This document shows, one piece after another, positions 1 to 64,000 of a DNA stretch of 64,000 nt. The notes under the pieces were generated by a model that had not been told where the DNA came from, did no database searches, and was given only the letters and a program-made list of their open reading frames with translations. Every line of letters starts with the position of its first letter. Within the stretch, counting starts at the first letter, position 1. The stretch spans positions 2,179,654 through 2,243,653 of the forward strand of contig NZ_CP007201.1 of NCBI RefSeq assembly GCF_000568815.1, in the 5' to 3' direction. The position numbers and the translations under genes are program-made. The DNA is from Sulfurospirillum multivorans DSM 12446 (GTDB lineage Bacteria > Campylobacterota > Campylobacteria > Campylobacterales > Sulfurospirillaceae).

Positions 1-158
1 TTAAACCAAGGGAAAATGCCTTGAACGTACGCACGAAGGAGGCGTTCTGGTTTGAGATCGCCACCCCATGCTAAAAGCCCCTCATCACTCGCCGCCCTTG
101 GATCTGGAAACGTATAATCACGTGCGTGTAACCGAGGGATGAGTATCTTAGTTTCCAC
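1..158 (-). CDS. aat: Leucyl/phenylalanyl-tRNA--protein transferase, N-terminal part (runs off window)
   Basis: Aat transfers Leu or Phe from aminoacyl-tRNA to the N-terminus of proteins with basic N-terminal residues, creating N-degrons read by ClpS/ClpAP. Only about 52 codons are visible; the gene continues past position 1. The translation contains [18 protein letters not shown] and GIFPWF, the family's N-terminal signature in the right order. The likely start is GTG at 158, overlapping the clpA stop by 11 bp; no upstream ATG fits the frame, and the ribosome binding site is weak, suggesting translational coupling to clpA. The order clpS-clpA-aat is as in Campylobacter jejuni. Identity is secure; the start codon is inferred. 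Confidence 0.88.
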
Positions 159-2346
159 CGCTGTAACTAAAGACCAATTTTTTAGACTTGTAATCGATCT
201 TGCACACACCACCATTTTTAAGCTTTCCAAAAAGAACCTCTTCAGAAAGAGGTGTTTTAATCTGCTCTTGAATCACCCGACGCATGACGCGAGCACCCAT
301 CTCTTTGCTGTAACCCTCCGTTGCGAGGTATTTTTTAGCTGCCATTGTGGCTTCGATCGCTACATTTTTATCTTTAAGCTGATCGGTGAGTTCGCTCAAA
401 AGCTTCTCAACCACATTGATCATCACCGTCTCAGAGAGTGGCGCAAAATGAATCACCTCATCCAAGCGGTTTCTAAACTCTGGTGAGAAAAACTCCTTAA
501 TCGCATGATCCGTTCGTGAACTCTCACTCTTCGTAAAGCCCATCGTTGGCGCTTCTTTCGTTCCAAGATTGGAGGTCATAATGATAATGACATTGCGAAA
601 ATCGATCTTTGTGCCATTGTTATCGGTCAAGGTCGCACTGTCAAAAATCTGAAGCAAAATGTTCAGCATATCGGGATGCGCTTTTTCGATCTCATCTAAC
701 AGTAACACGGTATACGGGTGTTTTTTGATCGCTTCGCTGAGCTGTCCACCCTCATCGTAGCCTACATATCCCGGAGGTGCCCCGATGAGACGACTGACCG
801 TGTGCTTCTCCATGTATTCACTCATATCGTAACGTTCAAAATGCACACCCAGCTCATATGCAAGCTGTTTGGCCACTTCGGTTTTTCCCACACCCGTAGG
901 GCCTGCAAACAAGAAAGAGCCAATCGGTGAAGTTGGATGCCCAAGACCCGCACGGGAGCGTTTAATCGCTTTGGTAAGAGACTCAATCGCAGCGTCTTGT
1001 CCAAAAATCTTAGCCTTAAGATGCGTTTCTAAGTGTTGCATCACCACACCCTCGTCTTTATTCACACTGCGCGTTGGGATATTGGCAATCTTGGCAAGTA
1101 CGGCTTCAATGTCACTGAGCTCCACCACTTTTTTACGTTTTTTAGCCAAGTGAAACGAAGCGCCCACTTCATCGATCAGATCAATCGCAGAATCGGGTAA
1201 AAATTTATCACTGATGTATTTTTTAGCCAGTTCCACGGAAGCACGTATCACTTCTGTTGGATACTTCACGCCATGGTGTTGCTCGTAACTTCCCTTAAGC
1301 CCTTTAAGGATCAAAAAGGCGTCTTCAAGGCTTGGTTCTAAAACATCAATCTTGGCAAAACGACGGCTGAGCGCTTTGTCTTTATCGAAGAAATTGCGAA
1401 ACTCTCCATAGGTTGTAGCACCAATGCAGCGAATTTTTCCCGAAGCAAGGGCTGGTTTAAGCAGGTTGGAAAGATCCATTGAACCACCACTCGTGGCACC
1501 AGCTCCCACGATGGTATGAATCTCATCGATAAATAAAATAGCCCCTTTTTTGGCTTCGAGTTCGTTTAATATCTCTTTAAGACGTTTCTCAAAATCGCCT
1601 CGGTATTTGGTTCCTGAGAGAAGTGCTCCCATATCGAGGGCATAAACGGGAGTCTCTTTTAAGATTTCAGGCACAGCCCCTTCGCTGATCTTTTCAGCCA
1701 ACCCTTCAACAATGGCGGTTTTACCGACACCCGGTTCGCCCACAAGCAGAGGATTGTTCTTCTTTCTGCGACACAACACTTGCATGACGCGCTTCACTTC
1801 ATCGGCTCTGCCAATGAGAGGATCGATCTGTTTTTGCTTCGCAAGCGCAATCAAATCGAGCGTGTATTTTGCCAACGCACTCTCTTTTTGCTCGCCCAAA
1901 CTTAGCTCTTTATTTTGAGGTGCACTGAGCGCTGTCACCTCTTCAACGATCAAAAGTTTATCAACACCTTGTTGCAGTAAAAGCGAAACACAAAAGGCAT
2001 TGCCCTCATCCATCAGTGCGATTAAAAGGTCATACACACTCGCTTCTGACTTTCCTGCACTCTTTACATGTAACATCATCGTCTCAATCACACGTGAAAG
2101 AGCTACCGTTTCCAAAGGCTCATAACTCTCTTCAGTAGGTACGACTTGAGGATTGGCGACAAAGTATTTCTCCATTGAGCGTTGCAAGAGGGTAATGCTG
2201 AGTCCGCAATTAATGAGGAGTTCAGCCACATGTTCATTGCTTAAGAGCGCAAAAAAGAGATGATCGACGGTAATGTATTCGTAGCGATGTTTTCTTACAA
2301 ATGCGATGGCATCGTTGAAAACGAAATTGAGTTCTTGGTTCACCAT
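148..2346 (-). CDS. clpA: ATP-dependent Clp protease ATP-binding subunit ClpA
   Basis: AAA+ unfoldase that feeds substrates to ClpP and accepts N-degron substrates from ClpS. The 732-residue protein has the ClpA N-domain (about 1-140), a first AAA module with Walker A GEPGVGKT near residue 203 and Walker B LFIDEIHT, and a second module with Walker A GPTGVGKT near 485. A short MGF tripeptide in the second module sits where the ClpP-docking loop is expected. The length matches ClpA rather than the longer ClpB, and the coiled-coil M-domain of ClpB is absent. The start is supported by AAGGAG about seven bases upstream. It lies 53 bp downstream of clpS and overlaps aat. A TTTACATGTAA motif in the gene encodes LHVK near residue 92. 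Confidence 0.97.
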
Positions 2347-2399
2347 AATCTACTCCTTTTTACATTGTACACATTTACCTTGACGTAAGGTAGAAATTT

Positions 2400-2708
2400 T
2401 CACTCTGCTTCCATAATGGCACGAAGGGGAAATTGTTCCTCTTTTGCCATTTTACGTACATGCGCCACTTTAGTCTCAGCGATCTCATACACATACACTC
2501 CACAAAGCCCTTTGCCTTGCTCGTGAACATTAAACATGATTTCGTTTGCCTTTTCAAAACTATGATGGAAAATTTGCATCAGCACTTTAATGACAAACTC
2601 CATGCTACTATAATCGTCATTGAGTAGCAGAACTTTGTACATGCGTGGCTCTTTGAGCTCGATCGCATCCATTGTCTCGTTTTGAAAATCTCCATTAAAA
2701 TGGTGCAT
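2400..2708 (-). CDS. clpS: ClpA adaptor ClpS
   Basis: N-recognin that binds destabilising N-terminal residues and delivers those proteins to ClpA. The 102-residue protein shows the ClpS core: YKVLLLNDDYSSMEFVI, an FHHSFEKA segment corresponding to the F-x(3)-A region, and VHEQGKGLCGVY. The N-terminal extension before YKVLLLND is about 24 residues, as expected of the flexible arm that engages ClpA. A GAGGCG element precedes the ATG at 2708. It is encoded just upstream of clpA and downstream of a thioredoxin-like lipoprotein, suggesting one operon. Confidence 0.96.
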   Translation of the reverse strand: MHHFNGDFQNETMDAIELKEPRMYKVLLLNDDYSSMEFVIKVLMQIFHHSFEKANEIMFNVHEQGKGLCGVYVYEIAETKVAHVRKMAKEEQFPLRAIMEAE

Positions 2709-2719
2709 TGACGCCGCCT

Positions 2720-3319
2720 CTATTGTGCTGTAATTTTATCGATGTCTTTTTGAATAATATCCAAATCCACTTTACCGATATAAAATTTATTCTCTGGATT
2801 CGTACCATAAACATCGGTCACGTTTTGATATTTCCCCGCTTTAAGTAGCACTTTAAACGGTACTTGAAGGGTTCCTTTGTACTGAATGTCTTGAACGATT
2901 GTCTCCACCAATTTTTTGTTCTTTGGTGAATTGGTGATGAAATAGTACGCATTGTACCTAGCCGCAAAATTCTCAACGACATACTCATCGCTGACCTCTT
3001 CAAAAAAGTTCAAACCAAGGAGCATGACCTCATCGCTGTTTTGAAGCTGAAAGTCCATCAAAGAGGGAGCCTCTTCTTGGCACGGGACACAAAAAGTGCC
3101 AAAAATATCGATTAAAACAACTTTGGCTTCATCATCTTCGATAACAAAACCACCATTTTTACGAAGCAAGGTCAACTTCGCACCTGAAACACTTTTAAGC
3201 TCTACTTTGTCACCATCTTTATAGGTCTCTTTCACCACAGGCGCACTCGAAGTTTCTGAGCCGCATCCGAGGAATAAAAGAGAAATTGTAATCATGATTA
3301 AACGGATAAACTTTTTCAT
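2720..3319 (-). CDS. Thioredoxin-like (TlpA-type) lipoprotein
   Basis: Predicted periplasmic thiol-disulfide protein anchored as a lipoprotein. The 199-residue product begins with a basic and hydrophobic signal ending in a lipobox (LFLGC, Cys at about 19). A thioredoxin-fold centre follows with the redox motif FCVPC at about residues 77-81, preceded by VVLIDIFGTF. CVPC is an unusual dipeptide between the cysteines and hints at a reductase rather than an oxidase role, but the substrate is unknown. It lies 11 bp upstream of clpS; a thioredoxin gene occupies the same place in C. jejuni. ATGAGGG precedes the start at 3319. Confidence 0.85.
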   Translation of the reverse strand: MKKFIRLIMITISLLFLGCGSETSSAPVVKETYKDGDKVELKSVSGAKLTLLRKNGGFVIEDDEAKVVLIDIFGTFCVPCQEEAPSLMDFQLQNSDEVMLLGLNFFEEVSDEYVVENFAARYNAYYFITNSPKNKKLVETIVQDIQYKGTLQVPFKVLLKAGKYQNVTDVYGTNPENKFYIGKVDLDIIQKDIDKITAQ

Positions 3320-3376
3320 AGTTCCCTCATATAACTTTTGCTTTATTCTACTTTATTTAGATAAATAATATGTAAA

Positions 3377-3841
3377 CTACTCTTTGTAAGCGTAATTTTT
3401 GATCGCTGTTTTAGCTTCTCTTTGGGCATCTTTCTCTTTGAGGCTCTCCCGCTTATCGTGCTCATTCTTACCACGCGCTAAGGCAATCTCAACTTTTGCA
3501 AGATTTTTGCCATTGAAATAGATCGAAAGTGGCACGATGGTGAGTCCATCTTTGGCAACTTTCATATCCCATTTACGCAACTGCTTCATGTGTAAAAGCA
3601 ATTTCCTTGGCGCTCTTTCATTGGGCGCATAGTTTAAATTCGCCGTTGAGAGATGCGAAATGTGCGCATTGAGCAAAAACGCTTCCCCTTTGATGATCTT
3701 CACAAACGAATCTTTCAGATTCACCCTACTTTGGCGAATCGCCTTCACTTCACTGCCTTGAAGCACAATACCCGCTTCAAGTCTCTCTAAAATTTCATAA
3801 TCATGAAACGCTTTTTTATTGCGTGCAACAGGTTCACCCAT
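3377..3841 (-). CDS. smpB: SsrA-binding protein SmpB
   Basis: Binds tmRNA and carries it to stalled ribosomes for trans-translation; the rescued product receives an ssrA tag that targets it to Clp proteases. The 154-residue protein has the family motifs [33 protein letters not shown], and the late [20 protein letters not shown]-like segment followed by a basic C-terminal tail. Length is typical. The start at 3841 overlaps the end of ispE by 8 bp, so the two are probably translationally coupled. The gene for tmRNA itself is not in this window. Confidence 0.97.
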
Positions 3842-4625
3842 TTTTCACATCTGCCTTGTTTGATAATCTAAAAAAACTGCTTCCACTCCCGCTAAAAAAC
3901 CATCCCTCTTTCGCATAAACGCTCAGTTCGGGGTACGCTTTTAAGCATGCAGGGAAAAGATCGTTAAGCTCCTCTTTCTTAAAGTGAGCCAACAATTCAG
4001 AACTTTTCAGTGCAACCATATTCAAAGCAACGGCTTGATCCATGGATTGCAAGAAATATTCCCTATAGGTTTTATACACGAGCGCGGTATTGCACGCAAG
4101 GGGTGGTGTAAACACTTCAAGATTTAAAGCAGGCTCGTCATAGTGTTCAACGATTTCACCGATGCCGCTCACATTGGCACTCGTATACCCTGAGGCAAAA
4201 AAAGGAACGTCCGCACCCACTTCGCTTCCAAGACGCATCATCGCTTCAGTATCTAGCCCCAAACCCGCATGCTCATTGAGCATTTTTAAAAACGTTGCAC
4301 TGTCGCTACTGCCGCCACCAAGACCCGAGCCTGTGGGGATATTTTTCTTTACATGTAAAGCAAAATGACGCATCACCTGCTCAACTTCTTTGGTAAATCC
4401 GTGCGATTGGAGCACCTTAAACGTACGATAAAGCGTATTGTGCTCCAGCGCGCAGTTAAAATCGCCTCGTAACTCAAACAGTTCACCGCTCTTTTTAGGA
4501 ACAAAGGAGAGCGTATCGTACACAGAGGGAACGAGCATAAAGCGTGAGATCAATTCGTGGTAATGACCACGCTTGCCAACAATTTTGAGAAAGATATTGA
4601 CCTTTGCATGTGCTTGATAATCCAT
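3834..4625 (-). CDS. ispE: 4-diphosphocytidyl-2-C-methyl-D-erythritol kinase
   Basis: Phosphorylates CDP-methylerythritol in the non-mevalonate isoprenoid pathway. The 263-residue protein shows the GHMP kinase layout: N-terminal [16 protein letters not shown], the phosphate-binding loop [15 protein letters not shown] at about 94-108, and [10 protein letters not shown] with the catalytic Asp. The C-terminal FSGSGSSFF loop is also typical. It shares one base with the csrA stop (TAATG) and overlaps smpB. A perfect 14-bp CTTTACATGTAAAG (4347-4360) is read as LHVK in the region just before the glycine-rich loop. Confidence 0.96.
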
Positions 4626-4852
4626 TATTTCAGCTTCTCACTCAAAGATAAGAGGGCATCATGATTGCTATTTTTACTGGCTTCAATGTTCGTTTCTTTA
4701 ATCGCCTGCTCCAACTCTTCACGAAGGATCAGCATGTTTTTTGGCGCATCAAACCCTAATTTGACCACCCCTTTGGAAATTTCAATAACCCGAACCGTAA
4801 TATTTTCATTTAAAACAACACCCTCTCCGATTTTTCGTGTGAGTATTAACAT
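4625..4852 (-). CDS. csrA: Carbon storage regulator CsrA
   Basis: Small RNA-binding dimer that represses or activates translation by binding GGA motifs in leaders; in Campylobacter relatives it controls flagellin synthesis and motility. The 75-residue protein begins MLILTRKIGEGVVL and contains the conserved VKLGFDAPK segment with an ILREELEQAI helix. The C-terminal tail is slightly extended. It is embedded in the truB-csrA-ispE-smpB block, one base from truB and overlapping ispE by one base, the same arrangement as in C. jejuni. Confidence 0.96.
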   Translation of the reverse strand: MLILTRKIGEGVVLNENITVRVIEISKGVVKLGFDAPKNMLILREELEQAIKETNIEASKNSNHDALLSLSEKLK

Positions 4853-4853
4853 G

Positions 4854-5681
4854 TTACGCCTTTAGCGATAGTGAATTTAGGAGATATTCTACTCCATTTG
4901 CGCTGATTTCCACAACGCTGAGCATATCTGCGATAATGATTTGGTAAATGCCCTCTTCATTTTTTTCAAAATTTTCACGCACCAACTTTCGACCCAGTAA
5001 AATATCCGAAGGATCGCTAAGGTAAGCATTCAAAGGCAAATCCAGATAGTCCAAAGGGTTGAGCTCTTTTTCATTGTCATAGACAAAATCACCTTCATTG
5101 AGACGCTCCAGTGCACTGAGTGCGCCAGAAAACCCCAGTTTCTCCGCGATCAAAGCGCCTATGCTTCGCACATATCCGCCCTCTGAAATCGTAATTTCAA
5201 AGGTTAAAAAAGGGTGAATGTAGTGCACCAAATGGCAGTCATAAATGGTACTCGTGATCGCTTTAAGCTCAAATGCTTTATCCGCGCGCGCCAGATCATA
5301 CGCACGCTGCCCATCAATCTTTTTCGCCGAATATTTTGGAGGCAGATAGGTTTTTTCACCCACCATGCTCTGCAATACAAACGCAACAGAATCAGGATGA
5401 AATGCCATCATCTGCTCCACATGTTCGACTTTTTCAATGTCCAATGTCGGACTCGTCGCTCCCAACCAGAGGGTAGCTCTGTACGTTTTTGGCGCTTTTT
5501 TCAAAAAACGGAACAATTTTGTAAACTGTCCAAAAGCGATGATAAGAACGCCTTGCGCAAACGGATCGAGCGTGCCCGAAAAGCCCGCTTTTTTGACGTT
5601 ATAACGTCTCTTAATACGACTTAAAAAATGGTTTGAAACCATACACGAGGGCTTATACGCAACAAAAAGGCGGTTATCCAC
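4854..5681 (-). CDS. truB: tRNA pseudouridine-55 synthase TruB
   Basis: Converts U55 of the tRNA T-loop to pseudouridine. The 275-residue protein carries the catalytic motif GTLDPFAQGVLI (Asp near 39), the YRA segment, and a KYSAKKIDGQRAYDLAR motif that normally contacts tRNA. It overlaps the helicase stop by one base at 5681 (TAATG), a typical coupled junction. The order with csrA and ispE follows other Campylobacterota. Confidence 0.95.
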   Translation of the reverse strand: MDNRLFVAYKPSCMVSNHFLSRIKRRYNVKKAGFSGTLDPFAQGVLIIAFGQFTKLFRFLKKAPKTYRATLWLGATSPTLDIEKVEHVEQMMAFHPDSVAFVLQSMVGEKTYLPPKYSAKKIDGQRAYDLARADKAFELKAITSTIYDCHLVHYIHPFLTFEITISEGGYVRSIGALIAEKLGFSGALSALERLNEGDFVYDNEKELNPLDYLDLPLNAYLSDPSDILLGRKLVRENFEKNEEGIYQIIIADMLSVVEISANGVEYLLNSLSLKA

Positions 5682-7726
5682 TAAATCTTCTCCACAAAAG
5701 AGGCTAAAATATCCCGTTTGGTACCGCTAAAATTGATCTGCAATTTAAACTCACGCCCTACTTTGCTCACTTCCGTTATACGTCCAATGCCAAAGATCTT
5801 GTGCTTGACCAGATCGCCTTTTTTAAACGAGGTGGTTTTTTCTAAAATCAAACTTCCCTCGCACACGCCTGCTTCTTTGAGAAAACGGCTTTTGGTAAGC
5901 TCCGTTCTTCGCCCTTTGTAAAAACGACTGCCTGAAAAACTGAGTGTCAGCTCTTTTTTAGCACGTGTAATCGCCACATACCCAAGACGACGTTCTTCTT
6001 CAATGTCACTGCCGTCCCCTATGAGAGGGAAAAAGCCCTCTTCCAAACCAATGACAAAGAGGTATTCAAATTCCAAACCTTTGCTCGCATGAATGCTCAT
6101 AATGGAGATGTTTTCACTATCGATCTGATCTTGGTCGCTCTGCAATGCAAGCTCATTTAAAAAATCATCCACGCCCATTTGAGGGTTTTGCTTTACATAA
6201 TCACGGAAAAGTCCGTAAAATTCATCGATGTTGGAGAGGCGATCCAACGAGTCAGGCTGATTGGTGTAGTAAGCTTTGATCGCAAAAGATTCTTCAATGG
6301 CATCGATCATATCGTACGTTGAATTTTCTTGAATGCTCTGCATGTGTGCGATGTTTTGCACAAACTCTTTCAGCGCCAAAGAGGCCTTTTTCGTCGCCTC
6401 TTTTTCAATCGCAGCTTCGTTACATGTAATGTACTCATAAATCGATTGATGGTTATCGTAGGCTGATTTGATGATGCGCTCAATCGTCACTTTTCCAAGC
6501 CCACGTTTGGGACGATTGATAATGCGTTTGATCGAAAAATCATCATGAGGATTGGCAATGACGCGCAGGTAACTGATGACATCTTTGACCTCAGCACGCT
6601 CGTAAAACTTCACACCACCGACCATATTGTAAGGAATTTTCTCTTTATTGAGCCCCTCTTCTAATGAACGGCTGAGCGCATTGATGCGGTATAAAACAGC
6701 GATTTCATGAGGGTTGACACCACTTTCAATGAGCTTTCGAATCCGCTTTGCAATCGTATGCGCTTCTTGATTTTCGTCGTGTGAATCCAACACATCAATC
6801 GCTTTGCCATCACCCTTCGTACTCTCAAGTACTTTGCCAATGCGTCCACGGTTATGCTCGATAAGATCGTTTGCTGCTTTAAGAATTTGGGTTGTGGATC
6901 GGTAATTTTTCTCTAACTTAACGATTTTAACATTGTCAAACGACTCGTGAAACTCTAAAATATTTTTGATATTCGCCCCACGCCAACCGTAAATACTCTG
7001 GTCATCATCGCCCACAACACAGAGATTGTTGTGCGTAAAACAGAGTTTGCGAAGCAGTTTGTATTGTAGTTCATTTGTATCTTGGTACTCATCGACCATA
7101 ATGTACTGATAGCGCTTGCTCACCTCTTCACACAAAGCATCATCACCCTCTAAAATTTTATAAGGAAGGACTAAAAGGTCATCAAAATCAACCAAATTGT
7201 TGGATTGTAAGTAGTCTTCGTACTGCTCGTAAAGCTTGGCAATCACTTGATAACTCTTCTGCTCCGCTTTTTCCCACGCCACTTTTGGGTCAATTAAGGA
7301 GGTTTTATAGCGTGAAATCTCGCTGGCGATCATGCCCGTTGAAAGTTCTGTGCTCGTACTAAAACTTTTTAAGATGCGCTTTTTATCATCGGTATCGATG
7401 ACCACAAAGCTGTTCTTTCGCCCTATTTTTTCAATGTGAAACTTTAAAAAAAGCAGACCAAATTTATGAAAGGTACACAAGAGTGGCGGATAGCTGTGCT
7501 CTTCGATCATCGCCATCGCACGTTCTCGCATCTCACTGGCGGCTTTGTTGGTAAAGGTAAGCGTTAAGGTGTTCGCAGGAGGAATTCCTAAAGAGAGCAG
7601 GTACGCCAAGCGTGACGTAATCGTCTTGGTTTTACCACTGCCTGCACCTGCTAAGATAAGGACAGGACCATCGACACATTTGACTGCATCTTGTTGTGAT
7701 TCGTTTAACATCGCTAAATCTTGCAT
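5681..7726 (-). CDS. uvrD: UvrD/PcrA/Rep-type ATP-dependent DNA helicase
   Basis: Superfamily 1A 3'-5' helicase, probably for repair and replication restart. The 681-residue protein has motif I AGAGSGKT (about 29-36), DEYQDTN, GDDDQSIYGWRG, NYRSTTQIL, SIHASKGLEFEYLF and GYVAITRAKKEL in order. The C-terminal KKGDLVKHKIFGIGRI segment resembles the PcrA/UvrD C-terminal Tudor-like domain that binds RNA polymerase. Which of UvrD, PcrA or Rep is the closest functional equivalent cannot be settled by eye; the C-terminal domain favours PcrA/UvrD. It is first gene of the truB-csrA-ispE-smpB block and has its own promoter at 7762-7767. Confidence 0.94.
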   Translation of the reverse strand: MQDLAMLNESQQDAVKCVDGPVLILAGAGSGKTKTITSRLAYLLSLGIPPANTLTLTFTNKAASEMRERAMAMIEEHSYPPLLCTFHKFGLLFLKFHIEKIGRKNSFVVIDTDDKKRILKSFSTSTELSTGMIASEISRYKTSLIDPKVAWEKAEQKSYQVIAKLYEQYEDYLQSNNLVDFDDLLVLPYKILEGDDALCEEVSKRYQYIMVDEYQDTNELQYKLLRKLCFTHNNLCVVGDDDQSIYGWRGANIKNILEFHESFDNVKIVKLEKNYRSTTQILKAANDLIEHNRGRIGKVLESTKGDGKAIDVLDSHDENQEAHTIAKRIRKLIESGVNPHEIAVLYRINALSRSLEEGLNKEKIPYNMVGGVKFYERAEVKDVISYLRVIANPHDDFSIKRIINRPKRGLGKVTIERIIKSAYDNHQSIYEYITCNEAAIEKEATKKASLALKEFVQNIAHMQSIQENSTYDMIDAIEESFAIKAYYTNQPDSLDRLSNIDEFYGLFRDYVKQNPQMGVDDFLNELALQSDQDQIDSENISIMSIHASKGLEFEYLFVIGLEEGFFPLIGDGSDIEEERRLGYVAITRAKKELTLSFSGSRFYKGRRTELTKSRFLKEAGVCEGSLILEKTTSFKKGDLVKHKIFGIGRITEVSKVGREFKLQINFSGTKRDILASFVEKI

Positions 7727-7761
7727 GCGTTATCTACTTTTTGATGATATAAATTGTATTT

Positions 7762-7767
7762 ATTATA
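7762..7767 (-). promoter_or_regulatory. Predicted sigma70 -10 element for the helicase operon
   Basis: On the minus strand a T-rich stretch runs into CGCTATAATAAA, about 35 bases upstream of the helicase start at 7726. The T-rich upstream segment in place of a clear -35 box is typical of Campylobacter-type housekeeping promoters. It faces away from the lysR promoter at 7886. Confidence 0.6.
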
Positions 7768-7885
7768 GCGAAAAAAGTTTAAGCAAAACTCCGTACCTTT
7801 CTGACACACGCATATCTCATATAAATAGAGTCTTGATCAAAGAATATGAATCGAAAAATACATTGTTTTTGCTATTATTTTTTGT

Positions 7886-7891
7886 TATAAT
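7886..7891 (+). promoter_or_regulatory. Predicted extended -10 promoter of the lysR-type gene
   Basis: TTTTTTGTTATAAT provides an extended -10 (TGnTATAAT) preceded by T-runs at roughly 10-base intervals, about 38 bases upstream of the ATG at 7930. The AAGGA at 7918-7922 supplies the ribosome binding site. Confidence 0.65.
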
Positions 7892-7929
7892 CAATGCAAG
7901 TTATAAAAGAAAATTATAAGGATTATTTC

Positions 7930-8835
7930 ATGCTTAAAGATTTCTCCAAAGTAGAAACCTTTTTAACCGTTGTGCGCGAAAAGAGCTTCTCCAAAGCCTC
8001 TAAAAAACTGGGCATTAGCCAGCCTGCTGTCACGCAACAGATCAAACTCTTAGAAGAATACCTCGATATTCAAATCGTCGATCGTAAAAAAAATGGTATT
8101 AAACTCACGACCGCAGGCGAAGAGCTTTACAAAGTAGCCCTCAAGCTTGAAAAACACCTCTTAGCGGCTGAGCGCGAAATGCTTCGCTTGGTCAATAAAG
8201 AGGTTATTTTTGTCCTTGGTGCCTCACCTGTGATTGGCAATTATATCTTGCCAGATTTTCTCAATGACATCCAAGAGGCAATCAAAAACAATGTGATGCT
8301 CAAAGTGGAAGATGCGCTGGATATTACGGAAAAACTGATCGATCGAAAAGTCGATTTGGCGTTGATTGAAGCGCCTATTTTTCAAGAAGGGATTATTTAC
8401 CGCGAATGGTTAGAAGATGAACTCGTCATCACAAGCCGTTCCCCTCTTCCAAAGCTTGTTAAAAAAGAGGATCTGCTCTCTTACAACTGGATTTGCCGTG
8501 AAGAAGAGTCCAATACGCGCAAAATCATTCATGAAACGTTTGAAAAGATGGATATTGATTGTAAAAGTTTTAAGGTTAAGAGCATTGTCACAAGCTCAAC
8601 CGCAGTCAAACACACCCTGATGAAAGCGAACATTGAAGAGACCCCAACTGTTTCGATTCTCTCAAAACATATTGTGGCAGATGAAGTGGAACAAGGTCTT
8701 TTATTTACAACGAAAATGAAAGGGCTGAAGCTCACACGTATGCTCTATCTTTGCTACATCAAAGACCGCAAGCATGATGCACTCATCGACAGTGTCATCA
8801 ACTACATTATGAACAAACACGATATTAAAGCCTAA
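7930..8835 (+). CDS. LysR-family transcriptional regulator
   Basis: DNA-binding regulator with an N-terminal winged helix (about residues 1-60, containing VVREKSFSKASKKLGISQPAVTQQIKLLEEYL) and a C-terminal effector-binding domain of the periplasmic-binding-protein fold. The start at 7930 is chosen because AAGGA lies seven bases upstream; a farther in-frame ATG at 7894 falls only a few bases after the predicted -10 and lacks a ribosome site. Length is 301 residues, normal for the family. It is monocistronic, divergent from the helicase, and its stop is 3 bp from the convergent SspB-like gene. The effector is unknown; LysR genes usually regulate a neighbour, but no metabolic gene is obviously paired here. 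Confidence 0.9.
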   Translation: MLKDFSKVETFLTVVREKSFSKASKKLGISQPAVTQQIKLLEEYLDIQIVDRKKNGIKLTTAGEELYKVALKLEKHLLAAEREMLRLVNKEVIFVLGASPVIGNYILPDFLNDIQEAIKNNVMLKVEDALDITEKLIDRKVDLALIEAPIFQEGIIYREWLEDELVITSRSPLPKLVKKEDLLSYNWICREEESNTRKIIHETFEKMDIDCKSFKVKSIVTSSTAVKHTLMKANIEETPTVSILSKHIVADEVEQGLLFTTKMKGLKLTRMLYLCYIKDRKHDALIDSVINYIMNKHDIKA

Positions 8836-8838
8836 AGA

Positions 8839-9291
8839 CTACTTTTTAATTAAGTTGTGATTGTTGGGATTGGACATAAGCGCTTCCATGGAGCGCTTAA
8901 TTCCCGTCTCTTTAGGCACTTGAGTTGCTGCTTTTGGCGGTGTGCTTAAGTTAATAAACACAGGAATCTCTTCAATAATAATCTGCAAAATGGCCTCAAT
9001 TGGCAAAGAGACCAATGAGCCAAAATTATCACTTCCAAAACCTGCTTCAAAACTGATTCTGCCGTTGTAAATTTGGGTACTCTCAAACGTGTATCCTGCT
9101 AAAAAGAACATCGTTATGGGTTTAAAATTTTGACTGATATGAGAAGGAAGGGCTGGATCAAATGTCACATCAGCGATGTTGGTCAAAATCGAAAAATTAA
9201 CACCCCGTTTAAGAAGCATCTCCAACACCTCTTTGGCGTGTTTTTTCATCAAGCCGTGAAACTCTTCACTTCCTAGTAAGCCTTCAAGCAT
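8839..9291 (-). CDS. Conserved hypothetical protein with SspB-like (ClpXP adaptor) pattern
   Basis: Not a family I can name with certainty. The start at 9291 overlaps the pepF stop by 8 bp and gives 150 residues. The core reads: an N-terminal helix, then a strand segment VNFSILTNIADVTF, then GRISFEAGF followed by VSLPIEAILQIIIEE. This order resembles the E. coli stringent starvation protein B core (strand pair, VRFNARF, then VSVPLAAVLAIYARE). After a linker of about 35 residues it ends in NLIKK, reminiscent of the LRVVK ClpX-binding tail of SspB. SspB delivers ssrA-tagged proteins to ClpXP. A gene of similar size sits between pepF and the helicase in C. jejuni. The SspB link is an inference by eye. 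Confidence 0.7.
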   Translation of the reverse strand: MLEGLLGSEEFHGLMKKHAKEVLEMLLKRGVNFSILTNIADVTFDPALPSHISQNFKPITMFFLAGYTFESTQIYNGRISFEAGFGSDNFGSLVSLPIEAILQIIIEEIPVFINLSTPPKAATQVPKETGIKRSMEALMSNPNNHNLIKK

Positions 9292-11005
9292 CGCACATTC
9301 CTTTAAATTCTGCCAAGATAGATTCGATCTCTCCAATTCCCAGTTGCCAAAAACCCTCATCTTCAATATCAAACCCAAACTTTTTAATCAGCTCTTTAGG
9401 ACTTTGACTGCCCCCAGCACTTAAAAAAGTGGTGTAGTTTTGCACAAAAAGAGCTTTATCGCTTTTTTTGTAAAGTCCGTACAGCGCTAAGACGAGTAAC
9501 TGCCCGTAACTGTAGGCGTAGCAGTAAAAAGGAGAATGGATAAAATGGGGAATATAACTCCACCACAGCGCATAATCTTTGCTCAGCGTAATGCTTTTGC
9601 CAAACATCTTTTGGCTCTCTTGCATCCAGTATTGATTAAACGTTTCAAGGTCCAACTCGCCCTCATGTGCATGTACTTTGCGCTCAAAGGTCGTAAAGTT
9701 GATTTGACGGTAAAGTGTGGAAAAAATATCTTCGATTTTACTCGCATACAAAGAGCGTTTTTCGCTCGCGCTTAAGTTATCTTTGATCGCATCAAAAATA
9801 AGCATCTCCGCAAACACCGAAGCGGTTTCAGAGGTCGTCAAGGGCGTGTCACTTCCAAGGTAGCCCACACCGCGTGAAAGGTACTGATGAATCGCGTGCC
9901 CTAACTCATGCGCTAAAGTAAAAAGATCGCGCCTGGTGTCCGTGTGGTTAAGAAGCACGTACGGATGGGTCGAAGGCGTTGCTGGATGCGAAAAAGCGCC
10001 CCCTCGTTTTTTATCTTTAGGAAATACGTCGATCCACCCTTTTTCAAACGCCATTGTGGCAATTTCATGAAATTTAGGATTGAATTTTGCAAAGGCATCT
10101 AAGACAATCGCTTTGGATGTCTCAAAATCAAATGAGGCACTGGAAGCTTCAAGTGGTGCGTAGCGGTCGTACTCATACAGCTCATCAAGCCCCAAAAGTT
10201 TTGCTTTTTGCACGTAATACTCTTGCACCAAGGAAAAGCTGCTCTCTGCACTTTTGACCAAAGCATCGACACTTTTTTGGGTGATTTTATTGTCCATATG
10301 GCGTGGTTGTTCGGCATTTTTGTAGCCACGAAGTTCGCAATCACTCGCAAGATCGGTTTTAATCATGTTAAAAATATACGCAAGAAGCGGTTGATGCGGT
10401 TTGAGTCCTTTGGTAAAGGCACTCGCTGCTTTTTGTCTCACACTACGATCACCGTCTTGAAGTTTGCTCAAAATCTCCTCTTCCGAGAGCTTTTGCCCTT
10501 CATAGGAAAATTTGAGGCGACTGAAATGCTCATCAAAAAGGCGGCTAAATGCTGAAGCAGAGGTCATATCTTTTTTAAGTAAAATGCGCTCCTCTTTTTG
10601 GCTGAGCTGATACGGTTTTTCTTCAACCAATGATTCTAAATAGTAGGTGTACATTGGAGCCGAAGCGATCAACTCTTCTTGTTTTGGTTTGGAGAGTTTG
10701 TTAAATTCAAGTTCAAAAAAGAGAAGATTTTCAGCAATATTGGAGTGAGCTTGTTGATATTTGGCGTAAAAGCCGCCATTGTCACTGTTGGTGGCAAATT
10801 TTAAAAAAGCATAGGTCATAATGCGCCCAAGCTTCTCGTTGATCGATTCGTATTCGCGAATGGACTCTAAAAATTCGTTGACATGCAACTCTTTGAGCTT
10901 GCCTTTGCAGACCGACTCCAAGCTTTTCGCACGCGATGCCGCATCTTTTAAATCTGCTTCTAGCAACGCTTCGTTTTCATACAGTGCTGATAAATCCCAA
11001 TTCAA
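9284..11005 (-). CDS. pepF: Oligoendopeptidase F (M3 family metallopeptidase)
   Basis: Cytoplasmic zinc peptidase that degrades short peptides. The 573-residue protein has the M3 catalytic motif HELGHAIH (about residue 365) with the zinc-ligand Glu expected in the following ETASVFAEML helix. Length fits PepF. It follows pabC by only 3 bp but has its own candidate promoter inside pabC. The end overlaps the SspB-like gene, so the two are probably co-expressed. Confidence 0.94.
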   Translation of the reverse strand: MNWDLSALYENEALLEADLKDAASRAKSLESVCKGKLKELHVNEFLESIREYESINEKLGRIMTYAFLKFATNSDNGGFYAKYQQAHSNIAENLLFFELEFNKLSKPKQEELIASAPMYTYYLESLVEEKPYQLSQKEERILLKKDMTSASAFSRLFDEHFSRLKFSYEGQKLSEEEILSKLQDGDRSVRQKAASAFTKGLKPHQPLLAYIFNMIKTDLASDCELRGYKNAEQPRHMDNKITQKSVDALVKSAESSFSLVQEYYVQKAKLLGLDELYEYDRYAPLEASSASFDFETSKAIVLDAFAKFNPKFHEIATMAFEKGWIDVFPKDKKRGGAFSHPATPSTHPYVLLNHTDTRRDLFTLAHELGHAIHQYLSRGVGYLGSDTPLTTSETASVFAEMLIFDAIKDNLSASEKRSLYASKIEDIFSTLYRQINFTTFERKVHAHEGELDLETFNQYWMQESQKMFGKSITLSKDYALWWSYIPHFIHSPFYCYAYSYGQLLVLALYGLYKKSDKALFVQNYTTFLSAGGSQSPKELIKKFGFDIEDEGFWQLGIGEIESILAEFKGMCDA

Positions 11006-11008
11006 AAT

Positions 11009-11602
11009 TCAATCCTTAATAGATACTTTTTTAATTATTCTAAACCCTATAAGTGCATTCATTATAGCAAATTTCTCTGCTTTTTGAAGGCTTTTGATGT
11101 CTAAAACTTCAGCCTTCAATTCGCCGCAAGAGAGCAGTCGTGCGCGCGTGGTTCCCTCCAAAAGTGGATGAAGGGGTGTTTTCCACTCCCCATCGATGAA
11201 AAGCGCGATATTGGCAATGCTCGTGTCTTTGAGCTCACCTTTACATGTAAAGAGAATATCATCAACATCCTCGCGCAGATGGGCATTCAATGCTTCTCGG
11301 TTGCAATACTTATACGCGTAGTCTATGTCCGCTTCTACGAGTGAAAATGTGTGGAAGTCACGCGGTGTGTAGGGAAGATACTCAATCTTTTGAACTGTTT
11401 GGGCATATTCGACGCGCACTTTACATGTAAACGTTTTGGGTGGATTTAAATGCTCTAAAAGTGCGATTTTCTGCGTTGATCCATAAAGCTCTTGGCGCGT
11501 TTTATCAAAGCGTGCTTGATGAAACGAAAGATGCTGTACTTCGCCATTGACCGCTTTGAGCGTTTCAAAACACGGGGATATAGACTTTATCACACAGCTC
11601 AT
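11009..11602 (-). CDS. pabC: Class IV aminotransferase, probable aminodeoxychorismate lyase
   Basis: PLP enzyme expected to split 4-amino-4-deoxychorismate to p-aminobenzoate for folate. The start at 11602 (MSCVIKSIS) places [10 protein letters not shown] at the N-terminus, as in class IV enzymes; LKDTSIANIALFIDG and PLLEGTTRARLL match the C-terminal cofactor-site region. It is about 197 residues, shorter than stand-alone PabC (about 270) and closer to the compact C-terminal half of fused PabB-PabC proteins. It overlaps pabB by 38 bp, so the pair may be a split version of such a fusion. Two TTTACATGTAAA copies are read as FTCK. Confidence 0.82.
   Translation of the reverse strand: MSCVIKSISPCFETLKAVNGEVQHLSFHQARFDKTRQELYGSTQKIALLEHLNPPKTFTCKVRVEYAQTVQKIEYLPYTPRDFHTFSLVEADIDYAYKYCNREALNAHLREDVDDILFTCKGELKDTSIANIALFIDGEWKTPLHPLLEGTTRARLLSCGELKAEVLDIKSLQKAEKFAIMNALIGFRIIKKVSIKD
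11061..11066 (-). promoter_or_regulatory. Predicted -10 for pepF inside pabC
   Basis: Minus-strand AAATTTGCTATAATGAATG gives an extended -10 (TGCTATAAT) about 56 bases before the pepF start at 11005, within the 3' end of pabC. It could uncouple pepF from the folate/pyrimidine genes. Confidence 0.5.
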
Positions 11603-12527
11603 CGTACTCCTTTTGGGCATCGCTTAAAAGCGTGATACCTCCACCACTTTTAAACACACAACCCTCTTTTGTCTTTTCCAAAAAACGGATCATTACGGCA
11701 CTGTCCAAACTTTTCCCATCGTACACACCAAAAATACCCGTAAAATAGCCTCGATCATACCCTTCAAGACGTTCTATGATCTCCACACTGCTCCGCTTTG
11801 GCGTACCGCTAATAGAGCCTGCTGGAAGCAGTTTGGCTATGATGGTGCCTACGTTTTCATGCCAATTCTCATCCAATTTTCCCGTGATTTTGGAGCTTAC
11901 ATGTAAAAGCTCTTTGGTGCCTGCTTGAATCGTTTCGACATAGCGAAACTGCTCAACACGCACTTCACGCGAGACCATCGAGAGGTCATTACGCAAAAGA
12001 TCCACGACCATCACATGCTCCGCTTTTTCTTTCTCATCGTTTAAAATCATTTCTTCCGCATTGGGAATGCTCGCATCAATGGTGCCTTTCATCGGATAGG
12101 TGCTGATCTGATTGTTTTTGAGTTGCACAAAACGCTCAGGCGAAAAGCAGACAAAGTGCTCGTGATAGCACAGTTTAAACGGAGCATTGGCGGTATAAAA
12201 AAGAGTTTCAAGGGAGCCTGAAAACTCAACGTTGGTCGGTGCTGTAAGGTTAAGCAGATAGGTGTTGCCCGCTTTGATTGCTTCAATAACCGCGTCACAT
12301 TGAGCGAAATAGTGCTCTTTGGAAGGAGGCGTTTTACTCCACGAAACATCTTTACATGTAAACGCTTTAGAAGCGTTACTTTGGCTCTCTAACTGGTACA
12401 AAATGCCGCTTGGAACGGCATCGAGGGCGAATACCTCAAACTGTTTTGCTGCATAATCAATCACAAAGAAAAAAGGCGTTCGCGCTTTGCCAAACGCATT
12501 GAGTTTAGAGGCAAACTCAATGTTCAA
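11565..12527 (-). CDS. pabB: Aminodeoxychorismate synthase component I
   Basis: Chorismate-binding enzyme making 4-amino-4-deoxychorismate with a glutamine amidotransferase partner (PabA), which is not in this window. The 320-residue protein lacks the N-terminal domain of the long PabB/TrpE forms but keeps the catalytic core: [30 protein letters not shown] and [13 protein letters not shown], then [16 protein letters not shown]. The compact length is seen in Campylobacterota PabB. It overlaps pyrB by 11 bp at the start and pabC by 38 bp at the end. Confidence 0.92.
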
Positions 12528-13389
12528 TCAGCTTCTCCAAAACCGCCATTCGCACTGCCACACCGTTTTTAACTTGCTCTAAAATTTTGGAGCGTGGATC
12601 TTTCATCATAAAATCATCCACATCGACATTGCGATGCACTGGGCCTGGATGAAGGATGATAATATCACGCTCCCCCATCAGTTTGGAAGTGATGCAAAAA
12701 TCGGTTCCATAATCTTTTAAAGAGGCATAAATCTGATTGGCATGACGCTCGGTTTGCGCACGCAAACTCATAATGACATCGACCTCATCGATCACCTCTT
12801 CGATGCTATGGTGCACACGAAGATCGGTCTGGGGCAAGAAATGCGGAGGCCCAACCAAAATGACTTCAACACCCACACGTCCTAAAAGTTCGATATTGCT
12901 GTTGGCAACGCGTGAATTTTTAATGTCTCCCACTATCGCCACTTTTTTACCTTTAACATCGCCAAAATGACGCTTCATCGTAAAAAGATCTAACAGCGCT
13001 TGGGTTGGGTGAGCATGGCTTCCATCACCGCCATTGACGATAGGACAGTTGACATAATTGGCTAAGATGTGAGGCACACCTGAGCTTTTATGGCGCACAA
13101 CAATCGCGTCAGGTCCCATCGCATCAAGGTTAGCTGCGGTATCAAACAACGTTTCACCTTTACTCGAAGAGCTGCGTGAGACATCAAGACTTACAACCAT
13201 TGCGCCAAGGCGTTTGGCTGCGATTTCAAAACTGCTTCGTGTCCTCGTTGAGTTTTCAAAAAAGATGGTGATGACCGTTTTATTTTTCAAAATTTCGCGT
13301 GGTTTTTCATCCAAAAACTCGGTTGCTCGCTCAAACAACTGCTCTATCTCTTCCAACGAAAAATCCCGTGTATTTATCAAATGGTTCAC
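12517..13389 (-). CDS. pyrB: Aspartate carbamoyltransferase catalytic subunit
   Basis: Condenses carbamoyl phosphate with aspartate in pyrimidine synthesis. Start taken as GTG at 13389 because AAGGAG lies about eight bases upstream and the protein then begins [15 protein letters not shown], giving 290 residues; a longer reading from 13467 adds 26 atypical residues. Motifs: [20 protein letters not shown] (carbamoyl phosphate site), [11 protein letters not shown] and [13 protein letters not shown]. No pyrI follows, so a non-allosteric trimer is likely. The neighbours pabB and pepF fit the C. jejuni order. Confidence 0.95.
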
Positions 13390-13471
13390 GCACCGCTCCT
13401 TGATGATTTTGCGAAAATAATAACAAATTTTGACTGTAAGTTTCGTTAACACTTCGTTCAATTGCATGTGC

Positions 13472-13477
13472 TACAAT
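13472..13477 (+). promoter_or_regulatory. Predicted -10 for the glycine-zipper protein gene
   Basis: TGTGCTACAAT lies 20 bases upstream of the ATG at 13497, with AAGGAG at 13487-13492 between them. The short leader leaves room for little beyond the ribosome site. Confidence 0.5.
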
Positions 13478-13496
13478 TCGCAAATAAGGAGTAAAC

Positions 13497-14018
13497 ATGA
13501 AAAAAATCTTTTATGCGTCACTTCTGCTTTTAGGTTCTCTCCTTTATGCGGAGACGCTCAATCTAACAGAAGAGGTACGCGTCATAACCAGTAAACCAGA
13601 GTACCGTATGGTCAACTCACGGGTTCCATACCAAGAGTGTTGGGATGAGCAAGTTGAAGTGCATTATGCTCCACAACCGTCCAATGATGGCAGCGGCGTA
13701 GCGGGTGCGCTCATTGGTGGTGTCGCAGGCGGTGTTTTAGGGCATCAAGTGGGTGGTGGCAGAGGAAACACGGCAGCAACCGTGGGCGGAGCCATTGTGG
13801 GAACATTGGTGGGCAAAAACCTTGCAGAAAACGCAACGAGCACACCGCCCCCTCCTGGGTATCGCATAGAGAGACGTTGTGCGACTCGTTATGAAGAGAA
13901 GAGTATAGAACAATTTATGGGGTATCGCAACACAGCGAACTATAAAGGTCAGACGATTGTTAAGTATTCGGACAAACCCTTAGAGTTTATCCGCTTGAAC
14001 GTTATGGTAACGTACTAA
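13497..14018 (+). CDS. Glycine-zipper (2TM) envelope protein
   Basis: Secreted protein of 173 residues with signal peptide MKKIFYASLLLLGSLLYA and a glycine-zipper domain (about 62-104) made of GALIGGVAGGVLGHQVGGG and AATVGGAIVGTLVGKN, as in Rickettsia 17-kDa/SlyB-like surface proteins. A proline run precedes a C-terminal domain containing two Cys and IERRCATRYEE. Function is unclear; related proteins influence outer-membrane integrity. It lacks a lipobox Cys. Its last 39 bp overlap the convergent bioD gene. Confidence 0.82.
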   Translation: MKKIFYASLLLLGSLLYAETLNLTEEVRVITSKPEYRMVNSRVPYQECWDEQVEVHYAPQPSNDGSGVAGALIGGVAGGVLGHQVGGGRGNTAATVGGAIVGTLVGKNLAENATSTPPPPGYRIERRCATRYEEKSIEQFMGYRNTANYKGQTIVKYSDKPLEFIRLNVMVTY

Positions 14019-14654
14019 ACTCTTCAAAATTTCATCCATATCGTCTTGGACTGAGAGCACTCTGCCAAACACTTTTTTGAAAAATGGCAGGGTGGTTTCA
14101 TCAAAAGAGGCACGATCTCCTTTAAAATTAACACACCACTCATAATCATCCACACCTAAACCATCCAGAAGATGAAGGTTGAGCAAAATATCGTTGATAC
14201 AGCCGAGTTGATCGTGCCCAACGAGCAGTGTTTTGGCATTAAAGAGTCGAATAAAATCGTACATGTAAAGATCTTCTTCAATGGGCACTAAAAGCCCGCC
14301 CGCCCCTTCAATCAAGACAATATCGCACAGCGCTTCGATCTTGGCATACGCACTCTCTAACAATTCCAAACTCACTTTTTTACGTCCTTTCGCCACAAAG
14401 GGAGCCGCAGGGAGTTCAAACTGATAGGGAACAATGTCACGAAGTTTTAACGCTTCAAGAGCCGGATGGTACCGTTTTGCCGTTTCAAAAAGCAGTGTGG
14501 CATCCACAGGATGTGTCACAACACCCGTTTCAATCGGCTTCATAACGCCGACTTTGAGCCCTTTGGCACTCAGCGCTTCTAAAAGTTTTAAGGTTGTGTA
14601 GGTTTTACCAACATCGGTGTTCGTGGCAGTAATAAAAATGGGGGGATATTTCAT
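13980..14654 (-). CDS. bioD: ATP-dependent dethiobiotin synthetase BioD
   Basis: Forms the ureido ring of dethiobiotin from DAPA, CO2 and ATP. The 224-residue protein has the P-loop TATNTDVGKTYTT (about 8-20), the substrate motif KPIETG and EGAGGLLVPI. It stands alone here; a BioF-type gene is 21 kb away and no bioA/bioB appears, so the pathway is scattered. The 3' end overlaps the convergent glycine-zipper gene by 39 bp. Confidence 0.94.
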   Translation of the reverse strand: MKYPPIFITATNTDVGKTYTTLKLLEALSAKGLKVGVMKPIETGVVTHPVDATLLFETAKRYHPALEALKLRDIVPYQFELPAAPFVAKGRKKVSLELLESAYAKIEALCDIVLIEGAGGLLVPIEEDLYMYDFIRLFNAKTLLVGHDQLGCINDILLNLHLLDGLGVDDYEWCVNFKGDRASFDETTLPFFKKVFGRVLSVQDDMDEILKSLVRYHNVQADKL

Positions 14655-14676
14655 AGAAAACTTCTTTTTTTGCGTT

Positions 14677-14682
14677 ATTATA
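14677..14682 (-). promoter_or_regulatory. Predicted extended -10 for bioD
   Basis: Minus strand TTTTTGCTATAATAACGC: a T-run and TGC-TATAAT about 23 bases before the bioD ATG at 14654, immediately after the putative terminator of the upstream gene. Confidence 0.65.
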
Positions 14683-14696
14683 GCAAAAAGGTCTTA

Positions 14697-14727
14697 GTGC
14701 TAGGACGCATGTAAAGCGTCCTAGTAC
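14697..14727 (-). terminator. Probable terminator hairpin after the 14732-15154 gene
   Basis: CTAGGACGC and its complement GCGTCCTAG flank a 7-base loop (stem extended by two to three pairs), between the stop of the upstream membrane protein and bioD. The T-rich stretch follows about eight bases after the stem on the minus strand, so termination may be imperfect. The loop itself contains TTTACATG, a partial copy of the window-wide motif. Confidence 0.6.
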
Positions 14728-14731
14728 GGAT

Positions 14732-15154
14732 TTAGCCCATTAAATAACGCGTTAAAAAACCAAGAGACGCGGCAACGATGTGTGGTGCTCCGAACAAAAA
14801 CGTTGCAAAGACTTGAACAAGAATGCTTTTTTTAAGCTTCATTCCAAAGATAATCAGCGTTCCAATAAACGTTGTAGCAAAGATGTAGGAGAGTGCATGC
14901 GTTAGCTCATACGAAGGGTCGTACTTAATGCTTGCAAGGGCTAAGGAGATCACATACGCCGTTATAAAATACCCGATAACATTCGTAAGTGTTTCATAGC
15001 GTTGAAACTTCTCGTAAAAATCTTCCACACTCGGAGGCGGCAATCCTTTAGACTCTTTGAGCTTTTTAGACGCAATAGCCCTTTTTTCAAAGAACAGGAA
15101 GGCGAATAAATTCAAGGCAACGCCAAGCGGAACGATTAAGAACAGTGCATCCAT
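14732..15154 (-). CDS. Small membrane protein of unknown function
   Basis: Not recognised. The 140-residue protein has about four predicted membrane segments (near 3-23, 58-78, 88-106 and 115-136) with a charged cytoplasmic-looking loop at 25-52 containing KKLKESKGLPPPSVEDFYEK. CAAGGAG precedes the start at 15154. It is monocistronic, bounded by a hairpin downstream. No conserved catalytic or ligand residues are apparent. Confidence 0.75.
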   Translation of the reverse strand: MDALFLIVPLGVALNLFAFLFFEKRAIASKKLKESKGLPPPSVEDFYEKFQRYETLTNVIGYFITAYVISLALASIKYDPSYELTHALSYIFATTFIGTLIIFGMKLKKSILVQVFATFLFGAPHIVAASLGFLTRYLMG

Positions 15155-15248
15155 AACAAACTCCTTGTCTCATTTTCGTGATATGTGAAGATTGTAACTT
15201 TCGTTTGTTTGGGGGTTGCTTAAAAGAAATCATTAATCATAATTTATA

Positions 15249-16112
15249 CTACTTAAATCGTACGGGCACACAAAAATCCAGATCAAACAGCTCATCAGCC
15301 TCGATAAAATGGTTTTTACGGTACAAGGCAAACGAAGGAAGTGCCGCCTTTTCGTATACACTTTTAGGCAACCACTCATGGTAAATCACATCCATATATT
15401 TTTTCAAATCACCGTATTTTCCTTGTAGTGAGAAGAGTGCACAAAACGTTTGAGGAATGCGCATCACGCCCACTTCACCGCTTCGGTAAAATTTCTTTTC
15501 AGAGGGAAGCTCTAAACAGGCGACATAATGGCACTGGGATGATTCCACAAAGCGAGGATTGCTGTGGTGCAGACCGATCATCTTTTGCTGTGCAAAATCA
15601 ATGCCTTCGTGAAGCGCCCATGCTTGAAGCTTCAACCATGCCATCTTAATGCTACGATCATACCCTTTGTGCCGCACATATGCCACATCAAAACTGGGCA
15701 TCGAGCCAATCTTTACATGTAAAGGGGTATTCGCAAACGTATAGTCCCTGTTTTCATTGGCACGATCGACTTCGCGCCACTTGGTTGGGGTCACACCAAA
15801 GTTCTCTTTAAAGGCTTGTGAGAAAGAGGCGTTGGAGCTAAAACCCACCTCATGCATAATGTGCGTGATCGTCGCATCGGGGTTAAACAGCAGTAAATTA
15901 GCAGCATGTTCAAGCTTAACGCGCTTAATGTACGCATGTACACTCTCTTTCGTTTGCTCTTTGAAAATGCGGTTAAAATGAAACGGTGACATTGCAACCA
16001 ATGAAGAGAGCTCTTCAACACTAAAGTTTTTTCCAATAGCACCATGAATGTAAAAAAGAACCTCATTGACACGCTCAATATGATCATTTTTCGTGTTTAT
16101 TTTGTGTTTCAT
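15249..16112 (-). CDS. AraC-family regulator with GyrI-like effector domain
   Basis: The N-terminal half (about 10-112) holds two AraC helix-turn-helix motifs, FSVEELSSLVAMSPFHFNRIFK and ITHIMHEVGFSSNASFSQAFKENFGVTP; the C-terminal half (about 128-287) resembles the GyrI/SbmC small-molecule-binding fold. This pairing is seen in multidrug-sensing regulators of the Rob type. The start at 16112 is preferred: the predicted -10 lies at 16119-16124, so any earlier start would be upstream of the transcript. That makes the mRNA nearly leaderless. It is divergent from the aminotransferase at 16214, which it may regulate. A perfect CTTTACATGTAAAG at 15711-15724 encodes LHVK. Confidence 0.88.
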   Translation of the reverse strand: MKHKINTKNDHIERVNEVLFYIHGAIGKNFSVEELSSLVAMSPFHFNRIFKEQTKESVHAYIKRVKLEHAANLLLFNPDATITHIMHEVGFSSNASFSQAFKENFGVTPTKWREVDRANENRDYTFANTPLHVKIGSMPSFDVAYVRHKGYDRSIKMAWLKLQAWALHEGIDFAQQKMIGLHHSNPRFVESSQCHYVACLELPSEKKFYRSGEVGVMRIPQTFCALFSLQGKYGDLKKYMDVIYHEWLPKSVYEKAALPSFALYRKNHFIEADELFDLDFCVPVRFK

Positions 16113-16118
16113 GTCAAA

Positions 16119-16124
16119 ATTATA
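16119..16124 (-). promoter_or_regulatory. Predicted extended -10 of the AraC-type gene
   Basis: Minus strand TGTGCTATAATTTTGACATG: the TATAAT ends only six bases before the ATG at 16112, which would put transcription start at or within a base or two of the start codon. Confidence 0.55.
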
Positions 16125-16181
16125 GCACAAATGGACAAAGCAAATCCCTCATTTTAGATGGCACAGTTTTAGAAGAAGCGC

Positions 16182-16187
16182 TATAAT
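16182..16187 (+). promoter_or_regulatory. Predicted -10 of the aminotransferase gene
   Basis: AAGCGCTATAATACG lies 27 bases upstream of the ATG at 16214, with AAAGGCTAG as a weak ribosome site. It is back-to-back with the AraC-type promoter at 16119-16124, about 60 bp apart. Confidence 0.6.
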
Positions 16188-16213
16188 ACGATACATTTTA
16201 ACAAAGGCTAGAC

Positions 16214-17374
16214 ATGCAAACCAAATTTGCAAAACGTGTTACCACGGCGTCACGTTCATTTACCCGTACCATCTTAGACTTAACGGCACAAAGCTCCATC
16301 ATTTCGTTTGCAGGCGGACTTCCTGATGCGGCACTTTTTCCACGAGAAAACATCGAAAAACATGCTAAAGAACTCTTCAAAACCGAAGACAACCGTCTGT
16401 TCCAATACAGCAACGCTTCAGGTGTTGAAGCCCTAAAAGTGGAGATCGCTAAGAAATACGTCAACACGCCCTCAACGCAGATCATGCTCACCAACGGGTC
16501 GCAACAAGGGCTTGATTTGGTCTGTAAAACCTTTTTGGATGAGAAAGATTGCATCATCGTCGAAGATCCAAGTTACCTAGCCGCACTTGGGCTTTTTCAC
16601 ATGTACAACGCGACCATCAAAGCCGTCCCACTCAGCTCAAAAGGTGTTGATACGGACGTTTTGGAAGTTTTGTTTCGAGATTATTCGCCTAAGTTTTTCT
16701 ATACAATTCCTATTTTTCAAAACCCAACAGGTTACTCATATACGTTAGAGAATCGTCACGAAGTGGTACGTTTGGCTCAAAAGTACAACGTCATTTTACT
16801 CGAAGACAGCCCGTATGAAGCGCTTCGTTATGATGGTGTTCAAACCAAAGCTTTTGCGGATTTGCTCCCAGAACTGACCATCGCACTGGGAACGTTTTCT
16901 AAAACACTCGCCCCTGATTTTCGAATCGGTTGGATGAAAGCACCTCAAGAGATTATCAGCGCATTAACACTCTCAAAAGAGAGTACGGATCTGCAAAACT
17001 CAAAGTTTTTCCAACACATCTGCGCCAAAATGATGCAAAGCGGTGAGTTGCAAGAACATACCAAAACACTGATCGCATACTACCGACCCAAACGCGATGC
17101 GATGGTTAATGCACTGCATGAGCTTTTTGGCGATAGCATCGAATTTGTTGTACCCGAGGGCGGAATGTTCATTTGGGTGAATTTTAAAAAATGCGCCGAT
17201 AGCATGAAGCTTTTTGATGTAGCTATTAAAAAAGGGGTTGCCTTTGTTCCAGGAAGCGTTTTCTTTGCCGATAAACGCGTCACCTCTTATGGAAGACTCA
17301 ACTACACCAACTCAAGCCTTGAGCAGATTGAAACGGGTGTTAAAAAGCTTTACGAGGCGTATAATAAACTATAA
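16214..17374 (+). CDS. PLP-dependent class I/II aminotransferase (2-aminoadipate/MocR-like type)
   Basis: Fold type I aminotransferase of 386 residues. Features: YSNASGVEALK near residue 77, LTNGSQQGLDLV, the FQNPTGYS substrate/PLP motif, LLEDSPYEALRYDG with the cofactor Asp, and the Schiff-base lysine in LGTFSKTLAPDFRIGW (about 235). This subgroup includes LysN-type 2-aminoadipate and aromatic/branched-chain transaminases; specificity cannot be read by eye. There is no HTH domain, so it is not a MocR regulator. The AraC-type regulator diverges from the same promoter region. Confidence 0.88.
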   Translation: MQTKFAKRVTTASRSFTRTILDLTAQSSIISFAGGLPDAALFPRENIEKHAKELFKTEDNRLFQYSNASGVEALKVEIAKKYVNTPSTQIMLTNGSQQGLDLVCKTFLDEKDCIIVEDPSYLAALGLFHMYNATIKAVPLSSKGVDTDVLEVLFRDYSPKFFYTIPIFQNPTGYSYTLENRHEVVRLAQKYNVILLEDSPYEALRYDGVQTKAFADLLPELTIALGTFSKTLAPDFRIGWMKAPQEIISALTLSKESTDLQNSKFFQHICAKMMQSGELQEHTKTLIAYYRPKRDAMVNALHELFGDSIEFVVPEGGMFIWVNFKKCADSMKLFDVAIKKGVAFVPGSVFFADKRVTSYGRLNYTNSSLEQIETGVKKLYEAYNKL

Positions 17375-17431
17375 AATTTCAGTCATATTTTTTGGTACAA
17401 TATTCAACACTTTGGATTTTAAGGATTGCTC

Positions 17432-18304
17432 TTGTTTAAGTATAGCTATAATCAACTTTTTGAACCAACGATCCACTCATTAAAACAACTTGGAGGATCT
17501 GGCTCAATTGATGAAATTGAAGAAAAAGTGATTGAGATTCTTCACTTAACCGAAGCAGAAATTAATGATATACATAGAGGTAATACAACAAAATTAGAAT
17601 ATAGACTTGCATGGGCGAGAACATATTTAAAGCGATATGGGCTTCTTGATAATTCGGCAAGAGGTATTTGGGCATTAACGGAAAAAGGGTTTAAAGATCA
17701 AAAAATTGATGACCTTGAAATTAGGCAATTTGTCAGTAAGGCAGTTAAAAGCCTATCTCATTGTAAAAGCCAAGATCTGCAGCAAGATATTCAAAATGAA
17801 GAAGACATTTTAGAATTAGAACTGGGTGATGAAGTATCAGAGTTAACATGGCAAGAAGAGTTATTAGATATTTTAAAAAAAATTCATCCTCAAGCTTTTG
17901 AAAGATTATGCCAAAGATTTTTGCGAGAATTGGGGTTTATCAACGTTGAAGTAACACAATATAGTAATGATGGAGGAATTGATGGTAAGGGCGTTATTCG
18001 ACTAGGTGGTGTTATGTCATTCCATGTTGTTTTTCAAGCAAAAAGATATAAAGATTCAGTAAGTGCTTCGATTGTAAGAGACTTTAGAGGAGCAATGATA
18101 GGTCGCGCAGATAAAGGTGTCATTATTACAACAGGAACATTTACTCGTGAAGCTAAAAAAGAGGCTCAACGTGATGGAGCCCCTCCAATAGATTTAATTG
18201 ATGGAAATGATTTTGTCAGTAAATTAAGAGAACTTAACTTAGGTATTAATATTGAATTAGTTGAAAAAGTTAATGTGAATAAAGAATGGTTTGAAAATTT
18301 TTAA
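17432..18304 (+). CDS. mrr: Mrr-type restriction endonuclease
   Basis: Type IV restriction protein that in E. coli cuts methylated DNA. The N-terminal winged-helix domain (about 5-85; YNQLFEPTIHSLKQLGG and ARGIWALTEKGF) matches Mrr_N, and the catalytic domain (about 150-265) has FERLCQRFL, the NDGGIDGKG motif with the metal-binding Asp, and VVFQAKRYK supplying the Q-x-K catalytic pair. No ATG fits: TTG at 17432, with AAGGA six bases upstream, gives 290 residues; TTG at 17426 is the alternative. It is AT-rich, lacks the TACATGTA motif, and no methylase or other defence gene is near, all suggesting transfer. The stop overlaps the convergent DUF89 gene by 4 bp. Confidence 0.9.
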   Translation: MFKYSYNQLFEPTIHSLKQLGGSGSIDEIEEKVIEILHLTEAEINDIHRGNTTKLEYRLAWARTYLKRYGLLDNSARGIWALTEKGFKDQKIDDLEIRQFVSKAVKSLSHCKSQDLQQDIQNEEDILELELGDEVSELTWQEELLDILKKIHPQAFERLCQRFLRELGFINVEVTQYSNDGGIDGKGVIRLGGVMSFHVVFQAKRYKDSVSASIVRDFRGAMIGRADKGVIITTGTFTREAKKEAQRDGAPPIDLIDGNDFVSKLRELNLGINIELVEKVNVNKEWFENF

Positions 18305-19164
18305 GTTATCCCACGTTTACAGATAATATTACCAAGCTGTGCTCCCACTGCACAGGCTACCACATCGCATTTCACTTTAAAAAGAAAGAAAATCGGAAGC
18401 CCATTGGTTTCACTCAAGCATTCGTAATTTCCCATCCCTTTAGCAATGATGCACTCCGCTTTTTCAAAAATTACACGCGCCTCTTCATTCATGAGCTCCA
18501 ACACAAGCCCAGGAGTTGGAACGCCACTATCCACAATCATTGCGATTTCATTCATACCAGAAGCAAGTGCGTCTTTACATGTAAGATCATTGATGATCGG
18601 TCGTCCACGCACAAAATAGTAGACTTCAATGGTTGGATAGAGTTTTTTGATGGTTTGAATGTAGAGTTTATCGAAGATCTCTTCGCCCGCATTATCGGCT
18701 AAATAGACCAGTGTTTGTGTGTTTTTCAGTTGCGCTTCAAGCATTTTAAAATCATCAATCGCAAAGGGTGTATGGTAAATCTTCTCCAACTCCTCTTCAA
18801 GATCGTACAACATCACCGCCGCAAGATCGATCACATTGCCCGCTACGGCTGTTTTGGTCGCTTCAAAAAGGGTGTTAGCACTCGCATTTATTTTTGCTTC
18901 GCACAAGGGAAGAAAAGCTTTGGCTTTTTCTGAAGATGATTTTTTAAAATCCGCATAGAGATCATCGACGTTTAAAAGTTCTGCCATCGCTTCGTACAAA
19001 GGAGCCACATTAACGGGAGGATTTTGATTCATATCGAAATTTTTGATCTGCTGATGCGCAAGGGCATCAATAGCAGCAGATTGTTCATCGTTTACATGTA
19101 AAAGTTCACACACGCGTTTGGTCTGGTCATAAATACAGGTTAAACAACGTTCTTGAATTTTCAT
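18301..19164 (-). CDS. DUF89/ARMT1-like metal-dependent phosphatase
   Basis: Member of the DUF89 damage-control phosphatase family, thought to hydrolyse harmful phosphometabolites. The start at 19164 gives 287 residues beginning MKIQERCLTC, preserving an N-terminal CxxC; upstream in-frame codons look non-coding. Family signatures present: AGNVIDLA (about 107), LADNAGE with the metal-site Asp and Asn, YYFVRGRPIIND, and KGMGNYECL near the C-terminus. The physiological substrate is unknown. Two TACATGTA motifs are read as LTCK and LHVN. Confidence 0.85.
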   Translation of the reverse strand: MKIQERCLTCIYDQTKRVCELLHVNDEQSAAIDALAHQQIKNFDMNQNPPVNVAPLYEAMAELLNVDDLYADFKKSSSEKAKAFLPLCEAKINASANTLFEATKTAVAGNVIDLAAVMLYDLEEELEKIYHTPFAIDDFKMLEAQLKNTQTLVYLADNAGEEIFDKLYIQTIKKLYPTIEVYYFVRGRPIINDLTCKDALASGMNEIAMIVDSGVPTPGLVLELMNEEARVIFEKAECIIAKGMGNYECLSETNGLPIFFLFKVKCDVVACAVGAQLGNIICKRGIT

Positions 19165-19206
19165 ACGGATCTTTGAGAAGGATTTGAGGAAGGGAGAAGA
19201 AAGAAA

Positions 19207-19233
19207 GGCAGTAACACGAATTGCGTTACTGCC
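19207..19233 (-). terminator. Probable terminator of the rpsP-rplS operon
   Basis: GGCAGTAAC and GTTACTGCC form a nine-pair stem around a nine-base loop between rplS and the DUF89 gene. On the minus strand it is followed by CTTTCTTTCTTC, a U-rich tail. On the plus strand no gene arrives here, so it most likely ends the ribosomal operon. Confidence 0.65.
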
Positions 19234-19242
19234 CAAAAAATA

Positions 19243-19599
19243 TTATTTTCTAAGTTCTCTAATTTTTGCAGCTTTACCACGTCTATCTCTAAGGTAGAAG
19301 AGTTTCGCACGTCTTACAACACCACGTCTAAGAACAACGATCTCATCAATGCTATCTGAATAGATTGGGAAGATTCTCTCTACGCCAACACTGTTTGCAC
19401 CGATTTTTCTTACCATGAAAGTCTCGCCTGTACCCGTGCCACGTCTTGCAATACAAATACCTTCAAAATTTTGAACACGTTGTTTATCGCCTTCTTTAAT
19501 TTTTACAGCAACTCTTAGGGTATCACCTGCTCTAAAAGCGGGAACATTTTTCTCAGAAATCTGTGCTGCTTCGAAAGCTTCAATATATTTATTTCTCAT
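19243..19599 (-). CDS. rplS: 50S ribosomal protein L19
   Basis: Ribosomal protein at the 30S-50S interface. The 118-residue protein matches the family throughout: [54 protein letters not shown]-like segment and [19 protein letters not shown] at the C-terminus. It is the last gene of the rpsP-khpA-rimM-trmD-rplS operon, 21 bp after trmD, with a good AAGGAT ribosome site. Confidence 0.98.
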
Positions 19600-19620
19600 T
19601 TAGTATCCTTTTTGTTCATT

Positions 19621-20313
19621 CTAATGCTTCGCGTTAAAGCGAGAAAACAGATCGGGTCTGAAATATTTTGTCTTAGATTCAGACATTTTATTTTTTAAGC
19701 TTGTGATTTTAGCGTGGTTTCCCTTTAAAAACTCTGAGGGCACTGATTTATTTTCATAAATCGGCGGTTTTGAGAAACACGGTGCCTCTAAAAGAGGACT
19801 CTCAAAACTCTCCATGCTCAAAGAATCCTCGTTTCCAAGAACCCCTTTGATATTACGACTGATCGCATCACTCATCACAAGACTCGGAAGTTCTCCTCCC
19901 GTTAACACATAATCACCTATGCAAAAAAGCTCATCGGCAAATGTTTCGATGACGCGCTCATCAATTCCCTCATAACGACCACTCACAAAAACCAGATGTT
20001 TTTTCTTTGCGAGTCGTTTAGCATCATTTTGCGTAAAGAGTTTTCCAGAAGGTGTCGGGAAAATAATATACGCTTCAGGGGATGCGTGTTTGATGGAACG
20101 TAAAAGATCAAACAGCGGTTGAGGAAAAAGCACAAGCCCTGCTCCACCGCTGGCTTGATAGTCATCGACTTTACCATGTTTGTTCAGCGTATAATCGCGT
20201 GGATTAAAAAACTCAACACTCAAAAGCTCTTTGGCAATGGCACGTTTTAAAATGGAGTCTTCAAAATATGAAGCGATCAACCCTTCAAAGAGTGTCACAT
20301 AGGAAAATCGCAT
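19621..20313 (-). CDS. trmD: tRNA (guanine-N1)-methyltransferase TrmD
   Basis: SPOUT-class enzyme that methylates G37 of tRNAs from SAM. The 230-residue protein has the trefoil-knot motifs [15 protein letters not shown] and [22 protein letters not shown], plus [11 protein letters not shown] in the N-terminal half. The start shares a base with the rimM stop (TAATG). The downstream partner is rplS, as in most bacteria. Confidence 0.97.
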
Positions 20314-20852
20314 TAAGAGTTCTCCAAAATTCCTAAACCGTCTTTGCTTAGAACCTCTTTTTTCGCCTTGTCAAACGTTAGGATATAACGTTCAATGTAG
20401 GGCAAATAAAACGTTTTAGAAAGCCCCTTCTGCACCAATGCCTCAGCGGTTTTGATGACCAAATAATCCGTCACTGCAATACGCTCAATTTCATCCACGG
20501 TGCCCAAAGCAGTTCCATCTTCATCAATCACATTTGCATCAATCAGATCAAACCAAAAGAATTCGCCCTCTTGAAGCGCACACTCACTGATGGAATTTTC
20601 CTGTGTTGTCAGCAAAAAAGTATTGACCAATTTAGCAGCCGCTTCTCTGCTTTGATACCCAACAAACGAGATAAGCCCCCGTGTTTGATTGAACGAAAAG
20701 ACTTCAAGTGTCTCACCTTTTTGGGTGGTAAACGTCTTGCCTTTTTTAAACTGTTCGGGAAAGTCACATTGAAGGTGAAGTTTAAGCTCACCTTTTAAGC
20801 CCACGAGTCGCCCGATTTGAGCGACTTCAATGAGGGAAGATAGGTTATTCAT
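20313..20852 (-). CDS. rimM: 16S rRNA processing protein RimM
   Basis: Assembly factor for the 30S head that binds ribosomal protein S19. The 179-residue protein has the N-terminal RimM barrel ([13 protein letters not shown]) and the C-terminal PRC-like barrel ([25 protein letters not shown], then [10 protein letters not shown]). It overlaps khpA by 8 bp and trmD by one base, so the operon is tightly coupled. Confidence 0.95.
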
Positions 20853-21090
20853 CGTTAGCTTTGACAGTCACTCGATAAGAGATGCCATCTTTGGCTTTAC
20901 ATCCAGAGATAAGCGTCTTGAGTGAATTGATCATTTTGCCATCTTTACCAATCAACTTACCGGTATCAATTTTATCCGCATAGATGACAACTTCGCAAAA
21001 TGTTCCATCAACATCGCTTCGCTCAACGCGTACACCTGCTGGATTGTCTACCAAAAGCTTGGCAAACTCTTCGAGAAATGTGTCAATCAT
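20845..21090 (-). CDS. khpA: KH-domain RNA-binding protein KhpA
   Basis: Small RNA-binding protein of 81 residues with a single KH domain around the GKLIGKDGKMINSLKTLI motif (about 44-61). In other bacteria KhpA pairs with KhpB/Jag to affect cell shape and RNA stability; it is normally encoded between rpsP and rimM, as here. It ends overlapping rimM and begins 3 bp after rpsP. Confidence 0.92.
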   Translation of the reverse strand: MIDTFLEEFAKLLVDNPAGVRVERSDVDGTFCEVVIYADKIDTGKLIGKDGKMINSLKTLISGCKAKDGISYRVTVKANDE

Positions 21091-21092
21091 GA

Positions 21093-21323
21093 TTATTTAC
21101 CCGTGATTTTAGCAACCCTGTCACTCATCTTTGCGCCAACGCTTTTCCAGTAAGCAAGTCTTTCAGCATCAAATTTGATCACTTGTGGCTCTGTTAATGG
21201 ATTGTAGTAACCGATTGTTTCGATTGATCCACCGTCACGTTTTTTTCTGCTGTCTGTTACGACGATTCTGTAAAATGGAGTTTTATTTCTACCCATTCGT
21301 GTTAATCTTACAACTGTTGCCAT
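21093..21323 (-). CDS. rpsP: 30S ribosomal protein S16
   Basis: Ribosomal protein with the family N-terminus [26 protein letters not shown] interrupted here only by description: [10 protein letters not shown] and PFYRIVV are the key motifs, followed by GYYNPL and [11 protein letters not shown]. The ATG at 21323 is chosen over the one at 21329 because S16 proteins start at this point and the AGGAG then has nine-base spacing. First gene of the operon ending at rplS; preceded by a palindromic double motif at 21364-21397. Confidence 0.97.
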
Positions 21324-21363
21324 TTTCATGGTCTCCTTGAATTTATTTATAGTTTTTTACAAC

Positions 21364-21397
21364 TTAGCTTTACATGTAAGCTTACATGTAAAGCTAA
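21364..21397. repeat. 34-bp perfect palindrome made of two TTACATGTAA units
   Basis: Two copies of the window-wide motif (cores at 21371-21378 and 21383-21390) are placed back to back around a central AAGCTT, giving a perfect inverted repeat of 17 + 17 bases between the ffh stop (21409) and the rpsP start. No long U-tract follows on the minus strand, so a simple intrinsic terminator is not convincing, although the transcript could fold into a very stable cruciform-like hairpin. It is the only place in the window where two units are fused. Confidence 0.9.
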
Positions 21398-21408
21398 ACC
21401 GTCACACC

Positions 21409-22749
21409 TTAACGAAGGTGTGCGTGTTTGCTTTGTGAGAGCATATTTTGAAGATCTTGCATTCCCTTTTTACCCGAGAATTTCTTCGCCATCTTCGCAG
21501 CATTTCCAAACTGCTTTAAAAAGCGATTGACTTCTACTTGCGAAAGACCTGAGCCTTCGGCAATGCGTCTTTTTCGACTATTATTCAATAATTCTGGGTC
21601 TTCACGCTCTTTTTTGGTCATTGAGCCTATCATCGCTTTAATGCGTTTCATCTCAACGGAGTTTTCCATATCGACATCTTGAAGCTTTCCTGCCATTTGT
21701 GAAAGTCCGGGAATCATCCCAATGAGTGATTTCATACTTCCAAGCTTTTTCATCTGCTCCATCTGATCTAAAAAGTCATTAAAGTTAAACTGCCCTTTTT
21801 TGATCTTTTGGGTCATTGCTTTGGCTTGTTTTTCGTTAATGATGCCACTGGTCTTTTCAGCCAAGGTTTCAAGATCGCCCTCGCCCATTAAACGACTCAC
21901 GATACGATCAGGAATAAAATGCTCTAAATCTGCAACTTTTTCGCCCACACCGATAAATCGAAGAGGAACATTGGTCTGCTCCGCAATACCAAGTGCAACA
22001 CCACCCTTACCATCACCATCAAATTTACTTAAGATGACACCACTGAGCGTAATTTTTTCATGGAAAGTCACTGCACTTTTAACAGCATCTTGACCGGTCA
22101 TGGAATCTGCTACGTAAAAGATCTCATCCGGAGTGAGCTCTTTTTTAATCGCTTCAAGTTGATCCATCAGCTCAGCATCAATCGCTAAACGGCCTGCTGT
22201 ATCGACCAAAATGACATCGTATAAGCCCTCTTTGGCTTTTTTCATCGCATTTTTAGCGATACTCACAGGATTTGCGCTCGCATCCTCAAAGTAAAGATCG
22301 ATCTCATTGGCTGAACAGAGTTGGCGCAATTGCTCAACTGCCGCCAAACGTTGAAGATCGCACGCAACGACTAACACTTTTTTTTGTTTGAGTTTAAGAT
22401 AATTGGCTAATTTTACGGTTGTGGTTGTTTTACCACTTCCTTGCAAACCGACCATCAACACGGTGGTTGGAGGCTTGGAAGCAAAAACGAACCCTTGATG
22501 TCCTGGAACGGTTAAAATTGTGGTTAAATGTGTTTTTAAAGAGCGTAAAAAATTGACTTGTCCAATGCCTTTTGCTTTTGTCTCAAGTTCAACATTACGC
22601 AGTAAATCACGTACGATTTTATGGTGAACATCGGCTTTGAGAAGCGCTTTTTTAAGGTTCTCTAGAGCACTTTTTAAAGACTTTTCATCATCGCTGAAAC
22701 GTATTTTATTGATCGCTGAACGAAACGAATCGGTTAAAACCTCAAGCAC
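21409..22749 (-). CDS. ffh: Signal recognition particle protein Ffh
   Basis: GTPase that with 4.5S RNA targets membrane proteins to the translocon. The 446-residue protein has the N domain, the G domain with GLQGSGKTTTTVKLA (about 99-113), DTAGR (about 186) and SKFDGDGKGG, and the Met-rich M domain from about 295 (FLDQMEQMKKLGSM, GSGLSQVEVNRFLKQF). Start at 22749. The 4.5S RNA gene is not in this window. Confidence 0.97.
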   Translation of the reverse strand: MLEVLTDSFRSAINKIRFSDDEKSLKSALENLKKALLKADVHHKIVRDLLRNVELETKAKGIGQVNFLRSLKTHLTTILTVPGHQGFVFASKPPTTVLMVGLQGSGKTTTTVKLANYLKLKQKKVLVVACDLQRLAAVEQLRQLCSANEIDLYFEDASANPVSIAKNAMKKAKEGLYDVILVDTAGRLAIDAELMDQLEAIKKELTPDEIFYVADSMTGQDAVKSAVTFHEKITLSGVILSKFDGDGKGGVALGIAEQTNVPLRFIGVGEKVADLEHFIPDRIVSRLMGEGDLETLAEKTSGIINEKQAKAMTQKIKKGQFNFNDFLDQMEQMKKLGSMKSLIGMIPGLSQMAGKLQDVDMENSVEMKRIKAMIGSMTKKEREDPELLNNSRKRRIAEGSGLSQVEVNRFLKQFGNAAKMAKKFSGKKGMQDLQNMLSQSKHAHLR

Positions 22750-22880
22750 AAACTTATCCTTTTTTATCTATTCACATTTCCACTTTTAACAAAGAAACGT
22801 AATTTTACAAAACAAATACTTTAAACTAAATTAAACCTTAAAACATAGTAATCAATTTAGAACTTCAGAATGCCACTTAA

Positions 22881-22897
22881 AGCCCATTTTTAGGGCT
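22881..22897 (-). terminator. Weak hairpin in the 173-bp gap between ffh and the pseudouridine synthase gene
   Basis: AGCCC and GGGCT enclose a 7-base loop, followed on the minus strand by TTTAAG, downstream of the pseudouridine synthase stop at 22923. The stem is only five pairs and the U-tract poor. Nothing else was recognised in 22750-22922, which otherwise holds AT-rich sequence likely to carry the ffh promoter. Confidence 0.35.
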
Positions 22898-22922
22898 GAT
22901 GAAAGGCTTAACTCTTTTTTTC

Positions 22923-23651
22923 TCAAACGCTAAATTTAATAAAATCTTCAGGTTCTTTCGTCTGAAAAATATACCCTAGAAGCATAATTTTTGAAGCGTG
23001 CAACATCAAACGTTTATGAGGACGTCCACCGTACTCGGTGTCACCCAAAATGGAAGCCCCGATGCTTTTAAGATGCACCCTGATTTGATGCGTTCTGCCT
23101 GTTTCGATGCGCACTTTGATTTTGGAGCGTTTGCCCTCATACATCAAAGGTTCAACATGGCTGATCGCCTCTTTGCCTTCGCTGCTGATCTTACTGTAAG
23201 CCGTATTGCCTTTTTTGATCGTCATAATAGGCGCATTGATCTCCATGTCTTCCACGATTTTTGCTTCCACAATGGCTAAGTACTCTTTTTGCACTTCACG
23301 CTTTTTAAACGCGATGACCGCTTTTTGGCGAAACTCATCATCTTTGGTTAAGAGTAAAACCCCACTGGTTTCGCGATCAAGTCTGTGCAAAAGAGGCAAT
23401 TTTTTGATTTCTGCAACCTCTTCTGAGGTCATGAAAGCAGGCTTATCCACTGCCATGATGAATTCATCTTCAAAAATGACTTTGATCGGTGCAATTTTTT
23501 CAACTTTAAATTTCGTACTCGAACTGAGCTCTCCACGTGCGACACTGACTTTTTTACCAGCAGCATACACAACGCCACGATCGATCAAATCTTTCGCTGC
23601 ACGGTTTGAGATGCCTTCTTGCAAGGCTAATAATTTATAGGCTTTTTCCAT
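22923..23651 (-). CDS. RluA/RluD-family pseudouridine synthase
   Basis: RNA pseudouridine synthase of 242 residues. An N-terminal S4-like segment (about 1-50) precedes the catalytic motif LLHRLDRETSGVLLLTKDD (Asp near residue 93), with GRTHQIRVHLKSIGASILGDTEYG in the C-terminal half. Target position (23S rRNA or tRNA) is not deducible by eye. It follows waaA by one base and the order waaA-rlu-ffh matches C. jejuni. Confidence 0.93.
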   Translation of the reverse strand: MEKAYKLLALQEGISNRAAKDLIDRGVVYAAGKKVSVARGELSSSTKFKVEKIAPIKVIFEDEFIMAVDKPAFMTSEEVAEIKKLPLLHRLDRETSGVLLLTKDDEFRQKAVIAFKKREVQKEYLAIVEAKIVEDMEINAPIMTIKKGNTAYSKISSEGKEAISHVEPLMYEGKRSKIKVRIETGRTHQIRVHLKSIGASILGDTEYGGRPHKRLMLHASKIMLLGYIFQTKEPEDFIKFSV

Positions 23652-23652
23652 T

Positions 23653-24804
23653 TTAACTTCCTAATATTTGCTCAAGGAGTGGCGCAATGTCACTACGATG
23701 AGAGATAGCACTCTTGGGGTAATCCTCGATACTATCAAAAATGTTTTTTAAATCTTCAATCTTACATGTAATGCTATTTTCAACTGCCTCAAAAAGCACT
23801 TTCTGATTGAAAATAGACGCGCCACTAATGAGTTTGACTCCAAAAAAAGCAGGTTCTAGCGGATTATGTCCACCCACACCTTCCACAAAGGAACCTCCTA
23901 AAATCACAATATCTGCAATCGCATAGAGATTAATGAGTTCACCCATTGTATCGCACAAAATAACATCGGCATCCAACGTAGGCTGCTTCGATAAACACGC
24001 ATAACGTTTGCCCTGATTTTGAGCATATTCGCTTAAAAACAGACCCACATTTAAAAATCGTTCAGGATGCCTAGGAACGACAACGAGCTGATCGTTTGGC
24101 AAGAGGTTCACATGCGATAAGATCAAAGCCTCTTCACCCTCATGCGTACTTGCAACAACCACGACGCGTTTACCCTCAGCTTTAGCATACGCATGACTCA
24201 GGGTGTACGTACCAAACATTTTGATATTTCCACTGACTTGAACCAACTTCGCACCCAAATGCTGAAGCCTTTGCGCATCTTGCTCACTTTGGGCCAAGAC
24301 AAGATCGATATGGCTCAAAATCCAACGATAGACCCAAGCAAAACGCTGATACGAAGCATACGAGTGATCGGATATTCTAGCGTTCAGTAAAACGGTTCGC
24401 ATCCCTTTGGCTTTGGCGACGATAAACAACAAAGGCCAAAGTTCCGCCTCCATCACGATCAATACCTTTTGCTTGCGTATCCAAAACGGTAAAAAAATCT
24501 CAAAAGGCAGATAGCGAACCTCCGCCTTTGCATGTTTGCACGCTTCGTGAAACCCTGTTTGGGTGATCACGCTCAGGCGAAGGGAAGATGGATCAATTTT
24601 CTCTATCAAAGGGCTAAGGGAGCGAACTTCACCAAAAGAGCACGCATGAAACCAAATGCCACCTTCTGAAAAAGAAGGATTGTGTTTCAAAAAAAAGCGT
24701 GCGGGAATCGAATCTTTGTATTTAGGCTTAAAGCGAAGGTACAGTAAATACGGCAACGCTAAGAGATAAAGAAGCGTTGCCAAAACGTAGTACAGAAAGT
24801 TCAA
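23653..24804 (-). CDS. waaA: 3-deoxy-D-manno-octulosonic acid (KDO) transferase
   Basis: Inner-membrane GT-B glycosyltransferase adding KDO to lipid A precursor. The 383-residue protein starts with an N-terminal membrane anchor (FLYYVLATLLYLLALPYLLYL), then HACSFGEVRSL with the catalytic Glu near residue 58, ASTHEGEEALIL, and VVPRHPERF, all typical for WaaA. The FVEGVGGHNPLEPA loop near 320 binds CMP-KDO. It lies 3 bp downstream of the zinc-ribbon gene. One TTACATGTAA is read as ITCK near residue 350. Confidence 0.95.
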   Translation of the reverse strand: MNFLYYVLATLLYLLALPYLLYLRFKPKYKDSIPARFFLKHNPSFSEGGIWFHACSFGEVRSLSPLIEKIDPSSLRLSVITQTGFHEACKHAKAEVRYLPFEIFLPFWIRKQKVLIVMEAELWPLLFIVAKAKGMRTVLLNARISDHSYASYQRFAWVYRWILSHIDLVLAQSEQDAQRLQHLGAKLVQVSGNIKMFGTYTLSHAYAKAEGKRVVVVASTHEGEEALILSHVNLLPNDQLVVVPRHPERFLNVGLFLSEYAQNQGKRYACLSKQPTLDADVILCDTMGELINLYAIADIVILGGSFVEGVGGHNPLEPAFFGVKLISGASIFNQKVLFEAVENSITCKIEDLKNIFDSIEDYPKSAISHRSDIAPLLEQILGS

Positions 24805-24807
24805 AGT

Positions 24808-25530
24808 TTACGCCTGTGCTTCCTCTGCGATCTCTTTGTATAAAATACGACCACAATGTGGGCATGTCACGATGTCATCTTGTTTTAAAACACTGGCATA
24901 CGTTTTGTCATTCATGCGCATAAAACAACCGTAACATGCCTGTTTTTTCACAGGAACAACGGTTGTATTCTCCGCCCATTTACGAATTTTTTGGTAAAAC
25001 GTTAAGATTTTTTGACTCATCTGTACAACGAGTTCATCTTTGGATTGATACACATTTCTGCGCTCTTCTTCAATCGCTTGGATCTGAGAATCGATGGAAG
25101 CTTTAATCTCTTCAGCTTCTTTAACCGCCTCTGCGATCTTCTCTTGCAATCCTGAGATATTGGTCTGTTTAAGATCAATAATTTTATCTAAACGGTTGAT
25201 TTCGTCATTGGCAAAATCACACTGCTCTTTTGAAATTTCCTCTTCAAGTTGAAGGGCTTTAATCTCTTTAGCTGTTTTTACCAACGCACTTTTTTTGGTA
25301 AGATCTTTAAGTTTGGAAGAAAGTTCCGCAAGATGTGCTTCATTTTTTGCTTTTTTAAGTTTAGCGTCTGCAATGTCCGCTTGAAAAGACTCTGCTTGGA
25401 GTTTCAAATCTCTCTCTTTGTCTAAAGAAAGCTTCAACATTTTCTCAACTTTGGCGATACGTGGACCAAAATCGTCGATCTCTTTGTCTAACTTGGAAAG
25501 CTCAATTAACTGCTCTAAATACTTATTCAT
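24808..25530 (-). CDS. C4 zinc-ribbon coiled-coil protein
   Basis: Cytoplasmic 240-residue protein with a long antiparallel coiled coil (about 10-180, heptads rich in Lys/Glu/Leu) and a C-terminal zinc ribbon with CYGC (about 200) and CPHCGR (about 224). This C4-type zinc-ribbon family resembles the proposed nucleic-acid-binding protein HP0958 of Helicobacter pylori (FlgZ), which binds RpoN and flaA mRNA. By position and architecture this is the likely orthologue, so a flagellar role is plausible. It sits between Nif3 and waaA. Confidence 0.88.
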   Translation of the reverse strand: MNKYLEQLIELSKLDKEIDDFGPRIAKVEKMLKLSLDKERDLKLQAESFQADIADAKLKKAKNEAHLAELSSKLKDLTKKSALVKTAKEIKALQLEEEISKEQCDFANDEINRLDKIIDLKQTNISGLQEKIAEAVKEAEEIKASIDSQIQAIEEERRNVYQSKDELVVQMSQKILTFYQKIRKWAENTTVVPVKKQACYGCFMRMNDKTYASVLKQDDIVTCPHCGRILYKEIAEEAQA

Positions 25531-25544
25531 ATTGGTTTTGTCCT

Positions 25545-26264
25545 CTATTTATACTCAAACGGATTTTTAGAATTTGACATTATAGCCTTTAATGGCAAAT
25601 TTTTCAAATATTGGGCTAAACACTCTGGGAAATAGCGTTCCGACTCAAAGTGCCCGATGTCAATTAATGAGAGATTATTTTCTTTTGCTTCCATCGCTTG
25701 ATGGTACTTAAGATCACCACTTAAGAAACAATCCGCCTCAATTTTGGAGATGAGATCACCACCAGCTCCTGTCGTAATCGCACAACGCCCAACCCATTCA
25801 CGCCCACGCACAATTCGCAGATTTTCAATGCCCAAAACATGCTTTACATGTAACGCCAAATCATCCAAACGTTGGTTCACCTCACAGTAGGCTACAAATT
25901 CGTTACTGTCGACGATTTCAAAGCCTAGTTTTGACGCCACAAACGCATTAAGATGCGAAAGATCAAAGTTCGTGTGCATCGCGATCAAACTGATCTTTTT
26001 TTGCACCATAATTTGAATCAAATTGGAAGGATATTTCGCAAAATTGAGCTGTTTTAAACTGCTAAAAATAAGTGGATGATGCGTTATAATCAGTGAATTT
26101 TCAGCTACCTCTTCTAACAGAGCGCTATCGACATCAAGGCTCAGATAAATTTGTTCTACCTCATCCTCACGACTTCCGATGAGAAGACCGCTGTTATCCC
26201 AAGATGCTTGCGTGGCAAAGGGGCTCAGTGTGTCTAAAAAATCGTACAGTGCCCCTAATTTCAT
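25545..26264 (-). CDS. Nif3-like dinuclear metal centre protein (GTP cyclohydrolase I type 2 / YqfO family)
   Basis: NIF3 family protein of 239 residues, forming toroidal hexamers with a dinuclear metal site. Metal-ligand motifs are present: ITHHPLIFS (about 59-67), AMHTNFD (about 95), and the C-terminal GHFESER with His and Glu. The function of the family is debated. It overlaps the glyQ stop by a base. The TTTACATGTAA motif at 25844-25853 encodes LHVK. Confidence 0.9.
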   Translation of the reverse strand: MKLGALYDFLDTLSPFATQASWDNSGLLIGSREDEVEQIYLSLDVDSALLEEVAENSLIITHHPLIFSSLKQLNFAKYPSNLIQIMVQKKISLIAMHTNFDLSHLNAFVASKLGFEIVDSNEFVAYCEVNQRLDDLALHVKHVLGIENLRIVRGREWVGRCAITTGAGGDLISKIEADCFLSGDLKYHQAMEAKENNLSLIDIGHFESERYFPECLAQYLKNLPLKAIMSNSKNPFEYK

Positions 26265-27121
26265 TAACCGACCACTTCTTTGTATTTAACAGCGCACCCT
26301 TTGGCGAGTTCGCGAATCTTTAAAATGTAGTTTTGACGTTGTGTCACTGAGATCGCTTTGCGCGCATCAAGCACGTTAAACGTATGCGAAGCCATCAAAC
26401 AGTAGTCATACGCAGGCAACGGCAAATTCTCTTCTAAACAACGCTTACACTCGACTTGCGCGTTTTCAAATTGATCAAAAAGCATGGAGACATTCGCGAT
26501 TTCAAAGTTGTATTTGCTAAATTCATATTCGCTCTGTTTATGCACATCACCATAAGTGGTTACACCAAATTGGTTCTCATTCCAGACAAGATCAAACACC
26601 GACTCTTTTTCTTGCAAATACATCGCCAAACGCTCAACACCATAGGTAATCTCAACAGGAACAGGACTGCAAGGAATACCACCTACTTGTTGAAAATAGG
26701 TAAATTGTGTCACTTCCATACCATCCAACCACACTTCCCAACCAAGCCCCCAAGCACCTAATGTTGGAGATTCCCAGTTGTCTTCAACAAAGCGGATATC
26801 GTGTTTTTTGATGTCAAGCCCTAGCATCTCAAGGCTTTTAAGGTAAAGCTCTTGAATGTTGTCAGGACTTGGCTTGATGAGCACTTGGAACTGGTAGTAA
26901 CTTCCTAAACGGTTTGGATTTTCGCCATACCTTCCATCGGTTGGTCTGCGACTAGGAGCTACATAGGCTGTTGCCCACGGTTTGCTACTCAAGCTTCGTA
27001 AAAACGTTGCATTATGAAAGGTTCCAGCACCGGCTGGCATATCATAAGGTTGAACAATCGTACAGCCTTGATCTTGCCAAAACGTTTGGAGGTTTAAAAG
27101 CATTTGACTAAATGTAAGCAC
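26264..27121 (-). CDS. glyQ: Glycyl-tRNA synthetase alpha subunit
   Basis: Catalytic subunit of the alpha2beta2 bacterial glycyl-tRNA synthetase. The 285-residue protein carries [34 protein letters not shown] and [14 protein letters not shown], all diagnostic. The beta subunit gene glyS is not adjacent, as in other Campylobacterota. The start is at 27121; a TTACATGTAA overlaps the leader at 27145-27154. Confidence 0.97.
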
Positions 27122-27157
27122 TATTTCTTCCCTTCTTCATTTTATTACATGTAAAGA

Positions 27158-27646
27158 TTATTTGGTCGGTGGTGTATAACTTTCCACCGCTTTATTCCAC
27201 ATCATTTTGTATTTTCGTTTGGTAAATTCCAGCTCGTCTTGTAATAATCCAAGCTGTTTACTCAGCGTTTCGATCACTTTGCGGTCTTCATCGCAAAGCT
27301 CTTGCATCGAGAAAAGTGCCTCTTTTAAAAAGCGGTTTTCCCCTTTGAGCGCGTCTAGCGTCTCCTCTTTGGCATCCAATACTTTTTCATGCAGGCTTAA
27401 AATCGCCCCAACCGTTTTTTCCACAAATTCAGAGCTTAGACTCACGGATGAACCTTCATACGCTTCATCGAGGACAATGCCTTTGGTCGCAGGAATCAGT
27501 GCTTGCGCACTACGGCTTATTTCTACAAAGCACTGTCCCTCTTCTTCTTTGCTCGTGAGTTTACCCTCATCAATCAATGATCTGATGGCAGAAATATCCA
27601 AATTCATCAACCCGCTAAACTCTTCAATTTCCATCCAACTGTTCAT
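27158..27646 (-). CDS. HTH-like and coiled-coil protein of unknown function
   Basis: 162 residues. The N-terminal part (about 4-50; MEIEEFSGLMNLDISAIRSLIDEGKL) looks like a MerR/excisionase-type helix-turn-helix, and the C-terminal half (about 85-155) is a strong coiled coil with Glu/Lys-rich heptads. A protein of unknown function occupies this slot between purE and glyQ in C. jejuni, so it is a conserved family of the class rather than a chance reading frame. It is 11 bp after purE. Confidence 0.8.
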   Translation of the reverse strand: MNSWMEIEEFSGLMNLDISAIRSLIDEGKLTSKEEEGQCFVEISRSAQALIPATKGIVLDEAYEGSSVSLSSEFVEKTVGAILSLHEKVLDAKEETLDALKGENRFLKEALFSMQELCDEDRKVIETLSKQLGLLQDELEFTKRKYKMMWNKAVESYTPPTK

Positions 27647-27657
27647 TGTTTTGCCCC

Positions 27658-28152
27658 TTATAGGATAATCTCAATCCCCGCAGAATCGGTTTCAACTTTT
27701 TTTGCTTTTAAAATGCGATCTTCTTTGAGTTTCGCCGCCAACTCTTCATCCGCAAGAGCAAGAATTTCCATCGCTAAATAGGCACTGTTAATAGCTCCTG
27801 CTGAGCCAATCGCCACCGTTCCTACTGGCATGCCTCCAGGCATCTGAACGGTGCTTAAAAGTGCGTCCATACCCTCCATAACGCCACCGGTCATTGGAAC
27901 ACCAATGACCGGTTTTGTGGTCAGTGAAGCTACTACGCCGGCTAAATGCGCTGCCATGCCTGCTGCCGCGATAAAGACTTTCGCCCCTTTGGCTTCAGCA
28001 TTTTTAACATATTCATGCGTTCGCTCTGGACTTCGGTGCGCTGAGGAGACGATGACCTCATGCAAGACGCCAAATTTCTCTAACGTCTTTGCGCACTCTT
28101 CCATCACGGTATAATCACTTTTACTTCCCATTATAATAGAAACGAATTTCAC
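27658..28152 (-). CDS. purE: 5-(carboxyamino)imidazole ribonucleotide mutase PurE
   Basis: Class I PurE, interconverting N5-CAIR and CAIR in purine synthesis. The 164-residue protein shows IIMGSKSDYTVME, SAHRSPERT (catalytic His) and AAGMAAHLAGVVAS, then PGGMPVGTVAIG. Its C-terminal 10-15 residues are a little longer than in E. coli. It is 3 bp downstream of the U32 gene. Confidence 0.96.
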   Translation of the reverse strand: MKFVSIIMGSKSDYTVMEECAKTLEKFGVLHEVIVSSAHRSPERTHEYVKNAEAKGAKVFIAAAGMAAHLAGVVASLTTKPVIGVPMTGGVMEGMDALLSTVQMPGGMPVGTVAIGSAGAINSAYLAMEILALADEELAAKLKEDRILKAKKVETDSAGIEIIL

Positions 28153-28155
28153 GTT

Positions 28156-29421
28156 TTATCCTTTTATCTTTGCTCTTAAAAATGTAAACCCTGGTAAGGG
28201 TGTTGGCAAGACAATCGCATTGACATTGCCGCTGTGTATCTCATCAAACGCTTTACCATTGGGCGTTTGAAGTTGTTTAAAGGATATTTTCCACAGGCCA
28301 TCTTCTTCAAAAATAGTGCCAATGTCATTGTCCATTGCTTCAATTGAAAGATGAGCGGGCATGACCACATCATACTTTACATGTAACGCCAAAACATCCT
28401 TACACAAACAGGTCGTGCCATCTTCACTTACTTGAGCTACCACTTGATGGGTGCCTTCACTAATCGAGTGCGCTAAGTTTTGGGTATCATTTTTTTCAAA
28501 CGGACGATTGACCAAATAGCCATCACTAAACCCTCTGTTTTTGGTTGTATCAAGCTCCGCCGTGTATTTGGTGGCATCAAATTGGTTCGCATAATAATCT
28601 TCAATCGCTTGGCGATACGTTTTGGTCGTAATGCCTACGTAATACGAACTCTTGGTTCGCCCTTCAATTTTCAGTGAATCAATGACACCCGAATCAAGTA
28701 TCTCTTTGACATGCGCGCTTAAATTGAGGTCTTTCGCATTCATAATGTGCGTGCCCTCTTCACTCTCTTCAATACGAAACAGTGTTCCGCTCTCTTCGTT
28801 GTGTGCGTAAAGCGTGTACGGGAAACGACAGTCATTCGCACAGCTTCCACGGTTTGAAACGCGTCCGCTTTGCACGGAGCTGATCAAACAGCGACCACTG
28901 TAGGCAAAACACATCGAACCGTGTACAAACACTTCCAGCTCTAAATGTGGTAGATGCTTTTTGATCTGCTCCAAATCTTTCAAACTCACTTCACGCGCTG
29001 CGATAATGCGCTTCACGCCCATATCCGAATAGACTTCGGCGTCAAGGTAACTTAAAACATTCGCTTGCGTGGAGAGGTGAATCGGAATATGCGGTGCAAT
29101 TTTATGCGCTAGTTTAATGACACCAGGAGCCGCCACAATAAACGCATCAGGCTTCATCGCCGCCACACGCTCAATGTGTTTTTCAAGTAACGGAATCTGT
29201 GCATTAAACGGAAAACCATTCACGGTTGCGTGCAGGTGTTTGCCTTGTGCGTGCGTGTAGTTGATCGCCTCTTCAAAACTCTCGTAGGTAAACTCTTTGC
29301 CTGAGCGTATGCGAAGGGAGAAGTGACTCACCCCTGCATACACGGCATCTGCGCCATAAGCCAGCGCTATTTTTAACTTTTCAAAATTTCCAGCAGGAGA
29401 AAGCAGTTCGACGTTTGACAC
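28156..29421 (-). CDS. Peptidase U32-family protein (TrhP/RlhA type)
   Basis: The 421-residue protein begins ELLSPAGNFEKLKIALAYGADAVY and carries the U32 cysteine motifs CFAYSGRCLIS and RGSCANDCRFPY. Such proteins are now linked to prephenate-dependent tRNA or 23S rRNA cytidine/uridine hydroxylation (TrhP, RlhA), and not to peptidase activity. The length is that of TrhP/YegQ-like members. Start is one base after the cheZ stop. A TTTACATGTAA copy encodes LHVK near residue 350. Confidence 0.88.
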   Translation of the reverse strand: MSNVELLSPAGNFEKLKIALAYGADAVYAGVSHFSLRIRSGKEFTYESFEEAINYTHAQGKHLHATVNGFPFNAQIPLLEKHIERVAAMKPDAFIVAAPGVIKLAHKIAPHIPIHLSTQANVLSYLDAEVYSDMGVKRIIAAREVSLKDLEQIKKHLPHLELEVFVHGSMCFAYSGRCLISSVQSGRVSNRGSCANDCRFPYTLYAHNEESGTLFRIEESEEGTHIMNAKDLNLSAHVKEILDSGVIDSLKIEGRTKSSYYVGITTKTYRQAIEDYYANQFDATKYTAELDTTKNRGFSDGYLVNRPFEKNDTQNLAHSISEGTHQVVAQVSEDGTTCLCKDVLALHVKYDVVMPAHLSIEAMDNDIGTIFEEDGLWKISFKQLQTPNGKAFDEIHSGNVNAIVLPTPLPGFTFLRAKIKG

Positions 29422-30159
29422 CTATTTCTTTCCTAAACTAGCGATTAACGCTTCAATATCTTCACTGCTCACAACATCTTCTGTTGTCTCATCACCGTGA
29501 ATATGCACAGCAGAACTGACACGTTTTGAATCATCCTTAGAGCCTTCAAACAGAGCGCTCATGTATTTAGAAAGGGCTCGCATAACGTTAATAACCCGCT
29601 CTATTTTTTGACGGTGAATATCTTGGTACTGCATAATGTCCATCGTCATCATGATTTCATCTTCTGCCATTTGGGCATTCATCAAAAGATCTTCGACGCG
29701 ATCTTTCATCCCTTTGTTGTCATCAAGCGCTTTTTGGAACTGATCGATTTTAGGAAATTTTGTCACCAATGTTTCAAAAAGTGTGATGTTGGTCTCAATC
29801 AGCTTAATGACCTCTTTGGCATTCTCTTCCGCACTCATCATAAAATTACTAACGGTTTCAAGTTTGTCAAATACCTGAGTCGCTTTGATCTCAGAGTCTT
29901 TGGTCACATCATCAAGTTGATGCACCATCTTATGATCAGACGTAGGCGGTGGTGGAGGCCAAGACATCGTGGAGGATGGTCTGTATTCATGCATCATTTG
30001 GGTTGCTGCTTTATCTTTTTCAACTTCTAAAGCCTCACTGTCCGACATCTCATCTTCATCTGATTCCAGACTCTCTTCAATGGCACTGTGGGCAGGTGCA
30101 GCATCGTCCATTTCATCTAAATCGCCCGCCATCAAAGCATCAAGTTCTTCTTGCGTCAT
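29422..30159 (-). CDS. cheZ: CheZ-like CheY phosphatase
   Basis: Chemotaxis phosphatase acting on phospho-CheY. The ATG at 30159 follows GAGGAG by seven bases and gives 245 residues. The long-helix catalytic motif is MQYQDIHRQKIERVINVM (about 180-197), with the active-site Gln as in CheZ QDLTGQ. The C-terminus EDIEALIASLGKK resembles the CheY-binding tail of E. coli CheZ (DLLDSLGF). The N-terminus MTQEELDALMAGDL resembles the CheY-binding peptide of FliM (LSQDEIDALL). A CheZ of this divergent type is known in Helicobacter pylori and C. jejuni. An acidic and proline-rich linker spans about 20-75. Confidence 0.9.
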   Translation of the reverse strand: MTQEELDALMAGDLDEMDDAAPAHSAIEESLESDEDEMSDSEALEVEKDKAATQMMHEYRPSSTMSWPPPPPTSDHKMVHQLDDVTKDSEIKATQVFDKLETVSNFMMSAEENAKEVIKLIETNITLFETLVTKFPKIDQFQKALDDNKGMKDRVEDLLMNAQMAEDEIMMTMDIMQYQDIHRQKIERVINVMRALSKYMSALFEGSKDDSKRVSSAVHIHGDETTEDVVSSEDIEALIASLGKK

Positions 30160-30192
30160 AAGCTTTCTCCTCAAAATGACAAATTATGGTCT

Positions 30193-30198
30193 ATTATA
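30193..30198 (-). promoter_or_regulatory. Predicted -10 for cheZ
   Basis: Minus strand GTTCACTATAATAGACC gives TATAAT 34 bases upstream of the cheZ ATG. It diverges from the hisJ-like promoter at 30211-30216, only about 12 bp apart. Confidence 0.55.
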
Positions 30199-30210
30199 GT
30201 GAACTTTTTA

Positions 30211-30216
30211 TATAAT
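30211..30216 (+). promoter_or_regulatory. Predicted -10 for the PHP phosphatase gene
   Basis: CTTTTTATATAATTTAAC gives TATAAT 35 bases upstream of the ATG at 30251. AAGGAAG at about 30239 supplies the ribosome site. Confidence 0.5.
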
Positions 30217-30250
30217 TTAACTTTAAGACCCTGATACAAGGAAGCCTGCC

Positions 30251-31030
30251 ATGATGATTGATTTACATAACCACACCCCTTTATGCAACCATGCAGATGG
30301 AAGCATTGAAGCGTATGTACAAGCCGCCATAGAGAAAAAAATAGATGTTTTTGGCTTTTCCGATCACGCGCCTATGAACTTTGATGAGGCGTATCGTATG
30401 GATTTTTCCCAAATGGAAAATTATGAAAACGATGTTTTACATGTAAAAGAAACCTACCACGATCAGATCCAAATTTTACTCGCCTATGAGGTCGATTTTT
30501 TAGAAGGGTATATTGATGAGCGTGTGCTGAAACGAAGTGTTGATTATTTTATAGGCTCTGTCCATTTTTTAGGCGCTTGGGGCTTTGACAATCCCGAATT
30601 TATCGGAGAGTACCGTACCAAAAACATTGATGAAGTGTGGGAGCGCTATTTTGCAGCGATTGGAGCCATGGCAAAGAGCGGATTATTTGATATTGTTGGG
30701 CATTTGGACTTGATTAAAGTCTTTAATTATTTGCCCAAAAAAGATGTCAGACTCATCGCAAAAAATGCCATAAAAGCGATTAAAAAAGCCAATATGACGA
30801 TCGAGCTCAATGCCGCTGGCTTTCGTAAACCCGTAGGTGAAGCGTACCCAAGCCATCCCTTGATGGAGTTGATCGCAGAACATGATATTCCAATTACCTT
30901 TGGTTCGGATGCGCATACCGTTCAGCATATTGGATTGCGCCAAGAAGAGTTGCGGTTGATTGCAAAAGCATTTGGGTATAAAAAATGTGCAACTTTTGAA
31001 AGCAGAGATCGAATATTGGTTAATTTTTAA
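30251..31030 (+). CDS. hisJ: PHP-family phosphatase, probable histidinol-phosphatase
   Basis: The 259-residue protein contains the PHP metal-binding motifs: DLHNHTPLCNHADG at the N-terminus, EVDF (about 78), GSVHFL (about 97), GHLDLIK (about 155) and GSDAHTVQHIG near 223. HisJ-type enzymes dephosphorylate histidinol phosphate in histidine synthesis; other PHP hydrolases look similar, so substrate is inferred. An in-frame perfect 14-bp TTTTACATGTAAAA at 30435-30448 encodes LHVK. It lies 71 bp upstream of glnA. Confidence 0.82.
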   Translation: MMIDLHNHTPLCNHADGSIEAYVQAAIEKKIDVFGFSDHAPMNFDEAYRMDFSQMENYENDVLHVKETYHDQIQILLAYEVDFLEGYIDERVLKRSVDYFIGSVHFLGAWGFDNPEFIGEYRTKNIDEVWERYFAAIGAMAKSGLFDIVGHLDLIKVFNYLPKKDVRLIAKNAIKAIKKANMTIELNAAGFRKPVGEAYPSHPLMELIAEHDIPITFGSDAHTVQHIGLRQEELRLIAKAFGYKKCATFESRDRILVNF

Positions 31031-31101
31031 GCATACTATTCGGCTTTATTTTCAGTTCAATCTGATAAAATTACTTAAATTTAAAATCTAGGAGTTACAA
31101 C

Positions 31102-32532
31102 ATGGGTAAATTCGTTAACAGTGTTGAAGAATTTTTCAAATACGCTACTGACAATGAAGTTGAATTTGTCGATTTCCGTTTCACTGACATGAAAGGAACA
31201 TGGCATCACCTTACATATACTATTGAATCAATCAGTGCAGAATCTTTCACCAATGGTATTCCTTTTGATGGCTCATCAATCGATGCGTGGCAACCCATCA
31301 ACAAATCCGATATGTTGCTTAAACCAGAAGCAGAGAGCGCGTTTTTAGACCCTTTCACAGCGGATTCAACGGTTGTTGTATTCTGTGATGTTTTCGACAT
31401 CTATAAAGGTGAACTTTATGAGAAATGTCCAAGAAGTATCGCTAAAAAAACATTGAAATACCTTGCTGAGACAGGTTTGGGTGATGTCGCTTACTTTGGT
31501 CCAGAAAATGAATTCTTCGTATTTGATGATGTGAAAATCAGAGATGACATTAACTGTTCTTACTATGAAGTAGACTCTGAAGAAGGCGGCTGGAATAGCG
31601 CAAAAAACTTTACTGATGGTTATAACACAGGTCACCGCCCCGGCACAAAAGGTGGTTACTTCCCCGTTCAACCAATCGACTCAATGGTAGATTTACGTGC
31701 TGAAATGGTTCAAACACTCAAACAAGTTGGTCTTGAAGTATTCGTTGTTCATCACGAAGTTGCTCAAGCACAAGGCGAAATTGGTGTTAAATTTGGAACA
31801 TTGATTGAAGCAGCGGATAACGTTCAAAAATACAAATACGTTGTAAAAATGGTAGCGCACCTTAACGGTAAAACAGCAACCTTTATGCCAAAACCACTTT
31901 ACGGTGACAATGGTAGCGGTATGCACGTTCACCAATCTATCTGGAAAGATGGCAAAAACATGTTCTTTAAGGCTGGCGAATACGCAAACCTTAGCGACAT
32001 GGCTCGTTGGTACATCGGTGGTATCTTGAAACACGCACGTAGTGTTGCGGCGTTTACAAACCCATCAACCAACTCATACAAACGTCTCATTCCAGGATTT
32101 GAAGCTCCTTCAATCCTTACATACTCTATGCAAAACCGTTCTGCTTCATGTCGTATCCCTTACGGTGCGGGTGAGAAATCGGTTCGTGTTGAAATGCGTT
32201 TCCCAGATTCAACATCTTGTCCATACCTTGCATTTGCTTCTATGCTTCTTGCTGGAATTGATGGTATCAACACTAAAACTGAGCCTATTGGACCAATGGA
32301 TGAAGATTTGTTTGAACTCACACTTGATGAAATTAGAGAAAAAGGTATTAACCAAATGCCTCATACCCTAAGAGGTTCACTTGAAGCGTTAATCCGTGAC
32401 AACGAGTATCTTAAACCGGTTATGACACCAGAGTTTTTGGACACGTATCAACACTACAAATTTGAAACGCAAGTTTGGCCAGATGAGGCTAGACCTACTG
32501 CGTTTGAATTTAAAACAATGTTCTCTTGCTAA
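31102..32532 (+). CDS. glnA: Glutamine synthetase type I
   Basis: Makes glutamine from glutamate, ammonia and ATP. The 476-residue protein has [21 protein letters not shown], the [15 protein letters not shown] metal/ATP region and NRSASCRIP. The position that carries the adenylylated Tyr in enterobacterial enzymes (NLYDLP) reads DLFELT, with Phe in place of Tyr, as reported for Helicobacter pylori GlnA. Regulation by GlnE-type adenylylation is therefore unlikely. TAGGAG lies about nine bases upstream of the ATG. A strong terminator follows. Confidence 0.97.
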
Positions 32533-32550
32533 TCATTTAAGACGTATTCA

Positions 32551-32590
32551 GGGAGCAAGAGGGATTTCCCTCTTACTCCCCTTTTTTTAT
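32551..32590 (+). terminator. Strong intrinsic terminator of glnA
   Basis: Arms GGGAGCAAGAGGG and CCCTCTTACTCCC (one mismatch in 13 pairs) enclose a four-base loop and are followed by CTTTTTTTAT, 18 bases after the glnA stop. Confidence 0.92.
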
Positions 32591-32595
32591 CTTTA

Positions 32596-32715
32596 CACGC
32601 TTTCCAAGCTAAGCTTGAAAAGCTACGTTGCACTAGGCGCTGAAGCTTGCCTCTGTGAGGCAGAATTAAATCACTTCCTACCTTGCACGCTTTCATTGAA
32701 AAGCTACGAGGCAGA
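32596..32715. repeat. Imperfect direct repeats in the glnA-PBP1A gap
   Basis: CACGCTTTC ... TTGAAAAGCTACG occurs at 32596-32626 and again at 32686-32709 (CACGCTTTC-AT-TGAAAAGCTACG), about 90 bp apart; each is followed by GCA or GGCA. Between them lies a small hairpin GCCTC-TGT-GAGGC (32649-32661). No gene is apparent in this 213-bp gap after the glnA terminator. It could be an intergenic repeat element or a degraded sequence. Confidence 0.6.
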
Positions 32716-32745
32716 GAGTTGTATCACTCTTTCCCCGTAAAGCTG

Positions 32746-34671
32746 TTAGAACATCAAACCACCCTCTTCGTTTAACTCTTTGGTGCTGCTCTTTGGAAAC
32801 GGTGAGACATCGGTAAAAAACTCTGTGGTTCCATCAACCTTTCGGGCATTGACACCTTCTGGCATCTTAAATTCACGTGTGGTTTCAGGATGCAGTTCAA
32901 CATACTTTGTCATAAAGTATTTAAACGCAGGTGCCGCAGAACGACCACCCGTTTCGCCTTTTTTAAGCGGGGTATTGTTGTCATTGCCATACCAGGTAAT
33001 CACTTCAATATCCGGTGAAAAACCACAAAACCAGACATCCACACTGCTATTGGTTGTTCCTGTTTTTCCTCCAATTTCGATGCCCGGAACTTGCGCATTT
33101 CGTCCTGTTCCTCGTTTCACAACCTCTTTGAGCATATCAATCATCAAGTAGCTCTGCTTGGGAGAAGTAAGGATTTGACTCTCTGTTTCATACACTTTTT
33201 CAACTCCTTGACGCGTGATCACTTTCTTGACAAGAAGCGGTTCGACTTTCACACCATAATTAGGGAACATGGAGTAAAAACTACTGTATTCAAGCGGTGA
33301 AATACCAAAGCTTCCAAGGGCGAGTGTTAAATCCATAGCAATATTTTTAAAACCATCTTTTTTTAGCTCTTTATAGACACTGTCCATTCCTAAAAGCGAT
33401 AAAAGATTGATCGTAGCAAGGTTACGCGAATGCACCAACGCCTCTTTAAGTGTGATCAAACCTTCAAAATCATTTTCATAGTTTTTTGGTTTCCACTCTT
33501 CATCGGTTTCACTGTTGACATAGGTTCGTGAAATATCAGGAATTTCAGACAGTGGTGAATAACCCCAATCCAAAGCTTTTTGGTACAAGAAAGGCTTAAA
33601 ACTTGATCCTGGTTGGCGTTTGCTCTGTGTTGCACGATTAAAACTGCTTTTTGCATAATCAATGCCACCCACAAGCGCTAAAACATTGCCCGTGTTGTTT
33701 TCCATAACCACCATCGCACCATTGAGCTCTGTTGCATTGGCATCTTTTCCCATACGAGCAACCATTCCTTTATACCCTACATTAAGGGCGTCATGAGCAA
33801 GTTGTTGCATCTTAAGATCAATCGTAAGGTAAATTTTATACCCACCTTTTTTGATATCGTCGTACTCTGAGGCTAAGCTTTTAATCACTTCATCCACCAC
33901 ATAAGGGGCACGATTGCGTGTTAAGGTTTCGTCATACACCATTGGATGCTCCAAGGTTGCTTTAGTGTATTCCGCCTCACTGATCCAGCCGAGGGTATAA
34001 AGACGGCTGAGAACTTGATTGGCCCTGCTTAGGGAGAGATCCATATGGCGCGTTGGGTCATACGAACTAGGTGCCTTAGGAAGTCCGACTAACATGGCAA
34101 TCTCTTTAAGACTCAGTCCTTCAAGTGGTTTTTTAAAATACCCAAGAGACGCGGTTTTAATCCCGTAATAACCATGCCCAAAATAGACATGATTAAAGTA
34201 ACGCTCTAAAATCTGCTCTTTGGTCAATGCGGCTTCAACCGTGTAGGCAAGAATCGCTTCGTTGATTTTACGGGTCAAGGTTTTTTGGCGTGTCAAAACG
34301 GTATTTTTGATGAGCTGTTGAGTGATCGTACTTGCCCCCTCAACCAGTTTCATGGCATGAATATCTTTAATCAGCGCTCTAAAAATCGCTTCAATATTAA
34401 TACCATTGTGCTCAAAAAATGAGGTATCTTCGGTTGCAACCAACGCTTCAATAACACGTGAAGGAATATCTTTGTACTCAACATAGATCCTATTTTCATC
34501 ATCAAAAAGATTAGCAACAAGATCACCGTTGCGATCGTAAATTTGTGTGGTTAATTTTGGGTTATAGTCAATAATTTTATCGGCATCAAACCGAATCTGT
34601 GCGTATAAAAAGATAATGGCCATAACCGCTGCAAATCCAAGCATGGTTAAAATTGTTATAATGTATTTCAC
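32746..34671 (-). CDS. mrcA: Class A penicillin-binding protein 1A
   Basis: Bifunctional peptidoglycan glycosyltransferase and DD-transpeptidase. The 641-residue protein has an N-terminal membrane anchor (about 3-27), the GT51 domain with EDTSFFEHNGI (about 82) and GASTITQQL, and the transpeptidase domain with PGSSFKP (SxxK, Ser about 355), SxN-like SRN, and GGKTGTTN (KTG about 547). C. jejuni has a pbpA at the equivalent place near maf and alaS. It overlaps the ABC ATPase gene by 4 bp. Confidence 0.95.
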   Translation of the reverse strand: MKYIITILTMLGFAAVMAIIFLYAQIRFDADKIIDYNPKLTTQIYDRNGDLVANLFDDENRIYVEYKDIPSRVIEALVATEDTSFFEHNGINIEAIFRALIKDIHAMKLVEGASTITQQLIKNTVLTRQKTLTRKINEAILAYTVEAALTKEQILERYFNHVYFGHGYYGIKTASLGYFKKPLEGLSLKEIAMLVGLPKAPSSYDPTRHMDLSLSRANQVLSRLYTLGWISEAEYTKATLEHPMVYDETLTRNRAPYVVDEVIKSLASEYDDIKKGGYKIYLTIDLKMQQLAHDALNVGYKGMVARMGKDANATELNGAMVVMENNTGNVLALVGGIDYAKSSFNRATQSKRQPGSSFKPFLYQKALDWGYSPLSEIPDISRTYVNSETDEEWKPKNYENDFEGLITLKEALVHSRNLATINLLSLLGMDSVYKELKKDGFKNIAMDLTLALGSFGISPLEYSSFYSMFPNYGVKVEPLLVKKVITRQGVEKVYETESQILTSPKQSYLMIDMLKEVVKRGTGRNAQVPGIEIGGKTGTTNSSVDVWFCGFSPDIEVITWYGNDNNTPLKKGETGGRSAAPAFKYFMTKYVELHPETTREFKMPEGVNARKVDGTTEFFTDVSPFPKSSTKELNEEGGLMF

Positions 34672-35390
34672 TCTCTAAAACTCCTTTGTCGAAATCCAGA
34701 CGCCAAAAGCTGCTTCGTGTATGCCTCTTTTGGGTCGTTTAATATCTGTTGCGTCAAACCAGACTCAATGATTTTTCCATTTTTAATAATACCCACTTCA
34801 TCGCATAAATGCTCAATCGTTCCAATATCATGCGTCACAAAAAGCAGATCAAACCCACACTCTTTTTGAAGCGTTGCGATCAACTCTAAAACCGTGGTTT
34901 TACTCTCTTCATCCAGCGCCGTGGTCGGCTCATCCAAAAGGAGTAAACGAGGCTCTATGCTCAGTGCCATCGCGATGATGAGGCGTTGCAACTGCCCACC
35001 GCTCAGCTCGGAGGGAAAGCGGTCTAAAAAGTCCACATCCAAATTGACCATGCGAAGGTACTTTTGCGCCCTCTCAAGTGGTGCCATAAACTGCTTTTCG
35101 ATTTTGGTGAGTGGAGAAAGCGCTGTAAAAGGGTTTTGAGGCACAAAAGCGATGCTCTCTCCTCGTTTGAGTTCATAACTAGCGTTGTACGACAGTGTGC
35201 TCTTTAACTCATGCGGTAACATACCTAAAAGTGCCTTCAGCGTCAAACTTTTTCCACTGCCACTCTCCCCAATCAGCGCAAACGATCGCGCAAACGAAAA
35301 GCTTACATGCAAAAGGGTTTTAGCTTTATGTTGAATCACAAGCTCTTTACATGTAAAGCTCAAAATGACCCCTTTTGGATCAAAGAGCAC
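34668..35390 (-). CDS. ABC transporter ATP-binding protein (peptide/nickel type), orphan
   Basis: ATPase subunit of 240 residues related to OppD/DdpD peptide importers: Walker A GESGSGKS, Q-loop FVPQNPFTALSPL, signature LSGGQLQRL, Walker B LLLLDEPTTALD, and H-loop VTHD. No permease or binding-protein gene accompanies it, and the second ATPase partner typical of this family is missing, so its transporter must be encoded elsewhere or it has another role. It overlaps bioF by 31 bp and mrcA by 4 bp. A perfect 14-bp motif copy near its start encodes FTCK, and the upstream near-copy TTACATGCAA encodes LHVS. Confidence 0.85.
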   Translation of the reverse strand: MLFDPKGVILSFTCKELVIQHKAKTLLHVSFSFARSFALIGESGSGKSLTLKALLGMLPHELKSTLSYNASYELKRGESIAFVPQNPFTALSPLTKIEKQFMAPLERAQKYLRMVNLDVDFLDRFPSELSGGQLQRLIIAMALSIEPRLLLLDEPTTALDEESKTTVLELIATLQKECGFDLLFVTHDIGTIEHLCDEVGIIKNGKIIESGLTQQILNDPKEAYTKQLLASGFRQRSFRE

Positions 35391-36451
35391 AACGCACGAA
35401 GCTGTTCTACGCTCTCACCCAAACGAGGGATGATGCGCAAAATGGGCCTTGGAACGGTGGGTGGGCGAATCGCTCCGACCAAAAATCCCTCGACGATCAA
35501 GCTTTGCTGAACTCCCAACGCATCCGCTCCAGTGGATAAAGGATACGAGCAAATCAGTCCATCTATTTTGACACCTAAACATTCATGCACAACCTTTTGA
35601 CGCTCAGCAATATCGGCTTTGAGTTTAGCTCTGTTTTTAAGAATGTACAGCAAACCTTGATAGCCTAGGGCAATATCAAACAAAGAGGGTGCTGTGGTAT
35701 AAATGATCGCTTTGGCACGATTTTGTAAAAATTCTGCGATGTGCTGTGAACATAAAATATACGCGCCATAACTTCCGAGCGCTTTTCCAAGGGTTCCCAT
35801 TTTGATATGGTTTGCTTTGGGGGTAATGTGAAAGAGATCAAACACACCTCGAAGATTGTCGCCTACAACGCCCACACTGTGTGCTTCATCGACAATTAAA
35901 ATCGCGTTATAACGATCGGCTATCTCAAAAATATCGGGATTTAGAAGATCGCCACTCATCGAATAAATGCCCTCAACCGCGATGATAATGCGGTTGTGGT
36001 TGTGCGTGTTAATCAGACTTTCAAGATGATTGGCATCGTTGTGCTTAAACGTCAACACTTCGGCATCCACCGTTTTAGAAGCGACCATGCCACTCGCATG
36101 ATACGCTTCGTCCAAGAGCAAAAGATCCCGTTTACGCGGTAACGCTTCAATAAGTGAAAAATTGGCTAAAAAACCACTGCCACACACAAGAGCGGCTTCA
36201 AAACCGTTATGGCGCATTAAGAATGCTTCAAACTCTTCATGAATGGGATGATAGCCATTGACCAAAATAGACGCCTTGGGCGCGTGAGTTTTATAGATCG
36301 AAACTTGCGCCACAGCGCGTTCAAAAAGGGTGTGATTTTGTGCAAAACCGAGGTAATCGTTCGAGCTAAAATCCGCCAAAGATTCATCGTAAAGCTTACG
36401 GCTTCGGTAGCGATTGGCTTTGGTGATGGCTTGGATTTCGTTTTGATACAT
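35360..36451 (-). CDS. bioF: 8-amino-7-oxononanoate synthase (BioF/KBL family)
   Basis: PLP-dependent alpha-oxoamine synthase; BioF joins pimeloyl thioester and alanine in biotin synthesis. The 363-residue protein shows ADFSSNDYLGFA at the N-terminus, VCGSGFLANF, IVAVEGIYSMSGD (close match), LIVDEAHSVGVVG with the PLP Asp-His pair, and the Schiff-base Lys in MGTLGKALGSYGAY (about 218). Closely related enzymes make other ketones, so the substrate is inferred from the presence of bioD in the window. It sits between maf and the ABC gene. Confidence 0.87.
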   Translation of the reverse strand: MYQNEIQAITKANRYRSRKLYDESLADFSSNDYLGFAQNHTLFERAVAQVSIYKTHAPKASILVNGYHPIHEEFEAFLMRHNGFEAALVCGSGFLANFSLIEALPRKRDLLLLDEAYHASGMVASKTVDAEVLTFKHNDANHLESLINTHNHNRIIIAVEGIYSMSGDLLNPDIFEIADRYNAILIVDEAHSVGVVGDNLRGVFDLFHITPKANHIKMGTLGKALGSYGAYILCSQHIAEFLQNRAKAIIYTTAPSLFDIALGYQGLLYILKNRAKLKADIAERQKVVHECLGVKIDGLICSYPLSTGADALGVQQSLIVEGFLVGAIRPPTVPRPILRIIPRLGESVEQLRALCSLIQKGSF

Positions 36452-36453
36452 GG

Positions 36454-37008
36454 TTACAGGGGTAAAAAAGGCAACAGCTTCTCAACGCTAAGCCCCATGG
36501 CGGTACTCTCAAGTCCGACCACCTCTTTGATGTAGGACTTACAAAAGCCTTCTACCATACACGCTCCTGCTTTACCCTTCCACTCATCGCTTTCTAAATA
36601 ATCATGCAGTGCTTTGGGCTCAAATGGCAAGAAAAGATAGTCCGTTGTGGAGAGATCAATAAGCTCAATCGTTTTGGATTTGTAAATCATGCAGCTCAAA
36701 ATGCTCACCGTGTTGCCACTTTGTGCCTCTAAAATGCGCTTGGCATCGGCTTTGTCTTTGGCTTTACGCAAAATCTGCCCATTGGCTGTAACTACGGTAT
36801 CGGCGCACAAAACAGGCATTTCCAAGTCGTACGTTTCAAGGTAACTCTGCATTTTCCCTTTCGTCGCATGGTAGACAAAATGGGCTGGATCAGCGATGCG
36901 AAGGCTCTCTTCGTCAAACCCAGGATCTCGTTGGATGAACGGAACGCCAAATTTCGTAAGCAGTTCCGCGCGCGTAATGGAAGAGGAGCCAAGCACGATC
37001 GTTTGCAT
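36454..37008 (-). CDS. maf: Maf family nucleotide pyrophosphatase
   Basis: House-cleaning nucleoside triphosphate pyrophosphatase (dTTP/UTP or related). The 184-residue protein has the N-terminal SSSITRAELL motif, FDEESL, and VLCADTVVTANGQIL with the catalytic Asp (about 69), then a late GAGACMVEGFCKSYIKEVVG segment similar to the GAGSYAIQG region. It is 3 bp from bioF and one base from the membrane protein gene. maf is also next to alaS in C. jejuni. Confidence 0.93.
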   Translation of the reverse strand: MQTIVLGSSSITRAELLTKFGVPFIQRDPGFDEESLRIADPAHFVYHATKGKMQSYLETYDLEMPVLCADTVVTANGQILRKAKDKADAKRILEAQSGNTVSILSCMIYKSKTIELIDLSTTDYLFLPFEPKALHDYLESDEWKGKAGACMVEGFCKSYIKEVVGLESTAMGLSVEKLLPFLPL

Positions 37009-37009
37009 C

Positions 37010-37507
37010 TTAATAGCCTCGTAAAATCACGCCAAAATAGACCGAGATAACGGCTAAAAGCAGATTGAGAGGGATGAGATATTTCACCATCAAGATCACA
37101 TTTTCCTCGACCTCGATGTAATTCTCTTCCTCTAAACCTTTTTTGGCTTTGAGATATTTGAAGTACATGTAAATAAAATTAAAAGCGATAAACGTCCACA
37201 GAGCCTCTTTGGTATGCACCATCACATAGGTGGTCGGATTGCCCGCTTTAAAGCCAAGCCCGATGTGCATAAACACCGATGTTATGATGATAATCAGAAG
37301 CACTGGCACTAAAAAAAGAATGTAACGTCGCATCATTTTAATGCAGCTGTTAAATTTTATCTTCTCATCGGCGACATCTTCTTCCACAGGCTGAATCACA
37401 AAACGCATTACGAACATACTACCAATCAGCAGTGCCGAGCTGATAACATGTAAAAAAACGATGATTCGGCTAAAGTCCCCAAAGATCTCTATGAAAAAAT
37501 CGCGCAT
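37010..37507 (-). CDS. Four-helix membrane protein (CopD-like) of unknown function
   Basis: 165 residues with predicted membrane helices at about 12-35 (FSRIIVFLHVISSALLIGSM), 54-77, 86-107 and 140-160. The first helix with conserved His resembles the CopD/DUF2269-type haem or copper-linked membrane families, but the similarity is modest. It is 3 bp downstream of alaS and one base upstream of maf. The single His of helix 1 and the one in HIGLGF (helix 2) could bind haem; this is speculative. Confidence 0.72.
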   Translation of the reverse strand: MRDFFIEIFGDFSRIIVFLHVISSALLIGSMFVMRFVIQPVEEDVADEKIKFNSCIKMMRRYILFLVPVLLIIIITSVFMHIGLGFKAGNPTTYVMVHTKEALWTFIAFNFIYMYFKYLKAKKGLEEENYIEVEENVILMVKYLIPLNLLLAVISVYFGVILRGY

Positions 37508-37510
37508 TTT

Positions 37511-40057
37511 TTAGCCTTGAAGAATGGATTTTGCATACGCGAGGGCTGCTGATTTTGCCTCTTCGATTTTAGAAGCATCTTTCCCCCCTGCTTGCGCAAA
37601 GTCATCTCGCCCTCCTCCACCGCCACCAACGATCGGCGCGATCTCTTTAATCCACGCACCTGCTTTAATCGCGGCATTTTTAACACCTGCAGCGATCATC
37701 ACTTTGTCGTCTTTAACTTGCAGTAAAAGCACTGCAACGGAGTTTTTCTCATTTTTAAGATCATCAATGCGCGCTTTAATATCGCCAGCACCCAATACAT
37801 CCACAATGAGTTCAACGCCGTTTACATGTAAAGATTCTACAGACTTTCCAGCGTGAGCATTTAAAGATTCAACTTCAGTTTTTAGGGTTTTAATCTCTTC
37901 TTTCAGACGATTGATGCCGATGAGTGGCTCTTTATGTTTCACACTCTCTTTAATCGCTTCAAGATCGCTTCTTAAACTTTGCGCATAAGAAAGTGCCGCA
38001 CTTCCGCAAATCGCTTCGATACGTCTGACACCCGCACTCACACCGCTCTCTTTTTGAATAAAGAAGCTTCCGATATTGGCAGTGTTCTCAACATGCGTTC
38101 CACCGCACAGCTCAACACTCGCATCACCAAAACTGACCACACGCACTTCTGAGCCGTATTTTTCGCCAAAAAGCGCCATAGCGCCACTGTTTTTAGCCTC
38201 TTCGACATTCATCAGTTTTGTCTCTCCCGAAACACCACTCGCGATGACACTGTTCACAAACGCTTCAACCTTAGCGATCTCTTCAAAACTGAGTGCTTTT
38301 GGATGTGAGAAGTCAAAACGAAGTCTGTCTTTTTCGACCAAACTACCCGCTTGAGAAACATGCTCACCCAAGACTTTACGAAGTGCGCTGTGTAGCAAGT
38401 GTGTTGCACTGTGATGTCTTTCGATCTCAAGGCGTGAGACATCCACACTGAGGCTTACCTCATCGTTTACATGTAAAGGTTTTTCAAGCTCAACAAGGGA
38501 AAGATTAAGGTCAAAAAATTTCTTCGTATCGAGCACTTTTCCATAGCCTTCAATGACACCCTCATCGCCACTTTGTCCACCGCTCATCGCGTAAAATGGG
38601 GTTTGTTCAAACATCACCCAACCGTTTTCGTCTAAACTTTGAACCTCTTTGAAGTTTTCATCTAAGAGTGCTAAGACTTTGGTTTTGGCCTCTTTTTGCA
38701 TGTAACCAACAAAAGTATTGAGACCAAATTTTTCAAGGAGCGGTTTAAACTCACCTTGGGTTGCTTTGTCACCACTTCCTTTCCATGAGGCTTTAGAACG
38801 CGCTTTTTGCTCCGCCATCAAAGCTTCAAACTCCGCTTCATTGACACTAAGCCCTTTTTCACGAAGCATATCTGCTGTCAAATCAAGAGGGAAGCCATAG
38901 GTGTCATAGAGTTTAAACGCAACTTCACCGCTGAACATCGTTTTGGTATTGGGGAGTTCTTTTTCAAAGAGTTCCAGTCCTGAAGCGATAGTCGTAAAGA
39001 AGCTCTCTTCTTCATTTTTAATCTGCTCAGCGATGACCTCTTTTTTAGCAACAAGGTACGGGTACTGTTTGCCCATAAGCGCACATAAGGTATCAAGAAG
39101 TTTGTACATAAACGGCTCACGAAGACCCAACAAATAACCATGTCTGACTGCACGTCTTAGGATGCGTCTTAGCACATACCCACGTCCTACACGACCAAAG
39201 GTTGTGCCTTGGGCTACAAGAAAAGAGACAGCGCGAATGTGATCGGCGATAACACGGTAACTTGCTCCCGTTTTATACGCATACGGTTTTCCGCACAGCT
39301 CAGCGACTTTGTCCGTTAATGGGATAAAGAGTGAAGAGTCATAATTGCTGAAAACGCCTTCTTGCACCGCTGTGACACGCTCTAAACCCATACCCGTGTC
39401 GATAGAAGGTTTAGGAAGCGGATGAAGCACACCTGAAGAGTCGCGCTCGTACTGCATAAACACAAGATTCCAAATCTCTAAGAAACGATCACCATCGCCG
39501 CCCATATAATCCTCAGGCGTGTTGAAGTTTTCAGCCCCTTGATCGATGAAGATTTCGCTGCACGGACCGCATGGTCCCGTATCGCCCATTTGCCAGAAGT
39601 TGTCTTTATCACCAAAGCGCATAATGCGACTCGCGTCGATGTGTTTTTTCCAAATCGCTTCTGCCTCATCATCGCTCTCATGAACGGTCACCCAGAGTTT
39701 GTCTTTGGGAAGTTTTAAAACGTCTGTGACAAACTCCCACGCATGAGAGATGGCATCTTCTTTAAAATAATCGCCAAAAGAGAAGTTTCCAAGCATTTCA
39801 AAAAAAGTATGATGGCGCGCTGTGTAGCCGACGTTATCAAGGTCATTGTGTTTTCCACCTGCACGGATGCACGTTTGACAGGTTGTCGCACGCGGAGGGT
39901 TTGGGCGAGGCACTTCGCCTGTGAAAACACTCTTAAAAGGAACCATGCCTGCGTTGGTAAACAGAAGCGTCGCGTCATCGGGCACAAGGGGAGAACTCTC
40001 GATAATCTTGTGACCTTTTTGTTCAAAAAACTTTAAAAACTCAGCTCTAACATCCAT
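37511..40057 (-). CDS. alaS: Alanyl-tRNA synthetase
   Basis: Class II synthetase of 848 residues. The catalytic N-terminal domain includes [30 protein letters not shown] and [11 protein letters not shown]; the editing domain has the zinc-binding [13 protein letters not shown] and [13 protein letters not shown] (Cys near 650); the C-terminal part ends with [15 protein letters not shown] (about 818), the DHHA1-type motif. It is somewhat short for E. coli AlaS (876) but standard for the class. Two TTTACATGTAAA motifs encode LHVN. Confidence 0.97.
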
Positions 40058-40153
40058 ACAATCATCCTAGTTTTATTATAAAAATTTATCTATTTTAACG
40101 AAAAAACCTAAAGGTTATTATTAAAGCCCCTGAAAACCGTACGAAAGAGAGAC

Positions 40154-42106
40154 CTACAACGTACACTTTTCACTCAGACGATACCCCACAATCCACCAAC
40201 CCAAAACGACAATGATGGCACCTAAAAAGCCATTAAACGTCAGAAGGCAGAAAAGACCCATAACAATGGCGATCATACCCAAGATATAGCTTCCTGAGAA
40301 CACGCTAAAGATGGCAATGACAATGCCTGAAAGCCCTACGTAATTGAGGTAAATCACCTTGCCTAAAAGCGTTCTAAATTGACAGATAGGAAGCATCGGT
40401 TCAGCCGCGCACACAGCCACCCACGACTCTTTGACATAGACACCCTCTTTCATTGCCACAATGGCAAGAGCGGCTACGACTAAAATCAAAAGTGTTCTAA
40501 AAAGACCGCACAATTTAGAGGTGGAAAGCCACAATGTTGAGCCCAAAACCATCACTAAAATGACCCAATTCAGCGCAAAATCATTGCGTGCACTCTCTTG
40601 AACTAAAACCGCTAAGGCACTTAAAAACAAGATCAACCCGCTCGCTTTTTCCATCAAACCATTAAGCTCTTTACGCTCGGTTGAAAAATAAATCACCGCA
40701 TACACCACCGCAATGATGCCAAGCGTTCCTAGCTCAAAGTTCAGATAGCGTCCATCAAACGCTAAAGAGAGCGCCATCACAAGCACGATGCTGATGCTAC
40801 ACAGATGCAAAACATCTTCCCAAAAGGTCTCGCCTTTGGGTTCACTGAGCGTTATAACGCTCATGAAACGCGCCATCGAACCTCGCATCGTGATCTCTTC
40901 AGCAATGAGAAAGCGCACCAGTTTAAGCCACAGTAAAAAAGCGACACAGAGGCATAAAATCGCCCACGCCTCTTCCAAATTATTGCGCGAAACGATCCAA
41001 TACGCATTGGCTTGCCACGTAAGCGCCACCGAACCACCAAAGAGCGTTGCAAACCAGTACGGCGCTTTTTTGCACGAACATGTCGGCACGCCCCAAAGCC
41101 AAATCAAACCAACCAGACTGAGCGCACAACTGCTGATAAAAAGCCACAGCGCATTGGGAAAGTTGGAGACAAAACCATGCAAGATGTGTTTATCCGCCCT
41201 ATCGGCATCAAACAGACCCCAAAAACCGCCCACAGCACCTTCACTCATGCGCTTCCACGGTTGGTCAAACGCTTCGATGAAGTTGTACTGCCAGCCACTC
41301 TCTTCCGCCATTTTGACAAACCCACGCGTGAAGAGAGCTTGGTTGACCGCACTGGGGTAGGCAGATTCACGCATACGTCCTTCACTTGGCCAGCCTGTCT
41401 CACCGATGACGATCTCTTTATCGGGAATTTTTTGTTGCATCAACTCACGAATATTCTTTACATGTAAAAGCGCTTTGTCCACGCTGATGGGTGTATCTTC
41501 CCAGTACGGCAAGATGTGAATCGTCACGCGATCGACCGCAGGTGCGACCTCGGGGTGCTTATTCCAAAACTCCCACACATCGGCATACGTGATGACCATA
41601 TCGGGCAATGCTTGTTTCACTTCGTTTATGTAGCCGACCAATTGTGCGGCACTCACATCACGTCGCAACAACGCTTCATTGCCCACGACAACGGTTTCGA
41701 CAATGTCTTTGTTCTCTTTAGCCAAACGAATCGTTGTGTCGATCTCTTTTTTCGTCAACGCCACATCACTGCTTACCCATGCACCCAGCCACAGTTTCAG
41801 CCCATGTTTACGCGCAATCTCGGGTAACTCTTCAAGCCCCACGCTTGAGTAAGAACGAATACAACTCGTAATCGTCGCCAAATGCGCCAAATCTTTGTCC
41901 ATCTGCTCGGTCGAAGGACGAAACCCTTTAGGAATATCCATCGGCGATTCATTTTTGCCAAAAGGGGCATACGAAAGGCATTGTAGTTTGACATTGGGAT
42001 CAAGCGTTATGAGGCTCGAAGAAGGCAAAGCCATCCAAAACCAAAAAAGCCCCAATGTGGCAAACATCGCAAGGTAAAAAAGGATCATTTTAAACGTGTG
42101 ATTCAT
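40154..42106 (-). CDS. Membrane-anchored GH17-family glycosidase or transglycosylase
   Basis: The start at 42106 is chosen because GGAG lies nine bases upstream inside the longer reading; it gives 650 residues. After an N-terminal membrane helix (about 6-28) comes a glycoside hydrolase family 17 domain (about 45-300): VVVGNEALLRRD holds the acid/base Glu and VIGETGWPSEG the nucleophile Glu, as in beta-1,3-glucanases. The C-terminal half (about 310-650) has roughly ten membrane helices and no GT2 glycosyltransferase motifs. Bacterial GH17 membrane proteins have been linked to cyclic or branched beta-glucans, but substrate here is unknown. It stands alone between alaS and the two-component genes. 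The 96-bp gap to alaS and the 237-bp gap to the response regulator hold no recognisable gene. Confidence 0.82.
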   Translation of the reverse strand: MNHTFKMILFYLAMFATLGLFWFWMALPSSSLITLDPNVKLQCLSYAPFGKNESPMDIPKGFRPSTEQMDKDLAHLATITSCIRSYSSVGLEELPEIARKHGLKLWLGAWVSSDVALTKKEIDTTIRLAKENKDIVETVVVGNEALLRRDVSAAQLVGYINEVKQALPDMVITYADVWEFWNKHPEVAPAVDRVTIHILPYWEDTPISVDKALLHVKNIRELMQQKIPDKEIVIGETGWPSEGRMRESAYPSAVNQALFTRGFVKMAEESGWQYNFIEAFDQPWKRMSEGAVGGFWGLFDADRADKHILHGFVSNFPNALWLFISSCALSLVGLIWLWGVPTCSCKKAPYWFATLFGGSVALTWQANAYWIVSRNNLEEAWAILCLCVAFLLWLKLVRFLIAEEITMRGSMARFMSVITLSEPKGETFWEDVLHLCSISIVLVMALSLAFDGRYLNFELGTLGIIAVVYAVIYFSTERKELNGLMEKASGLILFLSALAVLVQESARNDFALNWVILVMVLGSTLWLSTSKLCGLFRTLLILVVAALAIVAMKEGVYVKESWVAVCAAEPMLPICQFRTLLGKVIYLNYVGLSGIVIAIFSVFSGSYILGMIAIVMGLFCLLTFNGFLGAIIVVLGWWIVGYRLSEKCTL

Positions 42107-42358
42107 ACAGTCGCGCTCCATACATCGTTAATAGTTGCGCGATTATACAGGAAATGCGATTAAGGGGTTACATGTAAAAAGTAGAAATTGTATTCATAAA
42201 GATGCATCAACACCTATAAGCAATAAATTGAGAGTTATAAAAGCATTAGCTTTTAATTATGTACAAGCAGAATCCATTTCTTGAGCACAATTTTAATTTT
42301 AATAAAAAGAAGTTTTAGAAAACTATTATCAGTTGAGAAACCTTTTATTGTAGTAACA

Positions 42359-43000
42359 TCACAAAACAACCAAGCGATAACCGTAGTTTTGTGTTTCAAT
42401 GCTCTTTTCACAAAGCTTAGCACGCAAACGCTTTACTAAAGAGCGTAGTCCTGCAATTCCCACATCTTCACCCTCCCACACATACTGCTCTATATGCTCA
42501 ATTGAGACAATAATATTAGGGGTTTTGGCTAATATTGCCATCAACCGACGCTCTTTTAATGTAAGCTTCATCACTTCATTAAATGCGTCATACAGTAGTT
42601 CATCTTTAGGATCATAGCTCAAGCCATCATGCAACTCTAAACGCACATTTCTGGAGCAAAGCAGGTCAATTTTACGCTCCAACTCGTACATATAAAAAGG
42701 TTTTTTTAAGTAATCGTGGCATCCTGCAATGTACGCTTTTTGAATCGTTTCTAACTCTATATTAGCACTGATGATGATAGCAGGCGTCTTTTTTTCACGC
42801 TGGCGTATCTCTTTTAGAAGTGCTATACCATCCATCGTAGGAACATAAATATCCAGCACAAAACAATCGTACCCGTTTGCACTTTCAAAAAGTGCCGCTT
42901 CACCATCATCGAACCAATCAACCGTATGACCTTTTTCTTCTAACATCTCTTTGATAATTTCAGCCAAATTGACATTATCCTCAAGCAATAAGATTTTCAT
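42359..43000 (-). CDS. OmpR/PhoB-family response regulator
   Basis: Start at 43000 after AAGGAG (eight bases) gives 213 residues. The receiver domain (about 1-118) has the acidic pocket LLEDN, the phospho-acceptor Asp in FVLDIYVP (about 51), and KKPF with the conserved Lys (about 101). The winged-helix DNA-binding domain (about 130-213) contains LTLKERRLMAILAK and IAGLRSLVKRLRAKL. It overlaps the histidine kinase by 20 bp. With its partner it lies divergent from dmsA, so it probably controls the dms operon. Confidence 0.93.
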   Translation of the reverse strand: MKILLLEDNVNLAEIIKEMLEEKGHTVDWFDDGEAALFESANGYDCFVLDIYVPTMDGIALLKEIRQREKKTPAIIISANIELETIQKAYIAGCHDYLKKPFYMYELERKIDLLCSRNVRLELHDGLSYDPKDELLYDAFNEVMKLTLKERRLMAILAKTPNIIVSIEHIEQYVWEGEDVGIAGLRSLVKRLRAKLCEKSIETQNYGYRLVVL

Positions 43001-45173
43001 AGCTCTTCTCCTTCTCTCTTGGAAGCTCAATACACACCTGCACACCTTGAGTTAAAGGCTTTAATGTGATTTTACCGTTCATTTTGCTTTCAATAATGAG
43101 CTTTGCCATATACAAACCAAATCCATCGCCTTTCGTTTTTGTCGTAAAAAAGGGCTGAAAAAGGTTGAGTAATATCTCTTGACTTATACCAATACCATTA
43201 TCTCGTATAAAAACACCAACACTTTCATCAAATTCGTATAAATCAATGTGTATATGGCCTTTGGTTACAAGCGCTTTTACTTTTTCTTCTAAAATCGCAT
43301 CTTTCGCGTTGTTAATGATATTGACAATAACCTGTTTAAATTCATTAGGGTATCCCCAAAGTATATTACTTTTAGTGAGATGATTTGTATACTTCACTTC
43401 AATGGAGTCATACTTCATGGAATAGGATAGCAACGCAAGAACATCCTTGATACCTTGGTCAATATCAAAGGCTTTTGGCTCATTGGAAGGCCGTATAAAA
43501 TCACGAAATCCATCAATTGTCTCGCCCATATAAATCGTTTGAGACATAATTACCCCATAAAATTTTTGAATGTCGTTACTGGTAAGTTTTCCTTTTTGAT
43601 CATAATGGTGCATTTTATGAGCAACTGCTGAGAGTTCAACCAAAGGTACTTTCCATTGATGGACGATGGCTGAGAGCATCTCCCCAATTTCGGCAAGTTT
43701 TGATTGTTGGATGATAAACTGGGTATTGATTTCAAGTTGTTTTTTTTCTGTCACATCGGTGATGACTGCAACAATACCACCATTTTTGCCATCTTCATCG
43801 AGAAAAATTTGACTACGCAATCGATAGGTTCGCTCTTGCCGCATAAATTCAATCTCTTGAAGTTCAAAAAGTTGCTCTTTTGTGGGCATATGACACAAGA
43901 TCGTGAAAACATCGCAAATACTACGCCCAACTATTTGATCAAGTGAAAGTCCCACCATGGTACAAAAAGAGTCATTACATCCTTTGATGTACCCTTTGAT
44001 ATCAATCCAGAAAATGGAACTTCGAATGTTATTCAAAAGGACTTGTTCCAAATAACTTTGTGCAGCTAATTTTTTTTCCATCCTTTGGCGCTGATAGATG
44101 TTAATGATGGCCAAGATAAGTGAAATTAAGATAAAGGGGAAAAAGATAAACGCATACTCGACAAGCTGTCTGTGCTCTTCAAAAAAACTTTTGGGTGGGT
44201 TAATAATCGTAGCTTCTTTTGGGAGCATTGATCCATCAATGTTATATTTTTGAAGCATCCTATAATCAAATATCCATTCCGAGGGTACAACAAGCGGTTT
44301 TGATGTATCTATTTTTTGACCATCAAGATATGCTAAGGTCAATTTAGCAACAGCGACACCATTGGTATATCCACGCAATAAATAACCACCAATAATTCCT
44401 TCAGAAAGCAAAACATCACTAGCGGCAAATACAGGTGCCAAAGAAGTGTTAATCACATCACTTACTTTGTAATAAGGAATATAATTCCCATGATTGTCAC
44501 GCAGTAAAGTCCCTAACATCACTGCACTATGAGGAGGTAAATGGGCAAGATCATCAGTTATTTTTTCAAGATCTCCCTCTAAATTAATGGTTGTATGAAT
44601 ACCCTGTGCTTCTAATTTTTGTGCTTCTTCTTGGAAAATAGAATTGATAGACATAGAATCTTTAGTTTTGTCGCTAATAATATAAACATTTTTTAAGTGC
44701 GGCATAACATGTTTTAAAAACTGCATATTAATTGCAACTTCTTTACTCTCAAAAACAAGAGGGATTTTTTCTTGTTTAATACGCTCTACATCAACACCAG
44801 GCATACTTTTTTCAATACCACAAAAGAAGATAGGAACATTTGGGAAAAGTTTATCTTTATTATTTAAAACAAATTTTACGGCAAAATCATCAGCAGCAAT
44901 CACGGCATCAAACTGTTGATATTTAAGTTTTGCAACAAATAAATTGTAAAGAAGAATCAAATATTCAGGATCTTCATTCTTTTTGGTATCCATATACTCC
45001 GTTGTGAGCTGATACTCTTTAAAAGGGGCTAAAACATCTTCAACACCTTGAGAGAGATGATCACTCCAACGAATACCTTTATTATAAGAGTGTAAAAGCA
45101 AAATATGTTTACTAGCGGCCTCAAGGCTTAGTGTAAACATACACCATAAAAAAAGAAACAACCATGGTTTCAT
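42981..45173 (-). CDS. Sensor histidine kinase with periplasmic ABC-substrate-binding-like domain
   Basis: 730 residues. A signal peptide (about 1-20) leads into a periplasmic domain (about 22-330) beginning HILLLHSYNKGIRW, typical of ABC substrate-binding-like sensors, then a membrane helix near 338-362, a PAS domain (about 375-485), and a kinase core with EIGEMLSAIVHQWKVPL (phospho-His), NIINNAKDAI, VFIRDNGIGIS and GDGFGLYMAKLI. The His-box reads HQWKVPL; the common Campylobacterota form is HQWRQPL. The ligand is unknown, with S- or N-oxides plausible from the divergent dms operon. The start codon lies 144 bp from dmsA. The gene is AT-rich and carries no TACATGTA motif. Confidence 0.9.
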   Translation of the reverse strand: MKPWLFLFLWCMFTLSLEAASKHILLLHSYNKGIRWSDHLSQGVEDVLAPFKEYQLTTEYMDTKKNEDPEYLILLYNLFVAKLKYQQFDAVIAADDFAVKFVLNNKDKLFPNVPIFFCGIEKSMPGVDVERIKQEKIPLVFESKEVAINMQFLKHVMPHLKNVYIISDKTKDSMSINSIFQEEAQKLEAQGIHTTINLEGDLEKITDDLAHLPPHSAVMLGTLLRDNHGNYIPYYKVSDVINTSLAPVFAASDVLLSEGIIGGYLLRGYTNGVAVAKLTLAYLDGQKIDTSKPLVVPSEWIFDYRMLQKYNIDGSMLPKEATIINPPKSFFEEHRQLVEYAFIFFPFILISLILAIINIYQRQRMEKKLAAQSYLEQVLLNNIRSSIFWIDIKGYIKGCNDSFCTMVGLSLDQIVGRSICDVFTILCHMPTKEQLFELQEIEFMRQERTYRLRSQIFLDEDGKNGGIVAVITDVTEKKQLEINTQFIIQQSKLAEIGEMLSAIVHQWKVPLVELSAVAHKMHHYDQKGKLTSNDIQKFYGVIMSQTIYMGETIDGFRDFIRPSNEPKAFDIDQGIKDVLALLSYSMKYDSIEVKYTNHLTKSNILWGYPNEFKQVIVNIINNAKDAILEEKVKALVTKGHIHIDLYEFDESVGVFIRDNGIGISQEILLNLFQPFFTTKTKGDGFGLYMAKLIIESKMNGKITLKPLTQGVQVCIELPREKEKSYENLIA

Positions 45174-45249
45174 CTAGTTCCCTAAAATTTTTTTCATTAT
45201 AACGTTCTTCTTAATATACCCCTCTTAAAGTTATTTTCATCATTAAACC

Positions 45250-45269
45250 TGACAACTTTTTGACAACTT
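45250..45269 (+). promoter_or_regulatory. Direct repeat TGACAACTT (11-bp period) in the dmsA promoter region
   Basis: TGACAACTT occurs at 45250-45258 and again at 45261-45269, one helical turn apart, about 50-70 bases upstream of the dmsA ATG. OmpR/PhoB regulators typically bind tandem half-sites with 11-bp spacing, so this is a candidate operator for the regulator encoded at 42359-43000. Downstream, ATTTTTATAA also repeats (45270-45279 and 45284-45293) and could contain the promoter. Confidence 0.6.
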
Positions 45270-45317
45270 ATTTTTATAAGATTATTTTTATAAAACTATA
45301 AATTTCAAGGAGACCCT

Positions 45318-47726
45318 ATGTATGAAATTAGTCGGCGACGATTTTTGCAATGGAGTGGTGCTTTAGGTGGAGGACTTGCAAGCAGTGCAATTTTACCGCT
45401 TCCATCCATTGCTGAAGATGTAAAAACAGTTCCATCTTCAAAAAAATACGATTCAATCAAATGGGCAGGTTGTACTATCAATTGTGGTAGTAAATGCCCT
45501 GTTCGTGTTTTTGTCAAAGGTGGGAAGATTGATCATATTGAAACCGATAATACAGGTGGTGATGAGTTTGGCTCTCACCAAGTAAGAGCATGTTTAAGAG
45601 GACGATCAAATCGTTATCGTGTGTACAATCCCAATAGGCTTTTATACCCACTCAAACGAATTGGTAAGCGTGGCGAAGGAAAATTTGCCCGTATATCGTG
45701 GGATGAAGCCTTAGAAACCATTGCTACAAAAATGAAAGAGGTTAAAGAAAAATACGGCAATGAGGCGATTTACTTAACCTATGCGACAGGAACAACCGGT
45801 GCTATTATGAACCGTTGTACCGCTGGTCCTTGGGTAAGACTTCTTTCACTCTTTGGTGGGTATCTCAATTATTATAACAGCTACTCTACAGCGCAAATCA
45901 CTGATGGTTTGAACCATTTTTATGGCACAAGTAGAGGCAGTGATATTATGAATATTGAATACGCAAAACTTGTGGTTATGTTTGGTAATAATTCTGTCGA
46001 AACAAGAATGAGTGGTGGAGGTACTGGTTATGCGTATAAATGTGCCCTTGAACGAGGCGGTGCTAAAATTATTCATATTGATCCACGCTATTCTGACAGT
46101 TTAGTCGGAGCCTGTGATCAATGGATTCCAATAGCCCCAGGAACTGATGGTGCTCTCATTGCGGCGATGGCACATGTAATGATTAGCGAAGACCTTCACG
46201 ATAAAGATTTTTTGAGCAAATATTGCGTTGGATTTAGTTCTGATACCCTTCCTGAGGATGCACCCAAAAACGGCTCATACGAAGATTATGTTATGGGTAG
46301 AGGGGAAGATAAGACCGAAAAAACACCTGCTTGGGCGGAATCTATTACCAAAATAGCTGCACAAACTATTATTAACCTCGCACGTGAAATTGCTACGACA
46401 AAACCCTGTTTTATAGCGCAAGGATGGGGTGCGCAACGCCAATCTAACGGTGAACAAGCCGCGCGAGCCATTGCAACACTAGCAGCCATGACAGGTAACA
46501 TAGGCTCTATTGGTACCAATCCTGGTACGAGAGAGCACACAACTGGATGGATTGAACCCGCACCGCTACCGTATAAAAATCCTATCAAAGATGCTATTCC
46601 TTGCTTTTTATGGACAGATGCCATCGTAAGAGGTAAAGAGATGCGTGACATCACCGATGGTGTACGAAAGACAACGCAACTCAAACAAAATATTAAATTC
46701 TTATGGAATACAGGTGGAAACTGCCTCATCAACCAACACAGCGATGCCAACAAAACCGCTAAGATTCTTGAGGATGAAAGTTTATGTGAGTTTATTGTTG
46801 ATGTGAATGTTACACGAACATCGAGTAACCGCTTTGCAGATATCATTCTTCCCGATGCCACGCCGCTTGAACAAGAAGATTTTGTGCGTTCAAGTTCGGG
46901 TTATTCAAATGATAGACCGTATATTGTCTATTCTCAAAAAGCGATTGAGCCTTTGGGCGAAAGTATGCCAATTTATGATATGTGTACAAAACTCGCTGAA
47001 AAATTGGGTGGAGAAACACTCAAAAATGCTTTTACCGAAGGTCGTACGCAAGTTGAGTGGTTAGAGCATCTTTGGGATGTAAAATTTAAAGATAAAGAAG
47101 GGATGCCAACCTTTGCGCAAATGAAAGAGATGGGTATTTTAAAATTGCCTCGTTATAAAAAGCCTCTTGTTGGATTTGAAAAATTTGTTCAAGACCCTAT
47201 TGCTAATCCGCTTAAAACGCCCACCGGCAAAATTGAGATTTTCAGTACAGCACTTGATAAAATGGCAAAAACATGGATTTTGCATGAGGGTCAAACAATC
47301 ACACCTCTTCCTGTTTTTACAGAAGCAAAAGACGGGCCACTTGATCCTGCCCGCAAAACATACCCACTTCAAATATTTGGTTACCACTACAAAGGTCGTA
47401 CACACTCTAGCTTTTGGGAGAGTGCACCTATTCGTGAAATCAATCCAGATGAACTGTGGATAAACCCTGTTGATGCCAAAGAGCGCCATATTAAAACAGG
47501 AGACAAGGTTCTTGTTTATAACCAATATGGCACGATGAGTATCGTGGCTAAAGTAACTCCAAAAATCATGCCAGGCGTGACTTCATGTCCACAAGGCGGT
47601 TGGTATAAGATGAAAAATGGCATTGATGTTGGTGGATGTATCAATTCACTGACCACACATGAGCCATCTGCTATTGCCAAAGGCAATCCTCAACACTCCA
47701 TTTTGGTTGAGATTAAAAAAGCGTAG
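45318..47726 (+). CDS. dmsA: Dimethyl sulfoxide reductase catalytic subunit DmsA
   Basis: Molybdopterin oxidoreductase of 802 residues. The N-terminus has a Tat signal with RRRFLQWSG at about 6-14. CTINCGSKCPV gives the first three ligands of the iron-sulfur cluster and RACLRGRSNR the fourth (about 92). The sequence tracks E. coli DmsA along its whole length, e.g. HQVRACLRGRS, FGNNSVETRMSGGG, PRYSDSLVGACDQWIPI, CLINQHSD and GGCINSLTTHEPS, so DMSO/S-oxide reductase is favoured over Psr/Phs types. A serine-threonine pair in NSYSTAQI lies where the Mo-ligating Ser is expected. AAGGAGACCCT precedes the ATG. Substrate range (DMSO, TMAO, other sulfoxides) is not provable by eye. Confidence 0.93.
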   Translation: MYEISRRRFLQWSGALGGGLASSAILPLPSIAEDVKTVPSSKKYDSIKWAGCTINCGSKCPVRVFVKGGKIDHIETDNTGGDEFGSHQVRACLRGRSNRYRVYNPNRLLYPLKRIGKRGEGKFARISWDEALETIATKMKEVKEKYGNEAIYLTYATGTTGAIMNRCTAGPWVRLLSLFGGYLNYYNSYSTAQITDGLNHFYGTSRGSDIMNIEYAKLVVMFGNNSVETRMSGGGTGYAYKCALERGGAKIIHIDPRYSDSLVGACDQWIPIAPGTDGALIAAMAHVMISEDLHDKDFLSKYCVGFSSDTLPEDAPKNGSYEDYVMGRGEDKTEKTPAWAESITKIAAQTIINLAREIATTKPCFIAQGWGAQRQSNGEQAARAIATLAAMTGNIGSIGTNPGTREHTTGWIEPAPLPYKNPIKDAIPCFLWTDAIVRGKEMRDITDGVRKTTQLKQNIKFLWNTGGNCLINQHSDANKTAKILEDESLCEFIVDVNVTRTSSNRFADIILPDATPLEQEDFVRSSSGYSNDRPYIVYSQKAIEPLGESMPIYDMCTKLAEKLGGETLKNAFTEGRTQVEWLEHLWDVKFKDKEGMPTFAQMKEMGILKLPRYKKPLVGFEKFVQDPIANPLKTPTGKIEIFSTALDKMAKTWILHEGQTITPLPVFTEAKDGPLDPARKTYPLQIFGYHYKGRTHSSFWESAPIREINPDELWINPVDAKERHIKTGDKVLVYNQYGTMSIVAKVTPKIMPGVTSCPQGGWYKMKNGIDVGGCINSLTTHEPSAIAKGNPQHSILVEIKKA

Positions 47727-47737
47727 AGGGAAAAATT

Positions 47738-48391
47738 ATGGAAAAAAATAAACATTTTGGATTTTATCTTGATCAAACTCGTTGTGTGGGATGCCGCACA
47801 TGTCAATTAGCCTGTAAAGATTACCATGATTCACCCATCGGTGTCAGTTACCGTCGTGTGAGTGAATACGAAGGTGGTAGTTGGGTTAAAAATGAAAACA
47901 ACCTTTTACAGCCTTTCAATGTTTTTGCCTATTACAGTTCTATTGCATGTAACCATTGTGATGATCCTGCCTGTACAAAAGCGTGCCCAACTGGAGCGAT
48001 GCATATGGGAGATTATGGCATTGTGGATGTCGATACAAGCAAATGCATCGGATGTAAATCCTGTGCAATGGCTTGTCCTTATGGCGCACCTCAATTTAAT
48101 GAACACACAGGACATATGAGTAAATGTAATGGGTGTCAAGAGCGCTTGGATGAGGGGATGATGCCTATTTGTGTTGATGCTTGTCCTTTCCGTGCTATTG
48201 AGGCAGGGCCTATCAGTGAATTGCGTGAAAAACACGGCCATATCGCTGGTGTTGCTCCATTGCCAGCTTATGAAATTACCCGACCAAATTTATGCATCAA
48301 ACCTGAAAAAAATGCTCAACCATCCAATAAAGGCAATGGAACTGCCCATCTGCCACAAACTCTTTCGGAGGTCTCTTATGACATTGTCTAA
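47738..48391 (+). CDS. dmsB: DMSO reductase iron-sulfur subunit DmsB
   Basis: Four-cluster ferredoxin-type electron transfer subunit of 217 residues. Cysteine groups: CVGCRTCQLAC (about 16-26), CNHCDDPACTKACP (about 69-82), CIGCKSCAMACP (about 101-112) and CNGCQ ... CVDACP (about 128-153). This matches DmsB and conveys electrons from DmsC to DmsA on the periplasmic side. Starts 11 bp after dmsA. The C-terminus (NAQPSNKGNGTAH) is poorly conserved. It overlaps dmsC by 14 bp. Confidence 0.94.
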   Translation: MEKNKHFGFYLDQTRCVGCRTCQLACKDYHDSPIGVSYRRVSEYEGGSWVKNENNLLQPFNVFAYYSSIACNHCDDPACTKACPTGAMHMGDYGIVDVDTSKCIGCKSCAMACPYGAPQFNEHTGHMSKCNGCQERLDEGMMPICVDACPFRAIEAGPISELREKHGHIAGVAPLPAYEITRPNLCIKPEKNAQPSNKGNGTAHLPQTLSEVSYDIV

Positions 48392-49238
48392 TATTATCAT
48401 AGGCGAATTGCCACTGGTATTTTTTACGGTTGTTGCGCAAGCTGCCGTGGGTCTTTCATTAGTATATGCCCTTTGCACAAAACTCAGCTCTAATGCTAAA
48501 ATAGACTCACGTAAAAACTTTGGTGCACTCTTTTTGGCTTTGACATGTTTTGGTATTATCGCCTCGGTCTTTCACTTGGGTGATCCTTTGCATGCTCCGT
48601 ATATGATACTCCGCATGGCAGGATTTAGCCAAAATGGAACATGGATTGTTTCATGGCTACCTTTAGAGATTTTAGGTATTGGCATTATGGCACTTCTTGG
48701 TATCCTTGTTATGTTGAGAGGTTCCTTAATAGCTATTTATGCGCTCCCTTTTGTGGGCTTTTTGACACTGTTTGCCATGAGTGGTATCTATGGTTCTATG
48801 GTACAAATTGTTCCAACATGGAGCTTTGGATTAACCTTTTTATTGTTCTGTGCCTCCGCTTTGCTCTTGGGTGGATTTACCTATCGTGCATTTTTTGCTG
48901 AAGTCACTAAAGAAATTGCACTTTCATCACTGGTGAGTATAGGTGGGTTTGTTTTATTTGCACTGGCACTGCTTCTTTACACGCTCCATAATGCAGAAGT
49001 ACACATTGATGCTATCGCAAATGTATTTGATTTGATGCATGGTTATTATGGTTGTTTTGTAGGTGGTGGGTTGATTTTAGCAGGTCTTGCGCTGATGCTT
49101 AATATCTACAAAGACTTACTTCCAGAGAGCTTTACATGTAACATGTCAAAGCTCTCTCTTGTCATTGTTTTTATAGGCGTTTTAGCAACTAGAGTTGCAT
49201 TTTACGGGCTGATTACAACGCATTTTTTTATTGGATAA
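48378..49238 (+). CDS. dmsC: DMSO reductase membrane anchor DmsC
   Basis: Membrane subunit that oxidises menaquinol and anchors DmsAB. ATG at 48378 with GGAGGT at 48367-48372 gives 286 residues; longer upstream reading is only an out-of-frame overlap with dmsB. About eight membrane helices; FTVVAQAAVGLSLVYAL, FGIIASVFHLGDP and the late RVAFYGL resemble E. coli DmsC segments such as FIASMLHLGSP and RGVFYGL. A TTTACATGTAA copy sits in a 33-bp inverted repeat near 49124-49157. Confidence 0.92.
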   Translation: MTLSNIIIGELPLVFFTVVAQAAVGLSLVYALCTKLSSNAKIDSRKNFGALFLALTCFGIIASVFHLGDPLHAPYMILRMAGFSQNGTWIVSWLPLEILGIGIMALLGILVMLRGSLIAIYALPFVGFLTLFAMSGIYGSMVQIVPTWSFGLTFLLFCASALLLGGFTYRAFFAEVTKEIALSSLVSIGGFVLFALALLLYTLHNAEVHIDAIANVFDLMHGYYGCFVGGGLILAGLALMLNIYKDLLPESFTCNMSKLSLVIVFIGVLATRVAFYGLITTHFFIG

Positions 49239-49248
49239 GGAGTCTAGA

Positions 49249-49884
49249 ATGGATTATACAACACTAAGCCTTGCCGCAAATGTTTTTGCACAATTCCTAG
49301 CGTCACCTCCTGATGCTAAAACATGGCAAATGCTTAAAGAAAATCACGTTTTAGAAGAGTGGTTTATAGATACGCAAACACCAACCTGTGAACAAGGAAC
49401 AATGTTATGGAAACGCTCCCATGGTGAGGAGAGTAGCGATACGATTGCGGCTGATTTTACACGCCTTTTTCTATGCGATGAAGAATTTTTGAAAGCACCG
49501 CCTTATGCATCTTTTTACCTTGAGTCATCGGGTGAAATTTTTACACAAGAGAGCGATGATGTCCAAGCAGTTTATGATGCGTTTTCATTTCAAACGACAC
49601 GTCTAATACAGGAGCCCGCCGACCACATCGCCACTCAATTGGAATTTTTAAGTTTACTGCTTAAAAGTGCGGCACAAAGTGATGCTTTTGCAAAACATAT
49701 TAGCCAGTTTATAGCGATACATTTAGCCCCTTGGATGACATCGTGGACAGTGGATGTACAAAACAATGCTCAGTCGTTGTTTTATAGAGGTTTGGGATAC
49801 CACATCCAAACCTACTATGAACTTTTGATTGAAACATTTCAACCTAATGTTGTACCACGCATTATCCATCGTAAAGCTTCATGA
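49249..49884 (+). CDS. dmsD: TorD/DmsD-family redox enzyme maturation chaperone
   Basis: Cytoplasmic chaperone expected to bind the Tat signal and assist cofactor insertion of DmsA. ATG at 49249 with AAGGAG six bases upstream gives 211 residues. The all-helical protein shows APPYASFYLE and EPADHIATQLEFLSLLL, matching the TorD-family Y-x-S-x-Y and E-P-x-D-H-x-x-x-x-L-E motifs. The terminator follows 2 bp after the stop. TorD versus DmsD naming is not decidable; association with dmsABC favours DmsD-like. Confidence 0.88.
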   Translation: MDYTTLSLAANVFAQFLASPPDAKTWQMLKENHVLEEWFIDTQTPTCEQGTMLWKRSHGEESSDTIAADFTRLFLCDEEFLKAPPYASFYLESSGEIFTQESDDVQAVYDAFSFQTTRLIQEPADHIATQLEFLSLLLKSAAQSDAFAKHISQFIAIHLAPWMTSWTVDVQNNAQSLFYRGLGYHIQTYYELLIETFQPNVVPRIIHRKAS

Positions 49885-49886
49885 TA

Positions 49887-49916
49887 AAGTGGCAAGGTTC
49901 CTTGCCACTTTTTTTA
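49887..49916 (+). terminator. Strong intrinsic terminator of the dms operon
   Basis: AAGTGGCAAGG and CTTGCCACTT form a near-perfect stem with a three- to four-base loop directly followed by TTTTTTTATATC, two bases after the dmsD stop. This separates the operon from the downstream genes. Confidence 0.93.
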
Positions 49917-50002
49917 TATCTAACAAAATCTTGTATCGTTTACACCTCAAACCTCACGGAATACTTCTTGTATAACATCTTCATCACACATAAAGGATAC
50001 AC

Positions 50003-50563
50003 ATGTCGATTTTGCAGTTTATTAAAGAGAATAATTTAGCGTGGCAGCCTTCCTTTAATGGGGAAATCGGCAATGGTTTAGTCGGTTACCGAGGCGCTTT
50101 GATCGTAGAAGAGGGAAAACAGCTCTCCCCTGATCGCATCTTACCACCCAAAGTGCAAGCGAAACAAGTTTTGTTAGTTGCAGATGAGGCTAGTGTCACT
50201 TTTTTCTCCGCTGAATTAGAGAGTATTTTACATTTTGAAGCCTTTTTTGCGCGTTACAAAGCCTTTTTTACCCCTGCAACATTGGTCGTGCTGTATATCA
50301 CCGATTTGGATAAAAATGGCACATTTACTTATGAAGGTGTCACGATTCATGCGTACTCTTTGGCAGAAAGCTCTGTTTGGAATGAACTGTTAGACCTCTC
50401 AGGACTCGATAAAAGTGAGCTCAAAAAGCTTGACAACAAGAAGAAAATCGACGTGCTGTATGAAGGACTTTTAAAGACTGATTGTGCGGCAAAAGCGATG
50501 AGTTTTGAAGAGATACTCAGCCACAAAGGTGAAAGTTCCAAAAAAATTATGGGCGCTGTGTAA
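50003..50563 (+). CDS. Hypothetical cytoplasmic protein
   Basis: Not recognised. 186 residues, soluble, without a signal peptide or membrane segment. It starts MSILQFIKENNLAWQPSFNG, has a predicted alternating strand-rich centre (about 50-120; VLLVADEASVTFF, LVVLYITDLDK) and a Lys/Glu-rich helical C-terminus (LDNKKKIDVLYEGLL). Ribosome site AAAGGATAC precedes the ATG. Codon use resembles its housekeeping neighbours. No operon partner is clear; the 118-bp gap before it holds the dms terminator. Confidence 0.72.
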   Translation: MSILQFIKENNLAWQPSFNGEIGNGLVGYRGALIVEEGKQLSPDRILPPKVQAKQVLLVADEASVTFFSAELESILHFEAFFARYKAFFTPATLVVLYITDLDKNGTFTYEGVTIHAYSLAESSVWNELLDLSGLDKSELKKLDNKKKIDVLYEGLLKTDCAAKAMSFEEILSHKGESSKKIMGAV

Positions 50564-50626
50564 CTGCTTTTTAAAGGACACTCTGTTTGATTTCATGCTA
50601 CACTCTTACATGTAAAAGGAGCGAGC

Positions 50627-50791
50627 ATGAAAATCAAACAACTCTGTTCTCTTAAAAAAGAGGACGTCAAAACGTATGCCAAAAAAATCATCAAGATCGT
50701 CTCAAAACCAAAATTTATCTGCGAAAAATGCGCTCGTGTCTCTAAAGATGAAAAACATTTGTGCCATGCCATTTCTCTTAAAAAACTCTAA
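50627..50791 (+). CDS. Small Cys-rich protein (54 aa), possible zinc-binding
   Basis: Starts ATG at 50627 after AAAGGAGCGAGC, a strong ribosome site. Product is basic with ICEKCARVSKDEKHLCH: a CxxC followed eleven residues later by Cys-His, a plausible single zinc knuckle. The gene is shorter than most ORF cut-offs. A TTACATGTAA motif lies at 50606-50615, immediately before the Shine-Dalgarno. It converges on the DUF1566 gene with a 4-bp stop overlap. Function unknown; the ribosome site, coding length and tight spacing make it credible. Confidence 0.65.
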   Translation: MKIKQLCSLKKEDVKTYAKKIIKIVSKPKFICEKCARVSKDEKHLCHAISLKKL

Positions 50792-51273
50792 CGCACCAAC
50801 CGCACGGCTCCCACAAAACTTTTGGTATGGGCATCTACGCCACCGTTCATCAAATCTATCGTATAAAAAAGCGTTGGCATGACCTCATCACCCTCAAGGT
50901 AAATCGAAGAACTAAGATAAATCGCACCCTCACCTGTAAAATTATACACTTTGCCAAAAAATTTGGCATTGATCATCGGGCTTTTACACCGAGGTTCCAC
51001 AAGGGTTAATAGCTCATCAATACTCGGCAAGCGCCACTTTGTTCCAAGCGAACGCACACGCTCTTCTGCCTCATTACGTCTTAAAAGCTCTACATCACCA
51101 ACACACCCTTTGCTCTTGTGCCACACTTGACCTAAGGAGCATCGACTCCAGATAAGTCCTGTTTTGGTATCGGTCACTTCGCCCTTTCTTGCGATCAAGG
51201 CGTTTGAAGACAAGGAACACTCAGCCATTACGTTCATCGCACAAAAAAGAAAACTTGCCATATATTTTTTCAT
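50788..51273 (-). CDS. Secreted DUF1566 (Lcl C-terminal domain) protein
   Basis: Starts at 51273 with AGGGTG as ribosome site; 161 residues. A signal peptide (MKKYMASFLFCAMNVMA) is followed by a DUF1566-type domain: DTKTGLIWSRC, WRLPSIDELLTLVEPRC, and the C-terminal GAVRLVR, typical for this secreted/surface fold with the fixed W and the R-x-P-x-x-x-E pattern. Four Cys could make two disulfides. Function is not established; these proteins are often surface-exposed or appear in adhesion-related contexts. Confidence 0.82.
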   Translation of the reverse strand: MKKYMASFLFCAMNVMAECSLSSNALIARKGEVTDTKTGLIWSRCSLGQVWHKSKGCVGDVELLRRNEAEERVRSLGTKWRLPSIDELLTLVEPRCKSPMINAKFFGKVYNFTGEGAIYLSSSIYLEGDEVMPTLFYTIDLMNGGVDAHTKSFVGAVRLVR

Positions 51274-51378
51274 CGATTCACCCTGTTTCTTTGGAAATAC
51301 CATACAAAAACATACCACAGCACCGCTTAATCGTTCCAACACTTTTTACATGTAAAGCGCTCTTTAGCAACACTAAAG

Positions 51379-51384
51379 TACAAT
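51379..51384 (+). promoter_or_regulatory. Predicted -10 for hemH
   Basis: AAAGTACAATAGAATC lies about 30 bases upstream of the hemH ATG at 51413, with AAAAGG as the ribosome site. The region to its left contains a TTTACATGTAAA (51345-51356), here intergenic, near where a -35 region or upstream element would lie. Confidence 0.45.
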
Positions 51385-51412
51385 AGAATCTATTTTATGG
51401 AAAAGGTTCACT

Positions 51413-52348
51413 ATGCAAAAAGCGCTTGTCCTACTCAATATGGGAGGACCCAATAACCTTGATGAAGTCAAAGTTTTTTTATCCAATATGTTCAATGACG
51501 CCAATATCATCACCGTAAAGAGCGCTCTTTTACGCCGTTTTATCGCTTTTATGATCACCTCAACACGTACCAAAAAAGCCCAAGCCAACTACGCCAAACT
51601 CGGAGGCAAATCGCCTTTAGTCGGCTACACCAAACACCTGGTAGCAAAGCTACAAAGCGCACTTCCAGCTTTACATGTAAACTTTGCGATGCGCTACACG
51701 CCTCCCTTTTGTGATGCGTTGATTGAGGAGCTCAAAGCCAAGGGAATTGAAGAGGTTATCTTGTTGCCACTGTATCCGCACTACTCGACCACGACGACCA
51801 AGTCTTCGGTGGAAGATTTTATGAAAGTGGCGAAAGCATTGGACTTTAAAGCGCGTATTCGCGTGATTGATCGTTTTTTTGAGAACGAAAGATATAACCG
51901 CCTTTTGGTGAAAAAGATCAAAGAAGCGTTAGGAGCGAATGATCCAACGCAGATGGAGCTCATCTTCTCCGCGCACTCTCTGCCTCAAGAGATCATCGCG
52001 AATGGCGATCCGTATCAGAGAGAAATAACGTTACATGTAAAGCTTGTTGAACAACTTTTACACGAAGAAGGTGTGCAGTTTAAAGAGGTACATTTAGCCT
52101 ATCAGTCGAAGCTTGGACCGGTTAAATGGCTTGAGCCTTCGATGGAGGAAAAACTCTCAACGCTTGAAAATAAAAATGCGCTCATTGTTCCGATCTCGTT
52201 TACGATTGATAATTCTGAAACAGAGTTTGAACTCAGTATGGAGTATGCCGAGCTTGCGCACCGACTTGGATTTGAACGCTATATCGTGGCAAAATGCCCC
52301 AATGATGATGAGGCGTTTGTGGAGTGCATTAAAGGCTTAATTGACTAA
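51413..52348 (+). CDS. hemH: Ferrochelatase
   Basis: Inserts iron into protoporphyrin IX in the last step of haem synthesis. The 311-residue protein has LLNMGGPNNLDEV at the N-terminus, the catalytic His in FSAHSLPQEII (about 186), YQSKLGPVKWLEP, and the acidic ETEFEL segment with FTIDNSETEFEL near 262. Length is standard. The stop overlaps the convergent ftsI gene by 4 bp. Two motif copies encode LHVN and LHVK. Confidence 0.96.
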   Translation: MQKALVLLNMGGPNNLDEVKVFLSNMFNDANIITVKSALLRRFIAFMITSTRTKKAQANYAKLGGKSPLVGYTKHLVAKLQSALPALHVNFAMRYTPPFCDALIEELKAKGIEEVILLPLYPHYSTTTTKSSVEDFMKVAKALDFKARIRVIDRFFENERYNRLLVKKIKEALGANDPTQMELIFSAHSLPQEIIANGDPYQREITLHVKLVEQLLHEEGVQFKEVHLAYQSKLGPVKWLEPSMEEKLSTLENKNALIVPISFTIDNSETEFELSMEYAELAHRLGFERYIVAKCPNDDEAFVECIKGLID

Positions 52349-54126
52349 GGTGTGTTTTGAATCTCGGCGGATGGGGTTAAATAGCCGTTATCGACCAGTT
52401 TCTCGATGATCTCTTTAAAAACAGGCACCGCACTTTGCGCCGCGAAATACGCATGTTTTTTCTTCGCTTCGCGTACCAGTACCCCAACGGTGTATTTGTT
52501 CTTTTTATCGTTGACAAAACCAAAGAACGAACCGTTATAGATTCGCACATACTCGCCATCTTCGGCGATGTGTGCCGTTCCTGTTTTGCCTCCTACTTCC
52601 AAGCCTTCCATTTTCGTTCCCGTACCCGTACCTTGTTGAACGACTTTAATCAAAATCTTCTGCATACGTTTTGCCACGGAAACGGGGATGACTTGCACCT
52701 CAGGAACTTTTTCAGGAAACAGCTCTTGCCCTGTGGGAGAGACGAGTTTTTTCACCAAAGAGAGGTTGAGGAGTCTTCCATTGTTATTAAACGCGTTGTA
52801 CGCCTTAATAACTTGGATGAATGTTGCGTTCATACCATAGCCATAGCCCACGGTTGCTTTGTAAATCGGTGAATTAAAGCGGTTAAGCGCAGGAATAACG
52901 CCCGGGTTTTCAAACGGAAGATCGATGCCACTTCTGACCGAAAATCCAAAATCCTTAAGCCCTTGATAAAACTCTATCGGGTCAAGCTTTTGAGCGATCT
53001 GTGCGGTTCCAACGTTGCTGGAATAGACGATAATATCTTCCGCACTGAGTGAATCTGCTTTATGGGTATCTCTGATGATTTTACTGCCTAACTTATAACT
53101 TCCACCATAGACATTGATAATGTCATACGGATTGATTTTATTCGCCTTAAGAAGGAGCGCAAAGGTAATACTTTTCATAACGGAACCTGGCTCATAAATG
53201 TACTCAATTGCTGAGATATTGAGCGCCCCGTAATCTTTCTTTTCAATGAAATCAGGATTAAAACGATTACTTGATGCTAAAGTAACAAACTCGCCCGTTT
53301 CACTGTTAATTACTGCAGCAAGAATCTCTTTCGCCTCCAGGTTTTTTTGATATTTATCTAAGACACTCTCAATGATTTTTTGCATTTTTAAAGAAACTGT
53401 CAAATGAACATCATACCCATCATAACGGCGAGAAGAGATACTATTGCCATCCAAAATAATCGCATTGGAGATATCGCGTGAACCAATTAACAAAGAGTCT
53501 TGCACCGAAGAGAGTTTATCCTCGTAAAAGCGCTCAATGCCTTTGACTCCTGTCGTTTTTGTAATGCTTTTTTGCTCCATTTTCTTCACATACCCAATAA
53601 TGGGCGTGACCGAATCAACGGACGGATAGAGCCTGTCTTCACCACTTTCAATAACACTCAGACCATGTAAAAATGCCACACCTGTTTTGGGGTCTTCATA
53701 GCTTTTAAATACCCCCAACCTATAAAGCTTTCGTGAAAGTTCTTGAAGGTATTTGGCACTCTTGGAGTCAATGCGGTAAGACAACACCGTACTGCCGACA
53801 TTGGCATGTAAGGTTGCAGCAACGGCTTTTGGGTCATCCCCACTGTAAAGCGAATAGAGTTTAACAAAGAGGTCAAACTTTTTAGGATCAATGTTGCGTG
53901 TATCCACAAGTGCTTTGTAGAGTTTTTGACTCGTAGCGATTTTGAAGCCATCCGCACTAATGATATTACCACGAAGGGCGTGATTAACTTCACTGTGCTC
54001 TAATCTTGGAAGTCTTCGATCCAGTGTTGCCCAATAAAAAAGGGTTCCAAGAAAGATGAGAAATCCAAGGAGAACAACAACAAATAGGAAGAGGATTTTG
54101 ATTTTTTTTGCGTCAGATTGTTCCAT
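52345..54126 (-). CDS. ftsI: Class B penicillin-binding protein (FtsI/PBP3 type)
   Basis: DD-transpeptidase of 593 residues with an N-terminal membrane helix (about 8-32), a dimerisation domain (about 40-190) and the transpeptidase domain: SxxK in EPGSVMKSITF (Ser about 313), SxN in YSSNVGTAQ (about 370) and KTG in GGKTGTAHIA (about 515). A pbp gene of this type precedes fliE in C. jejuni. FtsI is favoured over MrdA by the neighbouring division and flagellar genes, but the difference is subtle. It ends convergently on hemH. Confidence 0.92.
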   Translation of the reverse strand: MEQSDAKKIKILFLFVVVLLGFLIFLGTLFYWATLDRRLPRLEHSEVNHALRGNIISADGFKIATSQKLYKALVDTRNIDPKKFDLFVKLYSLYSGDDPKAVAATLHANVGSTVLSYRIDSKSAKYLQELSRKLYRLGVFKSYEDPKTGVAFLHGLSVIESGEDRLYPSVDSVTPIIGYVKKMEQKSITKTTGVKGIERFYEDKLSSVQDSLLIGSRDISNAIILDGNSISSRRYDGYDVHLTVSLKMQKIIESVLDKYQKNLEAKEILAAVINSETGEFVTLASSNRFNPDFIEKKDYGALNISAIEYIYEPGSVMKSITFALLLKANKINPYDIINVYGGSYKLGSKIIRDTHKADSLSAEDIIVYSSNVGTAQIAQKLDPIEFYQGLKDFGFSVRSGIDLPFENPGVIPALNRFNSPIYKATVGYGYGMNATFIQVIKAYNAFNNNGRLLNLSLVKKLVSPTGQELFPEKVPEVQVIPVSVAKRMQKILIKVVQQGTGTGTKMEGLEVGGKTGTAHIAEDGEYVRIYNGSFFGFVNDKKNKYTVGVLVREAKKKHAYFAAQSAVPVFKEIIEKLVDNGYLTPSAEIQNTP

Positions 54127-54140
54127 GTAAACGGCAAAAC

Positions 54141-54437
54141 TTAAATCTGTGTCTTCGAGATCTCTTTATAAGCGCTGAGAGCTTTGTTACGAATTTCTAA
54201 CATCATTTTCATACTCGTTTCTGCTTTGTTAATAGCAATAGCTGCTTGGTGCAAATCTTTGACTTCACCCGTCGCAAGATCCGCCATTGCTTTATCACCT
54301 TTGACTTGGGTGTCGTTAATCTCTTCAAGAGAATCTTGTAAAATTTTTGAAAAATCACTACTGGTGGTATCTGTCTTTGCAACCGTAGTATTGGATGTAT
54401 TGGTTAATGCTGTAAGGGTATCAATTGTACTGGCCAT
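54141..54437 (-). CDS. fliE: Flagellar hook-basal body protein FliE
   Basis: Links the MS ring to the proximal rod. The 98-residue protein has the C-terminal conserved region GEVKDLHQAAIAINKAETSMKMMLEIRNKALSAYKEI, which is broken here only by description: VKDLHQAAIAINKAE and MLEIRNKALSAYKEI are the key parts. It is the third gene of flgB-flgC-fliE, 6 bp after flgC, under the sigma54 promoter at 55413-55431. Confidence 0.95.
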   Translation of the reverse strand: MASTIDTLTALTNTSNTTVAKTDTTSSDFSKILQDSLEEINDTQVKGDKAMADLATGEVKDLHQAAIAINKAETSMKMMLEIRNKALSAYKEISKTQI

Positions 54438-54442
54438 TTACC

Positions 54443-54937
54443 TTATCCTTTTAAAATATCAATCGCACTTTGTGCAATAGATTTTGCACTCTGAAATGCG
54501 GAAACGTTTGCTTGGTATGCGCGAGTTGCTTCAACAAGGTTCGCCATCTCAATGACAGGATTGATGTTTGGATAAGCGACATAACCCTCTTCATTGGCAT
54601 CCGGATGTGAAGGCTCATATTTGTATCTAAATTCACTCTCATCGCGCACGACTTTATCCACTTTAACGCTCATTATAGCAGGATTGGCATCCTCTTGCAA
54701 GAATGGGTCATCCAAGGGGTTTTCGTACTCTAGCATGTTGTTATCACTGGCAATTTTGGCATTTAAGGTTTTTTTAAAATCAATCGCTTTAAAGACAACA
54801 TCTTTACGCTGATAAGGTCCACCTTCGCTCGTACGTGTTGTGTTGGCATTGGCAATGTTGGAGCTGATCACATCCATACGAAAACGTTGTGCAGAGAGTC
54901 CGTAACTGCTAATATCAAAACTGCTTAAATAGGCCAT
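54443..54937 (-). CDS. flgC: Flagellar basal-body rod protein FlgC
   Basis: Proximal rod protein of 164 residues. N-terminal SSYGLSAQRFRMDVISSNIANANTTR and the C-terminal YPNINPVIEMANLVEATRAYQANV are the family signature for FlgC, including the NP-x-x-EM motif. It begins 9 bp after flgB and ends 5 bp before fliE. Confidence 0.96.
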   Translation of the reverse strand: MAYLSSFDISSYGLSAQRFRMDVISSNIANANTTRTSEGGPYQRKDVVFKAIDFKKTLNAKIASDNNMLEYENPLDDPFLQEDANPAIMSVKVDKVVRDESEFRYKYEPSHPDANEEGYVAYPNINPVIEMANLVEATRAYQANVSAFQSAKSIAQSAIDILKG

Positions 54938-54946
54938 GGTATTTCC

Positions 54947-55381
54947 TTATATTTTAGACGAATATTCAATAACGCTTTTAAAAATCAAACCATTCTTTTG
55001 TAGCCCTGATGCAAGCGCATTAAACATCATTGCATTTTTACCTAACTCCGATGTCTCTACATCTAAATCGACCGTATTGCCATCGTTCCTGGCCATATGT
55101 CCATCTCTTAAATAAACCGTTGATTTTGAGCTATCAAAACCGCTGGTTCCACTGAGGTGTGACGCATCGGTTTGCGCCATTTCAAGCTTTGTTGCAGCGC
55201 TGTTTTCACCATAAATCTCTTTTTTCTTCTCAATCAAGGCTGTTTCAAAATCAACATCGCGTGCTTTATAAAAAGGGGTGTCAATGTTAGCAATATTACT
55301 AGAGACGAGATCTTGTCTCATAGCTCTTGCGTTAAGACCTGCTTCTAAAAGTGTATTTGATTTAGAGGTCACAAAACCCAT
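54947..55381 (-). CDS. flgB: Flagellar basal-body rod protein FlgB
   Basis: Proximal rod protein of 144 residues, first gene of the flgB-flgC-fliE operon. N-terminal LNARAMRQDLVSSNIANIDTPFYKARDVDFE is the rod-protein signature with the NIAN motif. The C-terminus EYSSK is short. The sigma54 promoter is about 35-50 bases upstream, giving a leader of about 22 nt. Confidence 0.95.
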   Translation of the reverse strand: MGFVTSKSNTLLEAGLNARAMRQDLVSSNIANIDTPFYKARDVDFETALIEKKKEIYGENSAATKLEMAQTDASHLSGTSGFDSSKSTVYLRDGHMARNDGNTVDLDVETSELGKNAMMFNALASGLQKNGLIFKSVIEYSSKI

Positions 55382-55412
55382 TTTTAGCCTTTCTTGATAA
55401 GATACTTCATAT

Positions 55413-55431
55413 AAGCAAATTGTATTCCAAA
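55413..55431 (-). promoter_or_regulatory. Sigma54 (RpoN) promoter of flgB-flgC-fliE
   Basis: Minus strand TTTGGAATACAATTTGCTT contains the GG-N10-GC core and the TTGGAA...TTGCT shape of Campylobacter middle-class flagellar promoters. Spacing from the GC to the flgB ATG is about 34 bases. In the class, RpoN with FlgR controls rod and hook genes. Confidence 0.85.
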
Positions 55432-55503
55432 TTACTCAATAATTAGGTTTAATCTATTTTAATGTACAATCACAAAAATCCCAAAATCATACACTAAGAA
55501 ACC

Positions 55504-56664
55504 ATGCAAACAGATAAAATACTTTTTTCACTTTGTTCCTTTGCCATCTTTGTAGGCATTGTTTTTTCACTGTCTCTGCCCGTGTTTACAACACTCTTCT
55601 TTGACTATTCTGAGTACCATTTTTTTATTCGACAATTTGCTGTGGGTATGGTCTGCATCACCATTATGTGGGCTCTTTCACAGATAGATCCTGACAAATT
55701 TCTCATCCATATCGGCTTTACCATTTTTTTCAGTTGCCTTTTTTTGATGGGCGTGATGCACTACCTCCCCGAGTCCTTAGTTACCTCCGCGGGAGGCGCA
55801 AAACGGTGGATCAGGCTTCCTGGATTTTCACTCGCACCCGTTGAGTTTTTCAAAATTGGTTTTGTCTACTTTTTGGCGTGGAGTTTTGCACGAAAACTCA
55901 ATAATAATAAAAAAACACTCAAAGAAGAAATGACGCTTATTTTGCCTTATTTAGCCGTTTTTGTCTTGGTGATTTATCTGATCGCCGTGATGCAAAATGA
56001 CCTCGGACAAGTGGTGGTTCTCGCGCTCACCCTTGCAGTTATGGCATTTTTTGCAGGAACTAGTCTACAACTTTTTATGCTCGCGATGCTAGGCTCTATT
56101 TTTGTCTTTCTCATCGCTATTTTTAGCTCCACGCACCGTATTATTAGGATTAAAACATGGTGGGCAACGATTCAAAATATGGTTCTCTCACTTTTTCCTG
56201 AAAATATTGCTGCGGTACTTCGCGTGGAAGATGCCCCTGAGCCATACCAAATCTCACACTCACTTAATGCGATTAAGCACGGTGGACTTTTTGGTGAAGG
56301 CATTGGAAACGGCATGTTTAAACTAGGCTATCTCAGTGAAGTGCATACTGACTTTGCACTTGCCGGCATTGCTGAAGAGCTTGGAGCGCTTGGTGTAACA
56401 ATCCTTACGCTTGTGATCATCACCATTATTTACCGCATCTTTAAAATTGCGAGTCGAAGTACCAATAAGGTCTACTACCTCTTCTCCTTAGGCATCGGAC
56501 TTTTAATTGTTTTCTCCTTTTTGATGAATGCGTATGGCATTACTTCCATTACTCCAATCAAAGGTATTTCCGTTCCCTTTATCAGCTACGGAGGAAGCGC
56601 CATTTTAGCGCTCTCTGTAGGCATTGGGATGGTGCTGATGATCAGCAAAAAGGCAAAATTATGA
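55504..56664 (+). CDS. ftsW: SEDS-family peptidoglycan polymerase FtsW
   Basis: Ten-helix membrane glycosyltransferase for septal wall synthesis. The 386-residue protein has GGAKRWIRLPGFSLAPVEFFK (about 98), MQNDLGQVVVLALTL with the catalytic Asp, HTDFALAGIAEELGALG, and PIKGISVPFISYGGSA at the end. FtsW is favoured over RodA by the immediate overlap (4 bp, ATGA) with murG, the same pair as in C. jejuni. No clear promoter was assigned; TGTACAAT at about 55463 is a candidate. Confidence 0.93.
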   Translation: MQTDKILFSLCSFAIFVGIVFSLSLPVFTTLFFDYSEYHFFIRQFAVGMVCITIMWALSQIDPDKFLIHIGFTIFFSCLFLMGVMHYLPESLVTSAGGAKRWIRLPGFSLAPVEFFKIGFVYFLAWSFARKLNNNKKTLKEEMTLILPYLAVFVLVIYLIAVMQNDLGQVVVLALTLAVMAFFAGTSLQLFMLAMLGSIFVFLIAIFSSTHRIIRIKTWWATIQNMVLSLFPENIAAVLRVEDAPEPYQISHSLNAIKHGGLFGEGIGNGMFKLGYLSEVHTDFALAGIAEELGALGVTILTLVIITIIYRIFKIASRSTNKVYYLFSLGIGLLIVFSFLMNAYGITSITPIKGISVPFISYGGSAILALSVGIGMVLMISKKAKL

Positions 56665-57698
56665 TCGCAATAACGGGTGGAGGCACAGGTGGGCATTTGG
56701 TTATTGCGCGTGCGATTAAAGAAGAGCTCAACAGACGTGGTATTAAGCCTATTTACATTGGCTCCACAGCAGGACAAGATAAAGCATGGTTTGAACACGA
56801 TGCTGGTTTTGAAAAAACCTACTTTCTTGAGAGTCAAGGCGTTGTCAATAAAAAAGGGGTTCGTAAGCTCCTTGTTCTCTTCTGCATTCTTCGTTCCGCC
56901 TTTACATGTAAAACACTTTTTAAAAAACATCAAATTGATGCTCTCTTTTCTGTAGGTGGCTATTCAGCGGCTCCTGCATCCTTTGGTGCACTCCTATGCG
57001 GTATCCCTTTGTACATTCATGAACAAAATGCCATTCAAGGGAAACTCAATTCGCTCCTACGTCCGTTTTGCAAAGCTTTTTTTAGCTCGTACGATCCAAA
57101 GGCGATACATACGAGTTATCCTGTAAGTGAAGCCTTCTTTACGATTCAAAGAGAACGCACAACGCTTAAAACAATAATCTTTTTGGGTGGAAGCCAAGGT
57201 GCTTCGTTTATCAATGCTCTTGCGCAAAAAATGGCACCCTTGTTCCACCAAGAGGGTATTGCGATTATTCACCAAACAGGGCAAAAAGAGTTTGAAGCGA
57301 TGAAAGCATTTTACGTTCATGCAGGCATACCTGCGGATGTGTTCGATTTTTCCAAAGAGATCCCTGCAAAACTAGCTTTGGCAGATTTTGCCATTAGTCG
57401 CTCAGGTGCAAGTACCCTCTGGGAGCTTTGCGCAGCAGGTGTGCCTGCTCTGTTTATTCCCTTGCCTCATGCAGCCGCCAATCATCAGTATTTTAACGCT
57501 AAAGCACTCGCCGATCAAAACGTAGCGCTCATCCTTTCACAAAGCAGTGCCTTTGAGCCAAAAGCACTGTTAGAACAAATCCAACAGCTTGATCTGCTCA
57601 GCACGTCACAGCGCTTAATGCAGATGATTCAAAAAGGTGGCGCAAAAGAAATTGTTGATGTGATGTTACAAACCCAAAAAAAGGAGAAACCATGCTAG
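56661..57698 (+). CDS. murG: UDP-N-acetylglucosamine--N-acetylmuramyl transferase MurG
   Basis: GT-B enzyme making lipid II from lipid I on the inner membrane. The 345-residue protein begins MIAITGGGTGGHLVIARAIK with the two glycine loops, HEQNAIQGKLN (about 117), LGGSQGASFIN (about 176) and FAISRSGASTLWELCAAGVPAL (about 244). Coupled to ftsW by a 4-bp overlap and to the acetyltransferase by 7 bp. A TTTACATGTAAA encodes FTCK near residue 83. Confidence 0.96.
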   Translation: MIAITGGGTGGHLVIARAIKEELNRRGIKPIYIGSTAGQDKAWFEHDAGFEKTYFLESQGVVNKKGVRKLLVLFCILRSAFTCKTLFKKHQIDALFSVGGYSAAPASFGALLCGIPLYIHEQNAIQGKLNSLLRPFCKAFFSSYDPKAIHTSYPVSEAFFTIQRERTTLKTIIFLGGSQGASFINALAQKMAPLFHQEGIAIIHQTGQKEFEAMKAFYVHAGIPADVFDFSKEIPAKLALADFAISRSGASTLWELCAAGVPALFIPLPHAAANHQYFNAKALADQNVALILSQSSAFEPKALLEQIQQLDLLSTSQRLMQMIQKGGAKEIVDVMLQTQKKEKPC

Positions 57699-58150
57699 AA
57701 AATCTTATCGTTCGTATTGCCACAAGGGATGATGCCAAAGAGATCGCAACGTTTAACGTTCTTTTTGCCAAAGAAACTGTCAATAAAAATGTTCCTCTCG
57801 CCCTCACCACAGAAGGTGTTCATCAAGTCTTTGCAAAATTCCATAATGGGTTTTATATCATTGCCACCATTGAAAATGTCATTGTTGGATTGGCTATGAT
57901 CACGAGAGAGTGGAGTGATTGGAATAACGGTGCTTATTACTGCATTCAGAGTATTTTTGTCACGGACCATGAGCATGAAAAAGAGATTCACGATGCACTT
58001 TTAGATAAAGCAAAAGTATTAGCCAAAGAGCATTACGACGTATGTGGCATCAGACTTTATGTACATAAAGATGATAAAGCAACACAAAAATCTTATGAAG
58101 AATTAGGATTACAAAAAACGAAGTACAGGTTGTTCGAAGAGACGTTTTAA
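57692..58150 (+). CDS. GNAT-family acetyltransferase
   Basis: 152-residue N-acetyltransferase. Begins IVRIATRDDAKEIATFNVLF; the core has GFYIIATIENVIVGLAMI, YYCIQSIFVTDHEHEKEI (strand beta4) and a late YEELGLQKTKYRLFEE typical of GNAT proteins such as Ard/RimI relatives. The acetyl-CoA loop (Q/RxxGxG/A) is not obvious, so activity is uncertain. It overlaps murG by 7 bp, suggesting the same operon. Confidence 0.85.
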   Translation: MLENLIVRIATRDDAKEIATFNVLFAKETVNKNVPLALTTEGVHQVFAKFHNGFYIIATIENVIVGLAMITREWSDWNNGAYYCIQSIFVTDHEHEKEIHDALLDKAKVLAKEHYDVCGIRLYVHKDDKATQKSYEELGLQKTKYRLFEETF

Positions 58151-58156
58151 ACGAAG

Positions 58157-58233
58157 TGGTGCGCCCGAAGGAATTCGAATCCCTGACCTCCGGTACCGCA
58201 AACCGATGCTCTATCCAGCTGAGCTACGAGCGC
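58157..58233 (-). tRNA. tRNA-Arg, anticodon GCG
   Basis: A 77-nt cloverleaf ending in CCA (encoded). Acceptor arms GCGCTCG and CGGGCGC (T-G wobble plus Watson-Crick), D arm GCTC/GAGC, anticodon stem TCGGT/ACCGG around loop TTGCGGT, T arm AGGGA/TCCTT with TTCGAAT. The anticodon GCG reads CGC/CGU directly; many bacteria use ACG (inosine) for this box. It converges on the acetyltransferase gene. Confidence 0.93.
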
Positions 58234-58255
58234 ACATTTCTCTTTTGAGGTCGGT

Positions 58256-58261
58256 ATTATA
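58256..58261 (-). promoter_or_regulatory. Predicted -10 for tRNA-Arg
   Basis: Minus strand TTAGCTATAATACCG places TATAAT 23 bases upstream of the mature 5' end at 58233. No overlapping gene is here. Confidence 0.6.
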
Positions 58262-58301
58262 GCTTAGCTAATATAAATTACGTATTAAAAAAAGAGCCAA
58301 A

Positions 58302-59180
58302 ATGTCATTTAGCGTTCAAAAATCTCTCAAAACATCCCTAAAAAGTTCATGGACGATCCTCAAACTGATTGTTCCTATTTACATTTTGGCGGATGTTCTC
58401 TTTTACTATAACCTTCTCTCTCACATTACCTTTATCTTTAAACCGCTTGTTGCACTCTTGGGGCTTCCTCAAGAAGCGGCACTTGCCATTGTCAGTGGTC
58501 TCTTTCTCAATCTTTATGCTGCCATTGCGTTTGCAGCGCCACTGGGACTTGGGGCTAAAGAATGGACGGTTTTAGCTCTCTTTTTAGGGATAGCGCATTC
58601 ACTTATTGTTGAAACAGAAATTATGAAACGATTAGGACTTTCAAGAATCTACTCCATTCTTTTACGACTGAGCGTGGGCTTATTGGTTGGAGGACTCACT
58701 TCAAAACTGCCTCAAAGTTGGTTTTCAAGCAATATTATCCAAGAAACGATAACAACAGAACAGCCTGTGTACCAATCGCTCTTTGATCTGTTGCAAAATT
58801 CGCTGTATGAATCCCTTTCGCTATCACTCAAAGTCATTGCATTGGTCACACTGCTCATCTTTTTTCTTGACTTTATCAAATCACTCGCTATTATTGAAAA
58901 GCATTCACACAAAGTTAACAGTGGTTTTTCGATCACAGTAGGTGTGATTTTAGGAATTACGTATGGTGCAGGTATTTTGATTTCAGAATATGAAAAAGGT
59001 GTTTTACAAAAAAAGGAAATTCTTTTTATTGGAACCTATTTAATGATCGCTCATGCGATTATTGAGGACACACTTCTTTTTGTCATTTTTGGGGCAAATC
59101 CTTGGCTTATCGTAGGATTACGCTTAGTGTTTGCAACATTGATTGCTTATTTAATCGTGAAATATTCTAAATTTACTTAA
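58302..59180 (+). CDS. Gate-domain (nucleoside-recognition type) membrane protein
   Basis: 292 residues with about seven to eight membrane helices. Two similar halves each carry a Gate-like segment (about 20-120; LIVPIYILADVLFYYNLL, AALAIVSGLFLNLYAAIAFAAPLG; and again near 185-290 with ITYGAGILISEYEK). This domain occurs in FeoB gates, spore-maturation proteins and nucleoside transporters, but the substrate of stand-alone members is unknown. The two-fold repeat suggests internal duplication. It ends 8 bp into the convergent thioredoxin-like gene. Confidence 0.78.
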   Translation: MSFSVQKSLKTSLKSSWTILKLIVPIYILADVLFYYNLLSHITFIFKPLVALLGLPQEAALAIVSGLFLNLYAAIAFAAPLGLGAKEWTVLALFLGIAHSLIVETEIMKRLGLSRIYSILLRLSVGLLVGGLTSKLPQSWFSSNIIQETITTEQPVYQSLFDLLQNSLYESLSLSLKVIALVTLLIFFLDFIKSLAIIEKHSHKVNSGFSITVGVILGITYGAGILISEYEKGVLQKKEILFIGTYLMIAHAIIEDTLLFVIFGANPWLIVGLRLVFATLIAYLIVKYSKFT

Positions 59181-59565
59181 ACTCTTGCGCGTATACTATA
59201 TCGAGCAGCTCTATAAAACTTGCAGGATCACTGTAGCCTGCAAATTCATCGATGATGCTAAGATCACGGGGCGATAAAATCAAATTAGTAGGAAAATACT
59301 TTACATGTAACGCTTGTGGCAATGTAGGATCTTCTCCATTAATGCTTACATGTAAATAGTTTTTAGCAATGCGCTGATTAAATTTTGGTACATCAAAAAT
59401 ATCTTTTTGCATCTTAATGCAATACGGACATCCCTCTTTTTCAATACTTAAAAGAATGAGTTTATTTTCCCTCAGTGCTTTTTGGCGCTCTATTCCCAAA
59501 AATTCGGCTTTTAAAGAAAGAACACTTAGCATAACCATCATTAATATTTGAAACCATTTTTTCAT
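59173..59565 (-). CDS. Periplasmic thioredoxin-like protein (SoxW/DUF255-like)
   Basis: 130 residues: signal peptide (about 1-19, MVMLSVLSLKA), then a thioredoxin fold with the redox motif GCPYCIKM (about 45-52) and a cis-Pro in KYFPTNLIL (about 92). CPYC and the size match the SoxW-type thioredoxin_2 group. Its role, e.g. in thiol handling or haem biogenesis, is not deducible. It shares 4 bp with the transporter gene. Two TTACATGTAA copies encode LHVS and LHVK only 45 bp apart. Confidence 0.83.
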   Translation of the reverse strand: MKKWFQILMMVMLSVLSLKAEFLGIERQKALRENKLILLSIEKEGCPYCIKMQKDIFDVPKFNQRIAKNYLHVSINGEDPTLPQALHVKYFPTNLILSPRDLSIIDEFAGYSDPASFIELLDIVYAQEFK

Positions 59566-60452
59566 CTATGAATCACTCTCTTTCTTTGTTGGATCAATAA
59601 GCCCATTATAATAAAAATCAACCCAATAAAGGTAGAAAAGAGAATAGTTTCGCCTACAAAAAAAGAGATAAACAATAGAGACAAAAAAGGAGAGATAAAA
59701 ATAAGATTTGCAATTTTTGCAGTGTTTGTGCTTAGTTTCATCGCTTGTAACCACAAAATAAAGGTAATGCCCATTTCAAAAACTCCTATGTACATTGAAC
59801 CAAGAAAACCATAAAGATTAAATGTTAGAGGATGCGACGTTACAAGAGCATAGAGTAAAATAGCAGGAACGCCAAAGAGAAAATTGATAAAAAGACCAAC
59901 CAGTGGGTCTACATGTAATTTAGTATTGTAAAGCCAATAGAGTGACCATAACACCGTCGAAAATAGCGCTAGAAAGACACCTGTGGGGCTTGTGAACGAG
60001 AAATTCCAAAGATCACCATGTGTCGAGATGACTAAAACGCCACAGTAACACATAAGCCCTGCTAGAAAATCATAGAGACTCAATTTTTGTTTTAAGATAA
60101 ACACAGATAGATACGTCAATGTCAATGCCCATGTGTAATTAATAGGCTGTGCCTCTTGGGCAGGCAAAAGCTCATAGGCGCGAAAAAGGATTAGATAGTA
60201 TATAAATGGATTGATTAGGCCCAACAATGCAAGTTGTAAATAGGTTTTTTTTGAATAGATTAAAAGTGTGTCAAATTTTTTTTGATAGCACATAGCAGTA
60301 AAAAAGACGCATAATGAAAAAAATGAAGCATAAAGAAGAAGTTGCAACGCATCAAAATAGGCTAATGTAAGTTTAAAAGCACTTGCAACCGTTGACCAAA
60401 GTAAAACAGCACTAATGGCAAATAAATAAGATTTTGATTGATTTTTTTCCAA
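59562..60452 (-). CDS. EamA/DMT-superfamily transporter
   Basis: 296 residues with ten predicted membrane helices in two homologous EamA halves (about 8-140 and 150-290). PAQEAQPINYTWAL in the first half is the segment typical of drug/metabolite exporters. The substrate is unknown; RhtA/RarD-like metabolite efflux is possible. The last gene before the rRNA operon; 54 bp separate it from the 5S end. Confidence 0.85.
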   Translation of the reverse strand: MEKNQSKSYLFAISAVLLWSTVASAFKLTLAYFDALQLLLYASFFSLCVFFTAMCYQKKFDTLLIYSKKTYLQLALLGLINPFIYYLILFRAYELLPAQEAQPINYTWALTLTYLSVFILKQKLSLYDFLAGLMCYCGVLVISTHGDLWNFSFTSPTGVFLALFSTVLWSLYWLYNTKLHVDPLVGLFINFLFGVPAILLYALVTSHPLTFNLYGFLGSMYIGVFEMGITFILWLQAMKLSTNTAKIANLIFISPFLSLLFISFFVGETILFSTFIGLIFIIMGLLIQQRKRVIHR

Positions 60453-60508
60453 GGAAGACCGCCTTTGTATAAGACGAAATGAGGGAGAGCTAAGAATAAA
60501 GAATCACG

Positions 60509-60627
60509 GAACTAGCAGCGACCTACGTTTCCATCCCAGTAAGGGAGAGTATTATCGGCGATGAAGAGCTTAGCTTCCTGGTTCGAAATGGGACAGGGCG
60601 TTTCCTCTTCTCTATAGCCACCAGAAT
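60509..60627 (-). rRNA. rrf: 5S ribosomal RNA
   Basis: Minus-strand sequence starts ATTCTGGTGGCTATAGAG, contains CGCCCTGTCCCATTTCGAAC and CCCTTACTGGGATGG, and ends around GTAGGTCGCTGCTAGTT, characteristic of Campylobacterota 5S rRNA. The ends are approximate to a few bases. It is 136 bp downstream of the 23S; that spacer (60628-60762) holds a small hairpin CACCA/TGGTG and no gene. Confidence 0.93.
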
Positions 60628-60762
60628 CGTGAATTAAATCTATGTCGCATTTTAGCGAAATAGGCTTAATTCACCATTCTTTTGGTGAGTTTAGTATTGT
60701 CTAGTCAACAAAGCGCTTTACACTTAATAAGGAAGTGAAATAGCATTATCATACGTAATAAT

Positions 60763-63672
<2,910 letters not shown>

Positions 63673-63947
63673 TATTTGTATTCTAATGCACATTTCACTC
63701 CCTTATTAAATGTAATTAAACATTAAACAAGTTGTAAATTGTTTTTTTTGCGTTTTGTTGACTTTGACAATAATAAATTAAATAACATATCTAATGCTCA
63801 AATTCCAACGAATAAATTCGTTGATCCCTAAACACTAAAGCACAACCTTTGAGGTCGTGTTAGACTAAAAAAGTCTAATATCAATCTTCCTTTATTGCTA
63901 AAGACTGATATTAAACTTCTTAATCTCTTCTACAATGTCCATTAAAA
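63673..63947 (-). other. 16S-23S internal transcribed spacer (23S side) with hairpins
   Basis: 275 bp between tRNA-Ala and the 23S 5' end, AT-rich. Three inverted repeats are visible: CAACGAAT/ATTCGTTG (63806-63823), CACAACCT/AGGTCGTG with one wobble (63841-63859), and TTAGACT/AGTCTAA (63860-63878). Some may be processing (RNase III) stems or antitermination elements; no box A was identified with confidence. No gene is present. Confidence 0.7.
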
Positions 63948-64000
63948 TGGTGGAGAATAGCGGGGATCGAACCGCTGACCTCCTGCGTGCAAAGCAGGCG
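63948..64000 (-). tRNA. tRNA-Ala, anticodon TGC (partial, continues beyond window)
   Basis: The 3' two thirds are visible: anticodon arm CCTGC-TTTGCAC-GCAGG (TGC), T arm AGCGG/CCGCT around TTCGATC, discriminator and encoded CCA. The 5' part lies beyond 64000. Its position just upstream of the 23S gene is the usual 16S-Ile-Ala-23S order. Confidence 0.95.

Follow-up and report, generated by a model that had tools for sequence, protein, structure and literature searches.

The window, that is, the whole stretch of 64,000 nucleotides of Sulfurospirillum multivorans that was analysed, contains clpA and alaS as well as UvrD/PcrA-like helicase, pabB-like and TrhP-like ORFs, and throughout it the palindrome TACATGTA appears exactly 33 times (dinucleotide shuffles gave a mean of 0.50 and a maximum of 3). 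The first-pass annotation had counted at least 33 cores, and its span of 2073-59917 is correct at the far end, where the last copy lies at 59910-59917, but not at the near one, the first copy being at 2065-2072 and not at 2073. The full TTACATGTAA is present at 30 of the 33 sites, and no other palindromic word in the window was enriched to a comparable degree. The sites are the following (the strand given in brackets is that of the ORF):

2065..2072, unstranded palindrome site inside clpA ORF 148-2346(-)
4350..4357, unstranded palindrome site, ORF 3834-4625(-)
6421..6428, unstranded palindrome site, UvrD/PcrA-like helicase ORF 5681-7726(-)
11242..11249, unstranded palindrome site, ORF 11009-11620(-)
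11422..11429, unstranded palindrome site, ORF 11009-11620(-)
11898..11905, unstranded palindrome site, pabB-like ORF 11565-12527(-)
12353..12360, unstranded palindrome site, pabB-like ORF 11565-12527(-)
14260..14267, unstranded palindrome site, ORF 13980-14654(-)
15714..15721, unstranded palindrome site, ORF 15249-16130(-)
18576..18583, unstranded palindrome site, ORF 18301-19236(-)
19093..19100, unstranded palindrome site, ORF 18301-19236(-)
21371..21378, unstranded palindrome site in no ORF, the earlier of two that lie 12 bp apart
21383..21390, unstranded palindrome site in no ORF, the later of these two, just past the end of ORF 21409-22749(-)
23763..23770, unstranded palindrome site, ORF 23653-24804(-)
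25845..25852, unstranded palindrome site, ORF 25545-26264(-)
27146..27153, unstranded palindrome site in no ORF of 100 aa or more
28378..28385, unstranded palindrome site, TrhP-like ORF 28156-29421(-)
30438..30445, unstranded palindrome site, ORF 30251-31030(+)
35348..35355, unstranded palindrome site, ORF 34668-35390(-), kept in most relatives compared
37164..37171, unstranded palindrome site, ORF 37010-37507(-)
37823..37830, unstranded palindrome site, alaS ORF 37511-40057(-), kept in most relatives compared
38468..38475, unstranded palindrome site, alaS ORF 37511-40057(-), kept in most relatives compared
41459..41466, unstranded palindrome site, ORF 40154-42121(-), kept in most relatives compared
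42169..42176, unstranded palindrome site in no ORF of 100 aa or more
49133..49140, unstranded palindrome site, ORF 48171-49238(+)
50607..50614, unstranded palindrome site in no ORF of 100 aa or more
51347..51354, unstranded palindrome site in no ORF of 100 aa or more
51672..51679, unstranded palindrome site, ORF 51413-52348(+)
52032..52039, unstranded palindrome site, ORF 51413-52348(+)
56903..56910, unstranded palindrome site, ORF 56661-57698(+)
59302..59309, unstranded palindrome site, ORF 59173-59565(-)
59347..59354, unstranded palindrome site, ORF 59173-59565(-), 45 bp from the site at 59302..59309
59910..59917, unstranded palindrome site, ORF 59562-60452(-)

The enrichment is not restricted to the window. 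The genome (3,175,729 bp) contains 1,724 copies of TACATGTA, against 45 of the reversed pattern, and 1,484 of TTACATGTAA, against 2 of its reversed control. In a 464-kb sample made of the window and 20 spread stretches of the same genome, 254 sites were found where a third-order Markov model predicts 5.3, and the 10-bp word was enriched about 350-fold (221 observed, 0.64 expected); counts matching such a model, or an excess confined to the window, were what the first-pass annotation had named as grounds for dropping its claim, and neither was seen. Its selected unit was 10-14 bp; the unit found here is the 8-10-mer, and the CTT...AAG flanks are weaker. One-base variants at inner positions of the 10-mer add up to 20 (16.8 expected). 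Tolerance is confined to the outermost base, with observed/expected ratios of 5-33 for variants of the outermost T and of 0-3.9 for inner ones. No enrichment is seen for ACATGT where it is not part of the 8-mer (78 copies, 121 expected under a first-order model).

Spacing is uneven, as had been noticed by eye: the intervals between sites are exponential (CV 1.01), with an excess of short ones (14 gaps of 8-50 bp, 6 expected). The sites are not indifferent to genes and gaps, as had been thought, since 78 of the 254 fall outside ORFs where 30 were expected, ORFs being called mechanically at 100 aa or more so that shorter genes count as outside. Nucleoid occlusion of the SlmA/Noc kind would call for a terminus region free of sites; in the six stretches sampled at 0.96-1.78 Mb, which may or may not include the terminus, there are 50 sites over 120 kb, fewer than the 204 over 344 kb in the remaining sample, yet present. 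No covariation was found between flanks or half-sites; the half-sites vary independently, which fits a dimer, unlike a hairpin, and with flanks that do not covary a hairpin or RNA-level function was rejected. The last base is G instead of A in 18 of 176 genic sites, which U-G pairing would also permit; 16 of these 18 lie in the frame where that base opens the codon following GTA, against 2 in the other main frame, and the G is read as a coding constraint and not as RNA pairing. An ordinary operator, a terminator or a mobile repeat, already disfavoured in the first-pass annotation, is made unlikely by the spread of the sites, their unconserved outer flanks and their conservation site by site.

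TTACATGTAA is enriched in all 24 Sulfurospirillum genomes searched and patchily in the same family and one other; all the other genomes among the 398 searched have 0-11 copies. The sites are selectively maintained at orthologous positions. In G193, 26 of 31 aligned sites are intact, where products of codon conservation predict 8-24%, and in 10 of the 11 relatives with at least 605 sites 85-100% of the sites compared are intact, at 75-83% identity (random 8-mers, 15-27%), the eleventh, G276, keeping 8 of 11. The consensus varies by clade: G149 has a broadened motif around ACATGT, and G037 uses a different word, ATCATGAT, that has CATG in common with the S. multivorans site. G078 has lost nearly all sites. 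None of 17 S. multivorans sites is intact there, when about 2-3 would be left according to the 8-mer and codon controls. In a set of 47 positions, some of them lacking a site in one donor or another, a single one is intact; the loss may have been somewhat faster than neutral. Restriction against CATG was rejected as its cause, CATG not being singled out for avoidance (observed/expected ratio 0.83 in G078, 0.80 in S. multivorans). Sites are also present on two plasmids, 13 on one and 14 on the other, at about 0.35 per kb. Among at least 120 stretches of viral contigs with the 14-mer, picked for holding a site and too biased a sample to build on, 85 hold one site; among the matches listed, L170 has 7 and L123 has 6.

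AT content around 259 sites oscillates with a period of 11.25 bp. Over 12-75 bp the amplitude is 0.061 (noise 0.005), and the wave is detectable to about 150 bp, reaching noise near 170 bp. AA/TT is in phase with the sites and GC out of phase. Local phase at 248 sites is strongly concentrated (Rayleigh R=0.474, p about 6e-25), and G193, a second species, has the lock as well (R=0.466, n=214, p about 6e-21), while control words gave no test at p<0.05 out of 18 (9 words, 2 genomes). The amplitude was 0.001 around CATG outside sites (n=1588), 0.002 around ACATGT outside sites (n=79) and 0.007 around the control word TTANNNNTAA (n=231); the control words TTTNNNNNNAAA (n=1007, 0.018) and AAANNNNNNTTT (n=1002, 0.014) were in opposite phase. 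The wave is mainly on codon position 3 (0.128; positions 1 and 2, 0.055 and 0.025), and phasing is visible at 77 intergenic sites too. Local amplitude is only modestly higher at sites (0.105) than at random positions (0.092). Genome-wide, the wave is weaker in pooled site-losing lineages (0.0027 +- 0.0003 vs 0.0044 +- 0.0003). What is new here is that a discrete palindrome in Sulfurospirillum keeps in phase with an AA/TT wave of 11.25 bp.

We tentatively propose that TTTACATGTAAA is, with nearly even chances, the binding site of a putative homodimeric, sequence-specific, DNA-bending protein with a part in organising the chromosome. Such a protein would occupy some 1,500 sites in the S. multivorans genome, about one per 1.8-2.1 kb, and would read each half-site independently. 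The dyads tend to sit on the AT-rich face of the 11.25-bp AA/TT wave; a protein bound there would be on the inside of a pre-existing curve and would hold a wrap, or the tip of a supercoiled loop, in place at the site. In favour of this are the phase-lock, the independent half-sites, the maintenance of the sites, the clade-wise consensus and the weaker genome-wide wave where sites have been lost. Protein binding, DNA bending or pinning, and chromosome organisation as the benefit are what we infer. Among the roles listed in the first-pass annotation, that of nucleoid or chromosome organiser gains most support because the sites are helically phase-locked, the protein itself being putative. Noc, SlmA, MatP and ParB are dimers on palindromes of 13-20 bp that organise the chromosome through tens of sites, whereas here there are some 1,500, present in the sampled mid-chromosome at lower density, and no ParB paralogue tracks them. 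ParB matched in 40 of 41 genomes, singly in 35 including G078 and G116, and the extra matches (G016, G020 on a plasmid, G222, G330, G348) do not follow the sites, so that a Noc-like ParB paralogue was rejected as the reader; an HU paralogue was rejected likewise. That no such protein was found, ParB and HU failing to track the sites, counts against the proposal.

So do the random, not regular, spacing of the sites and the modest margin of the local wave amplitude over random positions, and so do several of the phase results. The G037 word has no 11.25-bp lock (n=41, R=0.11, p=0.63), despite a strong wave in that genome; the 14 plasmid sites have none (p=0.24); and in G149, where the genome wave is weak, the lock is not significant (n=28, p=0.11). 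In the other site-bearing family, f17, G102 and G125 have no 11.25-bp wave, and in five pooled genomes the lock is only weak and its phase a different one (1.35; R=0.26, n=101). Finally, at the 47 lost-site positions of G078 the wave is still in phase (R=0.387, p=9e-4), indicating that it need not depend on the site; its amplitude there is 0.035 +- 0.009, against 0.045 +- 0.010 in G193 and 0.078 +- 0.016 in five closer site-keeping relatives. It is possible, if doubtful, that the palindrome acts as a positioning code, setting about every 2 kb the rotational phase of the 11.25-bp curvature wave, so that the two jointly place a sequence-specific architectural protein or the apices of supercoiled loops. 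If true, this would be a new kind of system, losable and with a word that can change between species.

The palindrome might instead be an uptake signal, with a competence machinery preferring DNA that bears it and biased transformation accumulating and restoring sites as for the Haemophilus USS and the Neisseria DUS, which we consider unlikely. A density near one per 2 kb, the intergenic excess, the clade-specific consensus or dialects and the orthologous conservation are all as expected of such a signal. Of the genomes searched, 42 of 44 have ComEC and 34 of 34 have T2SSF, and AT-rich phased flanks are also known in the Haemophilus USS. However, these flanks cover two turns and the phasing here reaches about 150 bp, USS and DUS are asymmetric where the present word is an exact palindrome, and plasmids with uptake signals at the density found here (13 and 14 sites) are unusual. 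Furthermore, ComEC and T2SSF persist in the site-losing G078, G116 and G330, so that loss of these two genes is not seen behind the loss of sites. We know of no natural transformation of Sulfurospirillum, and none came up in searches of open-access literature.

Quite unlikely, in our view, is that the sites are partners or by-products of methylation as in HIP1, with the orphan D12-class methyltransferase A1, whose specificity is probably CATG, marking the core, and with repair that depends on methylation, or a protein that reads the mark, creating or keeping the sites. CATG is common to the site and the G037 word, and deviations pile up at the outermost bases as described for HIP1 in the part of Elhai 2015 used here (PMC4390886). 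The median is 1127 sites in the 17 genomes of the genus with A1 and 412 in the 7 without (Mann-Whitney p=0.0013, uncorrected for phylogeny). A1 is missing from G116 and G330, both poor in sites, the match in G078 is no more than distant, and a homologue, in one case annotated in pieces, is on two site-bearing plasmids. Against this, G171 has 934 sites and keeps 7 of 8 tested positions without A1, and G125, G299, G091 and G231 have 194-567 sites, also without it (A1 was not found in these five and others, the families searched being D12 and N6_N4, where the HIP class would have a methyltransferase able to modify the core in every genome with the palindrome); in G257, with 265 sites, the match is only distant. 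A1 also occurs in many genomes that have 0-11 sites, and site retention is alike with it (G149, 4/10) and without it (G231, 3/8). A1 is correlated with site number, and is neither necessary nor sufficient, so that only this partial correlation is left of the methylation role first suggested. N6_N4 methyltransferases (PF01555; 13 of 32 genomes) showed no pattern with the sites. The methyltransferase gene as a target of its own site was also rejected (none of 12 chromosomal genes from the genus contains a site and the plasmid gene contains 4, with no consistent pattern). A helical phase-lock spanning some 300 bp is not accounted for by a methyltransferase. MutL (PF01119) had no match in any of 28 genomes searched (control genomes match in 11 of 14), which contradicts the HIP1 mismatch-repair model and makes it unlikely here.

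Gyrase is essential and conserved, yet G078 has lost nearly all sites, and it is highly improbable that the palindrome is the centre of the segment preferred for binding and cleavage by the gyrase of this clade, its arms wrapped in phase. Phased AT/GC arms around the dyad are present, as a strong gyrase site would have, and resemble the E. coli motif of about 130 bp with its phased G/C variation and AT-rich minor groove towards the protein, in the portion of PMC6379681 drawn on here, and cleavage specificity differs by species according to a like portion of PMC12324340; but the E. coli motif is degenerate, against a 10-bp word enriched about 350-fold, and the phasing around the palindrome goes beyond +-65 bp.

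The likeness to HIP1 proposed in the first-pass annotation holds for appearance, density and position; its remark that it knew of no description in this group agrees with searches of open-access literature. HIP1 and the alternate HIPs of cyanobacteria, as presented in the sections of Elhai 2015 (PMC4390886) considered here, where creation by MutS/MutL mismatch repair is proposed, share with the Sulfurospirillum word a short palindromic core far above expectation chromosome-wide, in hundreds to thousands of genic and intergenic copies, with clade-wise loss and replacement, most variation at the outer bases and an orphan methyltransferase associated in many genomes. Unlike the GC-rich HIP1, the Sulfurospirillum word is AT-rich (2 G/C of 10). 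It occurs in Campylobacterota, it does not need the single methyltransferase family that was traced, and MutL has no match. In Sulfurospirillum it is also locked to an 11.25-bp helical wave, which may be a further difference from HIP1. The "structural code" of about 11 bp in bacterial genomes has the same WW/AA-TT wave, preference for third codon positions and coherence of about 100 bp, and is described, in the parts of PMC4132750 and PMC7537859 cited here, as diffuse, with no discrete sequence anchor mentioned there, where here a defined palindrome sits at a fixed phase. Natural losses (G078, G116, G330) beside well-stocked relatives give a basis for comparative genomics, and with Sulfurospirillum there is a named genus for tests of the factor that maintains the sites, of supercoiling and of how the chromosome folds. 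The role of HIP-type palindromes and that of the 11-bp wave, two questions treated apart in the portions of these papers cited, coincide here, and a discrete word at a fixed phase of the wave offers a handle on both and a probe for the putative protein.

The first-pass annotation had described a palindrome recurring at least 33 times in the window, and this count by eye was borne out: the 8-bp core TACATGTA occurs 33 times against 0.50 in shuffled sequence, and 30 of the 33 copies have the extended 10-bp form TTACATGTAA. The enrichment is not restricted to the window. Over the whole genome (3,175,729 bp, a single contig) there are 1,724 copies of TACATGTA against 45 of the reversed pattern, counted as the chance baseline, and 1,484 of TTACATGTAA against 2. 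It also stood against a third-order Markov expectation, computed on 464 kb made up of the window and 20 spread 20-kb stretches of the same genome: 254 copies of TACATGTA were seen for 5.3 expected and 221 of TTACATGTAA for 0.64, and the next-best-scoring palindromic 8-mer reached 21 for 10.5. One-base variants of the 10-mer at the inner positions total 20 for 16.8 expected, and those at the outermost base have observed/expected ratios of 5, 10 and 33. The folded consensus, from 251 of the 254 sites (three were too near an end), is CTTTACATGTAAAG; no covariation between the two sides of the palindrome was found in these 251 sites, indicating that each half is read independently. Searches of the open-access literature with the palindrome strings, with uptake sequences and Sulfurospirillum, and on broader topics found no earlier description of it among the papers listed; for the palindrome strings, no listed title dealt with this group. 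In the same 464 kb ATGCAT is under-represented (about a quarter of its third-order expectation), as are CAATTG, GATATC and GGCGCC, a pattern that restriction avoidance would give.

We surveyed 398 genomes of the order, including 24 of the genus. All 24 contain TTACATGTAA, in 49-1,496 copies (controls 0-10), and the other genera of the family have 6 to 733. In a second family, f17, nine genomes have 19-367 copies and the remainder 0-11, the range also found in all genomes outside these two families. Three genomes of the genus are site-poor, G078 (49), G330 (168) and G116 (238), and the AlaS of both G078 and G116 is 95% identical to that of S. multivorans. The motif is broadened in G149 (411 copies), where ACATGT outside the 8-mer is 3.6-fold above expectation. 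Genome G037, from another genus of the family, is enriched instead for a different word, TATCATGATA (166 copies vs 2), an enrichment confined to it among ten genomes of its genus; elsewhere in the family this word has 1-10 copies in 33 of 43 genomes and 11-39 in the other ten. A viral contig of 11,868 bases (L170) contains seven TACATGTA for 0.46 expected; it is a provirus and may have its sites in common with its host.

Individual sites are kept between relatives. Around alaS, 85-100% of the sites are intact in 10 of the 11 relatives with at least 605 sites (75-83% identity) and 8 of 11 sites in the eleventh, G276; for random 8-mers in the same region and relatives the figure is 15-27%. Three relatives closer than these have 25 of 26 sites intact in this region, G149 has 4 of 10 and G231 3 of 8, and four genomes of other genera retain 11 of 25 (control 7-11%). 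The site-poor genomes G078, G116 and G330 have 0 of 9, 1 of 8 and 1 of 4 intact there. With more of the genome aligned, sites are intact at 0 of 17 positions in G078, 1 of 8 in G116 and 26 of 31 in G193, for which the products of codon conservation are 8% (TTA-CAT-GTA), 17% (CAT-GTA) and 24% (ACA-TGT). In reading frames the outer-edge T persists even where it is synonymous: TTA and CTA are both leucine codons, and in frame 1 the sense-strand base preceding TACATGTA is T at 110 of 111 sites and C at none. Open reading frames of at least 100 aa leave 78 of the 254 sites outside them (30 expected), and sites are rare in the frame that would read TAC ATG TAA (10 of 176). Some intergenic sites are the apex of longer inverted repeats, and sites also occur in close pairs. 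These features, together with a long repeat array, are:

L004:19703, L007:3062, L010:6120, L013:13223 and L016:4214: site at the apex of an inverted repeat resembling a terminator hairpin
Window 21367-21394: pair of sites at 12-bp spacing that together make one perfect 28-bp palindrome, directly past the end of ORF 21409-22749 (minus strand)
L006, 7662/7674: comparable pair spaced by 12 bp
L008:4586-14140 (chromosome C1, about 1,124,586-1,134,140): very long CRISPR-like array with 147 repeat copies containing TGTGTCGGTTCGAG, the first ones spaced 66 bp

The sites also have a fixed helical setting. Around the sites of the S. multivorans genome, AT content oscillates with distance from the dyad with a best period of 11.25 bp; the amplitude is 0.073 at 8-41 bp and 0.048, 0.033, 0.029, 0.016 and 0.009 in the next 33-bp windows (noise about 0.007). 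Control words gave 0.001 (CATG outside sites, n=1588), 0.002 (ACATGT outside sites, n=79), 0.007 (TTANNNNTAA, n=231) and 0.006 (TTTTAAAA, n=131), and TTTNNNNNNAAA (n=1007) and AAANNNNNNTTT (n=1002) gave 0.018 and 0.014, both in opposite phase to the sites. The sets for AAGCGCTT (n=39, 0.028, noise 0.012), TTGCGCAA (n=25, 0.021, noise 0.015) and TTAATTAA (n=10, 0.046, noise 0.024) are the smallest, with too much noise for a verdict. AA/TT are in phase with the wave, and GC/CG/GG are out of phase with it. The wave is probably no side effect of protein helices, since it peaks at codon position 3 (0.128 +- 0.009 vs 0.055 and 0.025 at the other positions); it is likewise present around 77 intergenic sites. 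The chromosome itself bears the wave, with an autocorrelation peak at 11.25 bp, which is only modestly stronger beside sites (0.105 vs 0.092, noise included), and the sites are locked to it. Local phase is concentrated at 248 sites of this genome (R=0.474, p ~6e-25), the same lock is found in G193 (214 sites, R=0.466, p ~6e-21) and among 44 sites of four genomes from three further genera of the family (R=0.39, p=0.001), and none of 18 phase tests on control words reached p<0.05.

The lock was not seen everywhere. At 41 copies of the G037 word there is none at 11.25 bp (p=0.63), the wave of that genome being nevertheless strong (0.0044). The 14 plasmid sites show none either (p=0.24), and in G149, with a weak wave (0.0015 +- 0.0007), it is not significant (n=28, p=0.11). 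In f17 the lock, measured on 101 sites pooled from five genomes, is less strong and has another phase (R=0.26, phase 1.35); G102 and G125, both in this pool, lack the 11.25-bp wave. The wave is also weaker in samples of lineages that lost sites (0.0027 +- 0.0003 when pooled, vs 0.0044 +- 0.0003). In G078 the positions of former sites remain in phase, so the site by itself does not account for the wave.

As the best explanation of the palindrome system we tentatively propose a homodimeric protein that would bend DNA and have a part in organising the chromosome, because sites are kept singly, their halves are independent and they lie on one face of curved DNA, and because the consensus differs by clade and the system can be lost. 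Such a protein would bind the palindrome as a homodimer, bend the DNA and organise the chromosome, and might pin plectonemic loops. Periods longer than 10.5 bp have been related to plectonemic loops (PMC4132750).

Among candidate partners, D12-class methyltransferase genes (PF02086) occur in 27 of 32 genomes searched. One family of them, A1, we take to be CATG-specific from a Helicobacter enzyme. The S. multivorans member is an orphan adjoining a gene that is CheY-like by eye, and no restriction gene was recognised among the surrounding ORFs (three proteins scanned). A profile from 18 aligned members matched in 174 of the 398 genomes, many of them without sites. Within the genus, the 17 genomes with A1 have 411-1,496 sites and the seven without it 49-934, G078 being counted among the latter with a distant match only (p=0.0013, uncorrected for shared ancestry); G171 retains 934 sites without A1. 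A1 homologues occur in three Sulfurospirillum plasmid records, and the two among the matches listed, both S. diekertiae plasmids, have 14 and 13 sites for 0.5 expected, only 4 on each being of the TTACATGTAA form; the homologue on pSDIE1 is annotated in pieces. The methyltransferase gene of pSDCE1 (1.04 kb) contains four sites (L084:1918, 1957, 2423 and 2461), and no site lies in any of 12 copies of this gene on chromosomes of the genus.

Other proteins were searched in chosen genomes out of the 398, and ComEC (42 of 44), T2SSF (34 of 34), ParB (40 of 41) and HU (36 of 36) do not track the sites. MutL had no match in any of 28 genomes of families f1 and f17 and was found in 11 of 14 control genomes, which speaks against applying here the mismatch-repair model put forward for the iterated palindrome HIP1 (PMC4390886).
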